Assembly: GCF_003815715.1 (NCBI RefSeq)
Contig: NZ_CP033922.1
Span: 1,749,001-1,813,000, forward strand
Source: Chryseobacterium sp. G0162
Lineage (GTDB): Bacteria > Bacteroidota > Bacteroidia > Flavobacteriales > Weeksellaceae
Direction of reading: 5' to 3'
Length of the DNA: 64,000 nt
This document shows positions 1 through 64,000 of the stretch, piece after piece (within the stretch, counting starts at the first letter, position 1; each line of letters opens with the position of its first letter). A model generated the notes under the pieces. That model was not told the DNA's origin and made no database searches. It was given only the letters and a program-made list of their open reading frames with translations. The position numbers and the translations under genes were made by a program.

Positions 1-3000
1 CCCAATGTCTGACCAGAGCCATACCAGTTCGGAGCTGATAATAAACCTGGAAGCACTGTTCCGTTGTTTTCAGTATAGCTTACATCCAACTGCTTGAATG
101 AAGTCAGGAAGAAGGCTGCACTTTGAAGTACCGTAAGTTTATTTTTGAATTTATACTTCTTATATGCGTATCTGTTCTTTTCCCATTGCTTTGTATATAC
201 ATTGTTCAGGGAATCCATTTCCTGCTTACGCTTCTGAAGTTTAGTATTAATATTTTTGAAATAATTAAACTGTCCAAAGAATTTAGGAATATCTGCTGAT
301 GCAGTTGCCTGGATCACATTGGTATTCTGACCTATTGATCCTAAGCTTCCTTCAGGGCTTGAAAGTAAGGCTGTAGATCTTGCATTCCAGTTATAAGTAA
401 ATCCATACCCTACTTCCGCATCAATAAAGTCCAGATAAGGCAAATATTGGAATGGCAGCTTATAGTTCAATTGTGCTCTGTGATTATACAATACCGGTCT
501 ACCCGCTCTGAATACATTCCCGAAAATCGCTTTATTATTCATCGTATTTACGTCAATGTTATCGTTAAGCGTTCTGGTTGCTGAATTAATCTCCAGTTTT
601 AATGATTTTGTAAAATTGAATCCTAAACCATATTGCCATCCGAAGTAGAAGTTTCTATTTCTGATCGCTTCCATGTCTCCTGCGGTATTCCCTCCTAAAA
701 TAGCTTCAATATTTCTAAATTCAAGTTCGTTATAGTTTCTATCAACCTCTGTTCTGAAAGATAATCTTGTTGGAATAGGATTGATATTAAATTCTTTTAC
801 CCATCTCAGGTATTTAGTAGACTTAGCAGTATCACTAATCATTTTATTGAAAGGTTTAATTACCCATGGTTTGAAAGTATAGTTGTAATCAACATACCCT
901 CTCAGATACTGTCTGTAATTTCTCTTTGTATAAATATCTCTGAAATAATCATCATTATATACCGCAGTTACTGAAACGTTTTCGATATCATAGAACTTAG
1001 GCTTTTTATTCTGATTGACTCTTTCTTTACGCATATTAACAACTCCAATACTTCTTTGCTGCGTATATGTTCTTGCCACTTTTTTCAGTTGCTCTCTGTT
1101 TGGAGCCTTACTAAATTCAACATCCGTATCCAAAGGATTGTACTTCGGATCTTCTATTGTTTGTGAGTAAGAATAGTTCAATGGAATCTTTACCCCTGTT
1201 TTTTCCGGTAAAAGTTTATCAACATTAATTGCTGTATTGATACTGAACGCAGACTGAGTAGACTGATTTCTCTCTGCCGGCTTAGAATCAATATTTCCGA
1301 ATCCTACTGAAGTATAAGAGGCATTGGTATTTACGGTTGCAAAATCTCCCAAGTTGAAATTTAAGCTTGCATTTCCTGCATATCCACCATCATTTTCAAT
1401 TTCAGAAAGACGAATTTCATTAACCCATAAAATTCTATCTATAGGGACTCTTGATCCCCCTGCATTCTTAACACCAATCATGATGGTTGTAACATTTCCT
1501 AAGCTTGGACGTCCTTTGATATAAATTCTTTTTTGATTATCTCCTGCATCAAAAACTGGATCAAGATATCGCTCTGCTATTTTATTTGCATATGCTTTAT
1601 CTCTTCTAATCTTCGCATCAACAAAATTCTGGATTTCAAGGTTCACTTCATTTTCCATTGGCCAGATTTCCATCGGAGCTGTTGCAGTAGTTGGAGTTAA
1701 CTTTAGAGATGCTTCATACTCATAATAGTTATCTGTGGCATCATTCCCAAAACGAATAAAGAATTTGGTGTTATTATCCATTCCTACTATATTGTTTTTA
1801 GGTTCATGAGCATGTACAAAAAGCTTAAGTTTTTTATATCTTCTCATGTCTAGGGTAGTATTTTTAAATACCCCTTGTGATTTACCTGGTCTCAACTCAT
1901 TAGCCTTCATATACAATGACGCCTCATTCTGTCTTTGTGCTCCTGCATTTCCACTTAATACCTGCCTGTCAATTCCAGGAGGCAATACATAAGGAGGTTG
2001 GTTAAGAGCATTCTCTTCTATATTCACACTTCCTACCTCAAGTTTACCAATTTCTGGATCTATTGTTACTCCTTCATCCGTTGCTGGATCTAATGCCTCA
2101 TTAGAATAAGTAGCAAGACTTCTAGGATATTTTCTCCAATCTGATCTTACAAGATCCATTGTCCCGAATCTCAAAGTAGACGTGTTTTCAAATCCTGTAA
2201 GCATTAACCTTGCAAATCTTACATTATTAAGTACTGTTTCACTATGAGCTCCCTGCGTTTTATCAAAATTGGAAACCGGTATTCTGAAAAGGTACCATTT
2301 CACATCACCCGACTGCCCGTTCTGGAAAACAGCTTTTACGGTCTTAACATCAACAATATTATTTGATCCTAATGAAAGGCTGGCCTGATCTAATTTTATT
2401 GGATATTCATTATAACTTTCTATTTGATCCAGGTTATAATCTCTGTTAATATCTTCTGCGTCCGGAGTCTGTGAAGCCACATTCAATGAATTTGCTTCTG
2501 AGTTTCCATCAGGATTTCTGAAGTATTTATAACGCTCCACCAATGAAGCGGCCTGACTACCTGTAAATTTATCTGACAAATAGAATACAAAGTCATCCAC
2601 TGCAGGGTCAACAATATTTGTTACCGGGTTTACAAAGGTATTCCCGAATCTCATTGCTTCCTGGTCTGAACTTAAACCGTCATATCCTACATCCTGCGCT
2701 TTTCTTCCATCTCCTTCAGTAGAGAAAGCATATAAAATAGGAGGTTGTTTTGGCTGTACTCCCCAATTGGAAGTTGTTGTATTAGATACTACTCCTGGTG
2801 CAGGAAGTCCATTTTCGTACAACATTTTCCCATCTTTAAGGATATCTTCAGATACATTTCCTAAGTGTAGTAATAATTTTGGATTATCTCCTAGCTTATT
2901 ACCATCAGCATAAGGGTCCATCATCCAGAATTCAACATATTCAATATTTGAACTTACAAAGTTAGGCACACTGATAGGTCTCATAATTCCTCCCCATCTG

Positions 3001-5819
3001 CTAACCGCCGGCTCTGTTCCTGGATTCACGTTATAAGGTCCTCTTTCTTTAGGAAAAAAAGAGATATCTAAAGTATTGGTATAGGTTTGATCTCCGGCTA
3101 CAAAATCTCTGTTATTATAAATTTCAGAGAGTAGTACCCTTCTTGATGCATGGTTGGATACCGATTGTGGTGTAATTCCTCCAGGAGCTCTCCCTCCAAC
3201 TCCCCAGAATCTTGGGTCAATATTATACCATGATAATAACCCTCTTCCATAGCCGCTTGTTAAGTCATCACTTGTTGGCGGAATATTGAAAGGAGGTTCT
3301 GTATTTTTTTCTGGCCTTGAGGCTAAACTCCAGGCTGCAGGTTCCTTTAAAGATATTTTAGAAGTTGTCTGCTCGAAATCGTCAATATAAGACTGGCTGT
3401 TGGTTGCCTTATTCAATCCAGGTAGAAGATACGCAGCCTCCATTTTAAAGTTGATATTAGATGGAGCTTCAGTCTTTATCAGTGGAAGTTTATCTGTAAA
3501 TCTTGTAAGATAAGGAGCCTGATTATTATACATCAAATTAATCCCTGCCATTGTATTATTTACAGCCTCCTGTCCGAAGTTTACCTTTTGGGTAAGTGGA
3601 GATTCTGAATAATTAATAACGGTTCCTCCTAAAATAAAGTTTTCATTAAATCTTCTTTCCAAATTCAATCCCAGGAATCTTTTTCTCTGAGTATTGAATG
3701 TAAGTTGGTTTTCTAAGGAAATATTAATGGCCTGGCCAGACTGTTTTACATTCTCATTGATGATGGTTACTGTACCAAGCATATAGTCTACGGTATAGTC
3801 TACCCCTTCGGAAAGCTGTACTCCATTTGCAGAAACTTTTACAGATCCTTGAGGTACGTTTACAGCACCTAGAGAAATACCTTGTCCCTGCACCCCTTTG
3901 TAACGACCTTCAATGGTATATCGTTGAGGAACTATGGTTTGACCATTCGTAGGCTTTATCTGATCATACAGATCATGGAAAACATATTGTGGGTCATTGG
4001 TTCCTAATACCTGTTGCATATAATCACCAAAAGGCTGCACCTTGGTAAAAATAATTCTTCCGGTTTCCGGTCTCACTGTAATTCCGTTAACAAAGTCAAA
4101 AACCCCGTCCCCTTTGGTACCATCTTTATTGTTCTGAATATCACCATTCATATTAAGGCGATCCCAGTTCAGTAATTTCAATAGATTGACATCTTTAACA
4201 GAAGTATCCGGAAGATAATTTACCTTCCCTCCGGTTTTCTGATCTCTATAATATACATTAAGAATAAACCCATCAGGAGATACCTGACCTGCATCTAAAG
4301 AATAAACGTTCTTCATCATCAGTTTCCACATTGGAGAAGATACATCTACACTGTTGTTCACTTTCAATACTTTAGTAATCAAAACCGGGCTTTCTTCTGA
4401 GAATTCTCCGACTTTGTATACTTTATTACTTCCATTTACCGTATATGAATAGGAAACAGCCAAAAGCTGCTGATCATTAAGCTTTTGATTCAATGAAATA
4501 TATCCTAATTGTGGCTGGAATGTAAATTCATTAGCATTCAGCTTTCTTGCTTTGCTATTAAAAATAAAATGCTCACCGTTTATATAAGGTTGTGATCCCC
4601 CAAATACTTGTCCCTGGTAAACGCCATTATAATCTTTACCGGCTTCTCTCGTCCCTGCTTTTGCGGAAATATCATCATATAAATTATTTACGGAGTTATC
4701 CGGCAGTACACCACCTCCTTCACCAAGATCCCTGATCCCGATAATTCCTTTCTGATAAGCCAGGTTACTGTTTCCTTGATCCAATACCCAAACTTCAAGT
4801 CTGGTAATATTGATTGTTGAATTGATTTGTGGATAATTAAGTAATGCATTATCATATTTATCAAGGAAATAATGCCCTAAAAAGTAGTGCTGATTCTCTT
4901 CATATTCATTGGCACTGACTTTAAAGTTATTCATTACCCCACCTCCTTGTACGACAATATTTCTGGCTTCACCCTGTTGTTGGGAAAGGACAACCGTTCC
5001 AAAAGTTTTTCCTAGTTGGAATTCTGTTTTCACCCCAAACAATGACTGTGAACCACGGATCAAACTTGTTGAAAGAGGCATATTTACGTTACCAAACTCA
5101 ACTCTTTTAATGATTTTATCTTCGCCGCCTTCATTAGGTTTATCCACATTTCCAAGACCTTTCTGCTGAAGGTCTTTCCAGCTCCCTTTTGCCTGCCACA
5201 CAAGATTCATCCTGTTTTCAAAGGCAAAACCACTTTGGGTATCATAATTGGCCTTCAACTGAAGGTTTTCTCCTACTTTCCCTAATAATCCGAGCTGGAT
5301 TCTCTGGTCTATATCAAAAGTAAAGCTGGTCCTGTTCTGTGGAAGGATCAGCGGGTTATCTATTTTCTGGTAAAGTCCTGCAAAATCAATGGACGCATAT
5401 CCGGAAGGGATGATCTCAATTTTATTTCCCCCAAACAGGGTTTCAAATAATTTATTGTTAATCATCACTGAAGGAATCAATCCTCTCTTTCTGGCATCAC
5501 TTTTGTCTTTTCTAAAAAGGAGATTATATTTTTCCGATTTTTCCTTATAGTATGCCCTGGTCTGAAGAGCAAGTACATATTCTTTATACTCTTCGGGAGA
5601 CATGGCAGTAGGAGGACCGGTAATGGTATTTCCAATTTTGGGATATACATAGTACATCCCGGTTTTGATATCGAAATAGGCCTCATACCTCGTGGGGTCT
5701 GCTATCTCATATTGCTTTCGTATGATCGTTGTGTCTTTTGCCTGCTGTGCGAAAGCACTTACAGACATAAACAGGAACGACAGGAACAAAAATATTTTAA
5801 AATGCTTATTATTCGCCAC
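1..5819 (-). CDS. sprA: SprA, T9SS outer-membrane translocon (3' end outside window)
   Basis: This is the large outer-membrane beta-barrel channel of the type IX secretion system, needed for export of T9SS cargo and for gliding in gliding species. About 1,939 codons are visible, and the C-terminal part lies beyond the window start. The frame is open from the start codon, and the codons at the window edge still read as sensible protein. I place the start at a GTG at 5819, giving a basic N-terminus, a hydrophobic stretch and an AFAQ signal-peptidase site. A TTG one codon upstream is an alternative. It starts 6 nt after the ruvA stop, so the two are probably co-transcribed, a gene order common in Flavobacteriia. 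Several T9SS cargo genes lie elsewhere in the window. Identification rests on size, the N-terminal sequence and the ruvA neighbour. Confidence 0.93.
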   Translation of the reverse strand, partial: MANNKHFKIFLFLSFLFMSVSAFAQQAKDTTIIRKQYEIADPTRYEAYFDIKTGMYYVYPKIGNTITGPPTAMSPEEYKEYVLALQTRAYYKEKSEKYNLLFRKDKSDARKRGLIPSVMINNKLFETLFGGNKIEIIPSGYASIDFAGLYQKIDNPLILPQNRTSFTFDIDQRIQLGLLGKVGENLQLKANYDTQSGFAFENRMNLVWQAKGSWKDLQQKGLGNVDKPNEGGEDKIIKRVEFGNVNMPLSTSLIRGSQSLFGVKTEFQLGKTFGTVVLSQQQGEARNIVVQGGGVMNNFKVSANEYEENQHYFLGHYFLDKYDNALLNYPQINSTINITRLEVWVLDQGNSNLAYQKGIIGIRDLGEGGGVLPDNSVNNLYDDISAKAGTREAGKDYNGVYQGQVFGGSQPYINGEHFIFNSKARKLNANEFTFQPQLGYISLNQKLNDQQLLAVSYSYTVNGSNKVYKVGEFSEESPVLITKVLKVNNSVDVSSPMWKLMMKNVYSLDAGQVSPDGFILNVYYRDQKTGGKVNYLPDTSVKDVNLLKLLNWDRLNMNGDIQNNKDGTKGDGVFDFVNGITVRPETGRIIFTKVQPFGDYMQQVLGTNDPQYVFHDLYDQIKPTNGQTIVPQRYTIEGRYKGVQGQGISLGAVNVPQGSVKVSANGVQLSEGVDYTVDYMLGTVTIINENVKQSGQAINISLENQLTFNTQRKRFLGLNLERRFNENFILGGTVINYSESPLTQKVNFGQEAVNNTMAGINLMYNNQAPYLTRFTDKLPLIKTEAPSNINFKMEAAYLLPGLNKATNSQSYIDDFEQTTSKISLKEPAAWSLASRPEKNTEPPFNIPPTSDDLTSGYGRGLLSWYNIDPRFWGVGGRAPGGITPQSVSNHASRRVLLSEIYNNRDFVAGDQTYTNTLDISFFPKERGPYNVNPGTEPAVSRWGGIMRPISVPNFVSSNIEYVEFWMMDPYADGNKLGDNPKLLLHLGNVSEDILKDGKMLYENGLPAPGVVSNTTTSNWGVQPKQPPILYAFSTEGDGRKAQDVGYDGLSSDQEAMRFGNTFVNPVTNIVDPAVDDFVFYLSDKFTGSQAASLVERYKYFRNPDGNSEANSLNVASQTPDAEDINRDYNLDQIESYNEYPIKLDQASLSLGSNNIVDVKTVKAVFQNGQSGDVKWYLFRIPVSNFDKTQGAHSETVLNNVRFARLMLTGFENTSTLRFGTMDLVRSDWRKYPRSLATYSNEALDPATDEGVTIDPEIGKLEVGSVNIEENALNQPPYVLPPGIDRQVLSGNAGAQRQNEASLYMKANELRPGKSQGVFKNTTLDMRRYKKLKLFVHAHEPKNNIVGMDNNTKFFIRFGNDATDNYYEYEASLKLTPTTATAPMEIWPMENEVNLEIQNFVDAKIRRDKAYANKIAERYLDPVFDAGDNQKRIYIKGRPSLGNVTTIMIGVKNAGGSRVPIDRILWVNEIRLSEIENDGGYAGNASLNFNLGDFATVNTNASYTSVGFGNIDSKPAERNQSTQSAFSINTAINVDKLLPEKTGVKIPLNYSYSQTIEDPKYNPLDTDVEFSKAPNREQLKKVARTYTQQRSIGVVNMRKERVNQNKKPKFYDIENVSVTAVYNDDYFRDIYTKRNYRQYLRGYVDYNYTFKPWVIKPFNKMISDTAKSTKYLRWVKEFNINPIPTRLSFRTEVDRNYNELEFRNIEAILGGNTAGDMEAIRNRNFYFGWQYGLGFNFTKSLKLEINSATRTLNDNIDVNTMNNKAIFGNVFRAGRPVLYNHRAQLNYKLPFQYLPYLDFIDAEVGYGFTYNWNARSTALLSSPEGSLGSIGQNTNVIQATASADIPKFFGQFNYFKNINTKLQKRKQEMDSLNNVYTKQWEKNRYAYKKYKFKNKLTVLQSAAFFLTSFKQLDVSYTENNGTVLPGLLSAPNWYGSGQTL

Positions 5820-5825
5820 CAAATG

Positions 5826-6410
5826 TTAAATGTTTTTTAAAATTTGTTTAACCAATTCTTCAACCGAAAGGTCAGGATTCTGCTTTAATATCCTATCTGC
5901 CATCTTCTCGCTGGTTCGCTTAGGAATTCCTAAAACTTCTAATGCAGATAACGCTTCTTCCTTGATTTTATTATTCACCATCGACGAAATATTCTCCGCT
6001 GGACCACTGAATTTCTGTACTTTATCTTTAAGATCAACAATAATTCTTTCTGCTGTTTTGGCTCCTATTCCTTTGGCTTTCTGAATGAGTGCACTGTTTC
6101 CTGAAAGGATTCCCGCAGCAATCTCATCAAGGCTTAGTGTGGATAAAAGAATAAGTGCAGAAACTGCTCCTACTCCATTAACGCTTATTAACAGATTGAA
6201 CATTTCTTTTTCCGAACGAGTGTTAAAGCCAAACAGAAGATGAGCATCTTCACGGATGATCTGCTGAATAAATAAAACAGTTTGCTGATTTAAAGTAAGT
6301 GTCTGTGAGGTCATTAAGCTGATCCCCACATAGTAGCCAACGCCTTGTACGTTGATTACTGCATAGGTAGGTGTAAGTTCTTGAACAGTACCTTGTAAAG
6401 AAAATATCAT
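5826..6410 (-). CDS. ruvA: Holliday junction branch migration protein RuvA
   Basis: RuvA binds four-way Holliday junctions as a tetramer and loads the RuvB motor for branch migration in recombinational repair. The 194-aa protein has the usual family length. Its N-terminal OB-fold begins MIFSLQGTVQELTPTYAVI. The middle carries the helix-hairpin-helix stretch with the KGIGAKTAERIIVDLKDK motif at about residues 113-130. The C-terminal three-helix RuvB-binding domain follows a variable linker. It is the upstream gene of a probable operon with sprA, only 6 nt away. Nothing looks abnormal. Confidence 0.97.
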   Translation of the reverse strand: MIFSLQGTVQELTPTYAVINVQGVGYYVGISLMTSQTLTLNQQTVLFIQQIIREDAHLLFGFNTRSEKEMFNLLISVNGVGAVSALILLSTLSLDEIAAGILSGNSALIQKAKGIGAKTAERIIVDLKDKVQKFSGPAENISSMVNNKIKEEALSALEVLGIPKRTSEKMADRILKQNPDLSVEELVKQILKNI

Positions 6411-6492
6411 TATTAATTTTTGAAACTCCCCAAATATAAAAATTTAACCTCCAAATACAGCATTAAAGGTTAAAATAAATTGTTTTTAACGA

Positions 6493-7296
6493 CTATGGAT
6501 ATTTAATCGCTTCTGATAATTCTATTGGATTATTGTTTTTTTTCAGGGAAGTTTGTACATTCTTTGTCATTTCCCTAAAATTGGGTTCTATTTCATTTCC
6601 CTTTTCATCCTTAAATTTTGCTTTCACATTTCCAGAGGTCATCTCACGAAACGGATCATTATAATAGTCCAACATTACCTTTTTAAGATTATTCATTGAA
6701 ACATCTACGCGCTTAAAGCCCAAGCTCTCAAAGCTCATTTTGTGAAAGCTTTTTTTCAACCCTGAAAAGGAGAATTTATAGGAATGGCTTTTATCTTCCA
6801 TCTCCACAATCAGGCCTGGTAATCCTTTGAAGACATAGGGGCCTTCATGCAATGGAATATCCTGTGTAAACCAAGCTTCCCACTTTCTTCCTTTATAATT
6901 TAATGTTGCTTTCTGGCAGTTATAACCATATTTTTTAGCAACCTCTTTCTCTATTTTCCAGTCCAACTGTATAGGTTCTGTCAGTTTATATGCATCGGCT
7001 GATATATAGTAATACCTTGAGCTTCTATTCTGCTTATCTCTTACGGCATCAAAAACATGATCTCCCACGGCAAAACCATAAAAGCCAATACTTCTCAGAG
7101 AATCTACCTGATATTGTTTTTCAGTGCAAAATCTGGATTCTCCATCCTTGACGAGGAGTACCATCTTTTTGGATATTGTTTCAGAACTTAATGTGTCTTG
7201 TTTATAAACAAGATTATAGTCTATTCTCATATCCTGAGAATAAAAATTTTGAATGAATGAGAAAAGCAGAATTGCTAAGAACGTTTTCAATTGCAT
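6493..7296 (-). CDS. GLPGLI family secreted protein
   Basis: A 267-aa protein with an N-terminal signal peptide (residues 1-20, ending FYSQ) and the family-defining GLPGLI motif at residues 158-163. GLPGLI proteins are abundant in Flavobacteriia and are exported. Their function is not established, and nothing in the neighbourhood suggests one. The gene stands alone between ruvA and the malic enzyme gene, with about 200 bp upstream that holds no other gene. Confidence 0.9.
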   Translation of the reverse strand: MQLKTFLAILLFSFIQNFYSQDMRIDYNLVYKQDTLSSETISKKMVLLVKDGESRFCTEKQYQVDSLRSIGFYGFAVGDHVFDAVRDKQNRSSRYYYISADAYKLTEPIQLDWKIEKEVAKKYGYNCQKATLNYKGRKWEAWFTQDIPLHEGPYVFKGLPGLIVEMEDKSHSYKFSFSGLKKSFHKMSFESLGFKRVDVSMNNLKKVMLDYYNDPFREMTSGNVKAKFKDEKGNEIEPNFREMTKNVQTSLKKNNNPIELSEAIKYP

Positions 7297-7448
7297 ATAT
7301 CAGATTATTAGTTTTATTCTTCTGTTTTTTGAGTGTGGTAGTCTTAAACAGTAAAAATATATCACCACATATTGATGCCAAAGGTAATAAAAACTATTAA
7401 GAGAACTAGTTGTTCTAAAAATTAATAAATTCCTGGATATATAAACAA

Positions 7449-7476
7449 AAAAAGCATCTTTTACAAGATGCTTTTT
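7449..7476 (-). terminator. Rho-independent terminator downstream of maeB
   Basis: The arms AAAAAGCATCTT and AAGATGCTTTTT enclose a four-base loop, with a T-tract on either strand. It lies 23 nt past the malic enzyme stop and probably ends that transcript. Confidence 0.8.
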
Positions 7477-7498
7477 ATAATATTATAGAGTAAATAAA

Positions 7499-9784
7499 TT
7501 ACTTTTTCTCTCTTCTCTGCGCGTCAAGAACAGCAATGGTTGCAAGGTTTACGATTTCATCTACGCTTGAACGCATCTGAAGAACGTGTACCGGTTGTTT
7601 TAATCCCATCAGGATTGGCCCGATTACCTGTGCTACTTTCATTCCTCTCAGAATCTTGTAAGAAAGATTGGCACTTTCAAGATTCGGGAAGATGAAGGTG
7701 TTTGCTGGAGTTGTTCCTAATTTTGAGAAAGGATAATCACTTAGATGATCTGCATTCATTGCAAAATCCGGTTGAATTTCACCATCAACGATCATCTTAG
7801 GATATTTCTCATGAAGAATGCTTACAGCCTTTGCCACTTTTTTGGAAGTATCTGAAATGGCAGCAAAATTTTCAAATCCAAGCATCGCAATTCTAGGCTC
7901 GATAGCGAAAGATTTCACTGTAAACTCAGCCATTTTAGCAATATTCACAAGATCTTCAGAGGTAGGATTTTGGTTGATAGAAGTATCTGCGAAGAAAATA
8001 GGCTTCTTTTCAGATAAGATCATCATCATTGCAGCTACTTTATCTACTCCTTTATCTTTTTCAATAACTTCTAAAACAGGACGCAATACAGAAGTATAGT
8101 TTTTAGAGAAACCAACAATCAGACCATCAGTATCACCATGTCTCAGCATTAAAGGTCCAAAATAATCTCTCTGACGAACATATCTCTTGGCTTTGTACTC
8201 GTTCATCCCTTTTCTCTGACGAAGCTTCCAAAGTGTTTCTCTGTATTTTTTTCTATTTTCTTTCTGATCGTCATCACTTGGATCAATGATTGGAATATCC
8301 AGGTTGATCCCGTAACGTTCCATCTGCTGCTTGATGTACTTTTTATCTCCTAAAAGGCTTGGATAAGCAATCCCTTCTTCATAAAGAATCTGAGCTGCTT
8401 TCAATACATTATATTCTTCAGCATTTCCAAGCGTAATTCTCTTCGGATTAGATTTTGCACGGCTCTGCATCATTCTTACCAATCTCTCATCTCGACCCAT
8501 TCTGTCTAAAAGCTGGTGCTCATACTCTTCGAAATCAGTAATCGCTTTTCTTGCTACTCCACTTTCAATAGCTGCTTTCGCAACAGCACTTGATACTTTT
8601 GTAATCAATCTGTTGTCAAATGGTTTTGGAATGAAATAGTCTCTTCCAAACTGCAGGTTCTGAACATTGTAGGCAAGAATTACAGCTTCCGGCACCGGTT
8701 CTTTAGCCAAGTCAGCAATAGCGTGTACCGCTGCAAGCTTCATTTCTTCATTAATCCCTGTTGCCTGAACATCTAATGCTCCACGGAAAATATAAGGGAA
8801 CCCTAATACATTATTTACCTGGTTAGGAAAATCACTTCTTCCTGTTGCCATGATCACATCTTTACGGGTTGCAAGAGCAAGATCATAAGCAATCTCAGGA
8901 TCCGGATTCGCTAAAGCAAATACGATAGGGTTATCGTTCATGCTTAATAGCATTTCAGGAGTCATCACATTTCCTTTTGATAATCCTACGAAAACATCAG
9001 ATCCTTTTACAGCATCTTCTAATGTTTCGATATCTGTCTGAGCAATGAAATCTAATTTTTCTGGAGTAAGGTTCTCTCTCTTATGATTGATTACTCCTTT
9101 ACTGTCACACATCAGGACATTTTCTTTTTTCAGTCCTAATGAAATATAAAGCTTGGTACAAGCAATGGCAGCCGCTCCGGCTCCATTTACCACCATTTTT
9201 ACTTTATCAATATCTTTATTGGCAATCTGTAATGAGTTGATTAATGCAGCAGCAGAAATAATTGCTGTTCCATGCTGGTCATCGTGCATCAAAGGAATAT
9301 TCAATTCTTCTTTCAGTCTTTGCTCTATATAAAAAGCTTCAGGAGCTTTGATATCTTCAAGGTTGATTCCCCCGAATGTAGGTGCAATTCCTTTTACAAT
9401 TTCAATGAATTTATCTGGGTCTTTTTCATCAATCTCAATATCAAAAACGTTGATATCAGCGAAAATTTTGAACAAAAGTCCTTTACCTTCCATTACCGGT
9501 TTTGAAGCTTCTGCTCCGATATCTCCCAATCCAAGTACTGCAGTACCGTTAGAGATTACCGCTACCAGGTTTCCTTTTCCTGTATAATCGTATACAGTTT
9601 CCGGCTTGTCGTGGATTTCCATACAAGGAACCGCTACTCCGGGAGAATAAGCCAATGATAAATCTCTTTGAGATGAGTGTGGCTTGGATGGTATAACTTC
9701 GATTTTCCCTTTGGGTTCTGCTTTATGATAATCTAACGCGGCCTGACTGAAATTCTTTTCGTCGCGATTGTTGTTACTTGACAT
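7499..9784 (-). CDS. maeB: NADP-dependent malic enzyme with phosphotransacetylase-like C-terminus
   Basis: It oxidatively decarboxylates malate to pyruvate, producing NADPH for biosynthesis. At 761 aa it is the long MaeB type. Residues about 15-430 form the malic enzyme domain, with the conserved YSPGVAVPC and DDQHGTAII stretches and a [12 protein letters not shown] nucleotide-binding loop. Residues about 435-761 form a PTA/PTB-like domain that in this family acts in allosteric regulation and is not a working phosphotransacetylase. It is followed by a clear terminator. A 15-nt gap to the kinase gene upstream suggests co-transcription with it. Confidence 0.96.
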
Positions 9785-9799
9785 ACGTTTTATTTTTTG

Positions 9800-10651
9800 T
9801 TAGAGTATATATTTAATGTGGTAATCTACTAAGCTTTCAATTGGTTTCTGAACTACATGTCCCACATTTAAATTAAGTTCTTCCGCTACAGAGCGTAAAA
9901 TATTTTCATAATAATAAGCAATAGAGCCAATAAAATTGATTTCGGCATCATGAGCTTCCTCATAAGGCATAACCTGATATTCGAAGAAGCTTTTCATTTC
10001 TTCGAAAACCATGTTCATGAAATAAGGATGATCTTTTCTTTCGACAACAAATTTATTGAAATCAGCTAAATAAGCATTTGGTCTTGGAGTATGATACATA
10101 TTTTTCAATGCATCTTCTATGGTAAGTTTATAACCAGCCTCAAATTCATTATGAAGATCTGTGGGAAGTTTTTTCATGAAGTATCTGCGTACCAACTGTT
10201 TTCCAATGGCGCTTCCGCTTCCTTCATCTCCCATCAGGAATCCAAGGGATGGCAATTCAATCTTCACCTCTTTGCCATCAAAATAACATGAGTTTGATCC
10301 TGTACCTAAAATGCACACGATCGCGGGTTTTCCTTTATAGGCAGCATAAGCTGCAGCCATCAGGTCTTCTTTTACAATGATTTCAGCTTTGCTAAAAACT
10401 TTTTTAAGTTCAGCTTCTATAATCTCACGGTTTTTTTCCACACCACATCCAGAGCCATAGAAAAAGACTTTCGTAATTGAATTTTTGACCAATATAAGGT
10501 TGCTGTTCTTCTGTATTTCAGGAGTGATAAGTTCTCTGTTGATAAAATTCGGATTAAAACCGATGGTTTCCGTTTTCAGAAAAACCTTTTTGAAGTCATC
10601 CAATATTACCCAATCCGATTTAGTAGAACCACTATCTACAATAGCAACCAT
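9800..10651 (-). CDS. BadF/BadG-type N-acetylglucosamine kinase family protein
   Basis: A 283-aa ASKHA-fold sugar kinase, probably phosphorylating GlcNAc or a related amino sugar in the cytoplasm. The N-terminal phosphate-1 loop reads VDSGSTKSDW, the central nucleotide-binding segment reads ILGTGSNSC, and a third motif LGFLMGDEGSGS follows. These are typical of the eukaryotic-type GlcNAc kinase-like branch common in Bacteroidota. It lies 15 nt upstream of maeB in the same direction. Substrate is inferred from family only. Confidence 0.88.
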   Translation of the reverse strand: MVAIVDSGSTKSDWVILDDFKKVFLKTETIGFNPNFINRELITPEIQKNSNLILVKNSITKVFFYGSGCGVEKNREIIEAELKKVFSKAEIIVKEDLMAAAYAAYKGKPAIVCILGTGSNSCYFDGKEVKIELPSLGFLMGDEGSGSAIGKQLVRRYFMKKLPTDLHNEFEAGYKLTIEDALKNMYHTPRPNAYLADFNKFVVERKDHPYFMNMVFEEMKSFFEYQVMPYEEAHDAEINFIGSIAYYYENILRSVAEELNLNVGHVVQKPIESLVDYHIKYIL

Positions 10652-10736
10652 ATTTTAGATTTTAATTTAAGGGTGCTAAATTATGAATTTATCTTCAATT
10701 AGCATTTAAAAACAACCTGGAAGCTGTCTAAAATCA

Positions 10737-11000
10737 TTAATGTTTAACCTTAGTTTTCTTTTCATTGAATTGCAGAAGCCAATCTTCAATTTCATCTTCC
10801 AGATAAGATGCCTGCAGTACCATTGCATTGATAAAATCATCAGGTACGGGTTCACCATTGGAATTTTCAAGATTCCAAAGTTCATTAGACATATTTTCAT
10901 ATTCAGAATACACTCGTTTGAAGCGGGAGTTTTCTTTTTCCAACGCTTCAATATTTTTTTGTTGAAGCTGGAATTTTCTGTATTTGTTTTGACTTTTCAT
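10737..11000 (-). CDS. Small hypothetical protein, coiled-coil
   Basis: An 87-aa protein that I do not recognise. It is charged and mostly helical in composition. A basic N-terminus is followed by a Glu/Lys-rich segment and an acidic patch around EDEIEDW, and no signal peptide or membrane helix is visible. An alternative frame (10706-10951) overlaps it almost completely, but its amino-acid composition (Cys/Met/Trp-rich) looks unnatural, so I chose this frame. It precedes the kinase gene on the same strand by 85 nt. Confidence 0.6.
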   Translation of the reverse strand: MKSQNKYRKFQLQQKNIEALEKENSRFKRVYSEYENMSNELWNLENSNGEPVPDDFINAMVLQASYLEDEIEDWLLQFNEKKTKVKH

Positions 11001-11363
11001 ACAAATATTATTAACAATTGGTCATAAAAAATTAGAGTAGTATGCTTTCAAATAGGCATTACAAGATAGAAAAACCCACATCACAAGGATTTGAAAATGA
11101 ATTTATTATCAGGTTATAGTGACATCATTCCGCTTATTAAAATTAGAAATAATTTTTATTTAAAAAAATATTTTAACAACTTTTTTCAGTGTTTAACATA
11201 TAGTTATAAATTTGCAGATTGATATTGTAAAGAATCCTGATTTAAAATAATTGAAAAACATTATGAACACATAGGATCCAAAGAATTACTGATTGTTTTT
11301 CTTATAAAACACCCTGGTATCTAATACAATATAAGATATATTTTCAGCTTTTATATTAATTAA
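11001..11363 (+). promoter_or_regulatory. Intergenic region with a TAAATTTG promoter box
   Basis: This 363-bp AT-rich stretch separates the minus-strand block from the plus-strand gtrA operon. At 11207-11214 it contains TAAATTTG, an exact fit to the Bacteroidota -7 consensus TAnnTTTG. No good TTG -33 box is visible. If used, it gives a leader of about 140 nt before gtrA. No gene longer than a few codons is visible here. Confidence 0.4.
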
Positions 11364-11822
11364 ATGAAAGAAATACTCATACGCCAGAAACAAGTTTTGT
11401 TCTTCATTATTGCCGGAGGACTGAGTGCCATTGTGGAGATTGGCAGCTTTAAAATATTCAGCACTTACCTGCCCCACTTCTTTGCAAGAGAAACTAATTT
11501 TCATGGTATACACTATCCTTTAAGCAATATTTTCTCTACCTGCTGCGGGATCATCAGCAATTATTTTCTGAGTATTTGGTTTGTTTTTGAAAGAGGAAAA
11601 CATTCTAAGAAAAAAGAGTTTGCCTATTTTATGGCAGTATCCTTTTTCTCTACTTTACTAAGCCTTAGTTTCTTTCAGATATTTTACAGTTTTATATTTA
11701 AGGATAATATCAATTTAATTTTTTATACCTTGAGTCCGGAAATGATAAGCAAGATTGCAGCGATCCTGTTGGTTTCCATTCTTAATTATTCTGTAAAAAA
11801 GAAAGTAATTTTTAACGGTTAA
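11364..11822 (+). CDS. GtrA-like family membrane protein
   Basis: A 152-aa integral membrane protein with four predicted helices, starting with the family-like FFIIAGGLSAIVEIGSF segment. It ends in the basic KKKVIFNG tail typical of GtrA proteins. GtrA members are thought to help move lipid-linked sugars across the inner membrane or anchor glycosyltransferases. No glycosyltransferase is adjacent, so the partner is unknown. The gene ends 3 nt before the acyltransferase gene, which indicates one transcript and perhaps translational coupling. Confidence 0.85.
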   Translation: MKEILIRQKQVLFFIIAGGLSAIVEIGSFKIFSTYLPHFFARETNFHGIHYPLSNIFSTCCGIISNYFLSIWFVFERGKHSKKKEFAYFMAVSFFSTLLSLSFFQIFYSFIFKDNINLIFYTLSPEMISKIAAILLVSILNYSVKKKVIFNG

Positions 11823-11825
11823 ACT

Positions 11826-12554
11826 GTGGCAAAAATTCTAAACTATCTCTGGAGATTTTGGCTGTTGTTATTAGCATTTGTTCTAACAACCACTCTCGGG
11901 ATCCCCGTTTATATTTTATCTTTTAGTAAAAAGCATTATAAATACGCTTATAAATTTGTCCGTCTATGGTGTTTCGGCATGTTTTATGGCATGGGCTTTC
12001 GATATGATCTCATTAAACTTTCTGAGCAAGAAAAAGACAGAAACAAAGAATATGTTTTCATCTCGAATCATACTTCTATTATGGATATTATGCTCACCTG
12101 CATGCTTTTTCCACATCACCCAATTTGTTTTGTTGGAAAAAAAGAACTTGTTAAGATTCCTATTTTCGGAACTATTTATCAAAGGATATGTGTAATGGTA
12201 GACAGATCAAGCGCAAAAAGCCGTGCTGATGTATACCGCAGATGTGCTGAAAAAATGGAGGAAGGCAACAGTATTGCCATTTTTCCTGAAGGGGGTGTAC
12301 CGGATGACACGTCTATTATTCTGGATGACTTTAAAGACGGGGCGTTTATGTTAGCATCAAAACATAACTCTCCAATTGCTGTTTATACCTTTATAGGACT
12401 TAAAGAAATGTTTCCTTTTGATAGCTCTAAGGGTTATCCCGGAAGAGTAAAGGTCTATTTCAATGGAATTATAGAACCTACTAATTCTCCAAAAGACTTA
12501 AAAGCAGAGGCTTATCAAGTAATTAAAAAAACTTTGACAGAGCATTCTATTTAA
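11826..12554 (+). CDS. Lysophospholipid (1-acyl-glycerol-3-phosphate) acyltransferase family protein
   Basis: A 242-aa PlsC-type acyltransferase with an N-terminal membrane helix (about residues 10-32). The catalytic NHTSIMD (HX4D) motif lies near residue 81 and FPEGG near residue 155. These enzymes acylate lysophosphatidate or related acceptors at the inner membrane during phospholipid synthesis; related enzymes acylate other lipids. The exact acceptor cannot be read from sequence. Translation starts at GTG 3 nt after gtrA; the next gene, an MFS transporter, starts 40 nt further on. Confidence 0.9.
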   Translation: MAKILNYLWRFWLLLLAFVLTTTLGIPVYILSFSKKHYKYAYKFVRLWCFGMFYGMGFRYDLIKLSEQEKDRNKEYVFISNHTSIMDIMLTCMLFPHHPICFVGKKELVKIPIFGTIYQRICVMVDRSSAKSRADVYRRCAEKMEEGNSIAIFPEGGVPDDTSIILDDFKDGAFMLASKHNSPIAVYTFIGLKEMFPFDSSKGYPGRVKVYFNGIIEPTNSPKDLKAEAYQVIKKTLTEHSI

Positions 12555-12564
12555 AAGAATTAGT

Positions 12565-12572
12565 TATATTTG
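12565..12572 (+). promoter_or_regulatory. Candidate -7 box TATATTTG before the MFS transporter
   Basis: TATATTTG fits the Bacteroidota -7 consensus exactly and lies 22 nt upstream of the transporter start, so the transporter may have its own promoter. The nearest upstream TTTG (12533-12536) is 28 nt away, longer than the usual spacer, so support is partial. Confidence 0.4.
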
Positions 12573-12594
12573 TTTGCGAAATTTTCAATAAAAT

Positions 12595-14364
12595 ATGTCA
12601 AAAACCAACCAGCCGACTAATTACCCGGCACTGTACACACTTGTACTTGTATTTTTTTTCTGGGGTTTTATTGCTGCCGGCAATAGTATTTTCATCCCAT
12701 TCTGTAAAAACTATTTTTCTCTCGACCAATTTCAGTCCCAATTAATAGATTTTGCTTTTTATACTGCTTATTTCCTGGGAGCTTTATTGCTTTTTATATT
12801 CAGTACCATAAAAGGAATTGACATTATCGGAAAATGGGGATATAAGAAGAGTATTGTCTACGGACTTCTCCTCTCAGCCCTTGGTGCTGCTATTATGATT
12901 ATTGCTGTTAAAAGCAATGTATATTATGGTATGCTCATCGGACTCTTTGTAGTTGCATTAGGATTCTCTATTCAACAGACTGCTGCAAACCCTTTTGCCG
13001 TATTGTTGGGAGATCCTAAAACAGGAGCCAGTAGACAAAACCTTGCAGGTGGAATCAATTCTTTTGGAACATCCATCGGACCTATTATCGTTGGACTGGC
13101 ACTTTTTGGAACTACAGCAACAGTAGATGACGACCAGATCAAACATCTTGCTCTTGACAAAGTAATCCTTCTTTATACAGCAGTGGGAGCTCTTTTCCTG
13201 ATTGCTGCAGGAATCTTTTACTTTTCAAAGAAGCTTCCTGACGGAATTTCTACCGAACCTATGGAAAAAGCTGGAAAAGCAAGAAAAACATTGATTGCCA
13301 TGACAATTCTTGTTATTCTTTTCTTTATTCCGGTATTCAGCAGCTACAATTCTGATGAAGCTAAAAATATTGAAATTTTGGGCAATGAAATTACTGTATT
13401 AGACAAAACTCTTGAAAAAGAAACTGATACCGTAAAAATCACAGAACTCAAGCAACATATTTCAGATAAGAAAACAGAACTGGAAACCATCAAGCATCCA
13501 TTGGAGAAAAAAAGGATGATGTACCTGGGAGGTGCGTTACTTGTTGTCATTGTTTCTCTTGTATTTGCTAATTCCAGTGCTAAGAAAAATGCTGAAGGCT
13601 GGGGTGCGATGAAATATCCACAGCTTGTATTGGGGATGATCGCTATTCTTGCTTATGTAGGAGTGGAAGTTGCCATAGGAAGTAATCTTGGAGAACTTTT
13701 AAGCATGCCTGAATTTGGGGGACATCAGTCTTCTGATCTTGCTCCTTACATTTCCATGTATTGGGGAAGTTTAATGATCGGACGATGGACCGGTGCTATA
13801 GCGGTTTTTAACCTGAATAAACAACAACAGACCATTGCTACCATCATTGTTCCTTTTATTGCTTTTTCTGTGATTATCGGAATCAATACGATTGCTCAAA
13901 AAGACATGTCACATCTGTATTTTTATGCAGTTTGTGTAGCTATCCAGGTTATATTATTCCTAATCAGTAAAAATAAACCGGCATTAACGCTAATTATTTT
14001 TGGATTATTTGGAACTGCTGCTATGATTACAGGATTATTAACTACAGGAAATGTGGCGATCTATGCATTCCTTTCCGGAGGTCTTGCCTGCAGCATTATG
14101 TGGCCATCTATTTTTACACTGGCCATTACTGGTTTAGGAAAATATACCGCTCAGGGGTCTGCATTCCTTGTAATGATGATCCTTGGAGGAGGTATTATTC
14201 CACCGCTTCAGGGTAAGCTTTCTGACATTATCGGAATTCACAGCTCTTATGTAATTCCTGTATTATGTTTTGTTTACATTACTTTATTTGCTTATCTGGC
14301 TAAAAAATCTTTATTTAGACAGGGAATTAACGTTGACGTTTTAGAATCCGAAGGTGCACACTAA
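12595..14364 (+). CDS. MFS sugar transporter (FucP/glucose-galactose type) with long loop
   Basis: A 589-aa inner-membrane permease. The N-terminal half (TFYTAYF-type helix, [13 protein letters not shown] and the following SFGTSIGP) resembles FucP and the glucose/galactose proton symporters of Bacteroidota. These are normally about 410-480 aa long. The extra length is mainly an insertion at about residues 238-318, between two membrane helices, rich in Glu, Lys and Thr and probably a coiled-coil hairpin. The C-terminal half is recognisably MFS. The upstream kinase gene suggests amino-sugar or hexose metabolism, but the substrate is uncertain. It overlaps the next gene by 11 nt. Confidence 0.9.
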
Positions 14365-15415
14365 AAATAGACTACATATATATAAGAAGAAAAGATTTTG
14401 GGCAGGTGTATTACTTGCCCAATTTCTTTTGTTTTATGGTTTCTCAAAATCTTTATTCATGATTTCTTTTTTTGAAAAATTCTTCGAATTCCAGAAAAGA
14501 CTTCATCAGATGATCTTCAGTGGGCTTTCTTTTTCAGTGGGAGATATTATCTATATCGTATTGGGAATTGTTCTTTTATATAGCCTTATTGCTTTATTTA
14601 AAAAGAAAAATAGGCATACTTCCCTGTTAAGAATCCTTATCATTGGAAACATCCTTTACTTTACTTATCAGATATTCTGGGGAATGCTTTATTTCCAGAC
14701 TCCAATCATTAAGAAACTTTCCCGTCAGGACACTCCTGACCTAAATAAAGCAAAAAAACTGGCCTTACATTATCTGGAAAAATGTAAACTTACCCGTGCA
14801 TCCATACATGAGGACCATAATGGGATCTTCATTGTCACCAATCTTAGGGCAGTACAACAGGAAATTTTATTCCAGCAAACTCAGCTTCCAAAATATATTT
14901 CGGATAAAAAGTCACCTCAGATTCTTTCTATTAAACCTAGTTTATTTAAAAATGTAATGAACTTTACAGGGATATTAGGATATTACAATCCTTTTACCGC
15001 AGAAGCACAATATAACGCTGAACTACCCCATACTTTCATCCCTTTTACAACAGCCCATGAAAGTTCTCATCAACTTGGTTTCGCGAGAGAACAAGAGGCT
15101 AATTTTATTGGTTATCTGATAGGAGTTCATTCCAGTAATTCTGAGCTAAGATACAGTACTGAATATTTTACCTTGAAAAGTCTTTTACGTTTTATAGTTG
15201 ACAAAGACCCGGAATTTGTAAAATCTGTTATCCAAAATTACTCTCCCGGAATGAAAAGAGACCGGGCTTATGAGAAAAGTTTCGCATTCAGGCATCAGGG
15301 TTGGTTGGATAACTTCTTTGGATTCACGAATAATCTGTTTCTGAAGAGCAACCAACAGGAAGGTTCAGTCACCTATTCTTACTTTATTGATCTCCTTCTA
15401 AACTATGAAAAATAG
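14354..15415 (+). CDS. DUF3810 membrane protein, putative zinc metallopeptidase
   Basis: A 353-aa protein starting at GTG inside the last codons of the transporter gene (11-nt overlap), which suggests translational coupling. Predicted membrane helices lie near residues 16-38, 62-82 and 93-113. The C-terminal two thirds contain HESSH at 235-239 (an HExxH zinc motif) followed by [10 protein letters not shown], where a downstream Glu could be the third ligand. The family is DUF3810, common in Flavobacteriia and without an assigned substrate. Proteolytic activity is inferred from the motif only. Confidence 0.82.
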
Positions 15416-15417
15416 GC

Positions 15418-15507
15418 ATAAAAAAAGAATCGTATCAGGCGATACGATTCTAAAAACACAAATGATGAAAAAAAATTTATTACCTTGACTTGTTCCCTCA
15501 TTCAAGG
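15418..15507 (-). ncRNA. Candidate small RNA, about 90 nt
   Basis: A transcript read leftward from about 15507 would contain a first hairpin (CCTTGA...TCAAGG), a U-rich single-stranded linker, and a strong 3' hairpin with 11-bp arms (AGAATCGTATC / GATACGATTCT, 15426-15451). The 3' hairpin is followed by a run of seven T on the minus strand, the classic shape of a bacterial sRNA with an intrinsic terminator. A promoter with both Bacteroidota boxes lies just upstream. It could instead be the shared terminator of the convergent genes, but the promoter and first hairpin favour an independent RNA. I cannot assign it to a known family. Confidence 0.5.
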
Positions 15508-15512
15508 CGATG

Positions 15513-15544
15513 TAAAAGTACGACATATTTTATAAATACAAAAA
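15513..15544 (-). promoter_or_regulatory. Promoter for the candidate sRNA
   Basis: On the minus strand TTTTTG (15544-15539) is followed after 18 nt by TACTTTTA (15520-15513). This fits the Bacteroidota -33 TTG / -7 TAnnTTTG architecture with one mismatch in the -7 box. Start of transcription is expected near 15507. Confidence 0.5.
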
Positions 15545-15899
15545 CATTTCTTTTCTTTTTTGAAACTTTATGAAAACTTTATGATTTTTTAAGTTTTTTT
15601 GAGTTCGACAGTAGTTAACATGAATTACAATCACACCTTACATATACTATTAAAATAATAAACAAATTATAGTTAAACTGCGAAAAATTTACAAAACCAA
15701 ATATTTATTTAAACATAAAATATTCCATTTATTCTGGATTTTGAATGAGTAAAAAATTAGAGTTATCCTTTCGAAAATTCAAAATATCTCCACTATTACT
15801 CTCCTACTCTTTCATTAAATTCCCCATCTATTTTTAATAGAAATGGGAATTTCTTTGAGCCAAAAATTATAGTGGGATATGGATTAAATATTCCCCATA
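15545..15899. other. AT-rich intergenic region, no gene seen
   Basis: Between the sRNA promoter and the end of the RiPP operon is a very AT-rich 355-bp stretch. I find no coding frame, hairpin terminator or repeat in it. The RiPP operon (reading leftward) has no obvious terminator before the sRNA hairpin. Confidence 0.4.
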
Positions 15900-16739
15900 T
15901 TATATCGTTCTGTTACTTCTAAAAGCCAGGCTCTTATAATATCTGAATAAATAATCATAAACAATCATTTCAAACAGTCGTTGATTTGAAACAAACATCC
16001 GATTGATATGCATATGAAATACACTAGAAAAAAAGCGCTGAAGAGAGTTTGAATGATGTTTTATATGTTGCAGGGCTTCCTTAGATTCATGAATATTATT
16101 GAGAATAGCAGATCTAAAAGAAATATAATCCTCCAATTCAATAAACTCCTGATATTTAGTAATAAATATTCTATATTTTTTATCAAGCTGAGTATTTAGC
16201 TTTTTATCTGCATTGAATTCCTGTTTAAAAGCAAAATTAAATTCGTGGATCCAATTTAGTTTTTCTTCCATGGACAACCCTAGATATTCTAATACCTTAT
16301 CAATATAATAAAGGCATACCATAATTTTTTCTTCATCATCAAAATGGAGATATTCATAAAGCACGCTCTCACTACTCTTGTAAAATAAAAGTTCAGCTTC
16401 TTCCATTGTAGCTCCTCCATACCGCTCAATTTCTCTCCGGTAAACATCTATGATACATTCCGATACTTCTCCAGAATCTCTATATTCCTGCAGGGAGTTA
16501 TTTATTAACGAAACCACCCTACTAAAATTATTAAGGTCTGAAAGTTCAAAACGAAGTCGAAGATGGACCCGTGGATCATAATAACGAATAAAAAACCATT
16601 TCTTTATCAGGTCTTCCTCTTGCAGCTTCTGTAATAAAGGGACTAGAGCCTCATCCAAAATAACATCTGCTGTTTTCACTCCTGTATAAATTTTGACATA
16701 TAGCCACTCACTTCCGGGAATAAACTTTCTTATCATCAA
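15900..16739 (-). CDS. Thiopeptide-type bacteriocin biosynthesis protein (LanB C-terminal elimination domain)
   Basis: A 279-aa stand-alone version of the domain found at the C-terminus of full-length LanB dehydratases. In class I lanthipeptide and thiopeptide pathways it eliminates glutamate from glutamylated Ser/Thr to give dehydroalanine/dehydrobutyrine. The N-terminus has the typical WLYVKIYTG start and the FFIRYYDPRVHLRLRFE stretch at about residues 48-64. It lies 3 nt downstream of the LanB N-terminal gene, so the dehydratase is split into two proteins, as described for the pinensin cluster of Chitinophaga. No LanC cyclase gene is nearby. Confidence 0.9.
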   Translation of the reverse strand: MMIRKFIPGSEWLYVKIYTGVKTADVILDEALVPLLQKLQEEDLIKKWFFIRYYDPRVHLRLRFELSDLNNFSRVVSLINNSLQEYRDSGEVSECIIDVYRREIERYGGATMEEAELLFYKSSESVLYEYLHFDDEEKIMVCLYYIDKVLEYLGLSMEEKLNWIHEFNFAFKQEFNADKKLNTQLDKKYRIFITKYQEFIELEDYISFRSAILNNIHESKEALQHIKHHSNSLQRFFSSVFHMHINRMFVSNQRLFEMIVYDYLFRYYKSLAFRSNRTI

Positions 16740-16742
16740 TAT

Positions 16743-18935
16743 TTATTTTAATTTATACATTGCAAAAACAAATTCATGTTTAAAGTTTTCATTTTCATTA
16801 TATAAAAACTCTTCTATCATGATTGTTTTTTTCTTTTTAACGGTCTGGATAAAAAGCATGGCCATATCGTAATTGTCAAGGTTTAGAGCTAAAGTATTAT
16901 CTGACTCTGCCCATTGTATCCATGTAGGAACTTTCCTTTTGGTCCTCCAGTTTTTTAGTTCGGATAAAAAGTTAGCTTGATCTAAAATAAACTCATCTAA
17001 AAAGATAATCTCTTTATCCGAGATCTTCCAACGAGCTTTTACAAGAATGATATTTTTATATTCTACTCTTGGTAGAAATCTGTAGATATCATTCAATCCT
17101 CCCCAATCAAAATACAATCCCTTTCTTATTTCCTGAGAATACAGATCAGAAAGGAAATGATAAACGGGTAGTGTATTTTGAAAATAATTATGAGCATTTG
17201 TCAAATACGGTCTTATTTCTTTATTAAGCCTTTTGGATCGTAAAACAAATCTATTGCCTCGCAATGAAATATAAAGATCATCTAGTGTTATTTGGTTTTC
17301 TTCCGGCAAAACAGATTGTGCCATGTAGGGAATTTCATAATTCCTTATTGTAGGCCTTCTCACCACATTACCTATTCTTGCTTCAGGTAAGTGAATTACC
17401 TCTGCCAAAATGTATTCAGGATTCAAAGCTTCTTCTTTATCGGCAATAGCCTTGGTAAGTTTATGTATTTCAGATTTTTCAGAACAAAATCTTCCTAATA
17501 AATTGGCGGCACTACTTCCTGTACTCCCATTTAAGAATAATTTTTCTTTATTATCCTCTGATATAATTTCTGTCAAAAAAGAGATTGTATCAGGTAAATC
17601 TTGCCAATTTTCTTCTAAGCCTTCAAAATCATCATCCGATAATTCTATCCTGTATTGGTTTTCTAATAAAGCATCCTGTAACTTCTCATTAAGGATCTTT
17701 TGAATCAGATTCAGCTCAATACTTATCTTTTTATTTCTTTCAGAGATTGGAAGTCCTAGGTCATCTAAATACGGATGAACTCCTCTTATTGATGTATTTT
17801 GTTTATAACCAATACCTATCTCAGAATCTAGAACATATTGCAATGATATTTCCTCTGTTTCAAATCGGTCATGAAAAGCTTTCTTGAATTTTTCTAAACG
17901 ATTATCTTCTTGAGCTAGGGTTATTTTATTCAAAAAACTAAATGCTCTTTTAATATCTTTTTTCCAATACGATGATAAAGACAATTGATTTCTATAATAT
18001 AAGTCGGTTTGAAATAGATATTTCCGTTCATATTCTATTCCAAAAGATGCAATGAGTTCTTCAATCTCAACATAGTCTGAAACCTCATTTCCTATATTTT
18101 GATCTAACTTATTAAGTCTATCTTTTATAGAAATCAAAATATTGGCTTCATTTGCCTTGAGTCTTTCTAAAACAGAAATGATAATGTCTAAAAAATCCAT
18201 TCCTGAAACATTAGGTTCAATCTCACTTGTTAAAACCTGATTATCAATCAGTTCTTCTATAAACACTGAGGCATCTTCTTGGGTTATTTCTTCCGAAATC
18301 AGGATTTCTGAAAGTTCCTGTATGGTCTTTCCCTGTTTTGAAAATTGTAATAATTCTTGCAATTCTTCAGAAAGCGGAGCCGATGAGATAATATAATCTC
18401 TTTTACCTCCTGAATATTGATACTCTATATATCGTATTTTTTTTCCTACTCTATCAATCGTATTATTAGGATAAAACAACAGCTTATCTCTTATCTCCAG
18501 TTTTTTAACGAGATATTGAGCCAGAGATACCAGAAAATACATATCCAATTTTGTATCCCGAATTACATGATCATTATGCAATTCTGAGTTTTCATAGTCT
18601 TCACTAAACTCACCCAGCCCAACTCCAGAAAATAAGCCGAATGGGGTACAACGGGTACTCATTCGGCTATAGTATTTTAATAAAGTATGTTTTAGTTTTT
18701 GGTGTTCTTTTGGTAAAAGGTCTTTTTCTGAGTGAAGCCATCTTGTAATTTCCTCATACAAATCAGGTGAAGCTAAATAAATTGCTTCCAGAAAAACCGA
18801 TTGATCGGCAAATTCATTTTTTAATTCTCCATCAGAAATTTTATCTTTATTTACTGCTTCAAGAAATCTTTTACATGAAAATAAAGGAGTACGTACAATA
18901 TATTCTTCGAAAAATTGATAAGGAAAACGAGACAT
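16743..18935 (-). CDS. Lantibiotic dehydratase, N-terminal (glutamylation) part
   Basis: A 730-aa protein matching the N-terminal glutamyl-transfer region of LanB, which uses glutamyl-tRNA to activate Ser/Thr of a precursor peptide. The hallmark STRCTPFGLFSGVG lies at about residues 93-106 (family form SSRxTPFGLFAG), and R[NF]xGR-like basic patches follow. The SpaB-C-like elimination domain is missing here and is encoded by the next gene. The start codon overlaps or directly abuts the stop of the upstream S9 peptidase gene, so peptidase, LanB-N and LanB-C form one tight operon. The likely substrate is the 56-aa peptide at the head of the operon. Confidence 0.93.
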   Translation of the reverse strand: MSRFPYQFFEEYIVRTPLFSCKRFLEAVNKDKISDGELKNEFADQSVFLEAIYLASPDLYEEITRWLHSEKDLLPKEHQKLKHTLLKYYSRMSTRCTPFGLFSGVGLGEFSEDYENSELHNDHVIRDTKLDMYFLVSLAQYLVKKLEIRDKLLFYPNNTIDRVGKKIRYIEYQYSGGKRDYIISSAPLSEELQELLQFSKQGKTIQELSEILISEEITQEDASVFIEELIDNQVLTSEIEPNVSGMDFLDIIISVLERLKANEANILISIKDRLNKLDQNIGNEVSDYVEIEELIASFGIEYERKYLFQTDLYYRNQLSLSSYWKKDIKRAFSFLNKITLAQEDNRLEKFKKAFHDRFETEEISLQYVLDSEIGIGYKQNTSIRGVHPYLDDLGLPISERNKKISIELNLIQKILNEKLQDALLENQYRIELSDDDFEGLEENWQDLPDTISFLTEIISEDNKEKLFLNGSTGSSAANLLGRFCSEKSEIHKLTKAIADKEEALNPEYILAEVIHLPEARIGNVVRRPTIRNYEIPYMAQSVLPEENQITLDDLYISLRGNRFVLRSKRLNKEIRPYLTNAHNYFQNTLPVYHFLSDLYSQEIRKGLYFDWGGLNDIYRFLPRVEYKNIILVKARWKISDKEIIFLDEFILDQANFLSELKNWRTKRKVPTWIQWAESDNTLALNLDNYDMAMLFIQTVKKKKTIMIEEFLYNENENFKHEFVFAMYKLK

Positions 18936-21113
18936 TTATTTTTTTATTTCTTCTTTAGGCTGGTAGTCAGGATGTCCTAGTTGCCATAGTGCAAATTCAA
19001 ACATATCTCCTATATTGGCATATCTCTGTGCTATAGGAACATTACCGGAATGTCCTCCTTCAAAGTCTATTTTCAATAATATAGGATTATCAGAAGCGTT
19101 ATCAGCTATTAATTTAGCCGCAAATTTTGTAGGCATCCATGGGGTTACTCTCTGATCATTCATTCCTCCAGTGATAAAGGTAGCAGGATATTGTATCCCT
19201 TTTTTTATATTTTGATAAGCATCCATTTCCAACACTCCTTTGAACTCTTCCGGATCTTTTACAGATCCAAATTCTTTGGGCTGGCTATTGACAGCGGCTT
19301 CATCTCTAAGCATATTCAACGCTCCCACTTCTGCAATAACAGCCTTAAAAAGATCTGGCCTTTCGGTCATAGCTCGCCCCACGGTAATCCCTCCTGCACT
19401 TGCTCCCCAGATAGCGACCTTTTCTTTGGAAGTATATTTTTCATTGATTAAATATTCTGTACAGTCAATTAGGTCTCGCCACGTATTAGGCTTTGTAGCT
19501 TTAAAGCCTGCTAGCCTCCATTGGTCACCCTTTTCACCACCTCCTCTTACATGGGCAATGGCTACTATTCCTCCTTCATTTACCCACAATAAGTAAGTTT
19601 TGGCAAAAAAAGGAGTACTGGATAATCCATAAGACCCGTAAGAATCAATTAATAATGGATTTTTTCCATTTTTCACAATGTCATTATTATAAATTAAAGA
19701 CACCGGAACTTCTTCGCCATCTCTTGCTTTTATAGTAATTTCTTTAACTACAATATTTTTAAATTCAGGATATTCTGCAACCGGAGCAATATTTTCCGGT
19801 TTGAAAGTATTCGTTTTTAAATCATAGCTAAAACGCTGTTCATCATTGGCCCAACCTGAACATGTCACCCATATATCTGAAGATTTTTCATCTTTAACTT
19901 CTAACCCAATATCCCCTGATGGATAAGGAAGTTGAATAGGAGTATCTATTCCGTTTTTATATAAATACAATTTAGATTCTACTCCGTTTTTCGTAGTCGT
20001 ATAATAAATACCATCCTTAGTGACCTCATAACTTTTAATGATTTCATCCTTCTTTTCAGGTATCAAAACCTCTGCATTCTTGAAGTCAGGGTTTTTAATA
20101 TTGGTTTTACAAAGCTTAACAAATGGAGAATTATAGCTTGATTGAAATATAATCTGATCTTTTCGTACTTCTAGGCTTTTTGCTTTATCACTTGGATCAG
20201 AAAGAGCTTTCCAATTATTCTTACCATCTAGTAAATCTTTTTTCTTAATGATGTAGGTTTTTCTGTAGGTTTGATAATCTACTACCATTCCTATATAATA
20301 ATCCTGATCTAAATCAAAATTTAAAATCATAGGATACTGATCCTCAGTGATGTTGAGATTAGGATTATTTTTGGCAGAAAAAACCTCACGAATGGTGTTG
20401 GGGGCTGTACCTATTTTATATAAAACAGTTCGTGTATTTCTATAAAAATTTTTAGATTTAGGATCTGTTACCGAAAATGCAACATAGAAAAAGCCACTGT
20501 TATCATCTATCCATTTTATTCCACTAAAAGTAGCAGGAGCGCCATTTGTAATAATTTCAGGATGAATATATTTTGTTTTGACATCCATGATAAGTATATC
20601 TGCCAATTCATTTCCTTTTTCAGACATGGAAAAAGCAATTTTATTACCATCCCAACTAGGACTTATACTATTGATAACAAAATTGTGGTTAGGTTCGGTG
20701 CTTTTGTAATGAGCAGGATCGTAAAGTAATTCTTCTTTCCCTGTAAATCCATTGCGATAATACAATTTCTGTACTTTCTCATCTCCCTTCTTCTTTAAAT
20801 AAAAATATTTATTATTACCTGATATTTTTAAGTTAGATACAGAACTGCCTTGTCTCTTATCAATCTCTAGCCTTTTCTCTAAATAATAATTCTTTTTCGG
20901 AATCCGATCAAGAACAGAATTGGTGTATGCAGTCTGTGACTTCATCCAATTAAGAGTTTGGACATCTTCTATATTTTCTAAATTTCTGTATTCATCAACA
21001 ATGCTAGTTTCAAAATATCTGTCAGTAGCAGGTTTTGATGGAGCTAGATTTGTTTTTTGAGCATGAATGCAAACAGATAACAAACAGATAATAACAAATA
21101 TTCTTATTTTCAT
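18936..21113 (-). CDS. Secreted S9 prolyl oligopeptidase
   Basis: A 725-aa prolyl oligopeptidase-family serine peptidase with an N-terminal signal peptide (cleavage after HAQ, about residue 19), so it acts outside the cytoplasm. A beta-propeller region (about 90-440) is followed by the alpha/beta-hydrolase domain. The catalytic triad is visible: Ser572 in GASAGG, Asp653 in MNDQRV and His688 in EGGHSG. It sits between the precursor (12 nt upstream) and the dehydratase (directly downstream), so it is probably the peptide-processing protease. Prolyl oligopeptidase-type leader peptidases are known from class III lanthipeptide clusters (FlaP). Use in a LanB cluster is inference from position. Confidence 0.93.
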   Translation of the reverse strand: MKIRIFVIICLLSVCIHAQKTNLAPSKPATDRYFETSIVDEYRNLENIEDVQTLNWMKSQTAYTNSVLDRIPKKNYYLEKRLEIDKRQGSSVSNLKISGNNKYFYLKKKGDEKVQKLYYRNGFTGKEELLYDPAHYKSTEPNHNFVINSISPSWDGNKIAFSMSEKGNELADILIMDVKTKYIHPEIITNGAPATFSGIKWIDDNSGFFYVAFSVTDPKSKNFYRNTRTVLYKIGTAPNTIREVFSAKNNPNLNITEDQYPMILNFDLDQDYYIGMVVDYQTYRKTYIIKKKDLLDGKNNWKALSDPSDKAKSLEVRKDQIIFQSSYNSPFVKLCKTNIKNPDFKNAEVLIPEKKDEIIKSYEVTKDGIYYTTTKNGVESKLYLYKNGIDTPIQLPYPSGDIGLEVKDEKSSDIWVTCSGWANDEQRFSYDLKTNTFKPENIAPVAEYPEFKNIVVKEITIKARDGEEVPVSLIYNNDIVKNGKNPLLIDSYGSYGLSSTPFFAKTYLLWVNEGGIVAIAHVRGGGEKGDQWRLAGFKATKPNTWRDLIDCTEYLINEKYTSKEKVAIWGASAGGITVGRAMTERPDLFKAVIAEVGALNMLRDEAAVNSQPKEFGSVKDPEEFKGVLEMDAYQNIKKGIQYPATFITGGMNDQRVTPWMPTKFAAKLIADNASDNPILLKIDFEGGHSGNVPIAQRYANIGDMFEFALWQLGHPDYQPKEEIKK

Positions 21114-21125
21114 TATTCTTAAAAA

Positions 21126-21296
21126 TTATTTACCGCTGGCTGTTTGAAAAGGTGTTGGAGGTGGATCATCACTTCCATTTCCATTAAAACCAAGTGTAAT
21201 ACCGAAAGCTCCGCGAATGGTTTTCATTTGACTTGCTTTCATCATTTGCATCTTGTTTAAAGATAGCCTTTTTTCTTCTTTTACCCTCTTTTTCAT
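21126..21296 (-). CDS. RiPP precursor peptide (lanthipeptide-like, no Cys)
   Basis: A 56-aa peptide opening the LanB operon. The N-terminal half is basic (MKKRVKEEKRLSLNKMQMMK) and matches the LSLNK-type leader seen in Bacteroidota RiPP precursors. The leader end reads QMKTIRGA, compatible with a double-glycine-type (GA) cleavage site at residues 29-30. The presumptive core (from residue 31) is AFG-less FGITLGFNGNGSDD followed by PPPTPFQTASGK. It has five Ser/Thr residues that LanB could dehydrate but no cysteine, so ordinary lanthionine rings cannot form within it. The stop lies 12 nt before the peptidase gene. The assignment rests on position, leader and length. Confidence 0.82.
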   Translation of the reverse strand: MKKRVKEEKRLSLNKMQMMKASQMKTIRGAFGITLGFNGNGSDDPPPTPFQTASGK

Positions 21297-21366
21297 GTTT
21301 GTTTATGTTGTAGTTTTACCTTACAAAGAAAGTAATATTTTTTAAATTACATTAAAACTTATACTA

Positions 21367-21379
21367 TAGATTTATAAAT
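21367..21379. repeat. TAGATTTATAAAT element upstream of the regulator
   Basis: This 13-bp sequence recurs exactly at 23304-23316, inside a perfect palindrome. The two copies lie on either side of the TPR/AraC regulator gene, between it and the two RiPP operons. It is a possible operator; AT-richness makes chance a real alternative. Confidence 0.3.
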
Positions 21380-21476
21380 TCGAAGTATAATAAAAACACA
21401 AAAAACCACTGTAAAGCAACCAGTTAAACTAAAATCCACTTTACTTATTATTAATTTTTTTTTGGATTAAAAAATG

Positions 21477-21484
21477 TAAATTTG
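21477..21484 (+). promoter_or_regulatory. Candidate -7 box TAAATTTG for the TPR/AraC regulator
   Basis: TAAATTTG fits TAnnTTTG exactly, 17 nt before the regulator's ATG. The nearest TTTG upstream is only 12 nt away, shorter than usual, so only the -7 box is supported. Confidence 0.4.
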
Positions 21485-21501
21485 TACTGTATTTATATAA
21501 T

Positions 21502-23271
21502 ATGATGAGATTTAAAGCCCTTTTTTTATTTATTCTTTTAAGTAATTTACTTTATTCACAAAATAAAATAAATGATAGCTTAGAAACATATAGCTATAAA
21601 GAATTGAAAAATAAATTTTATAATTATTTTGAAAATATAAAGACCGATCAGGCTAAAACCATAGCGAAATATTACCTCCAAAAGGCTAAAAAGGAGCAAA
21701 ATACTCTTCAGACAGCAGATGGATATGTTCTTATTCATTTCAATGAAAATTTTTCAAACGCTCTAAAGTATCTGGATAGCGCAGCCATCATTACCAAAGA
21801 CTTAAAAGGAACTATATATCCCTCTCAGACTTATTTGATGAAGGGAAATCTTTATTATAAGTATGATAATTTAAAATATGCTTTAGACAATTATATTTTA
21901 GGATTACAATACTCAAAAGCCCAAAAAGACAAGAAACAGATTGCCTATGCTAATATGAATATTGCTTATTTAAATAGCTATATGGGTAAAAATGCCGATG
22001 CTGCCAAAACATTCAGATACTATTTATATAACGGAGATGGTATCACAGATGAATCTCAGCATAATCAAATGCGCATAAGCCTTATCTATTGTTATGTTGA
22101 ACTTAATAAATTGGATTCTGCTAATATTCTGATCAATGAAGGGTTAAAAGCACCATTGACTTCCCAAAACAAATACGTTAATCATCAATATATTTATTAT
22201 GTAGGAGCATATAATTTAAAATTAAAAAAATATGATGTTGCAGTCAAAAATTTTTTAAAAGCTTATCAATATTTTTCTGGTATCCAAGATCAGAATATGA
22301 ACTACTCCCTTTTAAATATTGGTAAATCTTATGAGGGGTTAAAAAACAATGAGAAAGCCGTAGAAAATTATACTAAACTGGATTCCATCATTGCAAAAAG
22401 TGGATATACATTTCCTGAACTGAGGGATGTCTATACTTTTCTTATTGATTACTATAAAGAGAAAAACAACAAAGAGCAACAACTTTACTATATTGAACGC
22501 TTTCTAAAAGTAGATCAAAAGCTTGATGAGCAATTCAAATATCTTTCAACAGAAATACCAAGAAAGTATGATACCCCCAATCTTTTGCAAGAAAAAGAAG
22601 ATATCATTGGAGAGTTAAAGACTAGAAAAAGAGTACTCTATATTTCTGTGGGGGTACTTTTATTAATCCTTTTATTCATTATATATTTATATTATAAATC
22701 TAAGAAAACAGAAAAAGAGCAAAGAAAAATTGCTCAGGATTTAATCAATTTGGTTGAAAAGAGAAATATTGAAGAGAGAAATGAAGATGAAAAAAATGAA
22801 GTTAGTACCTTTAAAATAGCTCATATTGAGGCTCCAGAGCAAAGTGAACAAAATGATAAAGCCCCTAAGATTATTTCCGAAGAAGTCACTCAATTTATAT
22901 TACAAGAATTGAGAATATTTGAATCTAAAGATCTTTTCTTAAAAAAGGGTATTACATTAGCCAGCCTAGCCAAAAATATAAAAACCAATACCACTTATTT
23001 ATCAGAAATTATTAATACCTATAAAGGAAAAAACTTTGCAGCATATCTTAATGATCTCCGTATTGATTTTGCTTTAGACAGGTTAGTAAAAGATAAAAAA
23101 TTCCGTTCCTACAAATTATCTGTCATTGCTGAAGAGTTGGGGTACAATAATGAACAGGCATTTTCTTTAGCTTTTAAGAAAAAAACAGGCACTACTCTTT
23201 CTATGTACATTAAAGAAATTGATAGCTTAAACGATCCCCAAAACAACAATAATCAACTGATATACAAGTGA
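21502..23271 (+). CDS. Transmembrane TPR sensor with AraC-type DNA-binding domain
   Basis: A 589-aa one-component regulator. It has a signal peptide or first membrane anchor (residues 1-20), tetratricopeptide repeats through about 50-340, a membrane helix at about 377-398, a charged linker, and a C-terminal AraC/XylS helix-turn-helix (about 480-575, with LSVIAEELGYNNEQAFSLAFKKKTG). The TPR part should face the periplasm and the DNA-binding part the cytoplasm. It lies between the divergent LanB operon and the grasp-with-spasm operon, so it is a candidate regulator of either or both. The same architecture is common near other functions in Chryseobacterium. The signal it senses is unknown. Confidence 0.85.
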   Translation: MMRFKALFLFILLSNLLYSQNKINDSLETYSYKELKNKFYNYFENIKTDQAKTIAKYYLQKAKKEQNTLQTADGYVLIHFNENFSNALKYLDSAAIITKDLKGTIYPSQTYLMKGNLYYKYDNLKYALDNYILGLQYSKAQKDKKQIAYANMNIAYLNSYMGKNADAAKTFRYYLYNGDGITDESQHNQMRISLIYCYVELNKLDSANILINEGLKAPLTSQNKYVNHQYIYYVGAYNLKLKKYDVAVKNFLKAYQYFSGIQDQNMNYSLLNIGKSYEGLKNNEKAVENYTKLDSIIAKSGYTFPELRDVYTFLIDYYKEKNNKEQQLYYIERFLKVDQKLDEQFKYLSTEIPRKYDTPNLLQEKEDIIGELKTRKRVLYISVGVLLLILLFIIYLYYKSKKTEKEQRKIAQDLINLVEKRNIEERNEDEKNEVSTFKIAHIEAPEQSEQNDKAPKIISEEVTQFILQELRIFESKDLFLKKGITLASLAKNIKTNTTYLSEIINTYKGKNFAAYLNDLRIDFALDRLVKDKKFRSYKLSVIAEELGYNNEQAFSLAFKKKTGTTLSMYIKEIDSLNDPQNNNNQLIYK

Positions 23272-23302
23272 TTTAATATTCTATTTTTATAAATTCATAT
23301 AT

Positions 23303-23320
23303 GTAGATTTATAAATCTAC
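23303..23320. promoter_or_regulatory. Perfect 18-bp palindrome between regulator and gws operon
   Basis: GTAGATTTATAAATCTAC is a perfect inverted repeat without a loop, 32 nt after the regulator stop and 174 nt before the precursor start. It may be a dimeric protein-binding site. A terminator role is less likely because the arms have no loop, although a short T-tract (23332-23338) follows. Confidence 0.4.
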
Positions 23321-23354
23321 AACCTTAAGACTTTTTTTACGATTTGTTCTTGTG

Positions 23355-23362
23355 TAAGTTTG
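23355..23362 (+). promoter_or_regulatory. Candidate -7 box TAAGTTTG for the grasp-with-spasm operon
   Basis: TAAGTTTG fits TAnnTTTG exactly. It would give a leader of roughly 125 nt before the precursor gene. No properly spaced TTG box is evident, so this is tentative. Confidence 0.3.
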
Positions 23363-23493
23363 CTCCAGGTAAAAACACAAAATTTATTTTTTGTATGTGT
23401 ACAGTACAAAATATGAATATACAAGCTGATCAGCACCTTCCCAAGCCTGGGATATATGGCAAGCAAATATTAATTTAAAAAAAAATTTTAACA

Positions 23494-23697
23494 ATGAAAA
23501 AGTTAACAGGAATGAAGAAAGGTTTTTCTTCTTTGGAAAACAAAAAATTGAAAAGAGACGATTTAAAATCAGTTAATGGTAGTTTAAAGTCTTATGCTAT
23601 CGAATCTAGTGCTGCAGTTACGACACCAGGATGCTATGAAGCTGACCATTATACATCTAATGGAGGTGCTTATATCGGTAGACTAGAAGTTTGCTAA
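23494..23697 (+). CDS. Grasp-with-spasm RiPP precursor peptide
   Basis: A 67-aa peptide heading the grasp-with-spasm gene set. The leader is basic (KKGFSSLENKKLKRDDL) and ends KSVNGS, a GS variant of the double-glycine site. The core is about 37 aa and is rich in Ser, Thr, Glu and Asp (side chains that an ATP-grasp ligase could link), with two cysteines, one near the middle and one at the very C-terminus. An alternative ATG six codons downstream (23512) would remove MKKLTG. It is followed by its own hairpin, which probably lets the precursor outnumber its enzymes. Confidence 0.8.
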   Translation: MKKLTGMKKGFSSLENKKLKRDDLKSVNGSLKSYAIESSAAVTTPGCYEADHYTSNGGAYIGRLEVC

Positions 23698-23713
23698 ACA
23701 TATGAAAAAGAAA

Positions 23714-23740
23714 AAGGGAGGGTGAATATCCCTCCTTTTT
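23714..23740 (+). terminator. Terminator or attenuator after the gws precursor
   Basis: GGAGGG and CCCTCC arms around a 7-base loop are followed by five T, 19 nt past the precursor stop and 26 nt before the lipoprotein gene. Confidence 0.75.
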
Positions 23741-23766
23741 ATCCATATTATTAAATTGAATTATTT

Positions 23767-24627
23767 ATGAAAATTTTACCATTTCTCTCTCTTATCATTT
23801 TATTATTCCTTACATCTTGTAAAAAGAACTATATAACTTATTATAATAAGGTGAACGAGATTGACAGCATATATAGACTGGCCAACAATCCTAAATTAGC
23901 TGTAAATGAATACAGGCAAATTTTCAAAGAATATGATCCTAAAAATCAGGACCGTATTGAAGAATATGCAACTTATATCACTCTTGCTGATCAGTATCAT
24001 GAAGACTTTGGTGGAAAAAAAAGTCTTTATCAATTAATTTCTCTGATTGCCCCTAATGGAGACGAATATAAAAAGTATCTGCCTCTTTTTAATAAATATG
24101 GAATAGACAATACATCTGTTGAACAAAAAATAACAGAATGGAAACAAGGACTAGATAAAACACTGGTTGATTCTTTCAAGATTGCTCTGATAAGAGATCA
24201 GGCAGGTCGTCCCCTTGATACAGCATTGACCAGAAAAAATGTAGAGAAAAACGCAAATCTTCTTATATGGACCTTTAAAAATCATGGATTTCCAACACCT
24301 CAAAAAATAGGATGGTTTCCAATGCCAACCTTTATTACTCATATGGTTGAGTCCAAAAAAAATTATCCATTTATAAAGGAAAAATTACTGGAATATGTAA
24401 AATCAGGAGACTTCTCCCCGCGTGACTATGCAAGGATGGAGGATACCTACTTAGGAGCTCATAAAAAAATTACACTATATGGTTTTAATATGATTCCTGT
24501 AAAAGACAGTGCACTGACTGACCGTAACCGGAAAAGTCTGGGAATTCCAAGCATGAAACACAGTTCCAAAATAAGAAAAGATTTTTTTAAAAAACTAAAA
24601 CAAGATGATACTCATCATATCGAATAA
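23767..24627 (+). CDS. Lipoprotein, DUF6624-like, in the grasp-with-spasm cluster
   Basis: A 286-aa predicted lipoprotein (lipobox LTSC at residues 15-18). The second half contains a DQAGRP segment near residue 141, a GFPTP stretch, ITHM, a D-x-A-x-x-E-D segment and a YGF motif. These recall the DUF6624 pattern (DQ...R, GWP, QHA, DR, YGTQ), though several positions differ. No function is established. It lies between precursor and ATP-grasp genes and overlaps the latter by 23 nt, so it belongs to the operon. A role in handling or sensing the extracellular peptide is a guess. Confidence 0.65.
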   Translation: MKILPFLSLIILLFLTSCKKNYITYYNKVNEIDSIYRLANNPKLAVNEYRQIFKEYDPKNQDRIEEYATYITLADQYHEDFGGKKSLYQLISLIAPNGDEYKKYLPLFNKYGIDNTSVEQKITEWKQGLDKTLVDSFKIALIRDQAGRPLDTALTRKNVEKNANLLIWTFKNHGFPTPQKIGWFPMPTFITHMVESKKNYPFIKEKLLEYVKSGDFSPRDYARMEDTYLGAHKKITLYGFNMIPVKDSALTDRNRKSLGIPSMKHSSKIRKDFFKKLKQDDTHHIE

Positions 24628-25507
24628 CGGAGATTCCACAACCACAAAAGTTATCAAATATCTTTCGGCAATGGGAAAGAAGTTTATTCGAGTGCATGAA
24701 GATGAGTTTTTTGAAATTAAGGCTGATAAAAAAAGAATTTATTTGGTGAGTAACAGAAACAATTTTTTTCTGGATGAAATTGCAAGTACATGGTACAGAA
24801 GAGGAGGTTTAAAATTCAAACGCCTATCCTATGATAATAATGCTGCCAACCACCATATGGATGAACACCAACATTGGCTGGAAGATTACGTGATAAAAAC
24901 CTTGGAATCAAAAAAAAGCATTAATAAACAGAGCAACAATCATGTTAATAAACTCTTGGTCCTGGAGCAGGCAAAGAAAATTGGGTTAAAAGTTCCAGAA
25001 TATTTTCTAGCAGAAAATACTGATGAAGTTGTTATCAATAAAACAATTACAAAACCCATTACAGAAAATGTAATATTAGATTCTGTCGAGAAAAACTTCA
25101 ACGGCATCATTTACACTTCAGTAATACAGGAAAAAGAGAAAGAAGAATTCTTCATCACCTTTTTTCAGGAAAAAATTGAAAAGGACTTTGAAATAAGAAG
25201 CTTTTATCTGGCTGGTAAAATGTGGTCTACTGCTATTATTTCTCAAAATGATGAGCAGACTAAAACCGATTTTAGAAAATATAATTATAAAAAGCCGAAT
25301 AGAAAAGTACAATACCAACTTCCTGAAGACATTGAAGAAAAAACGCATCTGCTTATGCAATCACTGGACTTAAGCTGTGGCTCGATAGACTTTATAAAAA
25401 GTGGAAACACGTTCTACTTTTTGGAAGTTAATCCTACAGGTCAGTTCATTGGGCTATCAGAAATCTGCAACTATTCATTAGAAAAAGAAATAGCACAATA
25501 TTTATGA
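24605..25507 (+). CDS. gwsG: Grasp-with-spasm system ATP-grasp peptide maturase
   Basis: A 300-aa ATP-grasp ligase of the microviridin-maturase-like class, which activates Asp/Glu side chains with ATP and joins them to Ser/Thr/Lys side chains as esters or amides. The N-terminus (MILIISNNGDSTTTKVIKYL) and the STWYRRGG stretch near residue 60 are typical of GwsG. The C-terminus has the metal/ATP-binding GSIDFIK...FLEVNPTGQF segment. It overlaps the preceding lipoprotein gene and the next small gene (by 4 nt), indicating a coupled operon. The substrate is inferred to be the 67-aa precursor. Confidence 0.9.
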   Translation: MILIISNNGDSTTTKVIKYLSAMGKKFIRVHEDEFFEIKADKKRIYLVSNRNNFFLDEIASTWYRRGGLKFKRLSYDNNAANHHMDEHQHWLEDYVIKTLESKKSINKQSNNHVNKLLVLEQAKKIGLKVPEYFLAENTDEVVINKTITKPITENVILDSVEKNFNGIIYTSVIQEKEKEEFFITFFQEKIEKDFEIRSFYLAGKMWSTAIISQNDEQTKTDFRKYNYKKPNRKVQYQLPEDIEEKTHLLMQSLDLSCGSIDFIKSGNTFYFLEVNPTGQFIGLSEICNYSLEKEIAQYL

Positions 25508-25689
25508 AAAAATTATTTAAAGAAGAAAAAAATAAATTACCTCTTACCTTTAAATTTATTGAAAAGCTTGGCACTAAAAAATCTAATGATAAAACCAGTA
25601 TTAACATAAACTATATAGAGTGTGAAGTCTATCAAACAGATTATCTGATGAGGGAAAGGCCAATAAAAGCACTTACAAGATTATTATGA
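25504..25689 (+). CDS. Small 61-aa protein coupled to gwsG and gwsS
   Basis: A 61-aa Lys-rich protein that I do not recognise. Its ATG overlaps the gwsG stop by 4 nt and its own stop overlaps the start of the SPASM gene by 4 nt, so it is translated as part of the operon and is unlikely to be spurious. It has no signal peptide or membrane helix, and one cysteine in IECEVYQTDYL. Possible roles are an accessory or recognition protein for the maturases; its sequence gives no further clue. Confidence 0.65.
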   Translation: MKKLFKEEKNKLPLTFKFIEKLGTKKSNDKTSININYIECEVYQTDYLMRERPIKALTRLL

Positions 25690-26786
25690 GATATTTTAAC
25701 CTATTCAGTAATATTTTAATCACCAAAGGAGCCGGAAGAATCTTGATCTCGGATCTTCAGAGGAAAATCTCGGATCTTTATCCTTTGGAATTATATGATA
25801 TTATCGAGGAGCTGAAAAATGATTCTATTGAAAATATCTTAGAAAATTATGATGCTGAATCTAAAGAGATTATTCATGAATATATAGACTTTCTGCTTGA
25901 AAAAGAATATGGTTTTATAACAAATGATGATTGGGATAGGAATTTCCTTCCCATGTCCTATGAGTTCCAGGAAGTAAGCAAAGTCTCAAATGTTTTCATT
26001 GAAATTGATGACATCATTATTCTTGACAGGATAAAAAACTCTATTAACAACTTAGGGGTAAAACATTTAACAATTTATTGTATTAAGAAACTTTCTCTTG
26101 AAGAATGCCAGGCTATAGACAATAAATTTAAAGGCTCTGTTTTAGAAGGTATAGAAATATATTCTCCATTTCATAATGCCTTAGATCAGGAGTTTTTCCA
26201 AATACTCAATCAAACAACCACAAGAATTTATAATTTCTTTTTTTACGATTGCAAAAAGATCCCTTTTAAGACCACAGAAGTATTTAGATTTACGATAAAC
26301 TTTAACCATGAAAACATCAAAATATCCGCTTGCGGAAAAATAGATCTAAAATACTTCAATACCAATCTTCCAAAAGTTCTTGAAGCAATTAATCACAATT
26401 CCTGTTTACACAAAAAAATAGGAATTGATATCAACGGTAATATAAAGAACTGCCCTTTAATGCCGGAAAAATTTGGAAATATCCATGAATCAAGTCTTGA
26501 AGAGGTTCTGATACAAAACAATTTCAAAAAGTATTGGAACCTCACTAAAGACAAAATAGAAATTTGTAAAGATTGTGAGTTTCGGTATGTTTGCACTGAT
26601 TGCCGTGCTTACACAGGAAGAACCCACAAGAATAAAGAGGGTCTTGATATTTCAAAACCTTTAAAATGTGGTTATAATCCATATACGTGCACTTGGGAAG
26701 ACTGGAGTCAAAATCCTTTGCATCAAGAAGCAATGCAATATTATAATTTAGGAAACTTGGTTTTAAAGCCAAATTCTATAAAATAA
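25686..26786 (+). CDS. gwsS: Grasp-with-spasm system SPASM-domain peptide maturase
   Basis: A 366-aa protein with a SPASM-type C-terminal Fe-S binding region. Cysteines lie at about 240, 256 (GNIKNCP), 294, 297, 303, 306, 328 and 335. The CxxC pairs and the following CGYNPYTC pattern are typical of auxiliary cluster domains in peptide-modifying enzymes. I find no N-terminal CxxxCxxC radical SAM motif; its absence fits the grasp-with-spasm family, whose chemistry is not established. It is the last gene of the coupled operon (4-nt overlap upstream), 110 nt before the VKOR gene. Confidence 0.88.
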   Translation: MRYFNLFSNILITKGAGRILISDLQRKISDLYPLELYDIIEELKNDSIENILENYDAESKEIIHEYIDFLLEKEYGFITNDDWDRNFLPMSYEFQEVSKVSNVFIEIDDIIILDRIKNSINNLGVKHLTIYCIKKLSLEECQAIDNKFKGSVLEGIEIYSPFHNALDQEFFQILNQTTTRIYNFFFYDCKKIPFKTTEVFRFTINFNHENIKISACGKIDLKYFNTNLPKVLEAINHNSCLHKKIGIDINGNIKNCPLMPEKFGNIHESSLEEVLIQNNFKKYWNLTKDKIEICKDCEFRYVCTDCRAYTGRTHKNKEGLDISKPLKCGYNPYTCTWEDWSQNPLHQEAMQYYNLGNLVLKPNSIK

Positions 26787-26896
26787 AATATTGATATTCA
26801 AATCAAATCTACCAATACCACCTTATATCTCACTAATAAAAGAAAAATTCTTTTGTTAATTTAAAACATCTGTGTATTTTAGTTGAAAATATTAAT

Positions 26897-28405
26897 ATGA
26901 TTTTTGATAAACTAATTAACTACCTAAAACTTGATAAGCAGGAATTTATTTTCCAGTTTAACTCTCACCCCAACTATCCGTCCGCACTGGCGTTCAGTGA
27001 TACACTAAACTTTTTGGGAGTAAAAAATGATGCCTATCAACTTGACAAAGAATATTGGGACGAGCTTCCGGAAGAATTTATTGCCATTGTTGACAATTCC
27101 TTCTCACTGGTGAAAAAATCTGGAAGTAATTATTCTGTGTATTCCGAAAAAGCAAAAACACTAGATAAAGAAGAGCTTTACAAGAATTCTACAGATTTTG
27201 TTCTTCTGTTTGAAAAGACTGAAAATGCAGAAAATAAAGTAGCTTTCAATTTCAAACCTATTTTATATGCTGTATTTGCAGTGATTCTTATCTATTCATT
27301 TATATATCAAGGACCACTTGAAGCAATCTTTAATCTTCTTTCATTAGCCGGTGTTTATATTTCATTGGAATTATTTAATCAAAAATTTGGAAACACCTCC
27401 AGTGTAATTGGAAGTATTTGTGGAGCTGCTCCAGCTACTCAAACGGCTAATTCATGTGACAGAATTATTAAACAAGATAAAACCAGTATTTTAGGATTAA
27501 AGTTTTCAGACTTTTCGCTGATTTACTTTACCGGGCTTGCCATATTAGGATTATTTTTACCCGCTACAGCTTATATCGTAAAAGGATTTACTTTCGTCTC
27601 TATACTGGCAATAGGTTATTCTTTGTATATCCAGGCTTTTGTTGAAAAAACATTTTGTAGAGTTTGTCTGTTAATCATCTCTATCCTGGTAGGCCAATTA
27701 GTTATTAGTGCTTTCTTTTTCCAAAATCTTTCTTTTGGGATTGGTGCTCTTTTACTGACAGTTATTTTATGGGCAATCATCTTTTCAGCTGTAATGTATT
27801 CCAACACCCTTCTTGAACAGAAAGAGGAACTTCAAAAATCGAATGCTAAAAATCTTAGATTCAAAAGAAACTATGAGCTTTTCAAAAGCCAGCTATTAGA
27901 AAGAGACAAAATAGAATTTCAGGATACTGAAACATTTTCAGTGGGGAAAAAAGATGCAAGGCTTCGTATTTCCATTATTTCTAATCCTTATTGTGGTTTC
28001 TGTAAAGATGGTCATAAACTGGCAGAAAGTCTTTTAAAGAAATATCCGGATGATGTTTCTTTACAAATGAGATTCAATTATACCCCTGAAAGATCTAATG
28101 AAAAATACAATGCATTGATCTCAGATCTAACCCACATTTACAACAATAAGTCGGAAAAAGAATTCTTACATGCGGTTGAAGAATGGTTCGAAACAAGAGA
28201 TGAAAACAAAGTCAACATTTTATCTGGAGGAGTTGTTACATCAGAAAACCTGAATCCATTAGTTCAAATGTCCGTAGAAAACAGTAATGCAGGACTTAAC
28301 TTCACTCCTATTCTCGTGATTAACGGCTATCAGTTTCCGGAAAAATATGACAGAGAAGATATTCTGTTCTTTGTTGATGAATTAATAGAAGACGAAGAAA
28401 TTTAA
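26897..28405 (+). CDS. VKOR-family thiol oxidase fused to a DsbA-like thioredoxin domain
   Basis: A 502-aa membrane protein in three parts. Residues 1-110 resemble a C39-peptidase fold but contain no cysteine, so that part is not a working protease. Residues about 120-300 form the helical VKOR domain, with loop cysteines 175 and 187 and the CRVC redox motif at 254-257. Residues about 340-502 form a thioredoxin domain with CGFC at 366-369. It should oxidise cysteines to disulfides outside the cytoplasm, with quinone as electron acceptor. Its position beside two Cys-containing secreted peptides and their exporter suggests that it makes their disulfides. Confidence 0.9.
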   Translation: MIFDKLINYLKLDKQEFIFQFNSHPNYPSALAFSDTLNFLGVKNDAYQLDKEYWDELPEEFIAIVDNSFSLVKKSGSNYSVYSEKAKTLDKEELYKNSTDFVLLFEKTENAENKVAFNFKPILYAVFAVILIYSFIYQGPLEAIFNLLSLAGVYISLELFNQKFGNTSSVIGSICGAAPATQTANSCDRIIKQDKTSILGLKFSDFSLIYFTGLAILGLFLPATAYIVKGFTFVSILAIGYSLYIQAFVEKTFCRVCLLIISILVGQLVISAFFFQNLSFGIGALLLTVILWAIIFSAVMYSNTLLEQKEELQKSNAKNLRFKRNYELFKSQLLERDKIEFQDTETFSVGKKDARLRISIISNPYCGFCKDGHKLAESLLKKYPDDVSLQMRFNYTPERSNEKYNALISDLTHIYNNKSEKEFLHAVEEWFETRDENKVNILSGGVVTSENLNPLVQMSVENSNAGLNFTPILVINGYQFPEKYDREDILFFVDELIEDEEI

Positions 28406-28449
28406 TCATACCTCGTGATTCAAAATTCCCTATCTTAGGAAAAATAAAA

Positions 28450-28480
28450 GCGGTATCCGAAAAGCTATAAAGAGTAGGAA
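28450..28480 (+). promoter_or_regulatory. Shared 5' leader element, copy A
   Basis: GCGGTATCCGAAAAGC followed by TATAAAGAGTAGGAA, ending 18 nt before the first bacteriocin-like peptide. Close copies precede the second peptide (30959-30989) and the tail-collar gene (54035-54070). Its position in the 5' untranslated region suggests an RNA or DNA regulatory site of unknown kind. Confidence 0.5.
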
Positions 28481-28498
28481 AACCAAAAACTATTTATT

Positions 28499-28663
28499 AT
28501 GAAAAATCTAAAAAAACTTTCAAGAGAAGGCCTAAGAATCCTGAAAGGTGGTATTACTCAGGAATGTGCAAGAATTCAGTATGAAGCGAGCTATTGTGAA
28601 TCCAAAACCAATCCACCTAAGGAGGGAGCTATAAATGCATGTAACAAATGGTGCTATTACTAG
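28499..28663 (+). CDS. Bacteriocin-like peptide 1 with Gly-Gly leader
   Basis: A 54-aa peptide. The leader MKNLKKLSREGLRILKGG is the standard Chryseobacterium bacteriocin-like leader with a C39 double-glycine site at residues 17-18. The 36-aa core has four cysteines (positions 23, 33, 48 and 52), enough for two disulfides, and ends WCYY. The VKOR gene lies upstream and the C39 exporter downstream. Whether the peptide is toxic or signals is unknown. Confidence 0.85.
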   Translation: MKNLKKLSREGLRILKGGITQECARIQYEASYCESKTNPPKEGAINACNKWCYY

Positions 28664-28700
28664 TTCATCATTTCATTGAGTTATAATATTGAATAAAGTA

Positions 28701-28731
28701 AAAATGTCGTCAGAATATGACGACATTTTAT
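28701..28731 (+). terminator. Terminator or attenuator between peptide 1 and the exporter
   Basis: A perfect 12-bp stem (AAAATGTCGTCA / TGACGACATTTT) with a 5-base loop lies 37 nt after the peptide stop and 15 nt before the exporter start. Partial read-through would keep exporter expression below peptide expression. Confidence 0.75.
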
Positions 28732-28745
28732 AATGATTATTAGTT

Positions 28746-30938
28746 TTGAAGAAATTTCCTTTTTATAAACAACCAGACACTAAAGACTGTGGACCTACAT
28801 GTCTTAGAATTGTAAGTAAATATTACGGTAAAAGTATATCCCTGCAACAAATCCGGGCCCTTTCTGAAACTACCCGTGAAGGAAGCAGCCTTCTAGGATT
28901 GAGTGATGCAGCAGAGAATCTTGGATTCCGTTCATTAGGAGTTCAGGTCGACTTTAAAACCCTCGTAGAAGAAGTTCCGCTTCCATGTGTTGTACACTGG
29001 AACAAAAACCACTTTGTAGTTGTTTATAAGGTTGATAAAAATAATAAGATATACATCTCTGATCCCAGCTACGGACTCATTACCTACAATCAGGAGGAAT
29101 TCATCAAATCCTGGATCGGAGAAAATGCCAACGAAAATACTGAGGAAGGAATAGCCCTTATTCTGGAAACAACACCGGCATTCTTTCAAACCGAATTTGA
29201 CAATGAAGAAAGTAAAGCCAGTTTTTCATTCCTTTCCAAATATCTCTTTAAATACAAGTCACTTGTTCTTCAACTGGCTGTAGGACTTCTTGCAGGAAGT
29301 TTATTATCTCTGGTTTTCCCGTTTCTTACCCAGAGTATTGTAGATGTCGGGATACAGAATCAGGATATTAACTTTATCTATCTTGTCCTGCTTGCGCAGA
29401 TTATGCTATTCTTTGGAAGAATGGGTATTGAGACGATCAGAAGCTGGATTCTTCTCCATCTTTCTGCCAGAATTAATATTTCGATTATTTCCGATTTCTT
29501 TATCAAACTTATGAAGCTCCCTATCAGCTTTTTTGATACCAGAATGACCGGAGATATCATGCAAAGAATCAATGACCACCACAGAATAGAACAACTCCTT
29601 ACCAGCTCTTCATTAAATACCCTGTTTTCATTGGTCAACCTGATTATCTTCAGTATTGTCCTTTTACTTTACGATTACAGACTATTCATTGTTTATCTTG
29701 TAGGTGCCGTAGCATATATCGGATGGATCAGTTTCTTCCTGAAAAAGAGAAAAGAACTTGATTACAAAAGATTTTCCCAGGTTTCTCAGGAACAAAGTAA
29801 GGTCATTGAGCTTATCAACGGAATGCAGGAAATAAAAATGCATAATGCTGAAAAGCAAAAAAGATGGGATTGGGAATTCCTTCAGGTAAAACTATTTAAA
29901 ATCAGAATAAAATCATTGTCTTTAGAGCAATGGCAATCTGTAGGAGGAAACTTCATTAATCAGATGAAAGATATTCTGGTAAGCTTCCTCTCTGCAAAAT
30001 TAGTATTGAGCGGAAACTTAACCTTAGGGATGATGCTTTCTGTACAATATATCATTGGACAGTTGAACAGCCCGCTTCTCCAGCTTATTGATTTTATTAA
30101 ACAAACGCAGGATGCTAAGATCTCCCTTGAAAGATTAGGGGAAATTCACGATAAAGAAGATGAAGAAAGTAAGGATGAGCAATATGCTATGGAAATTCCT
30201 CAAAGGGATATAGAGATTTCCGATATGTCATTCAGATACATCGGATCTGATGTCCCGGTTTTTGAAAACCTGAGCCTTACTATTCCCTATCAGAAAACGA
30301 CAGCAATTGTTGGAGCCAGTGGAAGTGGAAAAACTACCCTATTGAAGCTTCTGATGAAGTTTTATGAGCCAGACCAAGGAGATATTAAAATCGGGAATAC
30401 CGCCCTTAAGAATATTTCACCACGATTCTGGAGAGATCATTGCGGAGTTGTAATGCAGGAAGGATATGTATTTAATGATACGATTGCCAATAACATCGCT
30501 GTTGGTGAAGATCATATCGACAAAAAGAAATTAAGACGTGCAGTAGAAATAGCCAATATCAAAGAGTTTGTTGAAGGATTACCACTTAGTTATAATACAA
30601 AGATCGGAAATGAAGGTGTTGGAGTAAGTGGAGGACAGAAGCAAAGACTTTTCATTGCAAGGGCCGTTTATAAATCCCCTGAATACATTTTATTTGATGA
30701 AGCTACTTCCGCATTGGATGCCAATAATGAGAAGATTATTATGGAAAACCTTGAACAGTTCTTTAAAGGCAAGACAGCAGTAGTGATTGCCCACAGACTT
30801 TCTACTGTAAAACATGCCGATAAGATTATTGTACTGGACAGAGGAAAAGTTGTAGAAGAAGGCAGCCATGCTGAATTGGTAGATCTACGCGGTGAATATT
30901 ACCGATTGGTAAGAAATCAGCTTGAATTAGGAAATTAA
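28746..30938 (+). CDS. C39-peptidase-containing ABC exporter
   Basis: A 730-aa bacteriocin/peptide exporter that removes double-glycine leaders while exporting the core. The N-terminal C39 peptidase has Cys15 in DCGPTC, His89 in NHFVV and Asp106 in SDPSYG. About six membrane helices span 165-450. The ATPase has Walker A GASGSGKT (523-530), the signature VSGGQ (627-631) and Walker B YILFDE. The start is TTG at 28746, chosen because it gives the normal short lead-in before the catalytic Cys. The two flanking peptides are its obvious substrates; the two other RiPP precursors in the region have compatible leader ends. Confidence 0.95.
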   Translation: MKKFPFYKQPDTKDCGPTCLRIVSKYYGKSISLQQIRALSETTREGSSLLGLSDAAENLGFRSLGVQVDFKTLVEEVPLPCVVHWNKNHFVVVYKVDKNNKIYISDPSYGLITYNQEEFIKSWIGENANENTEEGIALILETTPAFFQTEFDNEESKASFSFLSKYLFKYKSLVLQLAVGLLAGSLLSLVFPFLTQSIVDVGIQNQDINFIYLVLLAQIMLFFGRMGIETIRSWILLHLSARINISIISDFFIKLMKLPISFFDTRMTGDIMQRINDHHRIEQLLTSSSLNTLFSLVNLIIFSIVLLLYDYRLFIVYLVGAVAYIGWISFFLKKRKELDYKRFSQVSQEQSKVIELINGMQEIKMHNAEKQKRWDWEFLQVKLFKIRIKSLSLEQWQSVGGNFINQMKDILVSFLSAKLVLSGNLTLGMMLSVQYIIGQLNSPLLQLIDFIKQTQDAKISLERLGEIHDKEDEESKDEQYAMEIPQRDIEISDMSFRYIGSDVPVFENLSLTIPYQKTTAIVGASGSGKTTLLKLLMKFYEPDQGDIKIGNTALKNISPRFWRDHCGVVMQEGYVFNDTIANNIAVGEDHIDKKKLRRAVEIANIKEFVEGLPLSYNTKIGNEGVGVSGGQKQRLFIARAVYKSPEYILFDEATSALDANNEKIIMENLEQFFKGKTAVVIAHRLSTVKHADKIIVLDRGKVVEEGSHAELVDLRGEYYRLVRNQLELGN

Positions 30939-30958
30939 CCAAAGAGAATCAACATACA

Positions 30959-30989
30959 GCGGAATCCGAAAAGCTTATAGAGTAGGAAA
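30959..30989 (+). promoter_or_regulatory. Shared 5' leader element, copy B
   Basis: GCGGAATCCGAAAAGC followed by TTATAGAGTAGGAAA, ending 19 nt before peptide 2. It differs from copy A by one substitution in the first 16 bases and by small gaps afterwards. Confidence 0.5.
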
Positions 30990-31008
30990 TTATAAACATC
31001 TATTAATT

Positions 31009-31203
31009 ATGAAAAATCTAAAAAAACTTTCCAGAAAAGATTTAGTTTTTGTCAGTGGAGGTGTAGTAATTCCGGATGATAATTGTTGCGGATCATGGTG
31101 TCTGGGTAGCTGGATGCCATGTCGTATGCATCATATTGCATGTCCACCAGACGCAGATACTTCACCACCATCATGGTATGACGGGACTTGCCCACGTATT
31201 TAA
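31009..31203 (+). CDS. Bacteriocin-like peptide 2 with Gly-Gly leader
   Basis: A 64-aa peptide with leader MKNLKKLSRKDLVFVSGG (cleavage after residue 18). The 46-aa core has six cysteines, including an adjacent Cys-Cys pair, and is rich in Pro, Trp and His. Its leader and the preceding DNA are near-identical to those of peptide 1 while the cores are unrelated, which suggests leader/UTR duplication with core replacement. It lies 70 nt after the exporter and 46 nt before the HlyD gene. Confidence 0.85.
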   Translation: MKNLKKLSRKDLVFVSGGVVIPDDNCCGSWCLGSWMPCRMHHIACPPDADTSPPSWYDGTCPRI

Positions 31204-31209
31204 ATTATA

Positions 31210-31237
31210 TTCCCCCTGAAATATTGGGGGAAATTTT
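31210..31237 (+). terminator. Hairpin between peptide 2 and the HlyD gene
   Basis: TTCCCCC and GGGGGAA arms enclose a 9-base loop and are followed by ATTTTA. It starts directly after the peptide 2 stop. The short T-tract suggests partial termination. Confidence 0.6.
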
Positions 31238-31249
31238 ACCTCAGAAACA

Positions 31250-32548
31250 ATGAAAGAAGACGTTTTAGACAATATTGAACTCCGCTCAGAAAGTGTACAG
31301 GATATCCTTACCCAGCCGCCTAATTGGATGATCCGTTGGGGAAACACGCTTATATTCATAATTATTCTGCTCATTTTTATAATGAGTTACATTATAAAAT
31401 ATCCGGAATTTGTACCGGCCCCCATTATCGTAACTTCTCAAAATCCTCCGGAAAAATTAGAAGCGAGGATCAATTCAAAGATTGAGAAAATATTCATTAA
31501 AGACCATCAGGAAGTAAAGAAAAATGACGTACTGATGGTAATGCTGTCTGCCGCCAATTATAAAGATGTAATAGCATTAAAAAAATTGGTAGACTCTACG
31601 TCTCCTAATCAGCTTAGCTCCTTTCCTATCGCCCAGACTTCAAGATATAAACTGGGTGAACTGCAGGGAGAATACAACAGCTTTGCAAAAGCTTTTCAGG
31701 ACGAAGAACTTTTTACAAGACTACAGCCTTATGCTCCGGAAAATTTGGCTACCAATCTAAGTCTTTCCGAGTCTAGAGCAAGGATTTCTACTTTAAAACA
31801 ACAGAAAAGTCTGGAATCAGCCAAATACGATCTTACCAGAAAGAATTTTCAGCGGTCTCAGGAGCTGTTCAATCAGGGAGTAATCTCTGCCATGGAACTT
31901 GAGAGTGAAAAAATCAAATATCTTCAGGCTCAACAGAACCTTGAAAATATCAATATTTCTATTTCACAGGCTGAAGAAGGGATTTCCAACCTTAATAAAA
32001 CCAAAAGCGGAACAGTAATTAATACAGAAAAAGATAAAATCAATTATTCTTCACAAACCTTACAGCTTTTTGAACAATTAAGAAAAGCGCTAAAACTTTG
32101 GGAACAAAATTATCTTGTTATTTCATCTACAGATGGTGTAGCCAGCTTCCAGCAGTTTTTCGGTGAAAATCAGTTCGTAAAAGCAGGAGAAGCTATTGTA
32201 TCTATCCTTCCTAAGAATAAAGAGAAATTAGTAGGTAGAATGTCTGTTCCTACGGCAAACTCCGGAAAGATTCACCCAGGAGAGAAAGTATTAATCAAAT
32301 TGGATAACTACCGCTTCCAGGAATATGGGATTGTAGAAGGAAAAGTTCAGAATATATCCCTGATTCCTGATGATAAAGGAAATTATTATGTAGATGTGAT
32401 TTTACCAAAAGGATTAAAAACAAGCTATAATAAAAATCTGAAATTTGATAAAGAACTTAGAGGAAGTGCAGAAATTGTAACTGAAGATCTGAGACTTATT
32501 GAAAGATTTTTCTATCAAATCAGAAAGCTATTAGGATATCAAGCCTGA
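31250..32548 (+). CDS. HlyD-family periplasmic adaptor of the peptide exporter
   Basis: A 432-aa membrane fusion protein. A membrane helix near residues 30-50 is followed by a short lipoyl-like segment, a long coiled-coil hairpin (about 120-260, with many Gln/Glu/Lys heptads), a second barrel half and a beta-barrel domain. It should link the inner-membrane ABC exporter to an outer-membrane TolC-type channel. No TolC homologue is in this window, so the channel must be encoded elsewhere. It closes the peptide-export gene set and is followed by a terminator. Confidence 0.92.
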   Translation: MKEDVLDNIELRSESVQDILTQPPNWMIRWGNTLIFIIILLIFIMSYIIKYPEFVPAPIIVTSQNPPEKLEARINSKIEKIFIKDHQEVKKNDVLMVMLSAANYKDVIALKKLVDSTSPNQLSSFPIAQTSRYKLGELQGEYNSFAKAFQDEELFTRLQPYAPENLATNLSLSESRARISTLKQQKSLESAKYDLTRKNFQRSQELFNQGVISAMELESEKIKYLQAQQNLENINISISQAEEGISNLNKTKSGTVINTEKDKINYSSQTLQLFEQLRKALKLWEQNYLVISSTDGVASFQQFFGENQFVKAGEAIVSILPKNKEKLVGRMSVPTANSGKIHPGEKVLIKLDNYRFQEYGIVEGKVQNISLIPDDKGNYYVDVILPKGLKTSYNKNLKFDKELRGSAEIVTEDLRLIERFFYQIRKLLGYQA

Positions 32549-32574
32549 TAAAAGCTTTTCAACAAATAAAACAT

Positions 32575-32605
32575 GCCGTTTCTCAAATTATGGAAACGGC
32601 TTTTT
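32575..32605 (+). terminator. Terminator of the peptide-export operon
   Basis: GCCGTTTC and GAAACGGC arms around a short loop are followed by TTTTT, 26 nt after the HlyD stop. Confidence 0.88.
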
Positions 32606-33005
32606 CATGCCCATTTTTAGCTTATTAATTCAATTATGATATTTACCCGTCAAAAAGAAAATAAGAGGAAAAATGCAACAATAATAAGGGTTTACCGAAG
32701 TATTTATGATCTTAACTGAAGTTCTTAGTATTTCAAAAACAAAAAAACATCCTATTATACTACAAAAGCAGAAAGTATCAGGCAATTAAAAATGAATATG
32801 AAAATTTTAATAATAATTATACGTAAAGATCAAAGTAAAATCAGCTGTATGCTTTTTACCAAACTTATGGGTATGATATCCTGTTGATCTACATAATTTG
32901 GTTTTTAAGAATTAAAATAACCAGTTTATAATGTCTAAGCCGGAAAGAATTACCGTAATGCAAAAAACTATTCTGGAAAAATAAAGTATACTGTATAAAA
33001 ATGAA
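32606..33005. other. Gene-poor 400-bp stretch
   Basis: Only very short plus-strand frames (17-31 codons) are present, with no convincing ribosome binding site or protein features. It may be decayed coding sequence or plain spacer; I see no repeat or known RNA in it. Confidence 0.4.
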
Positions 33006-33037
33006 AACCGCAACCATTAATTAATGATTGCGGTTTT
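33006..33037 (-). terminator. Hairpin terminator after tRNA-Met
   Basis: AACCGCAACCATTAA pairs with TTAATGATTGCGGTT (one wobble pair). On the minus strand it follows the tRNA 3' end by a few bases and is followed by TTTTC. On the plus strand it is followed by TTTTTG, so it may work both ways. Confidence 0.7.
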
Positions 33038-33039
33038 TG

Positions 33040-33113
33040 TAGCGAAGACGGGAATTGAACCCGTGACCTCAGGGTTATGAATCCTGCGCTCTAACCAACT
33101 GAGCTACCTCGCC
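33040..33113 (-). tRNA. tRNA-Met (anticodon CAT)
   Basis: A 74-nt cloverleaf reads on the minus strand. The acceptor stem GGCGAGG pairs with CTTCGCT (two wobble pairs), the D-arm is GCTC...GAGC, the anticodon loop TTCATAA carries CAT, and the T-arm is ACGGG TTCAATT CCCGT, with discriminator A. CCA is not encoded. The acceptor and D-arm lack initiator features, so this is probably the elongator; a tRNA-Ile2 with modified CAT cannot be fully excluded. Confidence 0.95.
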
Positions 33114-33157
33114 GTTTTGGTGGTGCAAATATAGAAAAATATTCTTTACCTCCAAAA

Positions 33158-34450
33158 TTATTTTAGCATAAAATATTCTAAAACATTCCCAACATGATCT
33201 GGTTTATTGATTATCTTGTTGTTAGCATCTAAAATAAAATATGTCGGAGTTGCATGAACATTGTACATATCTACATAACTACTGTTCCATCCTCTCAATT
33301 CCGAATCATTGATCCATGGAAAAGCAGCGATCTTTTTGGAATATGAATTTTTGTCCACGTCTAAAGACAGAGCAATAACCTGAATATTTTTTGCTTTTAA
33401 ATCATTATACTTTTCCAATAGTTTTGGAAGTTCGGTTTCACAGTGTGAACATGTAGATGACCAGAATACAATGACCTTCTTATCGGCCTTTACATCGTGA
33501 ATTGATTTTGCAGTCGTATTAGTTGCCGATTGGAACTTATAATTAGGAAATACGGCTCCCATTTCTACATTCGCATTGGATTTTAACGTAGAAGCCAACC
33601 TATCATTAATAGTACATTTAAGGTTTTTAGCTAAGCCAAGATATTTATTCTTAAACTCATCCATCTGATAAACATCAAAAATATCGATAAGTTCTGATAA
33701 TACAGTCTGCCCTCTTGGAGTTTCTACCTTTAAACGGTCTAAAAGCTTATCTACAGAGCCCGCAACATTAGTATTTCCTCCGGAGTTCAAATAAGATACT
33801 AATATAGGTCTCAATAGCGATGAGCTTTCAAGCATATCATTAGACTTATCCAGGAAATTGATAATTTCTTCCTGATCAACCTTTTTATTACCCTCTGATG
33901 AGTTTCCAATGAACTTGCTATAATTGGTATTGTAATACGTTATAAACGGATGTTTGGCAGCATCTATGGAAGAAGATGTACCCGCAAGCCTGTCAATCTC
34001 TGTTTTCAGCGCTTTTCCAAAATCTGTATTATCTTTATAATACTCTTTAATCTGAGTTAAAGCAGGAAGAATAAGTTCTTTCTTTTGAGAGCCTTCCTGT
34101 TGTTTGCTCATTAGCTCATTAGCCTCGTCAAGATAAGTAACATCCTTCACCTTATTGTTCTGAATGTCTAGTTTGATATTTACATTCTTGTTTTCAGAAA
34201 TGAAACTTACGGTATTGTTTGTTGTAGGGAAGTAAATCTTCATCATCCCCATATAATTATTTGGATATTTAAACGTCCATGTATTGTTCTTGCTTTGTTC
34301 TTTGGTAACAATGATATCTTTTGAACCGTTTAGTGTATATAGAATAGCATCCTGATCTTTAAAATCTGCCGGTGTCTGAATTGTAACTGTAAACTGAGCC
34401 TGCAATGCAAATGCAGCTAAAACCGCAGATAGTGTATAAATCTTTTTCAT
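33158..34450 (-). CDS. TlpA-like secreted thioredoxin-fold protein
   Basis: A 430-aa exported protein. It has a signal peptide (residues 1-19), a beta-rich N-terminal region resembling DUF4369, a helical middle, and a C-terminal thioredoxin domain with the redox motif CSHC at 334-337 and a cis-Pro in HATPTYF. Bacteroidota TlpA/ResA-like proteins of this form are thought to reduce or exchange disulfides of exported proteins. It lies downstream of the T9SS protein and the small Gly-rich protein, but a terminator stands between, so it may have its own promoter. Confidence 0.85.
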   Translation of the reverse strand: MKKIYTLSAVLAAFALQAQFTVTIQTPADFKDQDAILYTLNGSKDIIVTKEQSKNNTWTFKYPNNYMGMMKIYFPTTNNTVSFISENKNVNIKLDIQNNKVKDVTYLDEANELMSKQQEGSQKKELILPALTQIKEYYKDNTDFGKALKTEIDRLAGTSSSIDAAKHPFITYYNTNYSKFIGNSSEGNKKVDQEEIINFLDKSNDMLESSSLLRPILVSYLNSGGNTNVAGSVDKLLDRLKVETPRGQTVLSELIDIFDVYQMDEFKNKYLGLAKNLKCTINDRLASTLKSNANVEMGAVFPNYKFQSATNTTAKSIHDVKADKKVIVFWSSTCSHCETELPKLLEKYNDLKAKNIQVIALSLDVDKNSYSKKIAAFPWINDSELRGWNSSYVDMYNVHATPTYFILDANNKIINKPDHVGNVLEYFMLK

Positions 34451-34461
34451 AGAGTAAAAAT

Positions 34462-34492
34462 AAAAAAAACTCTCTGATTAATCAGAGAGTTT
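34462..34492 (-). terminator. Terminator between the Gly-rich protein and the TlpA gene
   Basis: AACTCTCTGATTAATCAGAGAGTT is a perfect 24-bp inverted repeat, followed on the minus strand by a run of T. It ends the transcript of the T9SS protein and Gly-rich protein. Confidence 0.85.
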
Positions 34493-34512
34493 AATATTAT
34501 TTTAATAAAATT

Positions 34513-34725
34513 TTATACTTTAACGTTCTTGTACTTTTTTGTAAAGTAAACAATCAGAGCGACTGCTACAATACCCAATACGTATACATACATATCAATG
34601 GGTGAAGATGGGGCACCTGTACCATTACCACCACCACCTCCTCCTCCAGGAATTGGCGGAGCAGCTTGCACTAATGCTAATGCAAAAAGAAAAAATGCGG
34701 ATACTAGCTTATTAATAGTTTTCAT
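34513..34725 (-). CDS. Short Gly-rich membrane protein with PID-type C-terminal tail
   Basis: A 70-aa protein made of a signal peptide (to AQAA, about residue 21), a Pro/Gly-rich linker, a SPID motif, one hydrophobic helix (about 46-62) and a basic tail KKYKNVKV. This tripartite ending resembles the PID-CTERM short sorting signal described in Bacteroidota and recalls PEP-CTERM/sortase-like signals. It lies 5 nt after the T9SS protein gene in the same operon. The role is unknown; the sorting-signal reading is inference. Confidence 0.7.
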   Translation of the reverse strand: MKTINKLVSAFFLFALALVQAAPPIPGGGGGGGNGTGAPSSPIDMYVYVLGIVAVALIVYFTKKYKNVKV

Positions 34726-34730
34726 ATTAT

Positions 34731-36686
34731 TTATTTTAAGATTTTTGTGTTAACAGTTTCTCCCTTATCTGAGACAATTTTTACAACATAAGAGTTTTTA
34801 ATAGAGTTATTAAGCTCGATTACAAAATCTCTAGAAGTATCAACAGCTTTCTTAGAAATAACTAGTTTACCGCTCATATCATACACTTCAATATCAGCTT
34901 TCTTCCAATTTGGATCAAATCTTACAATATAATTTGTAATTGAAGGATCATAAACCACCAATGTTCTTGATGGTGATGTATTCTTCTCTTTAACAGCTAG
35001 AGTACCCTTAGCAGGTTCTCCGTAATATAGGTTCGCTTCTTCGTTTGTTACAGGAATAATATCTCCTTGTTTGGCTGGTATTACATTTCCATTTTCAGCT
35101 TTATAGTAAAATCCGATACCTGAAGATAATTGGTGAGATCCAGCAGGAATTAATTCTGCGTTTTCTCTTACTTCAAATTTATAGAATTGAACTTTATCCT
35201 GATAATAGTTTACCAATTTAACATTCTTCCCTTTAAAATCATTTTCATTAGCTTCGTTAATGTATAACCAATAACCAAGATTGTTATTGTCATAACCTCC
35301 ATTAACGTCTTCTTCAAAAGTACCAATGATATTCTTACCAGCAGAAGCCTGTACTGTGGTTGCAATAGAGGTTTGGTGTCCTGTAGTTGATGAATTAGAA
35401 ACTACGTAATAGGTTCTTGAAATTTCATTCTTATTCGCATCAAGACCAATAACACCAAGCTGTTTTACAGAACTATTAATACTATTTGTATTTTTAGCAG
35501 CAGATACATCATATGGAGTTCCGGCTGCTCTTGCAGTTCCATTAAACCTTCTTAAGGTATTAAAGTTTAAAGTCTGAAGAGAATTATCTCTTAACTTTAT
35601 TTTGAATGACTGCATAGGCTTAATTACTACCAAGTCAACATCTCCAACAGCAGGAGCAACTCCATCACCAGTAGCCATGAAAGTTACCACTTTGTTATTG
35701 GTTGCATAGGTAGAACCACTTGGCAGTGTGTTTACTGTACCTGGATTATATTCAACACCCCAGATATTCTTCACGGCATTTCCATCTCCGTTAGGTCCTT
35801 CAGTGTAGCCTATTTTGGATAAATCAATATTCGTTAGGAACGGGTTCCCGAATTGATACCAGTTTTTACCAAACGTTCCCTGCCATGCAGAAGTTGTCCA
35901 CTCAAAACTGTCATCCAGATAAGTGTTATACTTCTCGTTGTAAGCGTTGTTATTATTTCCTCCTGCACCAAAAGCTACATTAGCTGCTGCATTTTGAAGG
36001 GTAACAGCACCAGCAAGAGGAGCATAAGGCTTTCCGTTAATCGTGAATACATTACCTGTTGTAGGAGCACTTGCATTCCAATCCTGATTGGTAACCTTTA
36101 ACATGTAGTATCCGGAAGGATCACTTGTTGCAGTTGCCAGACTGGTGAAATTATTGGCTACAGCATTCGTATTATCCCATTTAAGGACAGGATTGCTGTA
36201 TCTTCCTGTATCGAAAGTTTTACCAATTTCTGTAGATAATGTACTTAATACCTTGCCAGAGAAAGGCAAAGCAACTTGCTGATAATAACTAGGAGTTGTA
36301 GAACCTCCGTGACTGGTTGTTCTATACTCTTTACTTACAATACCAGTAATATTGGATTGGGATAATCCATCAATGTACAACTGACCATACGTAGAAGTCG
36401 CATACGTAGCAGGTGTATTCATTCTTAAAATGATATTTCCACCGTCAGTTTTATCTGAACCACTGGTAGTAATCGTTTTAAAAGTGTCTGTACCTGATCC
36501 TACGACCATTACATTTCCGTGTACATCCAAAACACCATTGTCTTTTGTCTGTACACCTCCACCACTATACACTAGGGTGCCTTCGCTCACATACATATTA
36601 GCACCAGTGTCAACATGACATAATATCTGCGCCTGAACAGAATAACTGATTGCTAAAAGACCTATAGCAAATAAACTTTTTCTCAT
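34731..36686 (-). CDS. Secreted protein with T9SS type A C-terminal sorting domain
   Basis: A 651-aa protein with a signal peptide (residues 1-19, ending VQAQ). A large beta-rich passenger is rich in Asn, Gly, Thr and Ser, and the C-terminal domain (about 575-651) ends KIVSDKGETVNTKILK. It has the YDMSGKLV-type segment typical of type A T9SS sorting domains. It is exported through SprA-type translocons and probably anchored or released at the cell surface. The passenger has no recognisable enzyme motif; an adhesin- or autotransporter-like role is possible. Confidence 0.85.
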   Translation of the reverse strand: MRKSLFAIGLLAISYSVQAQILCHVDTGANMYVSEGTLVYSGGGVQTKDNGVLDVHGNVMVVGSGTDTFKTITTSGSDKTDGGNIILRMNTPATYATSTYGQLYIDGLSQSNITGIVSKEYRTTSHGGSTTPSYYQQVALPFSGKVLSTLSTEIGKTFDTGRYSNPVLKWDNTNAVANNFTSLATATSDPSGYYMLKVTNQDWNASAPTTGNVFTINGKPYAPLAGAVTLQNAAANVAFGAGGNNNNAYNEKYNTYLDDSFEWTTSAWQGTFGKNWYQFGNPFLTNIDLSKIGYTEGPNGDGNAVKNIWGVEYNPGTVNTLPSGSTYATNNKVVTFMATGDGVAPAVGDVDLVVIKPMQSFKIKLRDNSLQTLNFNTLRRFNGTARAAGTPYDVSAAKNTNSINSSVKQLGVIGLDANKNEISRTYYVVSNSSTTGHQTSIATTVQASAGKNIIGTFEEDVNGGYDNNNLGYWLYINEANENDFKGKNVKLVNYYQDKVQFYKFEVRENAELIPAGSHQLSSGIGFYYKAENGNVIPAKQGDIIPVTNEEANLYYGEPAKGTLAVKEKNTSPSRTLVVYDPSITNYIVRFDPNWKKADIEVYDMSGKLVISKKAVDTSRDFVIELNNSIKNSYVVKIVSDKGETVNTKILK

Positions 36687-36724
36687 TGTATAAATTATTT
36701 GTGTGTTAATACAATCTTCACCCG

Positions 36725-36732
36725 CAAAGGTA
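36725..36732 (-). promoter_or_regulatory. -7 box TACCTTTG for the T9SS protein gene
   Basis: On the minus strand TACCTTTG matches TAnnTTTG exactly, 38 nt upstream of the start codon. The -33 region is a T-rich tract without a clear TTG. Confidence 0.45.
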
Positions 36733-36761
36733 TTATTTTTTTCTTTAAAAAAAAAACTTTT

Positions 36762-37949
36762 TTATCTATTAATCAAAATATTATCTTCCGTTAATACAAT
36801 CTTTTTCTCCTCTCCGATTGAAAACATATAGTCTTCCAAAACCTTTTCAGTAGTACCTCTAAGACCTCTCGCTCCTAGTCCTTTTTCAATGGTTTCCTCA
36901 ACAATTTTTTCGATTGCACCGTCTGTAATTACCAAATCCGTGCCATCCATTTTGAAAAGTTCCACAAATTGATTTACAATTGAATTTTTTGGCTCTTTCA
37001 TAATTCTTACCAATGTCTCTTTTGAGAGTTTATCGAGGTAAGTGATGATTGGAAACCTTCCTAAAAGTTCGGGAATTAATCCAAAAGAACGTAAATCGAT
37101 GGCATTAATGTTTGTTAATACATATTCATCTTCATCAGTTTTATTGATTTTTTCGGAACTGAAACCAATAGCCTGCTTATTCATTCTTCTTTCGATGATT
37201 TCTTTAATCCCGTCAAAGGCTCCACCGGCAATGAACAGAATATTCTGGGTATTCACCTGAATGTACTTTTGATCAGGATGCTTTCTTCCTCCTTGTGGTG
37301 GCACGTTTACAATACTACCTTCTAACAGCTTCAATAACCCCTGCTGTACCCCTTCTCCGGATACATCTCTTGTAATACTTGGATTGTCTGATTTTCTTGC
37401 AATCTTATCAATCTCATCAATAAAAACAATTCCTTTTTCTGCTTTTTCAACATCATAGTCTGCAACCATCAATAACCTTGAAAGGATACTCTCTACATCT
37501 TCTCCTACATATCCTGCTTCTGTTAGGATTGTAGCATCCACAATACAGAAGGGAACATTAAGTTCTCTTGCAATGGTTTTAGCCAGTAAGGTTTTTCCTG
37601 TTCCTGTCTCCCCTATCATGATGATATTGGATTTTTCAAGCTCTACGTCTCTGTTTTCGTCCTGAGCGTGAAGCAATCTTTTATAATGGTTATACACCGC
37701 AATAGAAAGCTGCTTTTTTGCCTGATCTTGCCCTATGACATATTGATCCAGAAATACTTTGATTTCTTTTGGCTTTTTAAGATCTTCCATATTGTCTGCT
37801 GGTGAATATTCTGCTTTGGAAGCACTGTCTTTCACAATTACATGTGCCTGCTCTATACAATTTTCACAAATAAAACCGTTCTGCCCAGAAATTAACATCT
37901 GTACTTCATTTCTTTTTCTTCCGCAGAAAGAACATTGGTTTGGATTCAT
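36762..37949 (-). CDS. clpX: ATP-dependent Clp protease ATP-binding subunit ClpX
   Basis: A 395-aa AAA+ unfoldase that recognises tagged or damaged proteins and feeds them to ClpP. The N-terminal zinc-binding domain has CSFCGR and CENC. The ATPase has Walker A GETGTGKT near residue 115 and Walker B IVFIDEIDK. The pore-loop and sensor motifs follow, with the GARGLR sensor-2 near the end. Length is slightly below the usual 410-430 but no domain is missing. No clpP lies in the window. Confidence 0.97.
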   Translation of the reverse strand: MNPNQCSFCGRKRNEVQMLISGQNGFICENCIEQAHVIVKDSASKAEYSPADNMEDLKKPKEIKVFLDQYVIGQDQAKKQLSIAVYNHYKRLLHAQDENRDVELEKSNIIMIGETGTGKTLLAKTIARELNVPFCIVDATILTEAGYVGEDVESILSRLLMVADYDVEKAEKGIVFIDEIDKIARKSDNPSITRDVSGEGVQQGLLKLLEGSIVNVPPQGGRKHPDQKYIQVNTQNILFIAGGAFDGIKEIIERRMNKQAIGFSSEKINKTDEDEYVLTNINAIDLRSFGLIPELLGRFPIITYLDKLSKETLVRIMKEPKNSIVNQFVELFKMDGTDLVITDGAIEKIVEETIEKGLGARGLRGTTEKVLEDYMFSIGEEKKIVLTEDNILINR

Positions 37950-37976
37950 ATTATATAATATATGTATATGTTAAAG

Positions 37977-38008
37977 AAAATCGTAAAAAATTACTTTTTT
38001 ACGATTTT
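37977..38008 (-). terminator. Terminator between the HIT gene and clpX
   Basis: AAAATCGTAAAAAA and TTTTTTACGATTTT form a 14-bp stem with a 4-base loop, directly after the HIT stop on the minus strand. The arms are AT-rich, so strength is uncertain. Confidence 0.65.
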
Positions 38009-38015
38009 CTGTGTT

Positions 38016-38405
38016 TTAAGAATTAATAATTGAGTTTTGAATCTCTGTATATTCTTCGTTCGTTAATTTTAGTCTTTCATTTCTGAAGTTCATGTCTTCC
38101 ATCTTGTTTAAAGGAATAAGATGAATGTGAGCATGGGGAACTTCAAGTCCTACAACCGCTACTCCTACTCTTACACATGGAATTGCAGTTTTGATCTTCT
38201 TGGCTACCTCTTGGGCAAATCCCCAAAGGTTTTTGTATTCTTCACTTTCAAGATCAAAAATCAAATCCACTTCTTTTTTTGGAACTACTAACGTGTGTCC
38301 TTTCACCAAAGGCATCGCGTCGAGGAATGCAATAAAGTTTTCATCCTCGGCAATTTTATAAGAGGGAATTTCGCCATTGATGATTTTTGTGAATATAGTG
38401 CTCAT
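38016..38405 (-). CDS. HIT family nucleotide-binding protein
   Basis: A 129-aa histidine-triad protein. It has the HxHxH motif HAHIHLIP near residues 90-97 and the N-terminal FTKIINGEIPSYKI stretch typical of HinT-like purine nucleoside phosphoramidases. It lies 57 nt downstream of greA in the same direction, a common pairing in Flavobacteriia. Confidence 0.93.
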   Translation of the reverse strand: MSTIFTKIINGEIPSYKIAEDENFIAFLDAMPLVKGHTLVVPKKEVDLIFDLESEEYKNLWGFAQEVAKKIKTAIPCVRVGVAVVGLEVPHAHIHLIPLNKMEDMNFRNERLKLTNEEYTEIQNSIINS

Positions 38406-38462
38406 TTTTATAAAAGTTAGAGATTAAATACTGGAAGTTTAGAAATGAAAGGGTGTATCAGA

Positions 38463-38933
38463 CTATAGAGAAATGTCTAATACTTCAAAAGAAAGTTTGT
38501 TTCCGTTGGGTAAAGTAATTTCAGCGGTTTCGCCTTTAACTTTACCTAGTAATCCTTTAGCAATCGGAGTGTTTACAGAAATCTTTCCTGATTTAAGGTC
38601 GCTTTCGTTATCCGGCACCAATGTAAATACCTGCTCCTGCTTCGTTGCATTATTCTTAAGCTTCACTGTAGTTAAGATAGAAACTTTTGAAGTATCTAAT
38701 TGGCTTTCGTCTATAATTTTAGAAGTTGAGATAACATCTTTTAGCTTAGAAATTCTCATTTCAAGCATTCCCTGAGCCTCTTTAGCCGCATCATATTCTG
38801 CATTTTCAGACAAATCACCTTTGTCTCTAGCTTCTGCGATCTGCTGAGTAATTTTTGGTCTTTCCACAGTTTCCAACTGTTCCAGCTCAGCTTTCATTTT
38901 CTCAAGGCCCTCCTTTGTTACATAGCTTGCCAT
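38463..38933 (-). CDS. greA: Transcription elongation factor GreA
   Basis: It stimulates the RNA cleavage activity of stalled RNA polymerase. From the ATG at 38933 it is 156 aa (MASYVTKEG...), the normal size; an upstream TTG at 38942 would only add three residues and was not chosen. The N-terminal coiled coil has the acidic tip GDLSENAEYDAAKE (about residues 40-53) that reaches the polymerase active site. The C-terminal FKBP-like domain ends LSFEVLDISL. Confidence 0.96.
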   Translation of the reverse strand: MASYVTKEGLEKMKAELEQLETVERPKITQQIAEARDKGDLSENAEYDAAKEAQGMLEMRISKLKDVISTSKIIDESQLDTSKVSILTTVKLKNNATKQEQVFTLVPDNESDLKSGKISVNTPIAKGLLGKVKGETAEITLPNGNKLSFEVLDISL

Positions 38934-39043
38934 AATTTTCAAAATTTAGTTTTAGTATAAAAAAATAATCCGACATTTGTCGGACAATGTTTTACGTGTT
39001 ATAATCGTTTAATTTTTACAAATATATAAAAATTTAAATTGAA

Positions 39044-39505
39044 ATGAAAAAAACTTTTTCGATATTATCTATTTTCATTTTATTGATTTTCAGCAATTTA
39101 TCCATTAACTCATGCGGAAGTAGAGAAGATACTGTGAACTGCTTTCCGAGCAATCCAATCAATGTTACTTTAAATTTAAACCTTCCCGCATATAACGCTT
39201 TAAATTATGATGACGGTTGGATTTATGTTAATGAACAACAATCTGGAACAAGAGGATTAATCATTGTCCGCGTTGGAAATGCATTCAAGATTTATGATCG
39301 CAACGCACCTCATTTATGCCCTGATAATGATACAACCCTCGAGGTCACTAAAGATAATCTTGCTATTTTATGTCCCAAAGACGGCACCAAATGGATGTTA
39401 AGAACAGGTCAACCATTGGATGGAGCGAAAACCTCTCTACCTCCTAAAACCTATACCACTTATAATTATGATCCCGCAAGCAAAACTTTAACTATTTACT
39501 ATTAA
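39044..39505 (+). CDS. Lipoprotein with degenerate Rieske-like fold
   Basis: A 153-aa lipoprotein (lipobox INSC near residues 21-24). The body resembles the Rieske [2Fe-2S] fold: APHLCP at about 88-93 where Rieske proteins have CxH, and CPKDGTKW at 110-117 where they have CPxHGS. The rest, with GQPLDGAKTSLPPKTY, follows the typical Rieske C-terminal pattern. The first Cys (now Ala88) and the second His (now Asp113) are replaced, so a normal cluster cannot be held. Function is unknown. It is followed 8 nt later by dtd. Confidence 0.6.
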   Translation: MKKTFSILSIFILLIFSNLSINSCGSREDTVNCFPSNPINVTLNLNLPAYNALNYDDGWIYVNEQQSGTRGLIIVRVGNAFKIYDRNAPHLCPDNDTTLEVTKDNLAILCPKDGTKWMLRTGQPLDGAKTSLPPKTYTTYNYDPASKTLTIYY

Positions 39506-39513
39506 AATAAGAA

Positions 39514-39963
39514 ATGAAGATTGTTATACAAAGAGTCTCTGAAGCCCATGTAAAAGTAGAGGGAAAAATCGTTGGAGAAATAGGAAAAGGACTCATGCTG
39601 TTGGTAGGCATTGATGAAAATGATGAAAAAGCAGATGCAGATTGGCTGGTTCAGAAAATATTGAATCTCAGAATCTTTGGTGATGAAGATGACAAACTCA
39701 ATCTTTCGGTAAAAGATATTTCCGGAGAGATCCTGTGCATCAGCCAGTTTACCCTTATTGCAGATTATAAAAAAGGAAATCGTCCTTCTTTCATCAAAGC
39801 TGCCAAGCCTGATCAAGCTGTTCCGTTATTTGATTATTTTAAAGAAGAAATGGTAAAATCCGGATTGAAGACTGAAAGCGGCATTTTCGGGGCAGATATG
39901 AAAGTCTCATTAATCAATGATGGACCTGTAACCATCGTTATGGATTCAATTACAAAAAGTTGA
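39514..39963 (+). CDS. dtd: D-aminoacyl-tRNA deacylase
   Basis: It hydrolyses D-amino acids (and glycine from tRNA-Ala) that were wrongly attached to tRNA. At 149 aa it has the usual length. The catalytic-site motifs are present: SQFTL near residue 77 and the Gly-cisPro-containing NDGPVTIVMDS near the C-terminus. Start MKIVIQRVSEAHVKV is typical. Confidence 0.97.
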   Translation: MKIVIQRVSEAHVKVEGKIVGEIGKGLMLLVGIDENDEKADADWLVQKILNLRIFGDEDDKLNLSVKDISGEILCISQFTLIADYKKGNRPSFIKAAKPDQAVPLFDYFKEEMVKSGLKTESGIFGADMKVSLINDGPVTIVMDSITKS

Positions 39964-39977
39964 TAGTTAAAACCTGC

Positions 39978-40571
39978 ATGAAGAACAAAAATATAGTCAT
40001 CGCTTATCTTGTTGTGACTTTAATCCTCCTGAGTGAGATTATTTTAAATCTCAACAAGTACAGCTACGCCGGATATTATTCTGATAAAATTATTGGCTGG
40101 CTCTGGCTGGCCATGACAGTCTTTATCATCATTAAACTTTGGAAGAAAAAAGCAGTCAAGGTATATTTTGGACTTTTAGTAGGAGCAATTATTCTGAGTA
40201 TTCTGCCTATGATGATCCCGTTTTTCGGAATCGTCAATTATTTTTCTACTATTGGCAGCTACCAGAGAATTCAACTTGATGATCACTATCGCATTGACAG
40301 AAACCGTCCCAATGTTTTATATAACCCACAGGTAACTATTTACAGACGGGAAGGAATTGTTGAAAAGCAAATCAGCAGAATACCTTATAATGAAGTTTTA
40401 GAAAAGGTTTTTCAGTGCTCTTCGATTGATCTTCCTGTTGATGACAAAAAAGAAAACATTCAAAGGGCAAAGCTCATTATGGCCAATAAAGACAGTATTG
40501 GTATCGAATATCAAATCACGAATAAAAAACAGATTTTTTATCATAAAGTCAACGAAAACTGGTTTGAGTAA
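39978..40571 (+). CDS. Hypothetical membrane protein
   Basis: A 197-aa protein from the ATG at 39978 (an upstream TTG overlapping the dtd stop was not preferred). Three membrane helices lie in the first 95 residues. They are followed by a soluble basic C-terminal domain of about 100 aa. I do not recognise the family. It probably shares the dtd transcript. Confidence 0.6.
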   Translation: MKNKNIVIAYLVVTLILLSEIILNLNKYSYAGYYSDKIIGWLWLAMTVFIIIKLWKKKAVKVYFGLLVGAIILSILPMMIPFFGIVNYFSTIGSYQRIQLDDHYRIDRNRPNVLYNPQVTIYRREGIVEKQISRIPYNEVLEKVFQCSSIDLPVDDKKENIQRAKLIMANKDSIGIEYQITNKKQIFYHKVNENWFE

Positions 40572-40674
40572 AATTCAACCTTTGTTTTACCGAATAAAAA
40601 TCCTTTACACAAAGGCGAAACCTGTTCATTGAAAAATAAATTCACAAAAACGTGATTTGTTTTCATTTTATTAT

Positions 40675-40682
40675 TATTTTTG
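40675..40682 (+). promoter_or_regulatory. -7 box TATTTTTG before the secreted protease
   Basis: TATTTTTG matches TAnnTTTG exactly, 41 nt before the start codon. A TTTG lies 15 nt upstream (40656-40659), a little closer than usual. Confidence 0.45.
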
Positions 40683-40723
40683 ACATTATCCAAACCGATT
40701 CACAATCATTTAATAAAAATAAT

Positions 40724-42373
40724 ATGAAAACAAAAATCAAACTCTTTACCCTATTTGTATTCTGTTTCTTCCTTTCATTTGCACAATCTCCCTTAGGTCG
40801 CAGTGCTCCGCAAAACGATATTATCTATGTATGCTTTTCAAAAGGTATCACTTCAGAAAAAGACGCCCTAAGTAAAAATCCGGAACTGGAAAGATTTGCC
40901 CGCGAAAATAAAATATCATTTACTTATGATCTGGGATTTAGCAATGAAAAAATTAATGAAATGATGGCCAGCAGCAGACAGAACGGAAATTCTGGTGAGT
41001 CTGTTCAAAAACTGAAAAGGATATTTAAGGCAAATATCCCTGTTCAGGATGGCGATTCTTTTCAAAGGCTTACTCAGGTTCTTGAGAAATTTCCTGAAAT
41101 AGAATATGTATCCGTAATGAGTAGTACTCCTGTTGAGCCTCCTTTGGTCAATATGTTTGTAGCGACTCCGGATCTGGAAAACCTTCAAACCTACCTGAAT
41201 GATAATCCGGGCATCAATGCAAAATATGCCTGGTCGAGAGGAATTACGGGACAAAACATTCGCATTCGTGATGTAGAATATGGCTTCTACAAAACCCATG
41301 AAATGCTTAGCAATCAAAATTCTATTCAACTGGAACCCGGCTATTCTCCCAACTCAGGATTATCTGGAAATAATTACCGGGATCATGGAACAGCTGTGGT
41401 CAGTATTCTAGGATCTGTAAAAGATAATATCGGGCTTACAGGTGCTGTTTATAATGCTTCAGAAATAAAAGGATATATGGAATGGACAACGGTTGGATAC
41501 AACAGAGCTTCAGCAGTAAGCAGATCCATCAATGCATCTCAGTCTGGAGATATTATCTTATATGAAATGCAGACTGGTGGGAAAAACGGTGAATATTGTC
41601 CTGCTGAATATGATAGTGTGATATGGGATCTTACAAAAGCTGCTACAGATTCAGGAATTATCATCATTGCGGCAGCAGGAAATGGAAACCAGGATCTTGA
41701 TGAACCTTTCTATGCAACTTACAGAGCAAGAGGAAACAGTGGAGCCATCATCGTAGGAGCCGGAACTCCTAATACCACCCATTCAAAACAAAGCTTCAGT
41801 ACTTATGGAAGCAGAGTGGATGTACAAGGATGGGGAAGCAGCGTTCTGGCTGCAGGATATGGTTCCTATGCAAAGTATGATAATGATAATAACAGGACTT
41901 ACAATTATTTCAGTGGAACAAGTTCCGCTACTCCTACTGTAGCCTCAGCCGCTGTACTTATCCAGTCTTTTTATCGTCAGACTACGGGCCAAAATTTAAG
42001 TCCGGCAGCGATGAGGAATCTTTTGGTTTCCACTGGTATTCCACAGGGAGGAACCGATGTTAATAAAAAAATTGGTCCACTTCCGAATGTAAAAAATGCC
42101 ATTTTGCAATTGGAAGGTAAATCCGTATCTAAAGCTTTACATGCTCTGGAAGTGAAAATTTATCCTAATCCATCCAGCAGCTATATAGCCATTCAGAGTG
42201 CTGAAGATAAAAGGCTGGACATTGAAATCATCAATATGAATGGAAGATCAGTGATAAAAAGCACGGTTTCTCCAGGTGAAAAGATTACTATTTCTGAACT
42301 TCCTATCGGTCAGTACATTATCAATATCAATGAAGGATCAAGACGGGTTGTGGAAAAGTTTACTAAATTATAG
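40724..42373 (+). CDS. Subtilisin-like S8 peptidase with T9SS sorting domain
   Basis: A 549-aa secreted serine peptidase. I start it at 40724 because that ATG is followed directly by a signal peptide (MKTKIKLFTLF...FAQ); a frame extension to 40652 adds an unlikely leader. A helical pro-region covers about 30-150. The triad is visible: Asp in IRDVEYG, His in DHGTAV and Ser in SGTSSATP. A type A T9SS C-terminal sorting domain (KIYPNPSSSY ... VVEKFTKL) ends it, so it should be exported through SprA. Substrate unknown; likely a nutrient-scavenging or surface protease. Confidence 0.93.
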   Translation: MKTKIKLFTLFVFCFFLSFAQSPLGRSAPQNDIIYVCFSKGITSEKDALSKNPELERFARENKISFTYDLGFSNEKINEMMASSRQNGNSGESVQKLKRIFKANIPVQDGDSFQRLTQVLEKFPEIEYVSVMSSTPVEPPLVNMFVATPDLENLQTYLNDNPGINAKYAWSRGITGQNIRIRDVEYGFYKTHEMLSNQNSIQLEPGYSPNSGLSGNNYRDHGTAVVSILGSVKDNIGLTGAVYNASEIKGYMEWTTVGYNRASAVSRSINASQSGDIILYEMQTGGKNGEYCPAEYDSVIWDLTKAATDSGIIIIAAAGNGNQDLDEPFYATYRARGNSGAIIVGAGTPNTTHSKQSFSTYGSRVDVQGWGSSVLAAGYGSYAKYDNDNNRTYNYFSGTSSATPTVASAAVLIQSFYRQTTGQNLSPAAMRNLLVSTGIPQGGTDVNKKIGPLPNVKNAILQLEGKSVSKALHALEVKIYPNPSSSYIAIQSAEDKRLDIEIINMNGRSVIKSTVSPGEKITISELPIGQYIININEGSRRVVEKFTKL

Positions 42374-42447
42374 GAAGAATGAGGTTTGAAGTTACTTTTA
42401 CTCATATAATTGGCTAAACGTTATTTTAAACTCACTTTAATATAAAT

Positions 42448-42482
42448 AAAAACTCCTTTCAGCAATTGAAAGGAGTTTTTTT
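42448..42482 (+). terminator. Terminator after the S8 peptidase
   Basis: AACTCCTTTC and GAAAGGAGTT (10-bp stem, 7-base loop) are followed by seven T. The A-tract on the other side lets it also serve the convergent lipoprotein gene. Confidence 0.88.
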
Positions 42483-42500
42483 ATTCTTACCCTTTAAAAC

Positions 42501-43013
42501 TTATTTCGCAGGAACGCTGCTGAAATTAAGGGCTACTTTTATGTTCATATCTGAAGAAGTCTGGTTCTTCAATTCATAAACTGTTCTTACGGTAAGTCCT
42601 GAACTTTTTACAATACTATCCAGAAAACCTGTATCATTCAGATCCAGGTTCATACTGGACGAATTGGTAGATATATTAGAACGGGATGCTATCAGCCTCT
42701 CCCCTGTTCCACTGGATGATACATATATTTTAATCGTTTTAAATGCGCTTAGGTTTCCTCCTGAAGGAGAAGCTACGGAAATTTTTGCGTCAGAGATTCT
42801 TACATCTTTTATCAGAGCATTATTATTTCCTCCAAACCATGTTTGTACATTAGTTGCTGTTGCTGTTGAAGAAACTTCTTTATCAGCAGGTACTCCTGTG
42901 GAAACTAAAACATTCGTTGTATAGGGAAATGTATTCTGAACCAGCGACTGTACGGTTCCGCAACTTACAAGTACAGCTGAAGCGGCCATTGCTGTTAGAA
43001 CTATATTTTTCAT
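42501..43013 (-). CDS. Hypothetical lipoprotein
   Basis: A 170-aa predicted lipoprotein starting at the ATG at 43013 (a longer frame to 43061 precedes the signal peptide and was rejected). Lipobox VLVSC lies at about residues 14-18. The rest is Ser/Thr/Asn-rich and beta-strand-like without recognisable motifs. It lies 59 nt after the next lipoprotein gene upstream. Confidence 0.65.
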   Translation of the reverse strand: MKNIVLTAMAASAVLVSCGTVQSLVQNTFPYTTNVLVSTGVPADKEVSSTATATNVQTWFGGNNNALIKDVRISDAKISVASPSGGNLSAFKTIKIYVSSSGTGERLIASRSNISTNSSSMNLDLNDTGFLDSIVKSSGLTVRTVYELKNQTSSDMNIKVALNFSSVPAK

Positions 43014-43072
43014 AATTTTTATATTTAAACTTATGATGTTAATTTGCAGAAACTGTACCAAATTGATTGATG

Positions 43073-43612
43073 CTACTCAATACTTACCGTAAAATGCCCT
43101 TTCGTGTTTCCAGAAGCCATATTACTTTTTCCGATAATCAGCCATACTTCTCCTTTATCAGGAATTTCATAGGTAATTTCTCTTCCAAAAGGACCATCAT
43201 AATCTCCATTGGGAAGTTTGATCTGATTAAATCTGATATTAAAATCTTTTTCTTTGGTTGAAATCTTTGCTTTGATATTTGATTTTTCAAAATGGGTTAG
43301 TTTTAAAACCAACTCCTGATCGTCACTTTTGAATTCTTCTCCCAAGGTGAAAGGAAGTTGGGAGGCATCTGCTGTTCTTACAATCTGACCTTCTTTTACA
43401 TTTCTCATGACACCTTTACGTAAAACCTCCTTGGTAGCAGGGGCATTGTTAATGATTGAATCTTTTTTTATTAGAGCTACAGAATCTGCTTTATAGGTAG
43501 AGTCTGGCATTTCTGTTATAATAGTTGAATCCTTTTGAGATACATCTGCCACAGCCGGATCTTTTTTACATGAAATAATGATCAATGGAATTAACAATAA
43601 GCTTTTTTTCAT
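43073..43612 (-). CDS. Hypothetical lipoprotein
   Basis: A 179-aa lipoprotein (lipobox IIISC at about residues 11-15). A Lys/Asp/Ser-rich linker up to about residue 60 is followed by a beta-rich domain with a GPFGREITYEIPDKGEVW stretch. I do not recognise the family. It precedes the other small lipoprotein gene on the same strand. Confidence 0.65.
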   Translation of the reverse strand: MKKSLLLIPLIIISCKKDPAVADVSQKDSTIITEMPDSTYKADSVALIKKDSIINNAPATKEVLRKGVMRNVKEGQIVRTADASQLPFTLGEEFKSDDQELVLKLTHFEKSNIKAKISTKEKDFNIRFNQIKLPNGDYDGPFGREITYEIPDKGEVWLIIGKSNMASGNTKGHFTVSIE

Positions 43613-43750
43613 AATAATTAAATTTAAGGATGTGCCTACAGAAGGATATTGTTAACGCTTACCTATCTTTTCATAAAGTCTTTAGCTCTATTTTCAACAC
43701 AATCCTGGTTAATCAGTCCTTTTTAAATGCTAAAATTGTTCCAAATCTTT

Positions 43751-44437
43751 TTAACGAACTGTATTTTCAGGCTCCAAAAGCTTTTCATTATTATTTCTAA
43801 TAAGCTTAAACGTGAAATACATAAAATTGAGCATAATTCCCATTAAAAGGGTTACGCCCCAGGTTTTTGTATATTCGAGTGGATAGATCAACCGTACAAC
43901 AATATCATTAAATAATCCAAAAGGATTGTTCAGAACATCCCAACTGTTCCATCTCAGAAATCTTCCCAGATATACTCCAAAACTGCTTATAAAAAGAAAG
44001 AGGACAACAATACCATTGATAATTCTTTGCTTACTATAGCCCGATAAGAGTTTTTCAATATCATTAAGACTTAAAAAACCACAGATCAGCCCTGTCCAGG
44101 CATAAGAAAGTATTACGATCAGATCATACCAGATCGGAATCGTATTTCTTGCTTTCAAATGAAACAAATCAGTTAGTATATAGGGTGAATTGGGAAAAAA
44201 TAGAATCCAGACTATAATAATTACGGCAATGGATATTTTACTTTTAATATTAAATGTCAATAAAAAAGTACTCAGAAACAAAGGGATCCATGCCAGGAAC
44301 AGGTTCCAGTTCAGAAAGAAAAACACTTTCGTCTCACTAATATAATACCTGAAGAGAGAAAGACTGAAACAGAACAAGGTCATAAGTACCAACAATGCAT
44401 TCATTTTAAATCTCGGAGATCTTATAAACTTTTTCAT
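43751..44437 (-). CDS. DUF1361 membrane protein
   Basis: A 228-aa protein with about six membrane helices. The NWNLFLAWIPL and FPNSPYILTDLFHL segments are the DUF1361 hallmark. Function not established. It follows the DUF4173-like gene by 12 nt and is the last gene of a run of membrane-protein genes. Confidence 0.82.
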   Translation of the reverse strand: MKKFIRSPRFKMNALLVLMTLFCFSLSLFRYYISETKVFFFLNWNLFLAWIPLFLSTFLLTFNIKSKISIAVIIIVWILFFPNSPYILTDLFHLKARNTIPIWYDLIVILSYAWTGLICGFLSLNDIEKLLSGYSKQRIINGIVVLFLFISSFGVYLGRFLRWNSWDVLNNPFGLFNDIVVRLIYPLEYTKTWGVTLLMGIMLNFMYFTFKLIRNNNEKLLEPENTVR

Positions 44438-44449
44438 CGTGTGTGTTTA

Positions 44450-45820
44450 TTATTTAGTAGTTTCATAATAAATGATTTTAGAAAGAAATGATTTCGATTT
44501 TTCTATTTTAATTTTGTTCTGAAGATCTTTTTTAAGCTTTAGATTATTTTTTTCATCTGCATATTTCATCAGGCTTTCTTCATTAAAATTAACCGATGCG
44601 GAATGGTAATTTAAATCAAAGTTTTTACGGGTAATATTCTGAGAAGTAATAAAACCACCCCAATTGATGTAGCTGCAAATCAAAATGGTTCCATAAAGAT
44701 ACCAAGCCATGGTATTGAACAGGAATGCGTTTCTTTTTTGTCTTTGGATTTTAATAAAGGTTAAAGAAAGTCCGATCAGAGATAAAAGAAGGAAAGCAAA
44801 AACACCTAGTCTTTTATAAGTAAAGGCATAGTTGACAATATATTCGTAGTTTTTGACAGCAGCAGAGAGGATAAGTATTGCATTTAAAACAATCCAGACT
44901 TTTGCTAAAATTTTCAGCATTTTTGCTTTAGGGTCAAAATTGAAACCAGATTTAAAGTAAAACATAATTACCAGAATAGCCATCACAATAGACATAATCA
45001 CTGCATTGACACGCTCATGGGTTTCTTCCGAAAGCTGAACCGGTGTTTTTGAAACTTCATAAAACTGTTCATAATTATAGGTAATAATAAAGAATACCAA
45101 CAAAATATTCAGACAAAAGAAGGATATTACGCCACTCGTTCTTTCTGCGGCCAGATCAAGAAACGAATAGGTTGATTTAGGAATCTGATCACTTTTCTGA
45201 AAATCATTATCCAAAAAATGATGGTTTTTATAGATCAGTTTTTCAACTGCAAAATTCCAGAAGTTAAAAGCAATAAAAAAGCCTAAAACGGAAAGACAGA
45301 AAACCTGCCAAAGATTGAGATCCAGTTCATAATCTGTAAAAAGCGCTGCAAAATGATCACTTCCTGCGGCATAAATTCCAAAGAAAATGGAAATAAAAAC
45401 TAACGGAATGAGTACAAAGGCCATCATTTTCTGCCACATTCCCGGAACATTTCTTTGAGGCAGCCATTTATCAAGCATAAAGATTCTACAAATTGAGGTA
45501 CAGCAGTTGGTAATAAAAACAGGAATCAGAAAAAGGATCTTCACCTTCCTGTTTCTTGATTTGTAAGCCAGCAAAAGAAGCGAACTTGCAACAGCCAGAA
45601 ATGACGCAAAGTCTCCATACCACGCAAATGCAATCCCCGAAAGTACACTTGCCACGGTAAGGATATAAAATATCCTGGTTTTGTTTTTTTCCGGTGTTTT
45701 AAAGAAGTTCAGAATTGCATATAGAATTCCGAGGATTCCAAAATTCAGCCCCATATCCTGATCGTAAAATAGAACGACAAACAGGGCTGTTGTTAAAAAT
45801 ATATAATGATGTGTTTTCAT
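44450..45820 (-). CDS. DUF4173/DUF4153-like membrane protein
   Basis: A 456-aa polytopic protein with about eleven hydrophobic segments and a polar C-terminal tail of about 70 residues. The overall pattern, including a loop with ETHERVNAVI near residue 270, matches the DUF4153/DUF4173 group. No function is known. It is probably co-transcribed with the DUF1361 gene. Confidence 0.7.
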   Translation of the reverse strand: MKTHHYIFLTTALFVVLFYDQDMGLNFGILGILYAILNFFKTPEKNKTRIFYILTVASVLSGIAFAWYGDFASFLAVASSLLLLAYKSRNRKVKILFLIPVFITNCCTSICRIFMLDKWLPQRNVPGMWQKMMAFVLIPLVFISIFFGIYAAGSDHFAALFTDYELDLNLWQVFCLSVLGFFIAFNFWNFAVEKLIYKNHHFLDNDFQKSDQIPKSTYSFLDLAAERTSGVISFFCLNILLVFFIITYNYEQFYEVSKTPVQLSEETHERVNAVIMSIVMAILVIMFYFKSGFNFDPKAKMLKILAKVWIVLNAILILSAAVKNYEYIVNYAFTYKRLGVFAFLLLSLIGLSLTFIKIQRQKRNAFLFNTMAWYLYGTILICSYINWGGFITSQNITRKNFDLNYHSASVNFNEESLMKYADEKNNLKLKKDLQNKIKIEKSKSFLSKIIYYETTK

Positions 45821-45905
45821 GACATTAAGATTTAGAAGTTAGAATAAGAGATAAAAAGCTAAAAAAGAATAGATTAAAAAATCTGTACTAGAAATTCGAG
45901 TTGTG

Positions 45906-46199
45906 TTAACAAAAATTGATGACTATCAGAAAGTATATAAAAGCAATGGGAATATTAGCTATCAGGAGAAACATGGAGTTTCTGGATGTTATTTTCGCAG
46001 ATATTTCCGTTAAGTATTCAATAAGCTCTAATAGGAAAATTATTACATTTACAATGATGGCAGCAATCACATAAATAAACCCTAGCATCAAAAGAAAGTC
46101 CCATCTTGTTATCAGCAGAAGGATAAGCAGAAAGGTCCCTAAAAGGAAAGAAATAATAAATGTATATTTTCCGGTATAACTAAACTTTATATTTTCCAT
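45906..46199 (-). CDS. Small membrane protein
   Basis: A 97-aa protein from the ATG at 46199 (MENIKFS), 10 nt after the Coq4-like stop; a longer frame overlaps that gene and was not chosen. It has three hydrophobic helices. No family recognised. Confidence 0.55.
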   Translation of the reverse strand: MENIKFSYTGKYTFIISFLLGTFLLILLLITRWDFLLMLGFIYVIAAIIVNVIIFLLELIEYLTEISAKITSRNSMFLLIANIPIAFIYFLIVINFC

Positions 46200-46209
46200 A
46201 TCAATAACT

Positions 46210-46695
46210 TTAATGTAAAACAACGGCATCTTTCTGTTGGATAAAATCTTTCAGGTGCTCAAAATTCTGCCAAAGTAAACCCTCGAAATCCCATTTATGA
46301 AAAGCTTTCATTGTCTGTCCTTTCCTATAAGCTTTGACATATATTTTGATATATTCGGGAAGAATAAGCGTTCCCAGTACAATAGCCGCCAGCAAATGGG
46401 CATTGAGCTTTCCGTTTCCCAGTAAAAGGTATTGCATGGCAATTTCATCCTCGAAATTGGTTCCACAGCCAGTGATTAGATGATGGACATCATGGTTTTC
46501 CATTTTGGGAATCATTGAAAATCCATGTTTATGATAGAACTCTCCTAATTTCCGCCCTAACGAATCTTCCTGGAACTCCAGCAGCTGTCTTTCATTAAAC
46601 TGCCACTGCCTTTTTTTCTTTTTAAAGTATTTTCTGTAAAGTTTTTGAGTTTTATCGTATACAAAAAGCAGAAACTGAACGCGTATTTTTTTCAT
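46210..46695 (-). CDS. Coq4-family protein
   Basis: A 161-aa cytoplasmic or membrane-associated protein carrying a complete HDxxHx(11)E motif (His68, Asp69, His72, Glu84), the zinc-binding signature of Coq4. In mitochondria and proteobacteria Coq4 acts in ubiquinone synthesis. Flavobacteriia normally use menaquinone, so the role here is unclear. Neighbours are small membrane proteins and a winged-helix regulator, none of them quinone-synthesis genes. The N-terminus is very basic. Confidence 0.75.
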   Translation of the reverse strand: MKKIRVQFLLFVYDKTQKLYRKYFKKKKRQWQFNERQLLEFQEDSLGRKLGEFYHKHGFSMIPKMENHDVHHLITGCGTNFEDEIAMQYLLLGNGKLNAHLLAAIVLGTLILPEYIKIYVKAYRKGQTMKAFHKWDFEGLLWQNFEHLKDFIQQKDAVVLH

Positions 46696-46745
46696 AGTAT
46701 TATGTATTTTTAAAATAATATTCTAATCTATTCATAACAGAAACA

Positions 46746-47051
46746 TTACCAGTGTCCATCAGAAAAGAGATAAAGGCCAATTACAGTATACAGCACGGCA
46801 ATTGGAATATTGATGGAAAGGATACCTATTGATTTTACAAAAATTTTTAATCTGGATCTGTTGACAAGTCCACAGGTCAAAAAAATTAATACAAATAATA
46901 AATTGAGTGGGGCAGCAAAAAGAAGCAATAGGTAGCCAGCGACTGCAAATGATTCATTCTTAAACAATCCTCCTAAAAGGCAAATGCTTCCGATGGTGAG
47001 GCATATTCCAAATATTGATTTACTTAGATTGATAATTTCCCGGTCTTTCAT
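46746..47051 (-). CDS. Small membrane protein
   Basis: A 101-aa protein with three predicted membrane helices and a basic loop (NRSRLKIFVKS) between helices two and three. Similar in size and layout to the small membrane protein at 45906-46199, possibly a divergent paralogue. No function assigned. Confidence 0.55.
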   Translation of the reverse strand: MKDREIINLSKSIFGICLTIGSICLLGGLFKNESFAVAGYLLLLFAAPLNLLFVLIFLTCGLVNRSRLKIFVKSIGILSINIPIAVLYTVIGLYLFSDGHW

Positions 47052-47124
47052 AATATATAATAATTAGTTTATTTTAAAACAAAGAACTTTGAATTACAAA
47101 GTGAAAATTCAAAAAAATATAGAA

Positions 47125-47415
47125 CTATCGTCCTAATAATTTTTCCAGGGCATCCAAATGATCGGTAAAAGCCTGTCTTCCGTTTTGTGTGACTCGATAA
47201 GAGGTCTTAGGCTTCTTCCCTACAAATTCTTTTTTTACTTCAATATACCCCACTTTTTCCAAGGCGTTACTATGACTGGCAAGATTTCCGTCTGTAATCT
47301 CTAACAATCCTTTCATTTCAGAGAAATCAACCCAGTCGTTGACCATAAGAACAGACATAATGCCCAGTCTTACACGACTTTCAAATTCTTTATTGAGTTG
47401 ACTGATTTTGATCAT
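47125..47415 (-). CDS. Winged-helix transcriptional regulator
   Basis: A 96-aa DNA-binding protein starting at the ATG at 47415 (MIKISQLNKEF); an upstream extension to 47478 overlaps the promoter region and lacks protein-like sequence. A winged helix reads through RVRLGIMSVLMVNDWVDF, with recognition helix DGNLASHSNALEKVGYI and wing KKPKTSYRVTQNGR. This is the short MarR/ArsR-like type seen paired with a membrane protein in Bacteroidota. It lies 72 nt after the membrane protein gene and may control this operon. Confidence 0.82.
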   Translation of the reverse strand: MIKISQLNKEFESRVRLGIMSVLMVNDWVDFSEMKGLLEITDGNLASHSNALEKVGYIEVKKEFVGKKPKTSYRVTQNGRQAFTDHLDALEKLLGR

Positions 47416-47487
47416 AATAGATAATAGGTTGCAGATATAGGTCAATGCTTGTAAAGAATAGCACCTAAGAATCTGCAAAGTTAATTT

Positions 47488-48105
47488 TTATTTATATTTT
47501 TTATGCATAATAAGTCCATAAACAATATGCAGAACACCGAAGCCAATAGCCCAAAAAAACAATCCCCATCCTAGAAAAAACAGAGAGAAGAGCCCAAGAG
47601 TTACTTCACAATACCCCAGGTATTTTACATCTGGTAAAGTATACCTTTCTGCACTTATCAGACCCAGCCCATAGAAGATCAAAGTTGTAGGAGCTACCCA
47701 TACTACTAAATGATGCCAAATAAGGGCTGCACAAAAGATTCCACCCGCTGCTAACGGGACTGCAAAGGTAGTTAAAAGTCGCTTGGTAGTAGCATCCCAA
47801 ATCTTTAATCCTTTCTTTTTACTTTTATTGGCTGTAAAAATATATCCACTAAAAACAGCAACCACCAAAACTATTAACCCAGTAATAATTAATTCCTGAA
47901 CCAATGCGGTTGTAAAATGAAGTCTACCTCCGTTAACGTACTCCATTTTTTCACTTTCCATGGCAAAATAAGCATATCCGGCACCTAAAAGTGCTGCTAC
48001 ACCCGCCACAACTCCTGAGAGTCCACTCAAAGAAATAAATCGGGAAGAGCGCTCCATCATAGAACGGATATGAGACAAATCTTCGTGATAGTTTTTTGAA
48101 TCCAT
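47488..48105 (-). CDS. Membrane protein paired with the winged-helix regulator
   Basis: A 205-aa protein with five or six membrane helices and a short polar N-terminus (MDSKNYHEDLSHIRSMMERS). The same pair, membrane protein followed by short winged-helix regulator, recurs in Flavobacteriia. Its function is unknown; a membrane sensor or a target of the regulator are both possible. Confidence 0.7.
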   Translation of the reverse strand: MDSKNYHEDLSHIRSMMERSSRFISLSGLSGVVAGVAALLGAGYAYFAMESEKMEYVNGGRLHFTTALVQELIITGLIVLVVAVFSGYIFTANKSKKKGLKIWDATTKRLLTTFAVPLAAGGIFCAALIWHHLVVWVAPTTLIFYGLGLISAERYTLPDVKYLGYCEVTLGLFSLFFLGWGLFFWAIGFGVLHIVYGLIMHKKYK

Positions 48106-48173
48106 AAAAAGAACTTTGAATTACAAAGTTATAATTTATTTTGAATTTGCAAAATATTTTTTTGAAAAATGAA

Positions 48174-48200
48174 GAATCCTGCCTCTTTTGGACAGGATTC
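48174..48200 (-). terminator. Terminator after susD
   Basis: GAATCCTG and CAGGATTC arms with an 11-base loop lie 30 nt beyond the susD stop. On the minus strand a T-rich tract (TTCATTTTTC) follows. Confidence 0.65.
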
Positions 48201-48229
48201 ATTGCATTAAAATATATTAAAAAGTGACT

Positions 48230-49747
48230 TTATAAAGGATTCTGTACAATAAGCGGGTTGGCATTAATCTCTTTAAGTGGAATTAAAAACTCCCATCGTT
48301 TATCAGTATTAGGGGCAGTAAATAAATTATTTACCACAGTGGAAGAATGATTAGCACCCGTTCTGTCAAGGTTCATATTCAGTCTTTTCAGATCCAGAAA
48401 TCTAAAGCCTTCACCCCATAATTCTATTCTTCTGCTATTAAGAATTTCATCAATATAAGCTGCTCCTGTCTTTACAGTTCCCTTATAGCTTTCATCTCTA
48501 TTTTTCTGTAATTGCAAAAACACAGCTTTTGATGCAGATTCCTGATTCATTTTAGCTAATGCTTCAGCTTCTATAAGATACATTTCTGCAGCTCTCATCA
48601 ATGGAAGATCCACTCTACTATCAGAAGTACTTACTGATAAAAACTTTTGGCTTGTATAGGGAAATTTTGCGTAAGTGGCTGGAAGTGCTAAATCCAAATG
48701 TTTTCCGGTAGAATCTACAACTTTCTTTCTAACATCAGTTTTAGGAAACATTGCATAAAGCTTTGTATTCATAGCCTTAGGAGCCTGACGGATATTAGTA
48801 GAATTATAGTTTCTTGACATATAAGCACCAAAGTTAGAGAAAGAATCTCCCTGATCTGCAGCAATAGCTGATCCCCACATCCATTCTTGGTTTCCTAAGT
48901 TATTGAATCCTGAAAGATAAGCTGAATTATCCATCAACTTAAATTCAGATCTCGCTGAATTGGCAGAAGCTGCAGCTAAAGAATAATTCCCCTGAGTTAA
49001 AGCAACTCTAGCAATGAGCCCCTGTACGATCTGCTTATCAAAGTGAGATTTACTGATTCTTTTGGTATTTGCAAGTTTTACTAATGCTTCATTTAAATCC
49101 AAATTAATCTGCTTATACACCTCTTCAACAGTACTTCTTGCAAGTGAACTTTCATCTGCAATTAGTCTTATAGGAACACCTAATTGACTGTTGTTGGTAT
49201 TGGGTACATATCGTTTACCATAAATCTGAACTAACATATAATAACAAAATGCTCTGAAAGCATGTGCTTCTCCTATTGCTGTTTTAATAGTATTTGCTTC
49301 TTCATTTGACCCTACAGGAACTCCTGGAGCTCTGGCAATAACCAAATTAGCATTTCTAATCAACGCATAATACAGTTGATATGGATAAAAAGCATAGTCA
49401 CTGTTGGCATTGGCCTGATCCTGCCATCGTACAGTGGAAATATACCAATTGTTTCCGGTAGAAGGAAAAACCAGATCTTCTCCCAAAGCATCCATGATAA
49501 TCATGATACCTCCCTGTCCATTCTGTCCCTGACTGTTATTATTGTTGGTCTGTCTTGAATAAAGATCTCTATGCATTCCGTTGATAATCGACATCACACC
49601 TGCAGCACTGGAAAAAGCAACCGATTCAGAAACTGCGGCTGTAGGTTCTGTATCAAGATAATCACTTTTACAAGATCCTAGAAACAACATTGCAGTAGCC
49701 GACAACAACACGGCCCATTTTTTATTTTTTTGTATTATATTTTTCAT
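48230..49747 (-). CDS. SusD/RagB-family outer-membrane nutrient-binding lipoprotein
   Basis: A 505-aa lipoprotein (lipobox LGSC near residues 23-26) forming the lid of a SusCD uptake complex. TPR-like helices and the SusD C-terminal region (LRAAEMYLIEAEALAK, then RRIELWGEGFRFLDLKR) are clear. It lies 6 nt after the SusC gene, so they are co-transcribed. No glycoside hydrolase, peptidase or regulator is adjacent, so the nutrient (glycan or peptide) cannot be inferred. Confidence 0.94.
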   Translation of the reverse strand: MKNIIQKNKKWAVLLSATAMLFLGSCKSDYLDTEPTAAVSESVAFSSAAGVMSIINGMHRDLYSRQTNNNNSQGQNGQGGIMIIMDALGEDLVFPSTGNNWYISTVRWQDQANANSDYAFYPYQLYYALIRNANLVIARAPGVPVGSNEEANTIKTAIGEAHAFRAFCYYMLVQIYGKRYVPNTNNSQLGVPIRLIADESSLARSTVEEVYKQINLDLNEALVKLANTKRISKSHFDKQIVQGLIARVALTQGNYSLAAASANSARSEFKLMDNSAYLSGFNNLGNQEWMWGSAIAADQGDSFSNFGAYMSRNYNSTNIRQAPKAMNTKLYAMFPKTDVRKKVVDSTGKHLDLALPATYAKFPYTSQKFLSVSTSDSRVDLPLMRAAEMYLIEAEALAKMNQESASKAVFLQLQKNRDESYKGTVKTGAAYIDEILNSRRIELWGEGFRFLDLKRLNMNLDRTGANHSSTVVNNLFTAPNTDKRWEFLIPLKEINANPLIVQNPL

Positions 49748-49753
49748 AATTTC

Positions 49754-52705
49754 TTAAAATGAAACATTAAACCCGATTGTAATAATTCTGGACGGTGTAT
49801 ATCTGTTAGAAGCCGTACCATTAAAACTTTGTCCAGGCTCCAAACCTTTTCTTGCTGTTTTACTCCAAAGGTTTTCTCCTGAAATCAAAATTCTAAATGA
49901 TGTCAGACCATATTGAGCAATATCTTTTGGATTAAAACTATAAGCTAATGAAGCCTGTCTTAGAGAAATAAAATCTGATTTTACTAACCACCTGCTTGAT
50001 GCAGCATTAGAACTAACGTATGTGGATGTATTTAAAGCAGGAATATCCGTAATCTGACCCGGGGTCGTCCATCTGCCCAAAATATCTGTACTTAATGCTC
50101 CTCCCTGAGAATAACTTGACATTAAAGAAGCATAATTTGAATCATATGTCATCCCTCCGAGCTGATAAGTGAACATTGCAGACAATGACCAGTTTTTATA
50201 GCTAACTGATGTACCAAAACTTCCAAAAAGATCAGGAATTGCTGTTCCTGAGTAATCATATTTTGCTTTATTCAGGTTGGTAGTAACCAAAGTTCCGTTC
50301 ACTGTTCTTATATCTGAAGCAGTTGTTCCGGCAAGCTCATCAGCAACCAAAAACAATGGAGAACCGTCTGCGGGATCTACCCCATACCATTGTCTCAACC
50401 AATAATCGTAAACAGAATGACCTACAGAAATTTTTTTGGTACCGTTGATAATCTCAGTGATTCCATCTGATAATTTTGTAATCTGATTTTTAAGGGTAGA
50501 AGCATTTACATTCAGACTCCATTGGAAATTTTCATTTTTGATAACATCTCCACTTAAGCTGATTTCAAGACCTCTATTATACATTGCTCCGACATTTTTA
50601 TAAATGTAACTGTTCGGCACCCCAGCAGAAACAGGTACAGGAACCTGAAAGATCAACCCATCGGTAATTCTGTTATAATATTCCACAGATCCTGAAATTC
50701 TGTTATTAAGAAATCCGAAATCAACTCCTATATCTGTTTGCTTGTTAGATTCCCATGTGATTTTAGGATCCGCCAAATACCCAAACAGTATTCCCGGTTC
50801 AGCTCCGTTATTATATCCTAAATCAAATGTGTTCTGGTACATATAATAACTGTTGGTATTATCATTACCTACTTCACCATATGATCCACGAAGTTTAAGC
50901 TCACTAACAGTTCCTGAGCTTAGAAGGAAATCCTCTCCTTTTACTCTCCAGCCTGCACCTAATGACCAGAATGAATGCCATCTTACATCTTCTTTAAATC
51001 TTGACGATCCGTCCCAACGTATAGACCCGGATAGAAGATATTTGGAAGCAAAATCATAATTGATTCTTGAAAACGCACTCTCTTTACGATAATTATCAGT
51101 CCATGACGGAAGTGACCTAATTGTCACAAAATTGATAAGCTCATCATTATCATCCACTACTTGTCCCTGCTTGTACCCATAAAGGTATTCATACTGGTAT
51201 TTGTAGTTTTCATGTCCCAAAAGGAATTCCATATTGTGTTTACCGAATTTTCTTTTGTAGTTCAAGAGTTGATTAAAAGTAAGTGTCTGCTCAAGAATTG
51301 AGGTCTTCTCTGCAGAACCAGCAGGGGCTGCATCCCCGATTATTTTATTTCCGTAAGTACTTCTTCTGTTATTTCTAATATCATATCCAACGTTCGTTGA
51401 AATTGTTAAATACTGATCTATTTTAGCTTCGGCATAAGCTCTTGAAATAATATAGTAGTTTTTTGAAATATCTTTATTTAAAAGGGTTTCCTGGATAACA
51501 TTTCTTCCTGCTGCTGCATCAGCACCTCTTGCATTTCCTGCATCAAACATCAGATTACCGGAAATATCGTACAGATTAGCAAAAGTAGATGGATCGTGAG
51601 CATACGGACTGTAAATAGGTCCCATAAATCTTGTCCATCTGTAAGGGTTGATATAAGCCGCATTATTATTAGCTCCATCTACTGAGTTATTTCCATAAGT
51701 AGAGACTGCATTAAGACTTGTCCCCACTTTAAGCCAGCTTTTGATTTGAGAATCTGCTTTCAGTTTTGCCGTAAAACGTTCAAAATCAGATTTAATAATA
51801 TACCCTAACTCATTAGTATAACTTACAGATGCAAAGTAGGTTGTCTTATTTGTTCCTCCACTGTAATTAAGTTCATAATTCTGCCTGAAACCGGTTTTCA
51901 TAAGTGGTTGCTGCCAATCCAAATCTGTATACTTCAACTGAGCTTCGGGATTCAAAATACCATTTACAACCAGCAGATTATCTGGAACATTATATATATT
52001 AGTCTTTAACACCCCAGAAATAAGATTTGATGAAGCATATGCATTTGCTGCAGCAACAGTAGTTCCAGGAACCGATGTAAGTCTACCGTTTCTCAAAGCT
52101 TCCCAGATCAAAGGATAGTATTGAGCAGCATTTACACGGTCATATTCGGGAATTGAACGTCCTACATACCCAGTACTCATACTAAAGTTTAAAACATCAG
52201 TACCTTTTCTTCCCGATTTTGTAGTAATAAGGATTACTCCATTAGCTGCTGCTGAGCCATAAAGGGAGGTTGATGCTGCATCTTTTAAGATGTTAAAAGA
52301 TGCTATATCATTAGGGTTGAGCGCTGAAAGAGAACCTGTATAAATTACACCATCTACAACATACAAGGGAGCAGAGGAGATATTATAGGACCCGATTCCT
52401 CTAATCTGTACACTTGGAGCACTTCCTGGTTGGCCGGTTCCCGTACTCACGTTAACTCCGGGACTAGCCCCGTCAATAGCTTGTCCTATATTGGTAATAG
52501 GACGATCAGCAAACTGCTTTGCTTTAATTTCTGTATTGGAGCCTACTAAAGTTTCCTTTTTTTGACTACCGTACGCTACAACAACAACCTCATCAATCTT
52601 TGTTTCCTGAGTTGTGGTGTCGCGTTTTGCCTTTTGGGCTTCTACGAAATGCCCTCCTGCAAAAAAGAGGACAGCCGTAGTCATTAATGACAATCGCATT
52701 TTCAT
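49754..52705 (-). CDS. SusC/RagA-family TonB-dependent transporter
   Basis: A 983-aa outer-membrane barrel. After a signal peptide (residues 1-23) the TonB-box-like segment KIDEVVVVAYG starts directly, without the CarboxypepD_reg-like domain that precedes the plug in many SusC proteins. The plug has the SusC signature DAASTSLYGSAAANGVILITTKSG near residues 140-163. The barrel ends with an aromatic residue (ITIGFNVSF). It pairs with SusD for energy-dependent uptake of an unknown oligomer. Confidence 0.94.
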   Translation of the reverse strand: MKMRLSLMTTAVLFFAGGHFVEAQKAKRDTTTQETKIDEVVVVAYGSQKKETLVGSNTEIKAKQFADRPITNIGQAIDGASPGVNVSTGTGQPGSAPSVQIRGIGSYNISSAPLYVVDGVIYTGSLSALNPNDIASFNILKDAASTSLYGSAAANGVILITTKSGRKGTDVLNFSMSTGYVGRSIPEYDRVNAAQYYPLIWEALRNGRLTSVPGTTVAAANAYASSNLISGVLKTNIYNVPDNLLVVNGILNPEAQLKYTDLDWQQPLMKTGFRQNYELNYSGGTNKTTYFASVSYTNELGYIIKSDFERFTAKLKADSQIKSWLKVGTSLNAVSTYGNNSVDGANNNAAYINPYRWTRFMGPIYSPYAHDPSTFANLYDISGNLMFDAGNARGADAAAGRNVIQETLLNKDISKNYYIISRAYAEAKIDQYLTISTNVGYDIRNNRRSTYGNKIIGDAAPAGSAEKTSILEQTLTFNQLLNYKRKFGKHNMEFLLGHENYKYQYEYLYGYKQGQVVDDNDELINFVTIRSLPSWTDNYRKESAFSRINYDFASKYLLSGSIRWDGSSRFKEDVRWHSFWSLGAGWRVKGEDFLLSSGTVSELKLRGSYGEVGNDNTNSYYMYQNTFDLGYNNGAEPGILFGYLADPKITWESNKQTDIGVDFGFLNNRISGSVEYYNRITDGLIFQVPVPVSAGVPNSYIYKNVGAMYNRGLEISLSGDVIKNENFQWSLNVNASTLKNQITKLSDGITEIINGTKKISVGHSVYDYWLRQWYGVDPADGSPLFLVADELAGTTASDIRTVNGTLVTTNLNKAKYDYSGTAIPDLFGSFGTSVSYKNWSLSAMFTYQLGGMTYDSNYASLMSSYSQGGALSTDILGRWTTPGQITDIPALNTSTYVSSNAASSRWLVKSDFISLRQASLAYSFNPKDIAQYGLTSFRILISGENLWSKTARKGLEPGQSFNGTASNRYTPSRIITIGFNVSF

Positions 52706-52732
52706 ATTTAACTAAATTTAACAGTGTGGAAG

Positions 52733-52740
52733 CAAATATA
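52733..52740 (-). promoter_or_regulatory. -7 box TATATTTG upstream of susC
   Basis: On the minus strand TATATTTG matches TAnnTTTG exactly, 27 nt before the susC start. A TTTTG lies 13 nt upstream, closer than usual. The rest of the 275-bp gap to the next gene is AT-rich and contains only the terminator at 52920-52948. Confidence 0.45.
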
Positions 52741-52919
52741 TATTAATAAATCACAAAATATAATAAAAAAGGTTAAATTAACTAAATATAATTAATGAAT
52801 GAAAATTATAAATAAATAATTAATTAATTATTTATAATTTTAATAATAGTTCAATAAACGAAGAACTTAAAAAACATTCGAAAATACGAAAAACATCAAA
52901 ATAAAATGATTTCACAACC

Positions 52920-52948
52920 AAAAAAGCCGTTGAAACAATCAACGGCTA
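52920..52948 (-). terminator. Terminator of the enoyl-CoA hydratase gene
   Basis: AGCCGTTGA and TCAACGGCT (9-bp stem, 5-base loop) are followed on the minus strand by six T, 32 nt past the hydratase stop. Confidence 0.85.
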
Positions 52949-52980
52949 AGTATTTTTAAATAAAAATAGCTTTTTATTAC

Positions 52981-53745
52981 TTATTTCACTTTTAATCGAG
53001 TTTTAATAGCTTCAATATTCTTCTTAGCAGAATCTTCTAAAATAAGGCTTGCACTCATATGAATTCTTGCTGGCATCAGTTCATTAAAATGATCTGTTCC
53101 TTCCCAGGAAACTTTTTTGATTAATGCTAAAGCATCACTACTCCTTGATGCTAATGTCTGTAAAAATTTTTCCAGTTTTTCATCCATTTCCTGAATATTT
53201 TTTGAAACAGAATGATATACATTATGTTGTTCTGCCCATTCTGCTGACCTGAAATCAGCATCAATAGCCATTGCTGAGAATTGTGATTTTCCGATTTTTC
53301 TTTCTACATAAGGACCAATTACGAAAGGCCCTATTCCTAAATTGATTTCCGTAAGTGCTAATGCAGAATCTTTTGTTGCAAAGCAATAATCAGCGCCACA
53401 GGCTATTCCTACTCCACCTCCTGTTGTTTTTCCCTGCACTCTTACAACAACAATCTTTCCACAGTTTCTCATTGCGTTCAGTACTTTAGCAAAACCTCCA
53501 AAGAACTTAGTGGAAGCGTCAAGCTCATCAATAGCCAGAAGTTCATCAAAGCTTGCTCCTGCACAGAATGCTTTTTCACCTTCGCTTTTTATAACAATAG
53601 CTTTTACCTCATCTTTAGCTCCTTCATTTAAAATAGTCTGAGCCAGTTTTTCTAAAATCGCTCCCGGAAGGGAATTACTTTTTGGGGTTCCGAAAGTAAT
53701 TTCGGCAATATTATTTTTGATTTCTGATGCAACGAATTCGTTCAT
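52981..53745 (-). CDS. Enoyl-CoA hydratase/isomerase family protein
   Basis: A 254-aa crotonase-fold enzyme. The oxyanion-hole motifs are visible: FCAGASFDEL near residues 59-68 and TTGGGVGIACGADYCFA near 107-123, with a Glu in LTEINLGIGP. It probably hydrates or isomerises an acyl-CoA in fatty-acid, leucine or phenylacetate breakdown. A PaaZ-like gene lies about 8 kb away on the same strand but not in the same operon. The exact substrate is uncertain. Confidence 0.88.
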   Translation of the reverse strand: MNEFVASEIKNNIAEITFGTPKSNSLPGAILEKLAQTILNEGAKDEVKAIVIKSEGEKAFCAGASFDELLAIDELDASTKFFGGFAKVLNAMRNCGKIVVVRVQGKTTGGGVGIACGADYCFATKDSALALTEINLGIGPFVIGPYVERKIGKSQFSAMAIDADFRSAEWAEQHNVYHSVSKNIQEMDEKLEKFLQTLASRSSDALALIKKVSWEGTDHFNELMPARIHMSASLILEDSAKKNIEAIKTRLKVK

Positions 53746-53938
53746 TTTAATTTTTATTGGATTCTTACAAAAATACTAAATACAGCGCTTTTAGTAAAAC
53801 TTAAAACAAACAAATTCATCTTATTTTTTAAGCAGAAGACTGAAAGAAAGTAAATTGGAAATTACTATTGAACAAACAATTATTAATTACTTTATTTAAA
53901 ATACTCAATTCAATTTTTAAGTACAAATAATATCCCTT

Positions 53939-53976
53939 TACGTAGAAATACGGAATGCTCAATTTGGTATTTTCTA
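53939..53976 (+). promoter_or_regulatory. Direct and inverted repeats upstream of the tail-collar gene
   Basis: TACG occurs at 53939-53942 and 53949-53952, exactly one helical turn apart. Overlapping these, TAGAAATAC (53943-53951) and GTATTTTCTA (53967-53976) form an inverted repeat with a 15-bp gap and one unpaired base. This looks like an activator or repressor site. The remaining sequence of this 345-bp gap shows only the shared leader element. Confidence 0.4.
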
Positions 53977-54034
53977 CTCTAGTACTGCCTTTTGATTAGT
54001 TGTTCCTTTGGATAAGAAAATAAATCACTTAACG

Positions 54035-54070
54035 GCGGAATCTGAAAAGCCATCAACAGAGTAAGACAAT
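54035..54070 (+). promoter_or_regulatory. Shared 5' leader element, copy C
   Basis: GCGGAATCTGAAAAGC followed by CATCAACAGAGTAAGAC, ending about 21 nt before the tail-collar start codon. It is the third copy of the element found before the two bacteriocin-like peptides some 23-26 kb away. Confidence 0.45.
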
Positions 54071-54091
54071 TAAAGGCTAAAAAATTATACC

Positions 54092-54640
54092 ATGGAAGAG
54101 TACATTGGAATCGTTAAATTATTTGCAGGAAATTTTGCACCAAGAGGATGGATGTTCTGTGATGGAAGGTTATTGAGTATCGCTAACTATTCAGCAGTAT
54201 TTTCAATTTTAGGAACAACCTATGGTGGCGACGGAAGAACTACCTTTGCCCTTCCTAACTTAAAGGGAAGAATGGCGTTGGGGGCCGGAAATGTAAATGC
54301 CAACGAAAATTATCCACTGGGTGTAGTGGCTGGAACCACACAAAACACATTATTGTCTTCAAATCTACCAAGCGTTGGGGCTGGTTTTCAACTTAAGGTA
54401 GCAAATCAGAATGCCAACAGCGTAACCCCTTCTGCAGCTTCATCGTTTGCTATCACAGGGATTCCTAACGGCAGAAATTTTCAGGCAGTTCCAAGTTTTA
54501 TAGATGCAGACCCAGACACAGCAATCAATACCAAGTCTATTTCATTTGTAGGACAAAATCTTCCAGTCAATAATATGCCTCCTTATCTTGGATTAAATTA
54601 CATTATTTGTATTGAAGGCATTTATCCTCCTCGGGATTAA
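54092..54640 (+). CDS. Phage tail-collar domain protein (MdpB/microcystin-dependent-like)
   Basis: A 182-aa protein with the tail-collar signature: GIVKLFAGNFAPRGWMFCDG at residues 5-24, then LGTTYGGDGRTTFALPNLKGR at about 45-65, and the C-terminal NNMPPYLGLNYIICIEGI. No other phage gene is near, so it is a domesticated stand-alone gene of the type common in Chryseobacterium, not a prophage part. Function unknown; it carries the same 5' leader element as the bacteriocin-like peptides. A secreted T9SS protein follows 33 nt later. Confidence 0.9.
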   Translation: MEEYIGIVKLFAGNFAPRGWMFCDGRLLSIANYSAVFSILGTTYGGDGRTTFALPNLKGRMALGAGNVNANENYPLGVVAGTTQNTLLSSNLPSVGAGFQLKVANQNANSVTPSAASSFAITGIPNGRNFQAVPSFIDADPDTAINTKSISFVGQNLPVNNMPPYLGLNYIICIEGIYPPRD

Positions 54641-54673
54641 TATACTATAAACCTAATATTTAAAACAGAAATC

Positions 54674-55495
54674 ATGAAAAGCACTATCTTTTTAACCATT
54701 TGTAGTCTGCTCATTTCAATTTTTTCATTCGGGCAGACCAGTACAGAGACATTTGAAACCGAATCTAGTGGAAGTAGCAGTTTTACAGATAATGGAGTTA
54801 CTTTCAATATCATTTCACATTCCTCTACTTTCAATATAGGAGTTTTTCCAGGTACAGGATGGAGTGGTACCGCAAACGATAACAGATATATTGACAATAC
54901 AACTAATGTAGGGCCTACTAGTGCATCGTTTAGTATAAAAACAACTTCCAATCTGTTTAAAGTAAACCGTTTTTGGGTGTATGTTGCTAATCAGTTTTCA
55001 AATCCTAATGTTACAGGTACTCTTACTGTAACAGGAAAATTGAGTGGAGTAACTAAATTCTCAGCAACAAAGACCAATAATTTCACAGTAGGTTTGGGGA
55101 CTACAAACGGATATACTCTCATTGACCTTACTAATCTTAATGGACAAAATTATTCCAATATTGTGATTGACCAACTTCAACTAACTCTTGGCGGTAACTA
55201 TTATTACCTAGGGCTTGATGCTTTTACATGGGTAAAAGACAGCAATATTGTATTGGGAACCTCAGAAACTAAAAGCACTCAAAAAAACTTGACTCTTTAT
55301 CCTAACCCAACCAACGGACCTCTTTCTATCAGTTCTGAAAAAAATTCAGAGGCTAAAATCTATAGTGTTGATGGTAAAGTCCTAAAAACGGTTCAGGTTC
55401 AAAAAGGTTCTAATGAAATCAGTATTTCAGAACTTCCAAAAGGAGTTTACTTTATCAAAACAGCCACTGAGTCTACTAAAGTTATTAAAAACTAA
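54674..55495 (+). CDS. Secreted protein with T9SS type A sorting domain
   Basis: A 273-aa protein. A signal peptide (residues 1-20, ending SFGQ) is followed by a beta-sandwich passenger rich in Thr, Ser and Asn (about 22-190). The type A C-terminal sorting domain is LTLYPNPTNGPLSI ... GVYFIKTATESTKVIKN. The passenger shows DUF4465-like or carbohydrate-binding-like strands but no catalytic motif. It probably shares a transcript with the tail-collar gene. Confidence 0.85.
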   Translation: MKSTIFLTICSLLISIFSFGQTSTETFETESSGSSSFTDNGVTFNIISHSSTFNIGVFPGTGWSGTANDNRYIDNTTNVGPTSASFSIKTTSNLFKVNRFWVYVANQFSNPNVTGTLTVTGKLSGVTKFSATKTNNFTVGLGTTNGYTLIDLTNLNGQNYSNIVIDQLQLTLGGNYYYLGLDAFTWVKDSNIVLGTSETKSTQKNLTLYPNPTNGPLSISSEKNSEAKIYSVDGKVLKTVQVQKGSNEISISELPKGVYFIKTATESTKVIKN

Positions 55496-55553
55496 TATTT
55501 AAAAGTTCCACATCCGATCTTGTTCCCACAAAGATTCTAATTCATGAAAGACA

Positions 55554-55588
55554 AAATCCCTCGATTATATTGAGGGATTTGTTTTTTA
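55554..55588 (+). terminator. Terminator after the T9SS protein
   Basis: AAATCCCTC and GAGGGATTT (9-bp stem, 9-base loop) are followed by TGTTTTTT, 58 nt past the stop. It also lies at the end of the convergent helicase gene. Confidence 0.85.
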
Positions 55589-58276
55589 TCTTGTCCATTT
55601 GTGGAGATGCTCTATTCTTCCATTTCTTTTTAAAAGAGCTTCAAATCTTAGTTTTAATAGGATTTTGCGTCCTTCAATGGTTCTTGTAAAAATTAACTCT
55701 GATTTTCCTACCGCTTTATTCCATGTTTTAGTAAAAAATTCTGCACTTTTTTTATTTTTTGCAAAAATTTCAGGTACCGGAAAGTACTGTTCATTCTTGA
55801 AAAGAAAAGATCTCTTTTTCTGTCTCAGAACATACCTCGGATTATCTATCGGAGAGACCATTTCCTGTAAAGTCTGGATAAACTGTGCATTCTCATATTG
55901 GCTACCTCCTTTCAGATAGCAAAATGCACCTTCACTGCTATTGGATGAGCTTATAACTTTCAATTGTTCCAAAGAAGTTCTTATCAATCTTTCATTAATC
56001 AGACCATATAAAACCACCTCTGCCATTGCTCCTAGTTGTTTTCCTATATCTCTGTATCTCCAGTATTGCTTTGCGGATATAAATAACTTTCTTCCATATA
56101 CTATGAAACCTGCCAATCCAAACAAGGAAGCAAATAATGAAAAGGTTTTTACAGAATCAATTGCCTGAAAATTTCTAAAGATTCCCAATAGAAGATTCTG
56201 CCAGAATAATAATATAGAAGAAACCATCACCTTAATCATATTTCTAGACATTTCTCCGATATAACTCATCTTCACATCCTTCATGGCAGTCATATTGATG
56301 GCAGGAACATGTATTTCTTCTACTAAAATATTTCCAAGATCAAGCGCTTTTCTCCAACGGTTGATAAGGCTCTCTCTATCTTGAGCCAAAACAAAAAATG
56401 ACTGGTTAATCTCCTGTATTTCCTCATTATTTTCTATGGTCTTAATATTGAGCCTTTCAATGTTGTTTTCAATGGTGGGAATATCTTTATTGGAAATCCC
56501 AACAAAGGTTTTGAACCTTCGTTTCATAATATTCAGATCCTGGCCTCCGATTTCATCTTTGGTATCAAAACATACAAGATGCCATATATTTCCAGTTTTA
56601 TGAGGAATATCCTTATCTGTCCTTATGACTCTTCCTCTCATCTGATTTGAAAGTACAAAGGAGCTGATAAAACTTGCCAGAATTAAAGTATTCATTTTAG
56701 GAGCATCCCAACCTTCTCCCAATAAAGATTTGGTTCCAATCAAAACATGAATTTCTCCATGTTGAAAAATTTCCGTAATAATGTGTACAATATCATGTTT
56801 TACCTGTTCCGAAAGGCTGATTACGAGATAATCCGGATCATAGCTCAATGGTGAAAGCCCTATTCCAAATAATTTTTTTTTCTTACAGAGTTCTTCAAAT
56901 ATACTTTTTGCACTTGCCGGAATAATCACCAGGCTTCCTGTAAGAATGCCTATTTTTTTCTGCTGGAAGTTTTCCCGTCGCAGTTTTTCAAATATGGGAA
57001 CGGCTCCTATTTTATCAAGGTTGAGTATATTCTCAGTTCCGTTATTCAGGTATTCTTTTTTGATAAAATCAGTAAGAATAACCATTTTCAGATCATCTTT
57101 AAGCACGGAAAATTCCAAATCGACGATATCTTTTATCCCCTGAAGTTTGCCTATACTTGAATTGAGAATCTGGTTTACATTTTTACTATTAAAAAAGCTC
57201 AAAGTCTTCTGATCTAAAAATCCGTGCCTTTTTAATCGATTCCCTAAATTAGTACGGTGATCTTCGTAATTTTTAAAATGAACCTCATCTACCAGTAAAT
57301 AAAAGTCGAGAAGTTCTTCCATCCAGAAGAAATCAAATTGAGGAATATACCTTTGTTGGTCACCAATGATTTCAAAGTGAACTTCTGGAATTTCTTCTCC
57401 TCTGAAATGAAGGTAGACCAGACCAGAAGTATAAGAAGATATATTTTCATAGATCCAATCTAAATGTTCCAGTGGATTCTGATACACAGGATGCTGTTCA
57501 ATAGCATTAAGAAATATTTCATCTTTTTTAATTTCTTCAAAAAATACTAAGGCCTGCTCATGGTAATATTCAATTTTCTTTTGTTCTTCCCGAGAAGGTA
57601 ATACAAAGTGTACCAAATCCTGATGTGGACAAAGATCGCCTTCAATCATCAGTTCAGGAACGGATATTTCTGCATCTATGGGACCATTCAACTGAATATA
57701 TTTTTGCCATTCTGTACCGGAAACATCAAAAGGCGGTGTGGCGGTAAGGGATACAACAGTGGGTTCAATTTTATCTTTAAGTTCCATGAGGCTCCTCCAC
57801 CAGGCATTTTTCAAATGATGAGCTTCATCCAGGATAAGGGTTCCTACTTTTTGTTTTTGAAGCCGTTTTATAATTTCTGAAGCCGGAACTTTTGAAGATT
57901 TCGCCAGTGTTTCCTCTTCTTCTTCGGTGGCTTCAGTAGCAGAATGAATGCCCTGATAAGTTGTTACGGTAATGATTCCTGGTTTTCTGATATCTGAAGA
58001 TATCCATGCAGGAACCGTTTCTGAATGAAGGAATAGTTCACAAAACCTTTGAATCCACTGATTTTTGATAGCTAATGTAGGGGCAACAATGAGCGTAGGT
58101 TTGCCAAGTCTTACCATTACTTCCAATCCAAGTACTGTTTTACCTGAACCCGGAGGTGCAGAGACATGCAGGTGGTTATCTACAAGATATTCATCAAGAT
58201 GATCCAGAAATCTCTTCTGATAAGCCCGCCAGTTGTATTTAAAGATTGTGTTTTTAGGGAAAACATTCATGTTCAC
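55586..58276 (-). CDS. SF2 DEAD/DEAH helicase with two predicted membrane helices
   Basis: An 896-aa protein. Residues 1-600 form a superfamily 2 helicase core of the Rad25/UvrB-like kind: Walker A PPGSGKT (41-47), DEAH (150-153), TATPP (178-182), LGEGWDAP (519-526) and motif VI QMRGRVIR (545-552). A poorly conserved insert covers about 200-390. Residues 681-700 and 711-728 are strongly hydrophobic and look like a membrane hairpin. The C-terminal 165 residues are basic and of no recognised family. A membrane-bound helicase is unusual. It lies upstream-independent, 37 nt downstream of the SMUG2-like gene. Confidence 0.85.
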   Translation of the reverse strand: MNMNVFPKNTIFKYNWRAYQKRFLDHLDEYLVDNHLHVSAPPGSGKTVLGLEVMVRLGKPTLIVAPTLAIKNQWIQRFCELFLHSETVPAWISSDIRKPGIITVTTYQGIHSATEATEEEEETLAKSSKVPASEIIKRLQKQKVGTLILDEAHHLKNAWWRSLMELKDKIEPTVVSLTATPPFDVSGTEWQKYIQLNGPIDAEISVPELMIEGDLCPHQDLVHFVLPSREEQKKIEYYHEQALVFFEEIKKDEIFLNAIEQHPVYQNPLEHLDWIYENISSYTSGLVYLHFRGEEIPEVHFEIIGDQQRYIPQFDFFWMEELLDFYLLVDEVHFKNYEDHRTNLGNRLKRHGFLDQKTLSFFNSKNVNQILNSSIGKLQGIKDIVDLEFSVLKDDLKMVILTDFIKKEYLNNGTENILNLDKIGAVPIFEKLRRENFQQKKIGILTGSLVIIPASAKSIFEELCKKKKLFGIGLSPLSYDPDYLVISLSEQVKHDIVHIITEIFQHGEIHVLIGTKSLLGEGWDAPKMNTLILASFISSFVLSNQMRGRVIRTDKDIPHKTGNIWHLVCFDTKDEIGGQDLNIMKRRFKTFVGISNKDIPTIENNIERLNIKTIENNEEIQEINQSFFVLAQDRESLINRWRKALDLGNILVEEIHVPAINMTAMKDVKMSYIGEMSRNMIKVMVSSILLFWQNLLLGIFRNFQAIDSVKTFSLFASLFGLAGFIVYGRKLFISAKQYWRYRDIGKQLGAMAEVVLYGLINERLIRTSLEQLKVISSSNSSEGAFCYLKGGSQYENAQFIQTLQEMVSPIDNPRYVLRQKKRSFLFKNEQYFPVPEIFAKNKKSAEFFTKTWNKAVGKSELIFTRTIEGRKILLKLRFEALLKRNGRIEHLHKWTR

Positions 58277-58313
58277 AATTTAATAAGAAACAGAGTATTA
58301 AAATTATTGGCTT

Positions 58314-59000
58314 TTATCTTTTTAGAGCTAAAATATATTTATCTATATACAGCTGTTTTTCTTTTGATTTATATTGCTGAATATACCGTGGATGTTCCAA
58401 GACCGTCATCGTTCCAAAAAGCTGAGCTTCTTTATTGAGTTTTGAAATAAATTCAGCATTCTTTTTACCAAGGACAAAGACTTCTGAGGTATCCAGATTC
58501 AAGCTGATGTGTTTTTTCAATGAATCGATCATGAAGTCTTTCACATCCTTGAAAAGTTCTTTATCATCATAATAATTGGCATTGAGCCAGCCATTTTTTG
58601 TTTTTCGTACGATGGCCAACGGAAATGGAGAATTGATATAAATATCTTTGTAAAACAAATCGGCTCCACCATAGTCTGCGATCATATCATACATGAATAC
58701 GGAAGAGACTTCATGAGTATGGGCAGATTCCATTTTGATCCCACAGATACTTTCCAATCGTTTGGTATCGGTAAACGGAACGCCTGTAACACCGGCTCCA
58801 TGACGGCTTGGATTGATGCCTATAATAAACTTTCTCTTCTTGGAATCATTGTAATATTTGTGATAAAACTTTTGCATCACCTGCATCGTCTCCGGATTGT
58901 CCAGGTACGGGTTCAATACTTCAAAGCCCTCAGGAAGACTTCCTGAATACGTTAAATTTTCATTGAATTCAATAACCTGATCTGCAAAAGTCTTATTCAT
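58314..59000 (-). CDS. SMUG2-type uracil-DNA glycosylase family protein
   Basis: A 228-aa protein of the uracil-DNA glycosylase fold, SMUG2 group. The motif GINPSRHGAGVTGVPFTD at about residues 59-76 corresponds to the family's GMNPGPwG-like active-site loop. LEHPRYIQQY near the C-terminus matches the HPSP-like second motif. It probably excises damaged bases such as uracil or hypoxanthine. It lies 5 nt after the DUF4241 gene and 37 nt before the helicase, so the three may be one transcript. Confidence 0.85.
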   Translation of the reverse strand: MNKTFADQVIEFNENLTYSGSLPEGFEVLNPYLDNPETMQVMQKFYHKYYNDSKKRKFIIGINPSRHGAGVTGVPFTDTKRLESICGIKMESAHTHEVSSVFMYDMIADYGGADLFYKDIYINSPFPLAIVRKTKNGWLNANYYDDKELFKDVKDFMIDSLKKHISLNLDTSEVFVLGKKNAEFISKLNKEAQLFGTMTVLEHPRYIQQYKSKEKQLYIDKYILALKR

Positions 59001-59005
59001 TGAAT

Positions 59006-59782
59006 TTATTTTAGAAAGACAAAATTATCTGACTGAGTTGCATCGTCATCTTCATCCTCCTCGTCTTCATCATATTCGGATAATTCTAACTCAATATCGA
59101 TAAAGTGAATATATACTCCACATAATTTATCCTGTTCATCATAAGCAAAGTAAACCGGATATACACCGTCTCCTACTCCACTGGCAAAAATTGGGATCTG
59201 ATATTCTGTATTGGGTACTTTCCAATTGATCCAGTCTCCAGGATCTCTTTGGTTTCTCGGGTTTTCTTTATAGCTTTTGGCAAACAGTTCTGCAAAATAA
59301 TCATCGTAAATATTCTCAACATCCAGTTCCTCAATAAACTTATCCACATAAGGCACCACTTCAGGATCGGTAATACAGGCTAAACCGGCATCTACGTTGA
59401 AACCAAAAAATGCGTCTTCATTGGCATCTTCAATATTTTCAATACCTATTAATGCTTCTCTATAGATAACCGGCTTTTCTTTTGTAAACTCAACTTTTGC
59501 AGCAGCATACCGATCTCCCCAATCTTCCAATTTTACTACGGCAATGGTTACAGGAAAATTTCCTTTAGGAACTTCAACAAAAAAAGGCTGCTCTCTTTGA
59601 TTCAGATATACCAGGGGATCTCTTACGATTACTTTTCCTGATGGCAGAGAAACATTACCAATTCCCATTGTCTCCATTCTCTGTTCCATAATTTCATCTG
59701 AGGTAAAATAGGTTTCAATATCTACAGGAGATATCAATTTGTCTTTTATCTCTTCCCATTTTTGCTGCCAGCTTTCGTTCAT
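59006..59782 (-). CDS. DUF4241 domain protein
   Basis: A 258-aa soluble protein. The segment with KVEFTKEKPVIYREALIG, the GFNVDAGLACITDPEV stretch near residues 125-140, and the IFASGVGDGVYPVYFAYDEQDKLCGVYI stretch are typical of DUF4241. The C-terminus is very acidic (runs of Glu/Asp from about residue 235). No activity is established for the family, though some members accompany toxin systems. It precedes the SMUG2-like gene by 5 nt. Confidence 0.85.
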   Translation of the reverse strand: MNESWQQKWEEIKDKLISPVDIETYFTSDEIMEQRMETMGIGNVSLPSGKVIVRDPLVYLNQREQPFFVEVPKGNFPVTIAVVKLEDWGDRYAAAKVEFTKEKPVIYREALIGIENIEDANEDAFFGFNVDAGLACITDPEVVPYVDKFIEELDVENIYDDYFAELFAKSYKENPRNQRDPGDWINWKVPNTEYQIPIFASGVGDGVYPVYFAYDEQDKLCGVYIHFIDIELELSEYDEDEEDEDDDATQSDNFVFLK

Positions 59783-59846
59783 TATTGCTTATTTTATGAT
59801 TGAAGTTTAAAAATACTATTCGTTTATTGATTGTCAAAATCTTTTC

Positions 59847-60107
59847 CTAACTATCCTTGTCCAAGTTTAAAACCTTGACAAGGCTGCCCAATTCAAAGTC
59901 TGATTTTATTTTAATTAAAATATGAAAATGATTTGGCATCAGACAATAGGCATATACATCACATACAGGAAAAAGAGATTCGGACATTTTCTTGAAAAAG
60001 AACAGATAATTTCGATCTGATTTGAAAATATTCTCTCCATTAATACCACGATTATAAATATGGTAAAAACAATCTGCTTCAATTGAAGTAGTTCTGATAT
60101 CTGCCAT
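59847..60107 (-). pseudogene. Truncated REP-associated tyrosine transposase (RAYT)
   Basis: An 86-aa remnant of a Y1 (TnpA-REP) transposase. It keeps the start of the domain, including YHIYNRG and the HUH metal motif in MPNHFHIL. Family members are usually 150-240 aa, and the helix with the catalytic tyrosine is missing. The last codons are formed by a REP-like palindrome and an in-frame stop follows, so the gene was cut at that repeat. It is probably inactive. Confidence 0.78.
59855..59883. repeat. REP-like palindrome at the end of the transposase remnant
   Basis: CCTTGTC (59855-59861) and GACAAGG (59877-59883) form inverted arms around a 15-base spacer containing CAAG. RAYT transposases are known to mobilise short palindromes of this kind, so its position at the truncation point is meaningful. 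Confidence 0.6.
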
Positions 60108-60245
60108 CTTCTGTGTTTCTTAAGTTAACATTAGAAAGATAAAAAATATTTTTAAATCTAGTCCAGATTATGCATGGTAGGATTTTGAATCTCAACAAGG
60201 ATAAATCAAAAAATCTCCGTAGTAATTACAATAAATACTATAAAG

Positions 60246-60956
60246 TTAGTATTCCAAGGGATTGTAATTTCTAAAGACTCTGTAAGTATCCTCATCAGAA
60301 CCTAGAAATGGTTTCTTTTGAATAATTTTGAACTTTCCCATAGTATCTTTTACTTCTACCCTAATGGTATCTGAAACATCTACTCTTGCAAATTCATCCA
60401 AAGAATCATTTTTAATTTTAAGAAATACTGTGGTAGTATAGCCAGTTAATATCAAAGAATTTATGCAGTTTAATTTTGTATTATAACTTAAGTTCGGATA
60501 CCTATCTGAGTTTTTAATGTGAATAAAGTCTTTACTTTTTGGGTCATATACGAATAAAGTCATTACGATATTTCCTCCTCTTCCTGCTATAGCACTTTGA
60601 TAAGTTATATCATCAAATCCATCATTATTGAAATCCTTAATCTCCACATTAAGATCGGTGATTCCATCTTTGTCAAATTTAAAACTGTTCTTAAGCTCCC
60701 ATGTGGTAAATTCTGAGTCTTTGGACTCCACCCAGATCTTTTTCAAGTCATAAAAATGAATGGAAGCATATGCATCTCCATTTCCGGTATGCCTAAACTT
60801 TTCAAAGACTACTTTCGTTTCACCTTTTATTCCTGCATTTAGGCTGTCTACAAATTTCTCTTCAGAAAAATAACCTTCACTTCCAGATTTGGGGTTCCCA
60901 GAACAAGAAAAAAAAGCCAGTCCCCCAAAAGCCATAAAAATAATCCAATCCCTCAT
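60246..60956 (-). CDS. Hypothetical lipoprotein
   Basis: A 236-aa lipoprotein (lipobox FFSC near residues 15-18). It is beta-rich, with a DFNNDGFDDI segment near residues 108-117 that resembles an FG-GAP/VCBS calcium-binding loop. No family is certain. It lies in the same direction as the PaaZ-like gene, with a hairpin between. Confidence 0.65.
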   Translation of the reverse strand: MRDWIIFMAFGGLAFFSCSGNPKSGSEGYFSEEKFVDSLNAGIKGETKVVFEKFRHTGNGDAYASIHFYDLKKIWVESKDSEFTTWELKNSFKFDKDGITDLNVEIKDFNNDGFDDITYQSAIAGRGGNIVMTLFVYDPKSKDFIHIKNSDRYPNLSYNTKLNCINSLILTGYTTTVFLKIKNDSLDEFARVDVSDTIRVEVKDTMGKFKIIQKKPFLGSDEDTYRVFRNYNPLEY

Positions 60957-60989
60957 CTTAAAAGTTTTCCTGAATTTAGAGAATAAAAA

Positions 60990-61033
60990 CAGAATAATAA
61001 ACTCCCTTTCAACATTTAGCTGAAAGGGAGTTT
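60990..61033 (-). terminator. Terminator after the PaaZ-like gene
   Basis: AAACTCCCTTTCA and TGAAAGGGAGTTT give a perfect 13-bp stem with a 9-base loop, 20 nt past the stop. The tract after it on the minus strand is T-rich but broken (TTTATTATTCTG). Confidence 0.7.
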
Positions 61034-61052
61034 AATGAGTATCTATTTTGAA

Positions 61053-63548
61053 TTAAATCAATCCAAATTGTTCAAAATGATGGGTGAAATGCTTCTTATG
61101 CATCAGTTCCCACATTTCTTTATTTAGTTTTCCAAAAACAAAATTCATGTGTTCTGCCTGTGGATTTTCTTTGTAATATACTACAAATCGTTTCAAGTTA
61201 TCAATGAAAGATTGTTTTGCTGTTTCCAGATTCTTATGAGTAAGTTCTGGAAGTGAACCATCCTGTGGTAAGAACGGAGCGGTAAATTCTTTCGGCATTG
61301 CTCTGTGGTTGTAAAGAGAATCCTGCCATTTTTCAAGATGTTCTTCAGGAGTAAAGCATTTCTCTGCTTCTGGTTCCCCTAAACTTACCAATACAGCCTG
61401 ATCTAAGTGTTCAATCATTTGCTGTGGAGACATTTTCCCCCAAAGTGCAGGAGTACTTTCCGTTAATCCACTTAATATCTTCTGAACATTTTTCACCGTC
61501 AGATCAATGAAAGGAGATTGTTTTGCCACCAAAGTTAAAATCGTTGCTACGCAAACGACCTCATCTCTTTGGTTAATAACCTCAACCAACCATTTTACCA
61601 CACCAGATGGAATATTTCTTCCTTTTACTCCTCTGTTAATTTTTTCTTTTGCTGTTAAATAAACAGTGATCGTATCTCCGGCGTAGACTGGTTTGAAGAA
61701 ACTACATTCTTCTAATCCGTAATTCGCGATAACAGGTCCTTTTTTACCAGAAACAAACAGTCCCGCCGCAGCTGAAAGGATGAAGTATCCATGAGCAACG
61801 GTTTTATCAAAAATGGTCCCGGTTAAACTTGTAGCATCTGTATGTGCATAGAAATGATCCCATGAAACGTTTGAGAAGTTTACGATATCTGCATCAGTAA
61901 CTGTTCTCCCTGCAGTTTCTAAAGAATCTCCTACTTCAACTTCTTCAAAATATTTCTGGAAAGGATGTTTATCTGAGAATTTTTTCTCTGCTCCTTGCTG
62001 ATAAATTTTAGTAATCGCTTTCAATACATCCGGAGATCCCTGAATAGCTGTTTTCTGTAGGAAGAAATGCAGACCACTTAATCCTCCCATTTCTTCTCCG
62101 CCTCCTGCTCTACCAGGTCCGCCGTGCATTAATGTAGGAAGTGGTGAGCCATGACCAGTACTTTCTTTAGCATTGTCTCTGTTCAATACAAAGATTCTAC
62201 CATGTTGAGAGGCCATTTTCCATGATGTTTCTGCAATAAAGTTTTCATCGTGGGAAACAATAGATCCAACTAAACTTCCTTTTCCTCTTTTTGCCAAAGC
62301 AGCTGCTTCTTCAGCATCTTTATATGGCATTAATGTAGATACTGGCCCGAAAGCTTCTACATCATGAGAGATATTTTTCTCGAAAGGTTTATCATTCAGG
62401 AATAACTTAGGACTCATAAATGCTCCGTTTTCATAGCTGGCGTCTACAAGTTCATGTTTTCCGTCATAGACAAGTTCTGTTTCTGATTTTAAAATATTTA
62501 CTTTTCTTAAAACTTCTTCATATTGCTGTCTTCCCACCAAAGATCCCATTTTTGTTTCTCTGCTTAATGGGTTTCCGATCTTGGTTTGATCTAAAGCTTT
62601 GGATAGAGCGTTCTGAACATCACCAATCAAATGCTCAGGAACAATGATTCTTCTGATCGCTGTACATTTCTGACCTGCTTTTGTGGTCATCTCGTTTCGA
62701 ACTTCTTTGACAAATAAATCAAATTCCGGAGTTCCTGGTTTTGCTTCCAATCCAAGGATAGAACAATTCAAAGAATCTGCTTCCATATTGAAACGAACGG
62801 CATTTCCTGCAACAGATGGAAGTGATTTCAGTTTTCTTCCCGTAGTAGCTGAACCTGTAAACAATACAGAATCTCCATCCTGAACATAATCAAGGATATT
62901 TCCAGGTTCTCCACATACCAATTGTACTGCTCCTTCAGGTAATATTCCACTTTCAATCATATCCTGAAATACGGCATTCGTAAGATAAGATCCGAAGGGT
63001 GATGGCTTAACAATAGATGGTACCCCTGCTAACAATGATGTGGATAATTTTTCCAACATTCCCCAAACAGGAAAGTTATAAGCGTTGATCTGTACAGAAA
63101 CCCCTTCACTTGGTGTTAAAATATGAGTACCTAAAAACGTTCCGTTAGCTGAAATTTTCTGAGTATCACCGTCAACCCAGAATGAAGTGTTAGGCAGCAT
63201 TCTTTTTGCTAATCCTGAATAGGTAAAAAATGTTCCGAAACCTCCTTCAATATCCACCCATGAATCAACGTGAGTAGCTCCCGTTTTATAGGACAATTCG
63301 TAATATTTTTTCTTTCTTTCTAACAGGTAAAGGGCTACTTTTTTTAACATTTCCCCACGATCATAGAACGTCATGGAAGAAAGGTTTTTGTACCCTACAG
63401 TTCTACCGTAATCAAGAGCCTGTTCAAAGTTAAGACCTTCAGTATCGGAAACGGCTACCTGCTCTCCTGTTACAGCGTTGTATAAAGGGATTCCGGTACC
63501 GGCTCCTTCTACCCATTCACCGTATATATAGTTTTTTAGTTTTTCCAT
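61053..63548 (-). CDS. paaZ: PaaZ-type ring-cleavage dehydrogenase/hydratase fused to DUF1569
   Basis: An 831-aa protein in three parts. Residues about 1-515 are the aldehyde dehydrogenase domain with Cys295 in GQKCTAIRR and Glu256 in NMEAD. Residues about 530-675 are a MaoC-like hydratase (FSNVSWDHFYAHTD, VAHGYFILS). In phenylacetate breakdown PaaZ opens oxepin-CoA and oxidises the product. E. coli PaaZ is about 680 aa; here an extra C-terminal domain (about 690-831) with WGKMSPQQMIEHLDQA and HFTHHFEQFGL matches DUF1569, a DinB-like fold. No other paa genes are in the window apart from a possible enoyl-CoA hydratase. Confidence 0.9.
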   Translation of the reverse strand: MEKLKNYIYGEWVEGAGTGIPLYNAVTGEQVAVSDTEGLNFEQALDYGRTVGYKNLSSMTFYDRGEMLKKVALYLLERKKKYYELSYKTGATHVDSWVDIEGGFGTFFTYSGLAKRMLPNTSFWVDGDTQKISANGTFLGTHILTPSEGVSVQINAYNFPVWGMLEKLSTSLLAGVPSIVKPSPFGSYLTNAVFQDMIESGILPEGAVQLVCGEPGNILDYVQDGDSVLFTGSATTGRKLKSLPSVAGNAVRFNMEADSLNCSILGLEAKPGTPEFDLFVKEVRNEMTTKAGQKCTAIRRIIVPEHLIGDVQNALSKALDQTKIGNPLSRETKMGSLVGRQQYEEVLRKVNILKSETELVYDGKHELVDASYENGAFMSPKLFLNDKPFEKNISHDVEAFGPVSTLMPYKDAEEAAALAKRGKGSLVGSIVSHDENFIAETSWKMASQHGRIFVLNRDNAKESTGHGSPLPTLMHGGPGRAGGGEEMGGLSGLHFFLQKTAIQGSPDVLKAITKIYQQGAEKKFSDKHPFQKYFEEVEVGDSLETAGRTVTDADIVNFSNVSWDHFYAHTDATSLTGTIFDKTVAHGYFILSAAAGLFVSGKKGPVIANYGLEECSFFKPVYAGDTITVYLTAKEKINRGVKGRNIPSGVVKWLVEVINQRDEVVCVATILTLVAKQSPFIDLTVKNVQKILSGLTESTPALWGKMSPQQMIEHLDQAVLVSLGEPEAEKCFTPEEHLEKWQDSLYNHRAMPKEFTAPFLPQDGSLPELTHKNLETAKQSFIDNLKRFVVYYKENPQAEHMNFVFGKLNKEMWELMHKKHFTHHFEQFGLI

Positions 63549-63662
63549 ATAGAATTTAATTTAACAATGTATCAATCTAATAGTTTACCAATAAATACTT
63601 ACTGTATCCGGCATGAAAAGAATTGTTACATTTTTACATTGGTATATTGTTACACTTATAGT

Positions 63663-64000
63663 TTATTTTGGCTCCTGATACGGAAACAATTTCACCAATC
63701 CTTCGTATAAACTTCTGTGAAGAATGGTTGCATGATTGTCTGTTTCCATCATTTTATATTCTAATGTCCAGTTTTTCTTTCCTGCTTTTTTCAAAACATC
63801 ATATAGCGTTTCTGCATCTTTTATCATCACAGGATGTTCTCCTTTTCCTACGGAAACATAAACGAATTTTTTAGTATCAGCAGATTTTGAAAGTAATTGA
63901 GGAGCCTGTTTAAGAAGACTTTCATCATCCCACCATAAACTCGGACTGATGATGAAATAGTTGTTGAACATTTCAGGTTTTTTCAATAAGATCTCTGTTG
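63663..64000 (-). CDS. Putative esterase (alpha/beta hydrolase), C-terminal part
   Basis: The last 112 residues or so of a gene that begins beyond the window edge; the frame stays open to position 64000. The segment FNNYFIISPSLWWDDESLL and the YVSVGKGEHP and DNHATILHRSLYEGL stretches match the C-terminal half of PF00756-type esterases (esterase D / siderophore esterase group), with the catalytic His in DNHATI. Substrate unknown. Confidence 0.78.
   Translation of the reverse strand, partial: TEILLKKPEMFNNYFIISPSLWWDDESLLKQAPQLLSKSADTKKFVYVSVGKGEHPVMIKDAETLYDVLKKAGKKNWTLEYKMMETDNHATILHRSLYEGLVKLFPYQEPK

Follow-up and report, generated by a model that had tools for sequence, protein, structure and literature searches.

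The operon at 26897–32548 in a 64,000-nucleotide window of the Chryseobacterium sp. G0162 genome probably works as a genus-wide export-and-folding station for Cys-rich, grasp-with-spasm (GwS) and split-LanB (LanC-free) peptides, as judged from sequence families and their distribution. This operon, called the hub here, encodes a VKOR-DsbA fusion, a C39 peptidase/ABC exporter and a HlyD-type adaptor. LanB and GwS modules are cassettes, of which a minority lie at the hub (22 of 65 loci within 15 kb for split LanB, and 26 of 150 within 10 kb among the GwS loci listed). The preliminary description had proposed that chemically different peptides share one export route. Comparative genomics backs this route, but at the scale of the whole genome rather than four peptides, and with a different anatomy, in which VKOR, C39 exporter and HlyD make up the hub.

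The island and its hub operon

The island (window positions 15900..32548) holds three gene sets, namely a LanB cassette, a GwS cassette and the hub. The four peptides, split LanB, S9 peptidase, GwS pair, VKOR/DsbA, C39 and HlyD genes described earlier were all recovered in position, with profile matches upholding the family assignments. Of modifying enzymes, the window shows those of the LanB and GwS types.

The leader ends MKTIRGA, LKSVNGS, LRILKGG and LVFVSGG are read in the sequences of the four peptides, and their common motif exceeds chance. Among 96 ATG ORFs of 45–90 aa in the 64-kb window, five carry the motif with its end at aa 15–32 (the four peptides and an ORF at 14098 that lies within a transporter gene), compared with a mean of 0.42 and a maximum of 3 in 60 dinucleotide shuffles of the window. 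The motif is tied to leader families: NF047798 (leader_Chryseo), TIGR04139 and the split-LanB precursor family. The NF047798 cut-off of 23.5 bits is exceeded by the peptides at 28499 and 31009; the peptide at 23494 stays below it (18 bits), and that at 21126 gives no match to this profile.

Unrelated RiPP clusters could have come to lie side by side by accident, as the location of most GwS and LanB loci of the genus away from the hub might suggest. This is extremely improbable, because the 22 of 65 split-LanB loci found no more than 15 kb from the hub compare with about 0.4 expected (estimated for a 30-kb target in a 5-Mb genome; close kin of G0162 contribute several of the 22), and because leader ends are common to the peptides.

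The hub starts with the VKOR-DsbA fusion (26897..28405, + strand; PF07884 38.6 bits, PF13462 32.2 bits), which has VKOR and thioredoxin-fold domains with conserved redox Cys and a putative, degenerate C39-like N-terminal domain. It is followed on the + strand by a GG-leader peptide with a 4-Cys core (28499..28663; NF047798 27.0 bits), the C39 peptidase/ABC exporter (28746..30938; PF03412 123, PF00664 110.5 and PF00005 104.1 bits), a GG-leader peptide with a 6-Cys core (31009..31203; NF047798 26.7 bits) and, as the last gene, the HlyD-type adaptor (31250..32548; PF13437 44.8 bits). Of the 69 Chryseobacterium loci with enough downstream sequence, 68 keep the order VKOR, C39 exporter, HlyD. For this gene-order sample, 80 of 112 loci were kept (78 Chryseobacterium and 2 Weeksellaceae by title), and peptides at these loci were counted with a single strict leader pattern that can miss some. 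VKOR/DsbA had been listed among the processing machineries beside the peptides. It is not the machinery of a single peptide; the gene belongs to a conserved exporter operon.

In the exporter, the C39, ABC membrane and ABC ATPase domains all score over their cut-offs, as expected of a C39 peptidase ABC exporter, and the NCBIfam model TIGR01193 gives 438.8 bits, under its cut-off of 523.85. When aa 3–125 are aligned to LahT150 (6mpz), the DCG, HWNKNH and SDP stretches match; we take these stretches to be the sites of the catalytic Cys, His and Asp. Going by these families, the C39 domain would cut leaders ending in small residues (GG, also GA and GS), and the ABC part with HlyD would carry the core across the envelope.

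In the VKOR-DsbA protein, Cys 175, 187, 254, 257, 366 and 369 are invariant in 17 aligned rows. Its AF2 model has a mean pLDDT of 84, and both VKOR and DsbA folds were matched in a fold search. An earlier AF2 model reached a pLDDT of 63.7, and its best 50 fold matches were nearly all DsbA-like, one being VKOR. Judging from these redox Cys pairs and the even Cys counts of the peptide cores described below, VKOR-DsbA would oxidize exported Cys-rich cores to disulfides.

Scattered peptides and their co-occurrence with the hub

Four precursors had been described, which holds for the island, but the island is a small corner of the genome, where about 75 peptides with such leaders are found at about 36 places. 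The leader search gave 80 matches, of which 73 were read and 7 omitted (3 in the window and 4 weak, with E of 0.9 to 7 and outside the fetched regions). Cores were sought in 74 peptides, comprising 72 of the 73 read (without the GwS precursor) and the two hub peptides, with 4 starts moved and 1 left unparsed. The Cys number is even in 71 of the 73 parsed cores: 27 have 4 Cys, 40 have 6 and 4 have 8, while one core has 5 and one has 1. LanB or GwS relatives were absent from 34 of 35 of the genome's own peptide regions. The hub would serve about 75 peptides from about 36 places, mostly with no LanB or GwS gene nearby, and the dozens of orphan ‘bacteriocin-like’ ORFs per genome would become one coherent secreted set, probably disulfide-rich.

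Co-occurrence was examined in 118 Chryseobacterium genomes. Hub VKOR and leader peptides were both present in 110 genomes, both absent in 8, and found one without the other in none. The 110 VKOR orthologues exclude a relative of 25% identity in genome G050, and the per-genome peptide counts are lower bounds in rich genomes, with at most 69 candidates scored. Because the peptides are spread over dozens of loci, a single deletion cannot remove them. On an rpoB tree of 30 of the genomes, including the 8 negatives, 6 changes are required, at least 4 of them on starred branches; in one sister pair, G038 has the hub and 11 peptides and G054 has neither. In 23 genomes, the VKOR-linked gene is the sole C39 gene among the matches listed, and these carry at least 7–50 peptides each and at least 461 in total. 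Hub and peptides co-occur in other genera too.

Several observations count against a shared hub. More than one C39 gene is present in 84 of the 110 hub genomes, so that the assignment of peptides to exporters is not fixed in most genomes. Peptide number rises somewhat with C39 gene number (rho 0.36, p 1e-4). Genome G036 has 50 peptides, yet its VKOR frame is interrupted. Further, a C39 gene within 6 kb of VKOR was not among the matches listed in 10 of the 110 hub genomes, two of which (G063 and G084) do have a nearby C39 gene on reading. Four further genomes (G130, G132, G257 and G269) gave weak peptide matches (E 4e-4 to 3e-3), with no VKOR among the matches listed.

The co-occurrence could also be a shadow of evolution, if hub and peptides were old, functionally independent traits of one lineage, served by several exporters and lost together by genome reduction. 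The 84 genomes with additional C39 genes would fit, and so would the 8 negatives, which are small (3.2–4.4 Mb vs 5.3 Mb for G0162) and are confined to one of the two halves of the rpoB tree. We nevertheless consider this very unlikely, because at least 4 changes are found on the tree with sister pairs such as G038 and G054, G050 keeps GwS genes without hub peptides, and single-exporter genomes carry up to 50 peptides.

LanB and grasp-with-spasm cassettes

The LanB cassette encodes stand-alone elimination (15900..16739, − strand; PF14028 205.4 bits, TIGR03891 199 bits) and glutamylation (16743..18935, − strand; PF04738 464.1 bits) domains, the two domains that mark a class I lanthipeptide LanB. 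Next come an S9 peptidase whose Sec-type signal sequence was recognized by eye (18936..21113, − strand; PF00326 162.7 bits, PF02897 128.4 bits), a candidate for the second leader protease of the LanB peptide, and the precursor (21126..21296, − strand), which has the leader LSLNKMQMMKASQMKTIRGA and a Cys-free core. A TPR and AraC-type regulator is encoded on the + strand (21502..23271; PF12833 45.4 bits). Among 40 other split-LanB loci fetched, homologues of the regulator and of the S9 peptidase are present at 35 and 33, respectively.

The precursor matches no curated family, and its homologues in the protein database amounted to a single match, 93% identical, for which reason relatives were sought by gene neighborhood. 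They were found at 26 of the 40 other loci. With the window included (27 of 41 loci), the leader ends in GG in 24 precursors and in GA in 3, and the precursor has no Cys in 18 and one Cys in the other 9. No LanC was found near the window cassette, the genome's one LanC match being at 4.03 Mb, and the window precursor has no Cys for thioether rings. Lanthionine rings are thus unlikely, given the lack of LanC in the cassette and the Cys-poor precursors.

The split-LanB sample was set at an identity of 50% or more and comprises 65 loci; the G031 and G108 copies, which are broken, were excluded along with all matches below 50%. The hub is present in all 57 genomes with near-full split LanB at this identity (p 0.006, uncorrected for kinship), and in 11 of the 57 the hub C39 gene is the only one. 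Away from the hub, no exporter-type match was found in the fetched stretches at 17 of 20 remote LanB loci. Likewise, 5 split-LanB loci in 5 single-C39 genomes lie away from the hub with no C39, HlyD or exporter-type ABC match in the fetched stretches, some of which end at contig ends.

The exporter of the island had been described as the only one, which is true of the island but not of the genome, where a second C39 gene rules it out as the sole C39 exporter. This gene belongs to a cluster at 4.03 Mb, 2.25 Mb from the island, in which LanB, LanC and this exporter are accompanied by a GG precursor that starts with MNNKFSQLQLNKKTIAKLNERQLSTVKGG. Dedicated exporters elsewhere in the genome had been named in the preliminary description as evidence that would speak against sharing, and such evidence was half found, since the second C39 gene lies beside a different lanthipeptide cluster. 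The window LanB peptide could therefore use either exporter.

Labor might then be split, with the hub handling unmodified and GwS peptides and the window LanB peptide leaving by the 4.03-Mb C39 exporter, or through the action of its own S9 peptidase and some other transporter. In favor of this, the second-locus precursor has a related L-x-L-N-K leader beside LanB, LanC and C39 exporter genes, the signal sequence of the S9 peptidase suggests another cleavage step, and the window LanB leader ends in GA rather than GG. Moreover, at least 9 of the 65 split-LanB loci, among the matches listed, are near another C39 exporter, and G005 adds a C39 exporter of 28% identity over most of its length about 9 kb from LanB, bringing the loci near a non-hub exporter to at least 10 of 65 and arguing against the hub as the common exit. 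On the other hand, the 11 split-LanB genomes with no C39 gene but the hub's, the 22 of 65 loci at the hub, the GG ends of 24 of 27 family precursors and the absence of the S9 gene at 7 of 40 loci make the split unlikely.

The GwS cassette is on the + strand and starts with the precursor whose leader ends in NGS (23494..23697; TIGR04139 54.9 bits, cut-off 40; PF14406 28.9 bits, cut-off 25). It continues with a lipoprotein-like protein (23767..24627) that matches no family above cut-off and has relatives at many, not all, of the GwS loci read; perhaps it is ‘cluster 23’ of PMC8939145. The ATP-grasp peptide maturase (24605..25507; TIGR04192 346.4 bits, cut-off 230) and the SPASM-domain peptide maturase (25686..26786; TIGR04193 412.3 bits, cut-off 175) flank a 61-aa protein (25504..25689) with the sequence KLPLTF, which appears to fit the LPL family of PMC8939145. 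With TIGR04192, TIGR04193 and a TIGR04139 precursor all over cut-off, the cassette is a grasp-with-spasm system.

The hub is present in 86 of 87 genomes with a listed GwsS (p 0.0003, uncorrected for kinship). No C39, HlyD or exporter-type ABC match was found at any of 18 listed GwS loci away from the hub in 10 single-C39 genomes in the fetched stretches, some ending at contig ends. In the sample with the 20 remote LanB loci, 18 of 18 remote GwS loci gave no exporter-type match. G050, which has GwS genes without a hub orthologue, together with other C39 genes and the 25% VKOR relative, speaks against the hub as their exit. Overall, the preferred reading is that the hub would also be the exit for GwS and LanC-free split-LanB peptides. 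The cassettes of these two classes usually lack a dedicated exporter; they are docked beside the hub in certain genomes, G0162 among them, and located elsewhere in others.

Related systems and a possible degenerate C39-like domain

Genes for PCAT/AMS-type exporters usually sit next to those of a single substrate or a small number of them. The hub exporter is like these C39 ABC exporters (LahT150, PCAT1, ComA) in peptidase motif stretches, ABC body and GG-type leaders. It differs in that about 75 precursors are scattered, three kinds of peptide appear to depend on one exporter, and a redox protein is in the operon.

In its ATP-grasp and SPASM proteins, TIGR04139/PF14406 precursor, small LPL-like protein and GG-type leader, the GwS cassette resembles the branch 5 graspetides (grasp-with-spasm) of Bacteroidetes (PMC8939145). 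According to that paper, graspetide loci do not as a rule include a C39 peptidase and the leader-cutting enzyme is unknown, although its Table 1 counts the C39 exporter as one of the families most often associated with them. In PMC13039773 (2026), many graspetide clusters are still said to lack an identifiable protease, a class I microviridin protease is described, and reference is made to in vitro cleavage at GG by the C39 exporter of a graspetide. What differs here is the remote hub exporter proposed for Chryseobacterium. Located elsewhere in the genome, it would explain the missing graspetide leader protease in this genus, where exporter and leader protease would have to be sought genome-wide, not per cluster.

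Bacteroidetes class I lanthipeptides (PMC7268733, and PMC9993889 for Chryseobacterium ChmABC) are similar in LanB domains, L-x-L-x-K leader and mostly GG ends, and the former states split LanB for pinensin; the window cassette differs in lacking LanC and in its Cys-free or single-Cys precursors. Prochlorosins (PMC10783134) likewise have many, partly scattered precursor genes for one common machine. There it is one LanM-type enzyme; here it would be an exporter with a disulfide oxidase, acting on mostly Cys-rich substrates near which no modifying genes were seen. A literature search that mostly excluded subscription papers, judged by titles and the opening of abstracts, gave no description of a VKOR-C39 hub shared by many peptides.

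Against PF03412, the VKOR-DsbA fusion scores 14.3 bits in its N-terminal domain, below cut-off. The catalytic Cys helix of active C39 is absent, as there is no Cys in aa 1–112 of the window protein, and the VKOR-family profile aligns with the exporter only from exporter residue 44 onward. Precomputed PF03412 matches occur in 6 of 120 listed VKOR relatives in one set and 0 of 120 in another. Among 86 chosen relatives, including those 6, 21 match PF03412 at E ≤0.01 (best 7e-8). A narrow N-terminal profile scored below shuffles against C39; a wider one, with one of the 6 annotated relatives as reference, scored 32.6 compared with ≤18.3 in 30 shuffles. It is conceivable, though we hold it only tentatively, that this domain, as a dead C39-like one, holds GG leaders or freshly cut peptides beside the exporter, and that exporter and dedicated oxidase make secreted products of about 75 mini-peptides (mostly with 2–3 possible disulfides) and of graspetide-like and dehydrated peptides.

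In the fold search with the VKOR model, PCAT1 was matched at E 9.5e-4 with an rmsd of 31.9. The best 50 of the VIA-align list barely test residues 1–138, so that missing C39 chains there are uninformative. In the AF2 model, a helix at 120–137 precedes the VKOR helices and, if it spans the membrane, the C39-like domain would face outside.

Layout of the island and the common leader end

The stretch from 15900 to 32548, in a source genome of 5.28 Mb on a single contig, holds three units. The LanB cassette on the minus strand comprises an elimination domain, a glutamylation domain, an S9 peptidase and a precursor (21126), with a TPR-AraC regulator (21502), missed in the preliminary description, divergent from it. 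The grasp-with-spasm (GwS) cassette on the plus strand comprises a TIGR04139 precursor (23494), a lipoprotein-like gene, ATP-grasp, a 61-aa protein and a SPASM protein. The third unit, the hub (26897-32548), has the order VKOR-DsbA, peptide (28499), C39 exporter, peptide (31009) and HlyD.

The leader end [L/M]xx[I/L/V]xG[G/A/S], reported earlier as common to the four peptides, is real. It lies at aa 15-32 in 5 of the 96 window ORFs of 45-90 aa, four of the five being the named peptides, against a mean of 0.42 motif ORFs in shuffled windows. Peptides 28499 and 31009 belong to the leader family NF047798, and 23494 to TIGR04139/PF14406. Peptide 21126 represents an uncurated leader family (rough consensus MKKxxxxEKKLSLKKxQIMKIxxMKTIxGG), with precursors at 27 of 41 split-LanB loci, of which the window is one and the other 40 were fetched. 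Because the leader ends in GG in 24 of these 27, the GA end of the window precursor is a variant.

The LanB cassette lacks LanC, and the 27 precursors of its family contain no Cys (18) or one (9), so we do not class it as a lanthipeptide cassette; judged from its genes, its product is likely a dehydrated peptide without thioether rings. The S9 peptidase, which carries a signal sequence, is a candidate for trimming the peptide after export; class III lanthipeptide clusters are described as containing prolyl-oligopeptidase genes (PMC7268733). For class I, the relevant passages of that paper describe Bacteroidetes precursors having L-x-L-x-K-x5-L leaders with a GG end, and C39 proteases, and they draw the distribution from LanC proteins, so that LanC-less clusters like this cassette were perhaps missed. 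The regulator travels with the cassette, as its homologue occurs at 35 of the 40 split-LanB loci read; an S9 homologue occurs at 33.

A proposed export hub and a genome-wide peptide repertoire

The VKOR-C39-HlyD operon is the constant part of the island, and the LanB and GwS cassettes are the variable part. Using the VKOR protein as query (95-96% identical to named proteins from Chryseobacterium indologenes and C. bernardetii), 80 named loci were collected, 78 of them titled Chryseobacterium. Of the 69 whose sequence extends more than 6 kb downstream, 68 show the order VKOR-C39-HlyD; by a strict pattern, 0-4 peptide genes separate VKOR from C39 and 0-3 separate C39 from HlyD. Within 8-kb flanks, the SPASM maturase GwsS occurs in 12/80 and the LanB glutamylation gene in 7/80.

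The NF047798 search of the source genome gave 80 matches at E ≤10, 54 at E ≤0.01 and 45 above the curated cut-off. The 73 that were read lie in 35 fetched regions, which with the hub makes about 36 places in the genome, and almost every one is a short peptide whose K-rich leader precedes a Cys-rich core. The Cys number is even in 71 of the 73 parsed cores (four in 27, six in 40, eight in 4; five and one in a single core each), and the leaders end in GG (54), GS (6), GA (5), AG (3), GN (2), GK (2) or GE (1). One peptide, at genome position 4870620 (L046), has a long GGVVGGVIGGVG-type stretch ahead of its Cys-containing end, unlike other cores. When the 35 regions (3-19.5 kb each) were searched with the window's own enzymes as the only queries, one contained GwS genes, being the second GwS locus of the genome, and another gave an ABC ATPase-type match (24% identity over 217 aa); no LanB, S9, VKOR or HlyD relative was found.

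The genome has two C39 genes: one downstream of the VKOR gene in the window, the other at 4.03 Mb in a class I lanthipeptide cluster (L034:8345-15194) with fused LanB, LanC, the C39 exporter and a GG precursor, whose CTTTS-type core contains Cys and many Thr.

A single set of 118 genomes from the genus was searched for C39, NF047798, the VKOR protein, split LanB and GwsS. C39 genes are present in 115 and NF047798 peptides (E ≤0.01) in 110. VKOR matches occur in 111, comprising 110 orthologues and a 25% relative alone in G050. Peptides and VKOR orthologue agree in 118/118 genomes, 110 having both and 8 neither. Five of the eight keep some C39 gene, so the peptides match the hub rather than C39 genes generally. 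An rpoB tree that covers 30 genomes, all eight negatives among them, requires six changes, with at least four on starred branches. Nor is the joint absence of the peptides a single deletion, because they are scattered.

More than one C39 gene was found in 84 of the 110 hub genomes; the remaining 26 each have a single one. This lone gene lies no more than 6 kb from VKOR in 23 genomes, which carry 7-50 peptides each (median 18; at least 461 in all, counts being lower bounds for peptide-rich genomes). For the remaining three, G017, G084 and G092, the matches listed include no C39 at that distance, and the peptides number 11, 1 and 13. A single, divergent C39 gene also occurs in four genomes that lack both VKOR and peptides. 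The G084 hub locus (L263) has a shortened VKOR followed by C39 and HlyD, and G084, with its one leader peptide, adjoins hub-less relatives in the rpoB tree; the locus is possibly a stage of decay. In G036 (L093), with 50 leader peptides, the VKOR frame is broken by stops, through sequencing error or real loss.

The route proposed for four precursors through one C39 exporter is thus better supported than could be known when it was proposed, and its scale has to be restated as one hub, about 75 peptides and three chemistries. Genomes with several C39 exporters are the majority, and for them sharing is the least certain. The component parts are of known kinds; in the literature searched, we found no description of the arrangement or of the hub's tie to a genome-wide cysteine-rich repertoire.

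LanB and GwS loci away from the hub

At ≥50% identity, split LanB was counted at 65 loci in 57 genomes, all 57 having the hub, whose C39 gene is the only one in 11. Twenty-two loci lie within 15 kb of the hub; among the matches listed, 9 are near another C39 and 34 near neither. We read 20 remote loci, 3 of the 9 and 17 of the 34, and at all 17 of the latter C39, HlyD and exporter-type ABC gave no match. The figure of 34 is an overcount, as another of the 34, in G005 and separated from the hub by about 20 kb, has LanB about 9 kb away from a divergent C39 exporter. This exporter (L087:12945-15369) sits between two S9/AraC-type genes, and nearby a 28-aa stretch matches the N-terminal end of the hub VKOR protein at 82% identity, a possible trace of rearrangement.

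GwsS occurs at no fewer than 150 loci in 87 genomes, 86 of which have the hub. Among the 150 matches listed, 26 lie no more than 10 kb from the hub, 5 are near another C39 and 119 are near neither. For 18 listed loci away from the hub, in 10 genomes with the hub's C39 as sole C39, the fetched stretches (8-14 kb, some ending at contig ends) gave no exporter-type match, and a candidate precursor whose leader is of the GG or GA type is present at 14 of the 18. The second GwS locus of the present genome, at 1.45 Mb (L236:7267-10600), has a precursor leader ending in QGA and no exporter within about 8 kb.

Relatives beyond the genus

The family-level sample comprised 196 genomes of 27 genera, many of them of the same genus. 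Outside the genus, a VKOR relative with ≥40% identity across most of its length occurs in ten genomes (in two pieces in one of them); all ten have peptides, as do two with VKOR fragments (G120, G219). Among the matches listed, peptides are absent from five genomes with 27-37% relatives (G162, G200, G205, G207, G229) and from two with short or weak VKOR matches (G119, G134); weak peptide matches with no VKOR listed occur in G130, G132, G257 and, within the genus, G269. The hub genes stand together in loci from four other genera (g7, g11, g19, g22). The g19 locus has them in another order. The g22 locus has C39 about 8 kb further on, behind a GwS cassette, and the stretch read ends before HlyD. 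Divergent VKOR relatives (25-32% identity) also lie near a C39 exporter gene at L257:2209-5999 and on contig 12 of G050, as if paralogous hubs served other leader families.
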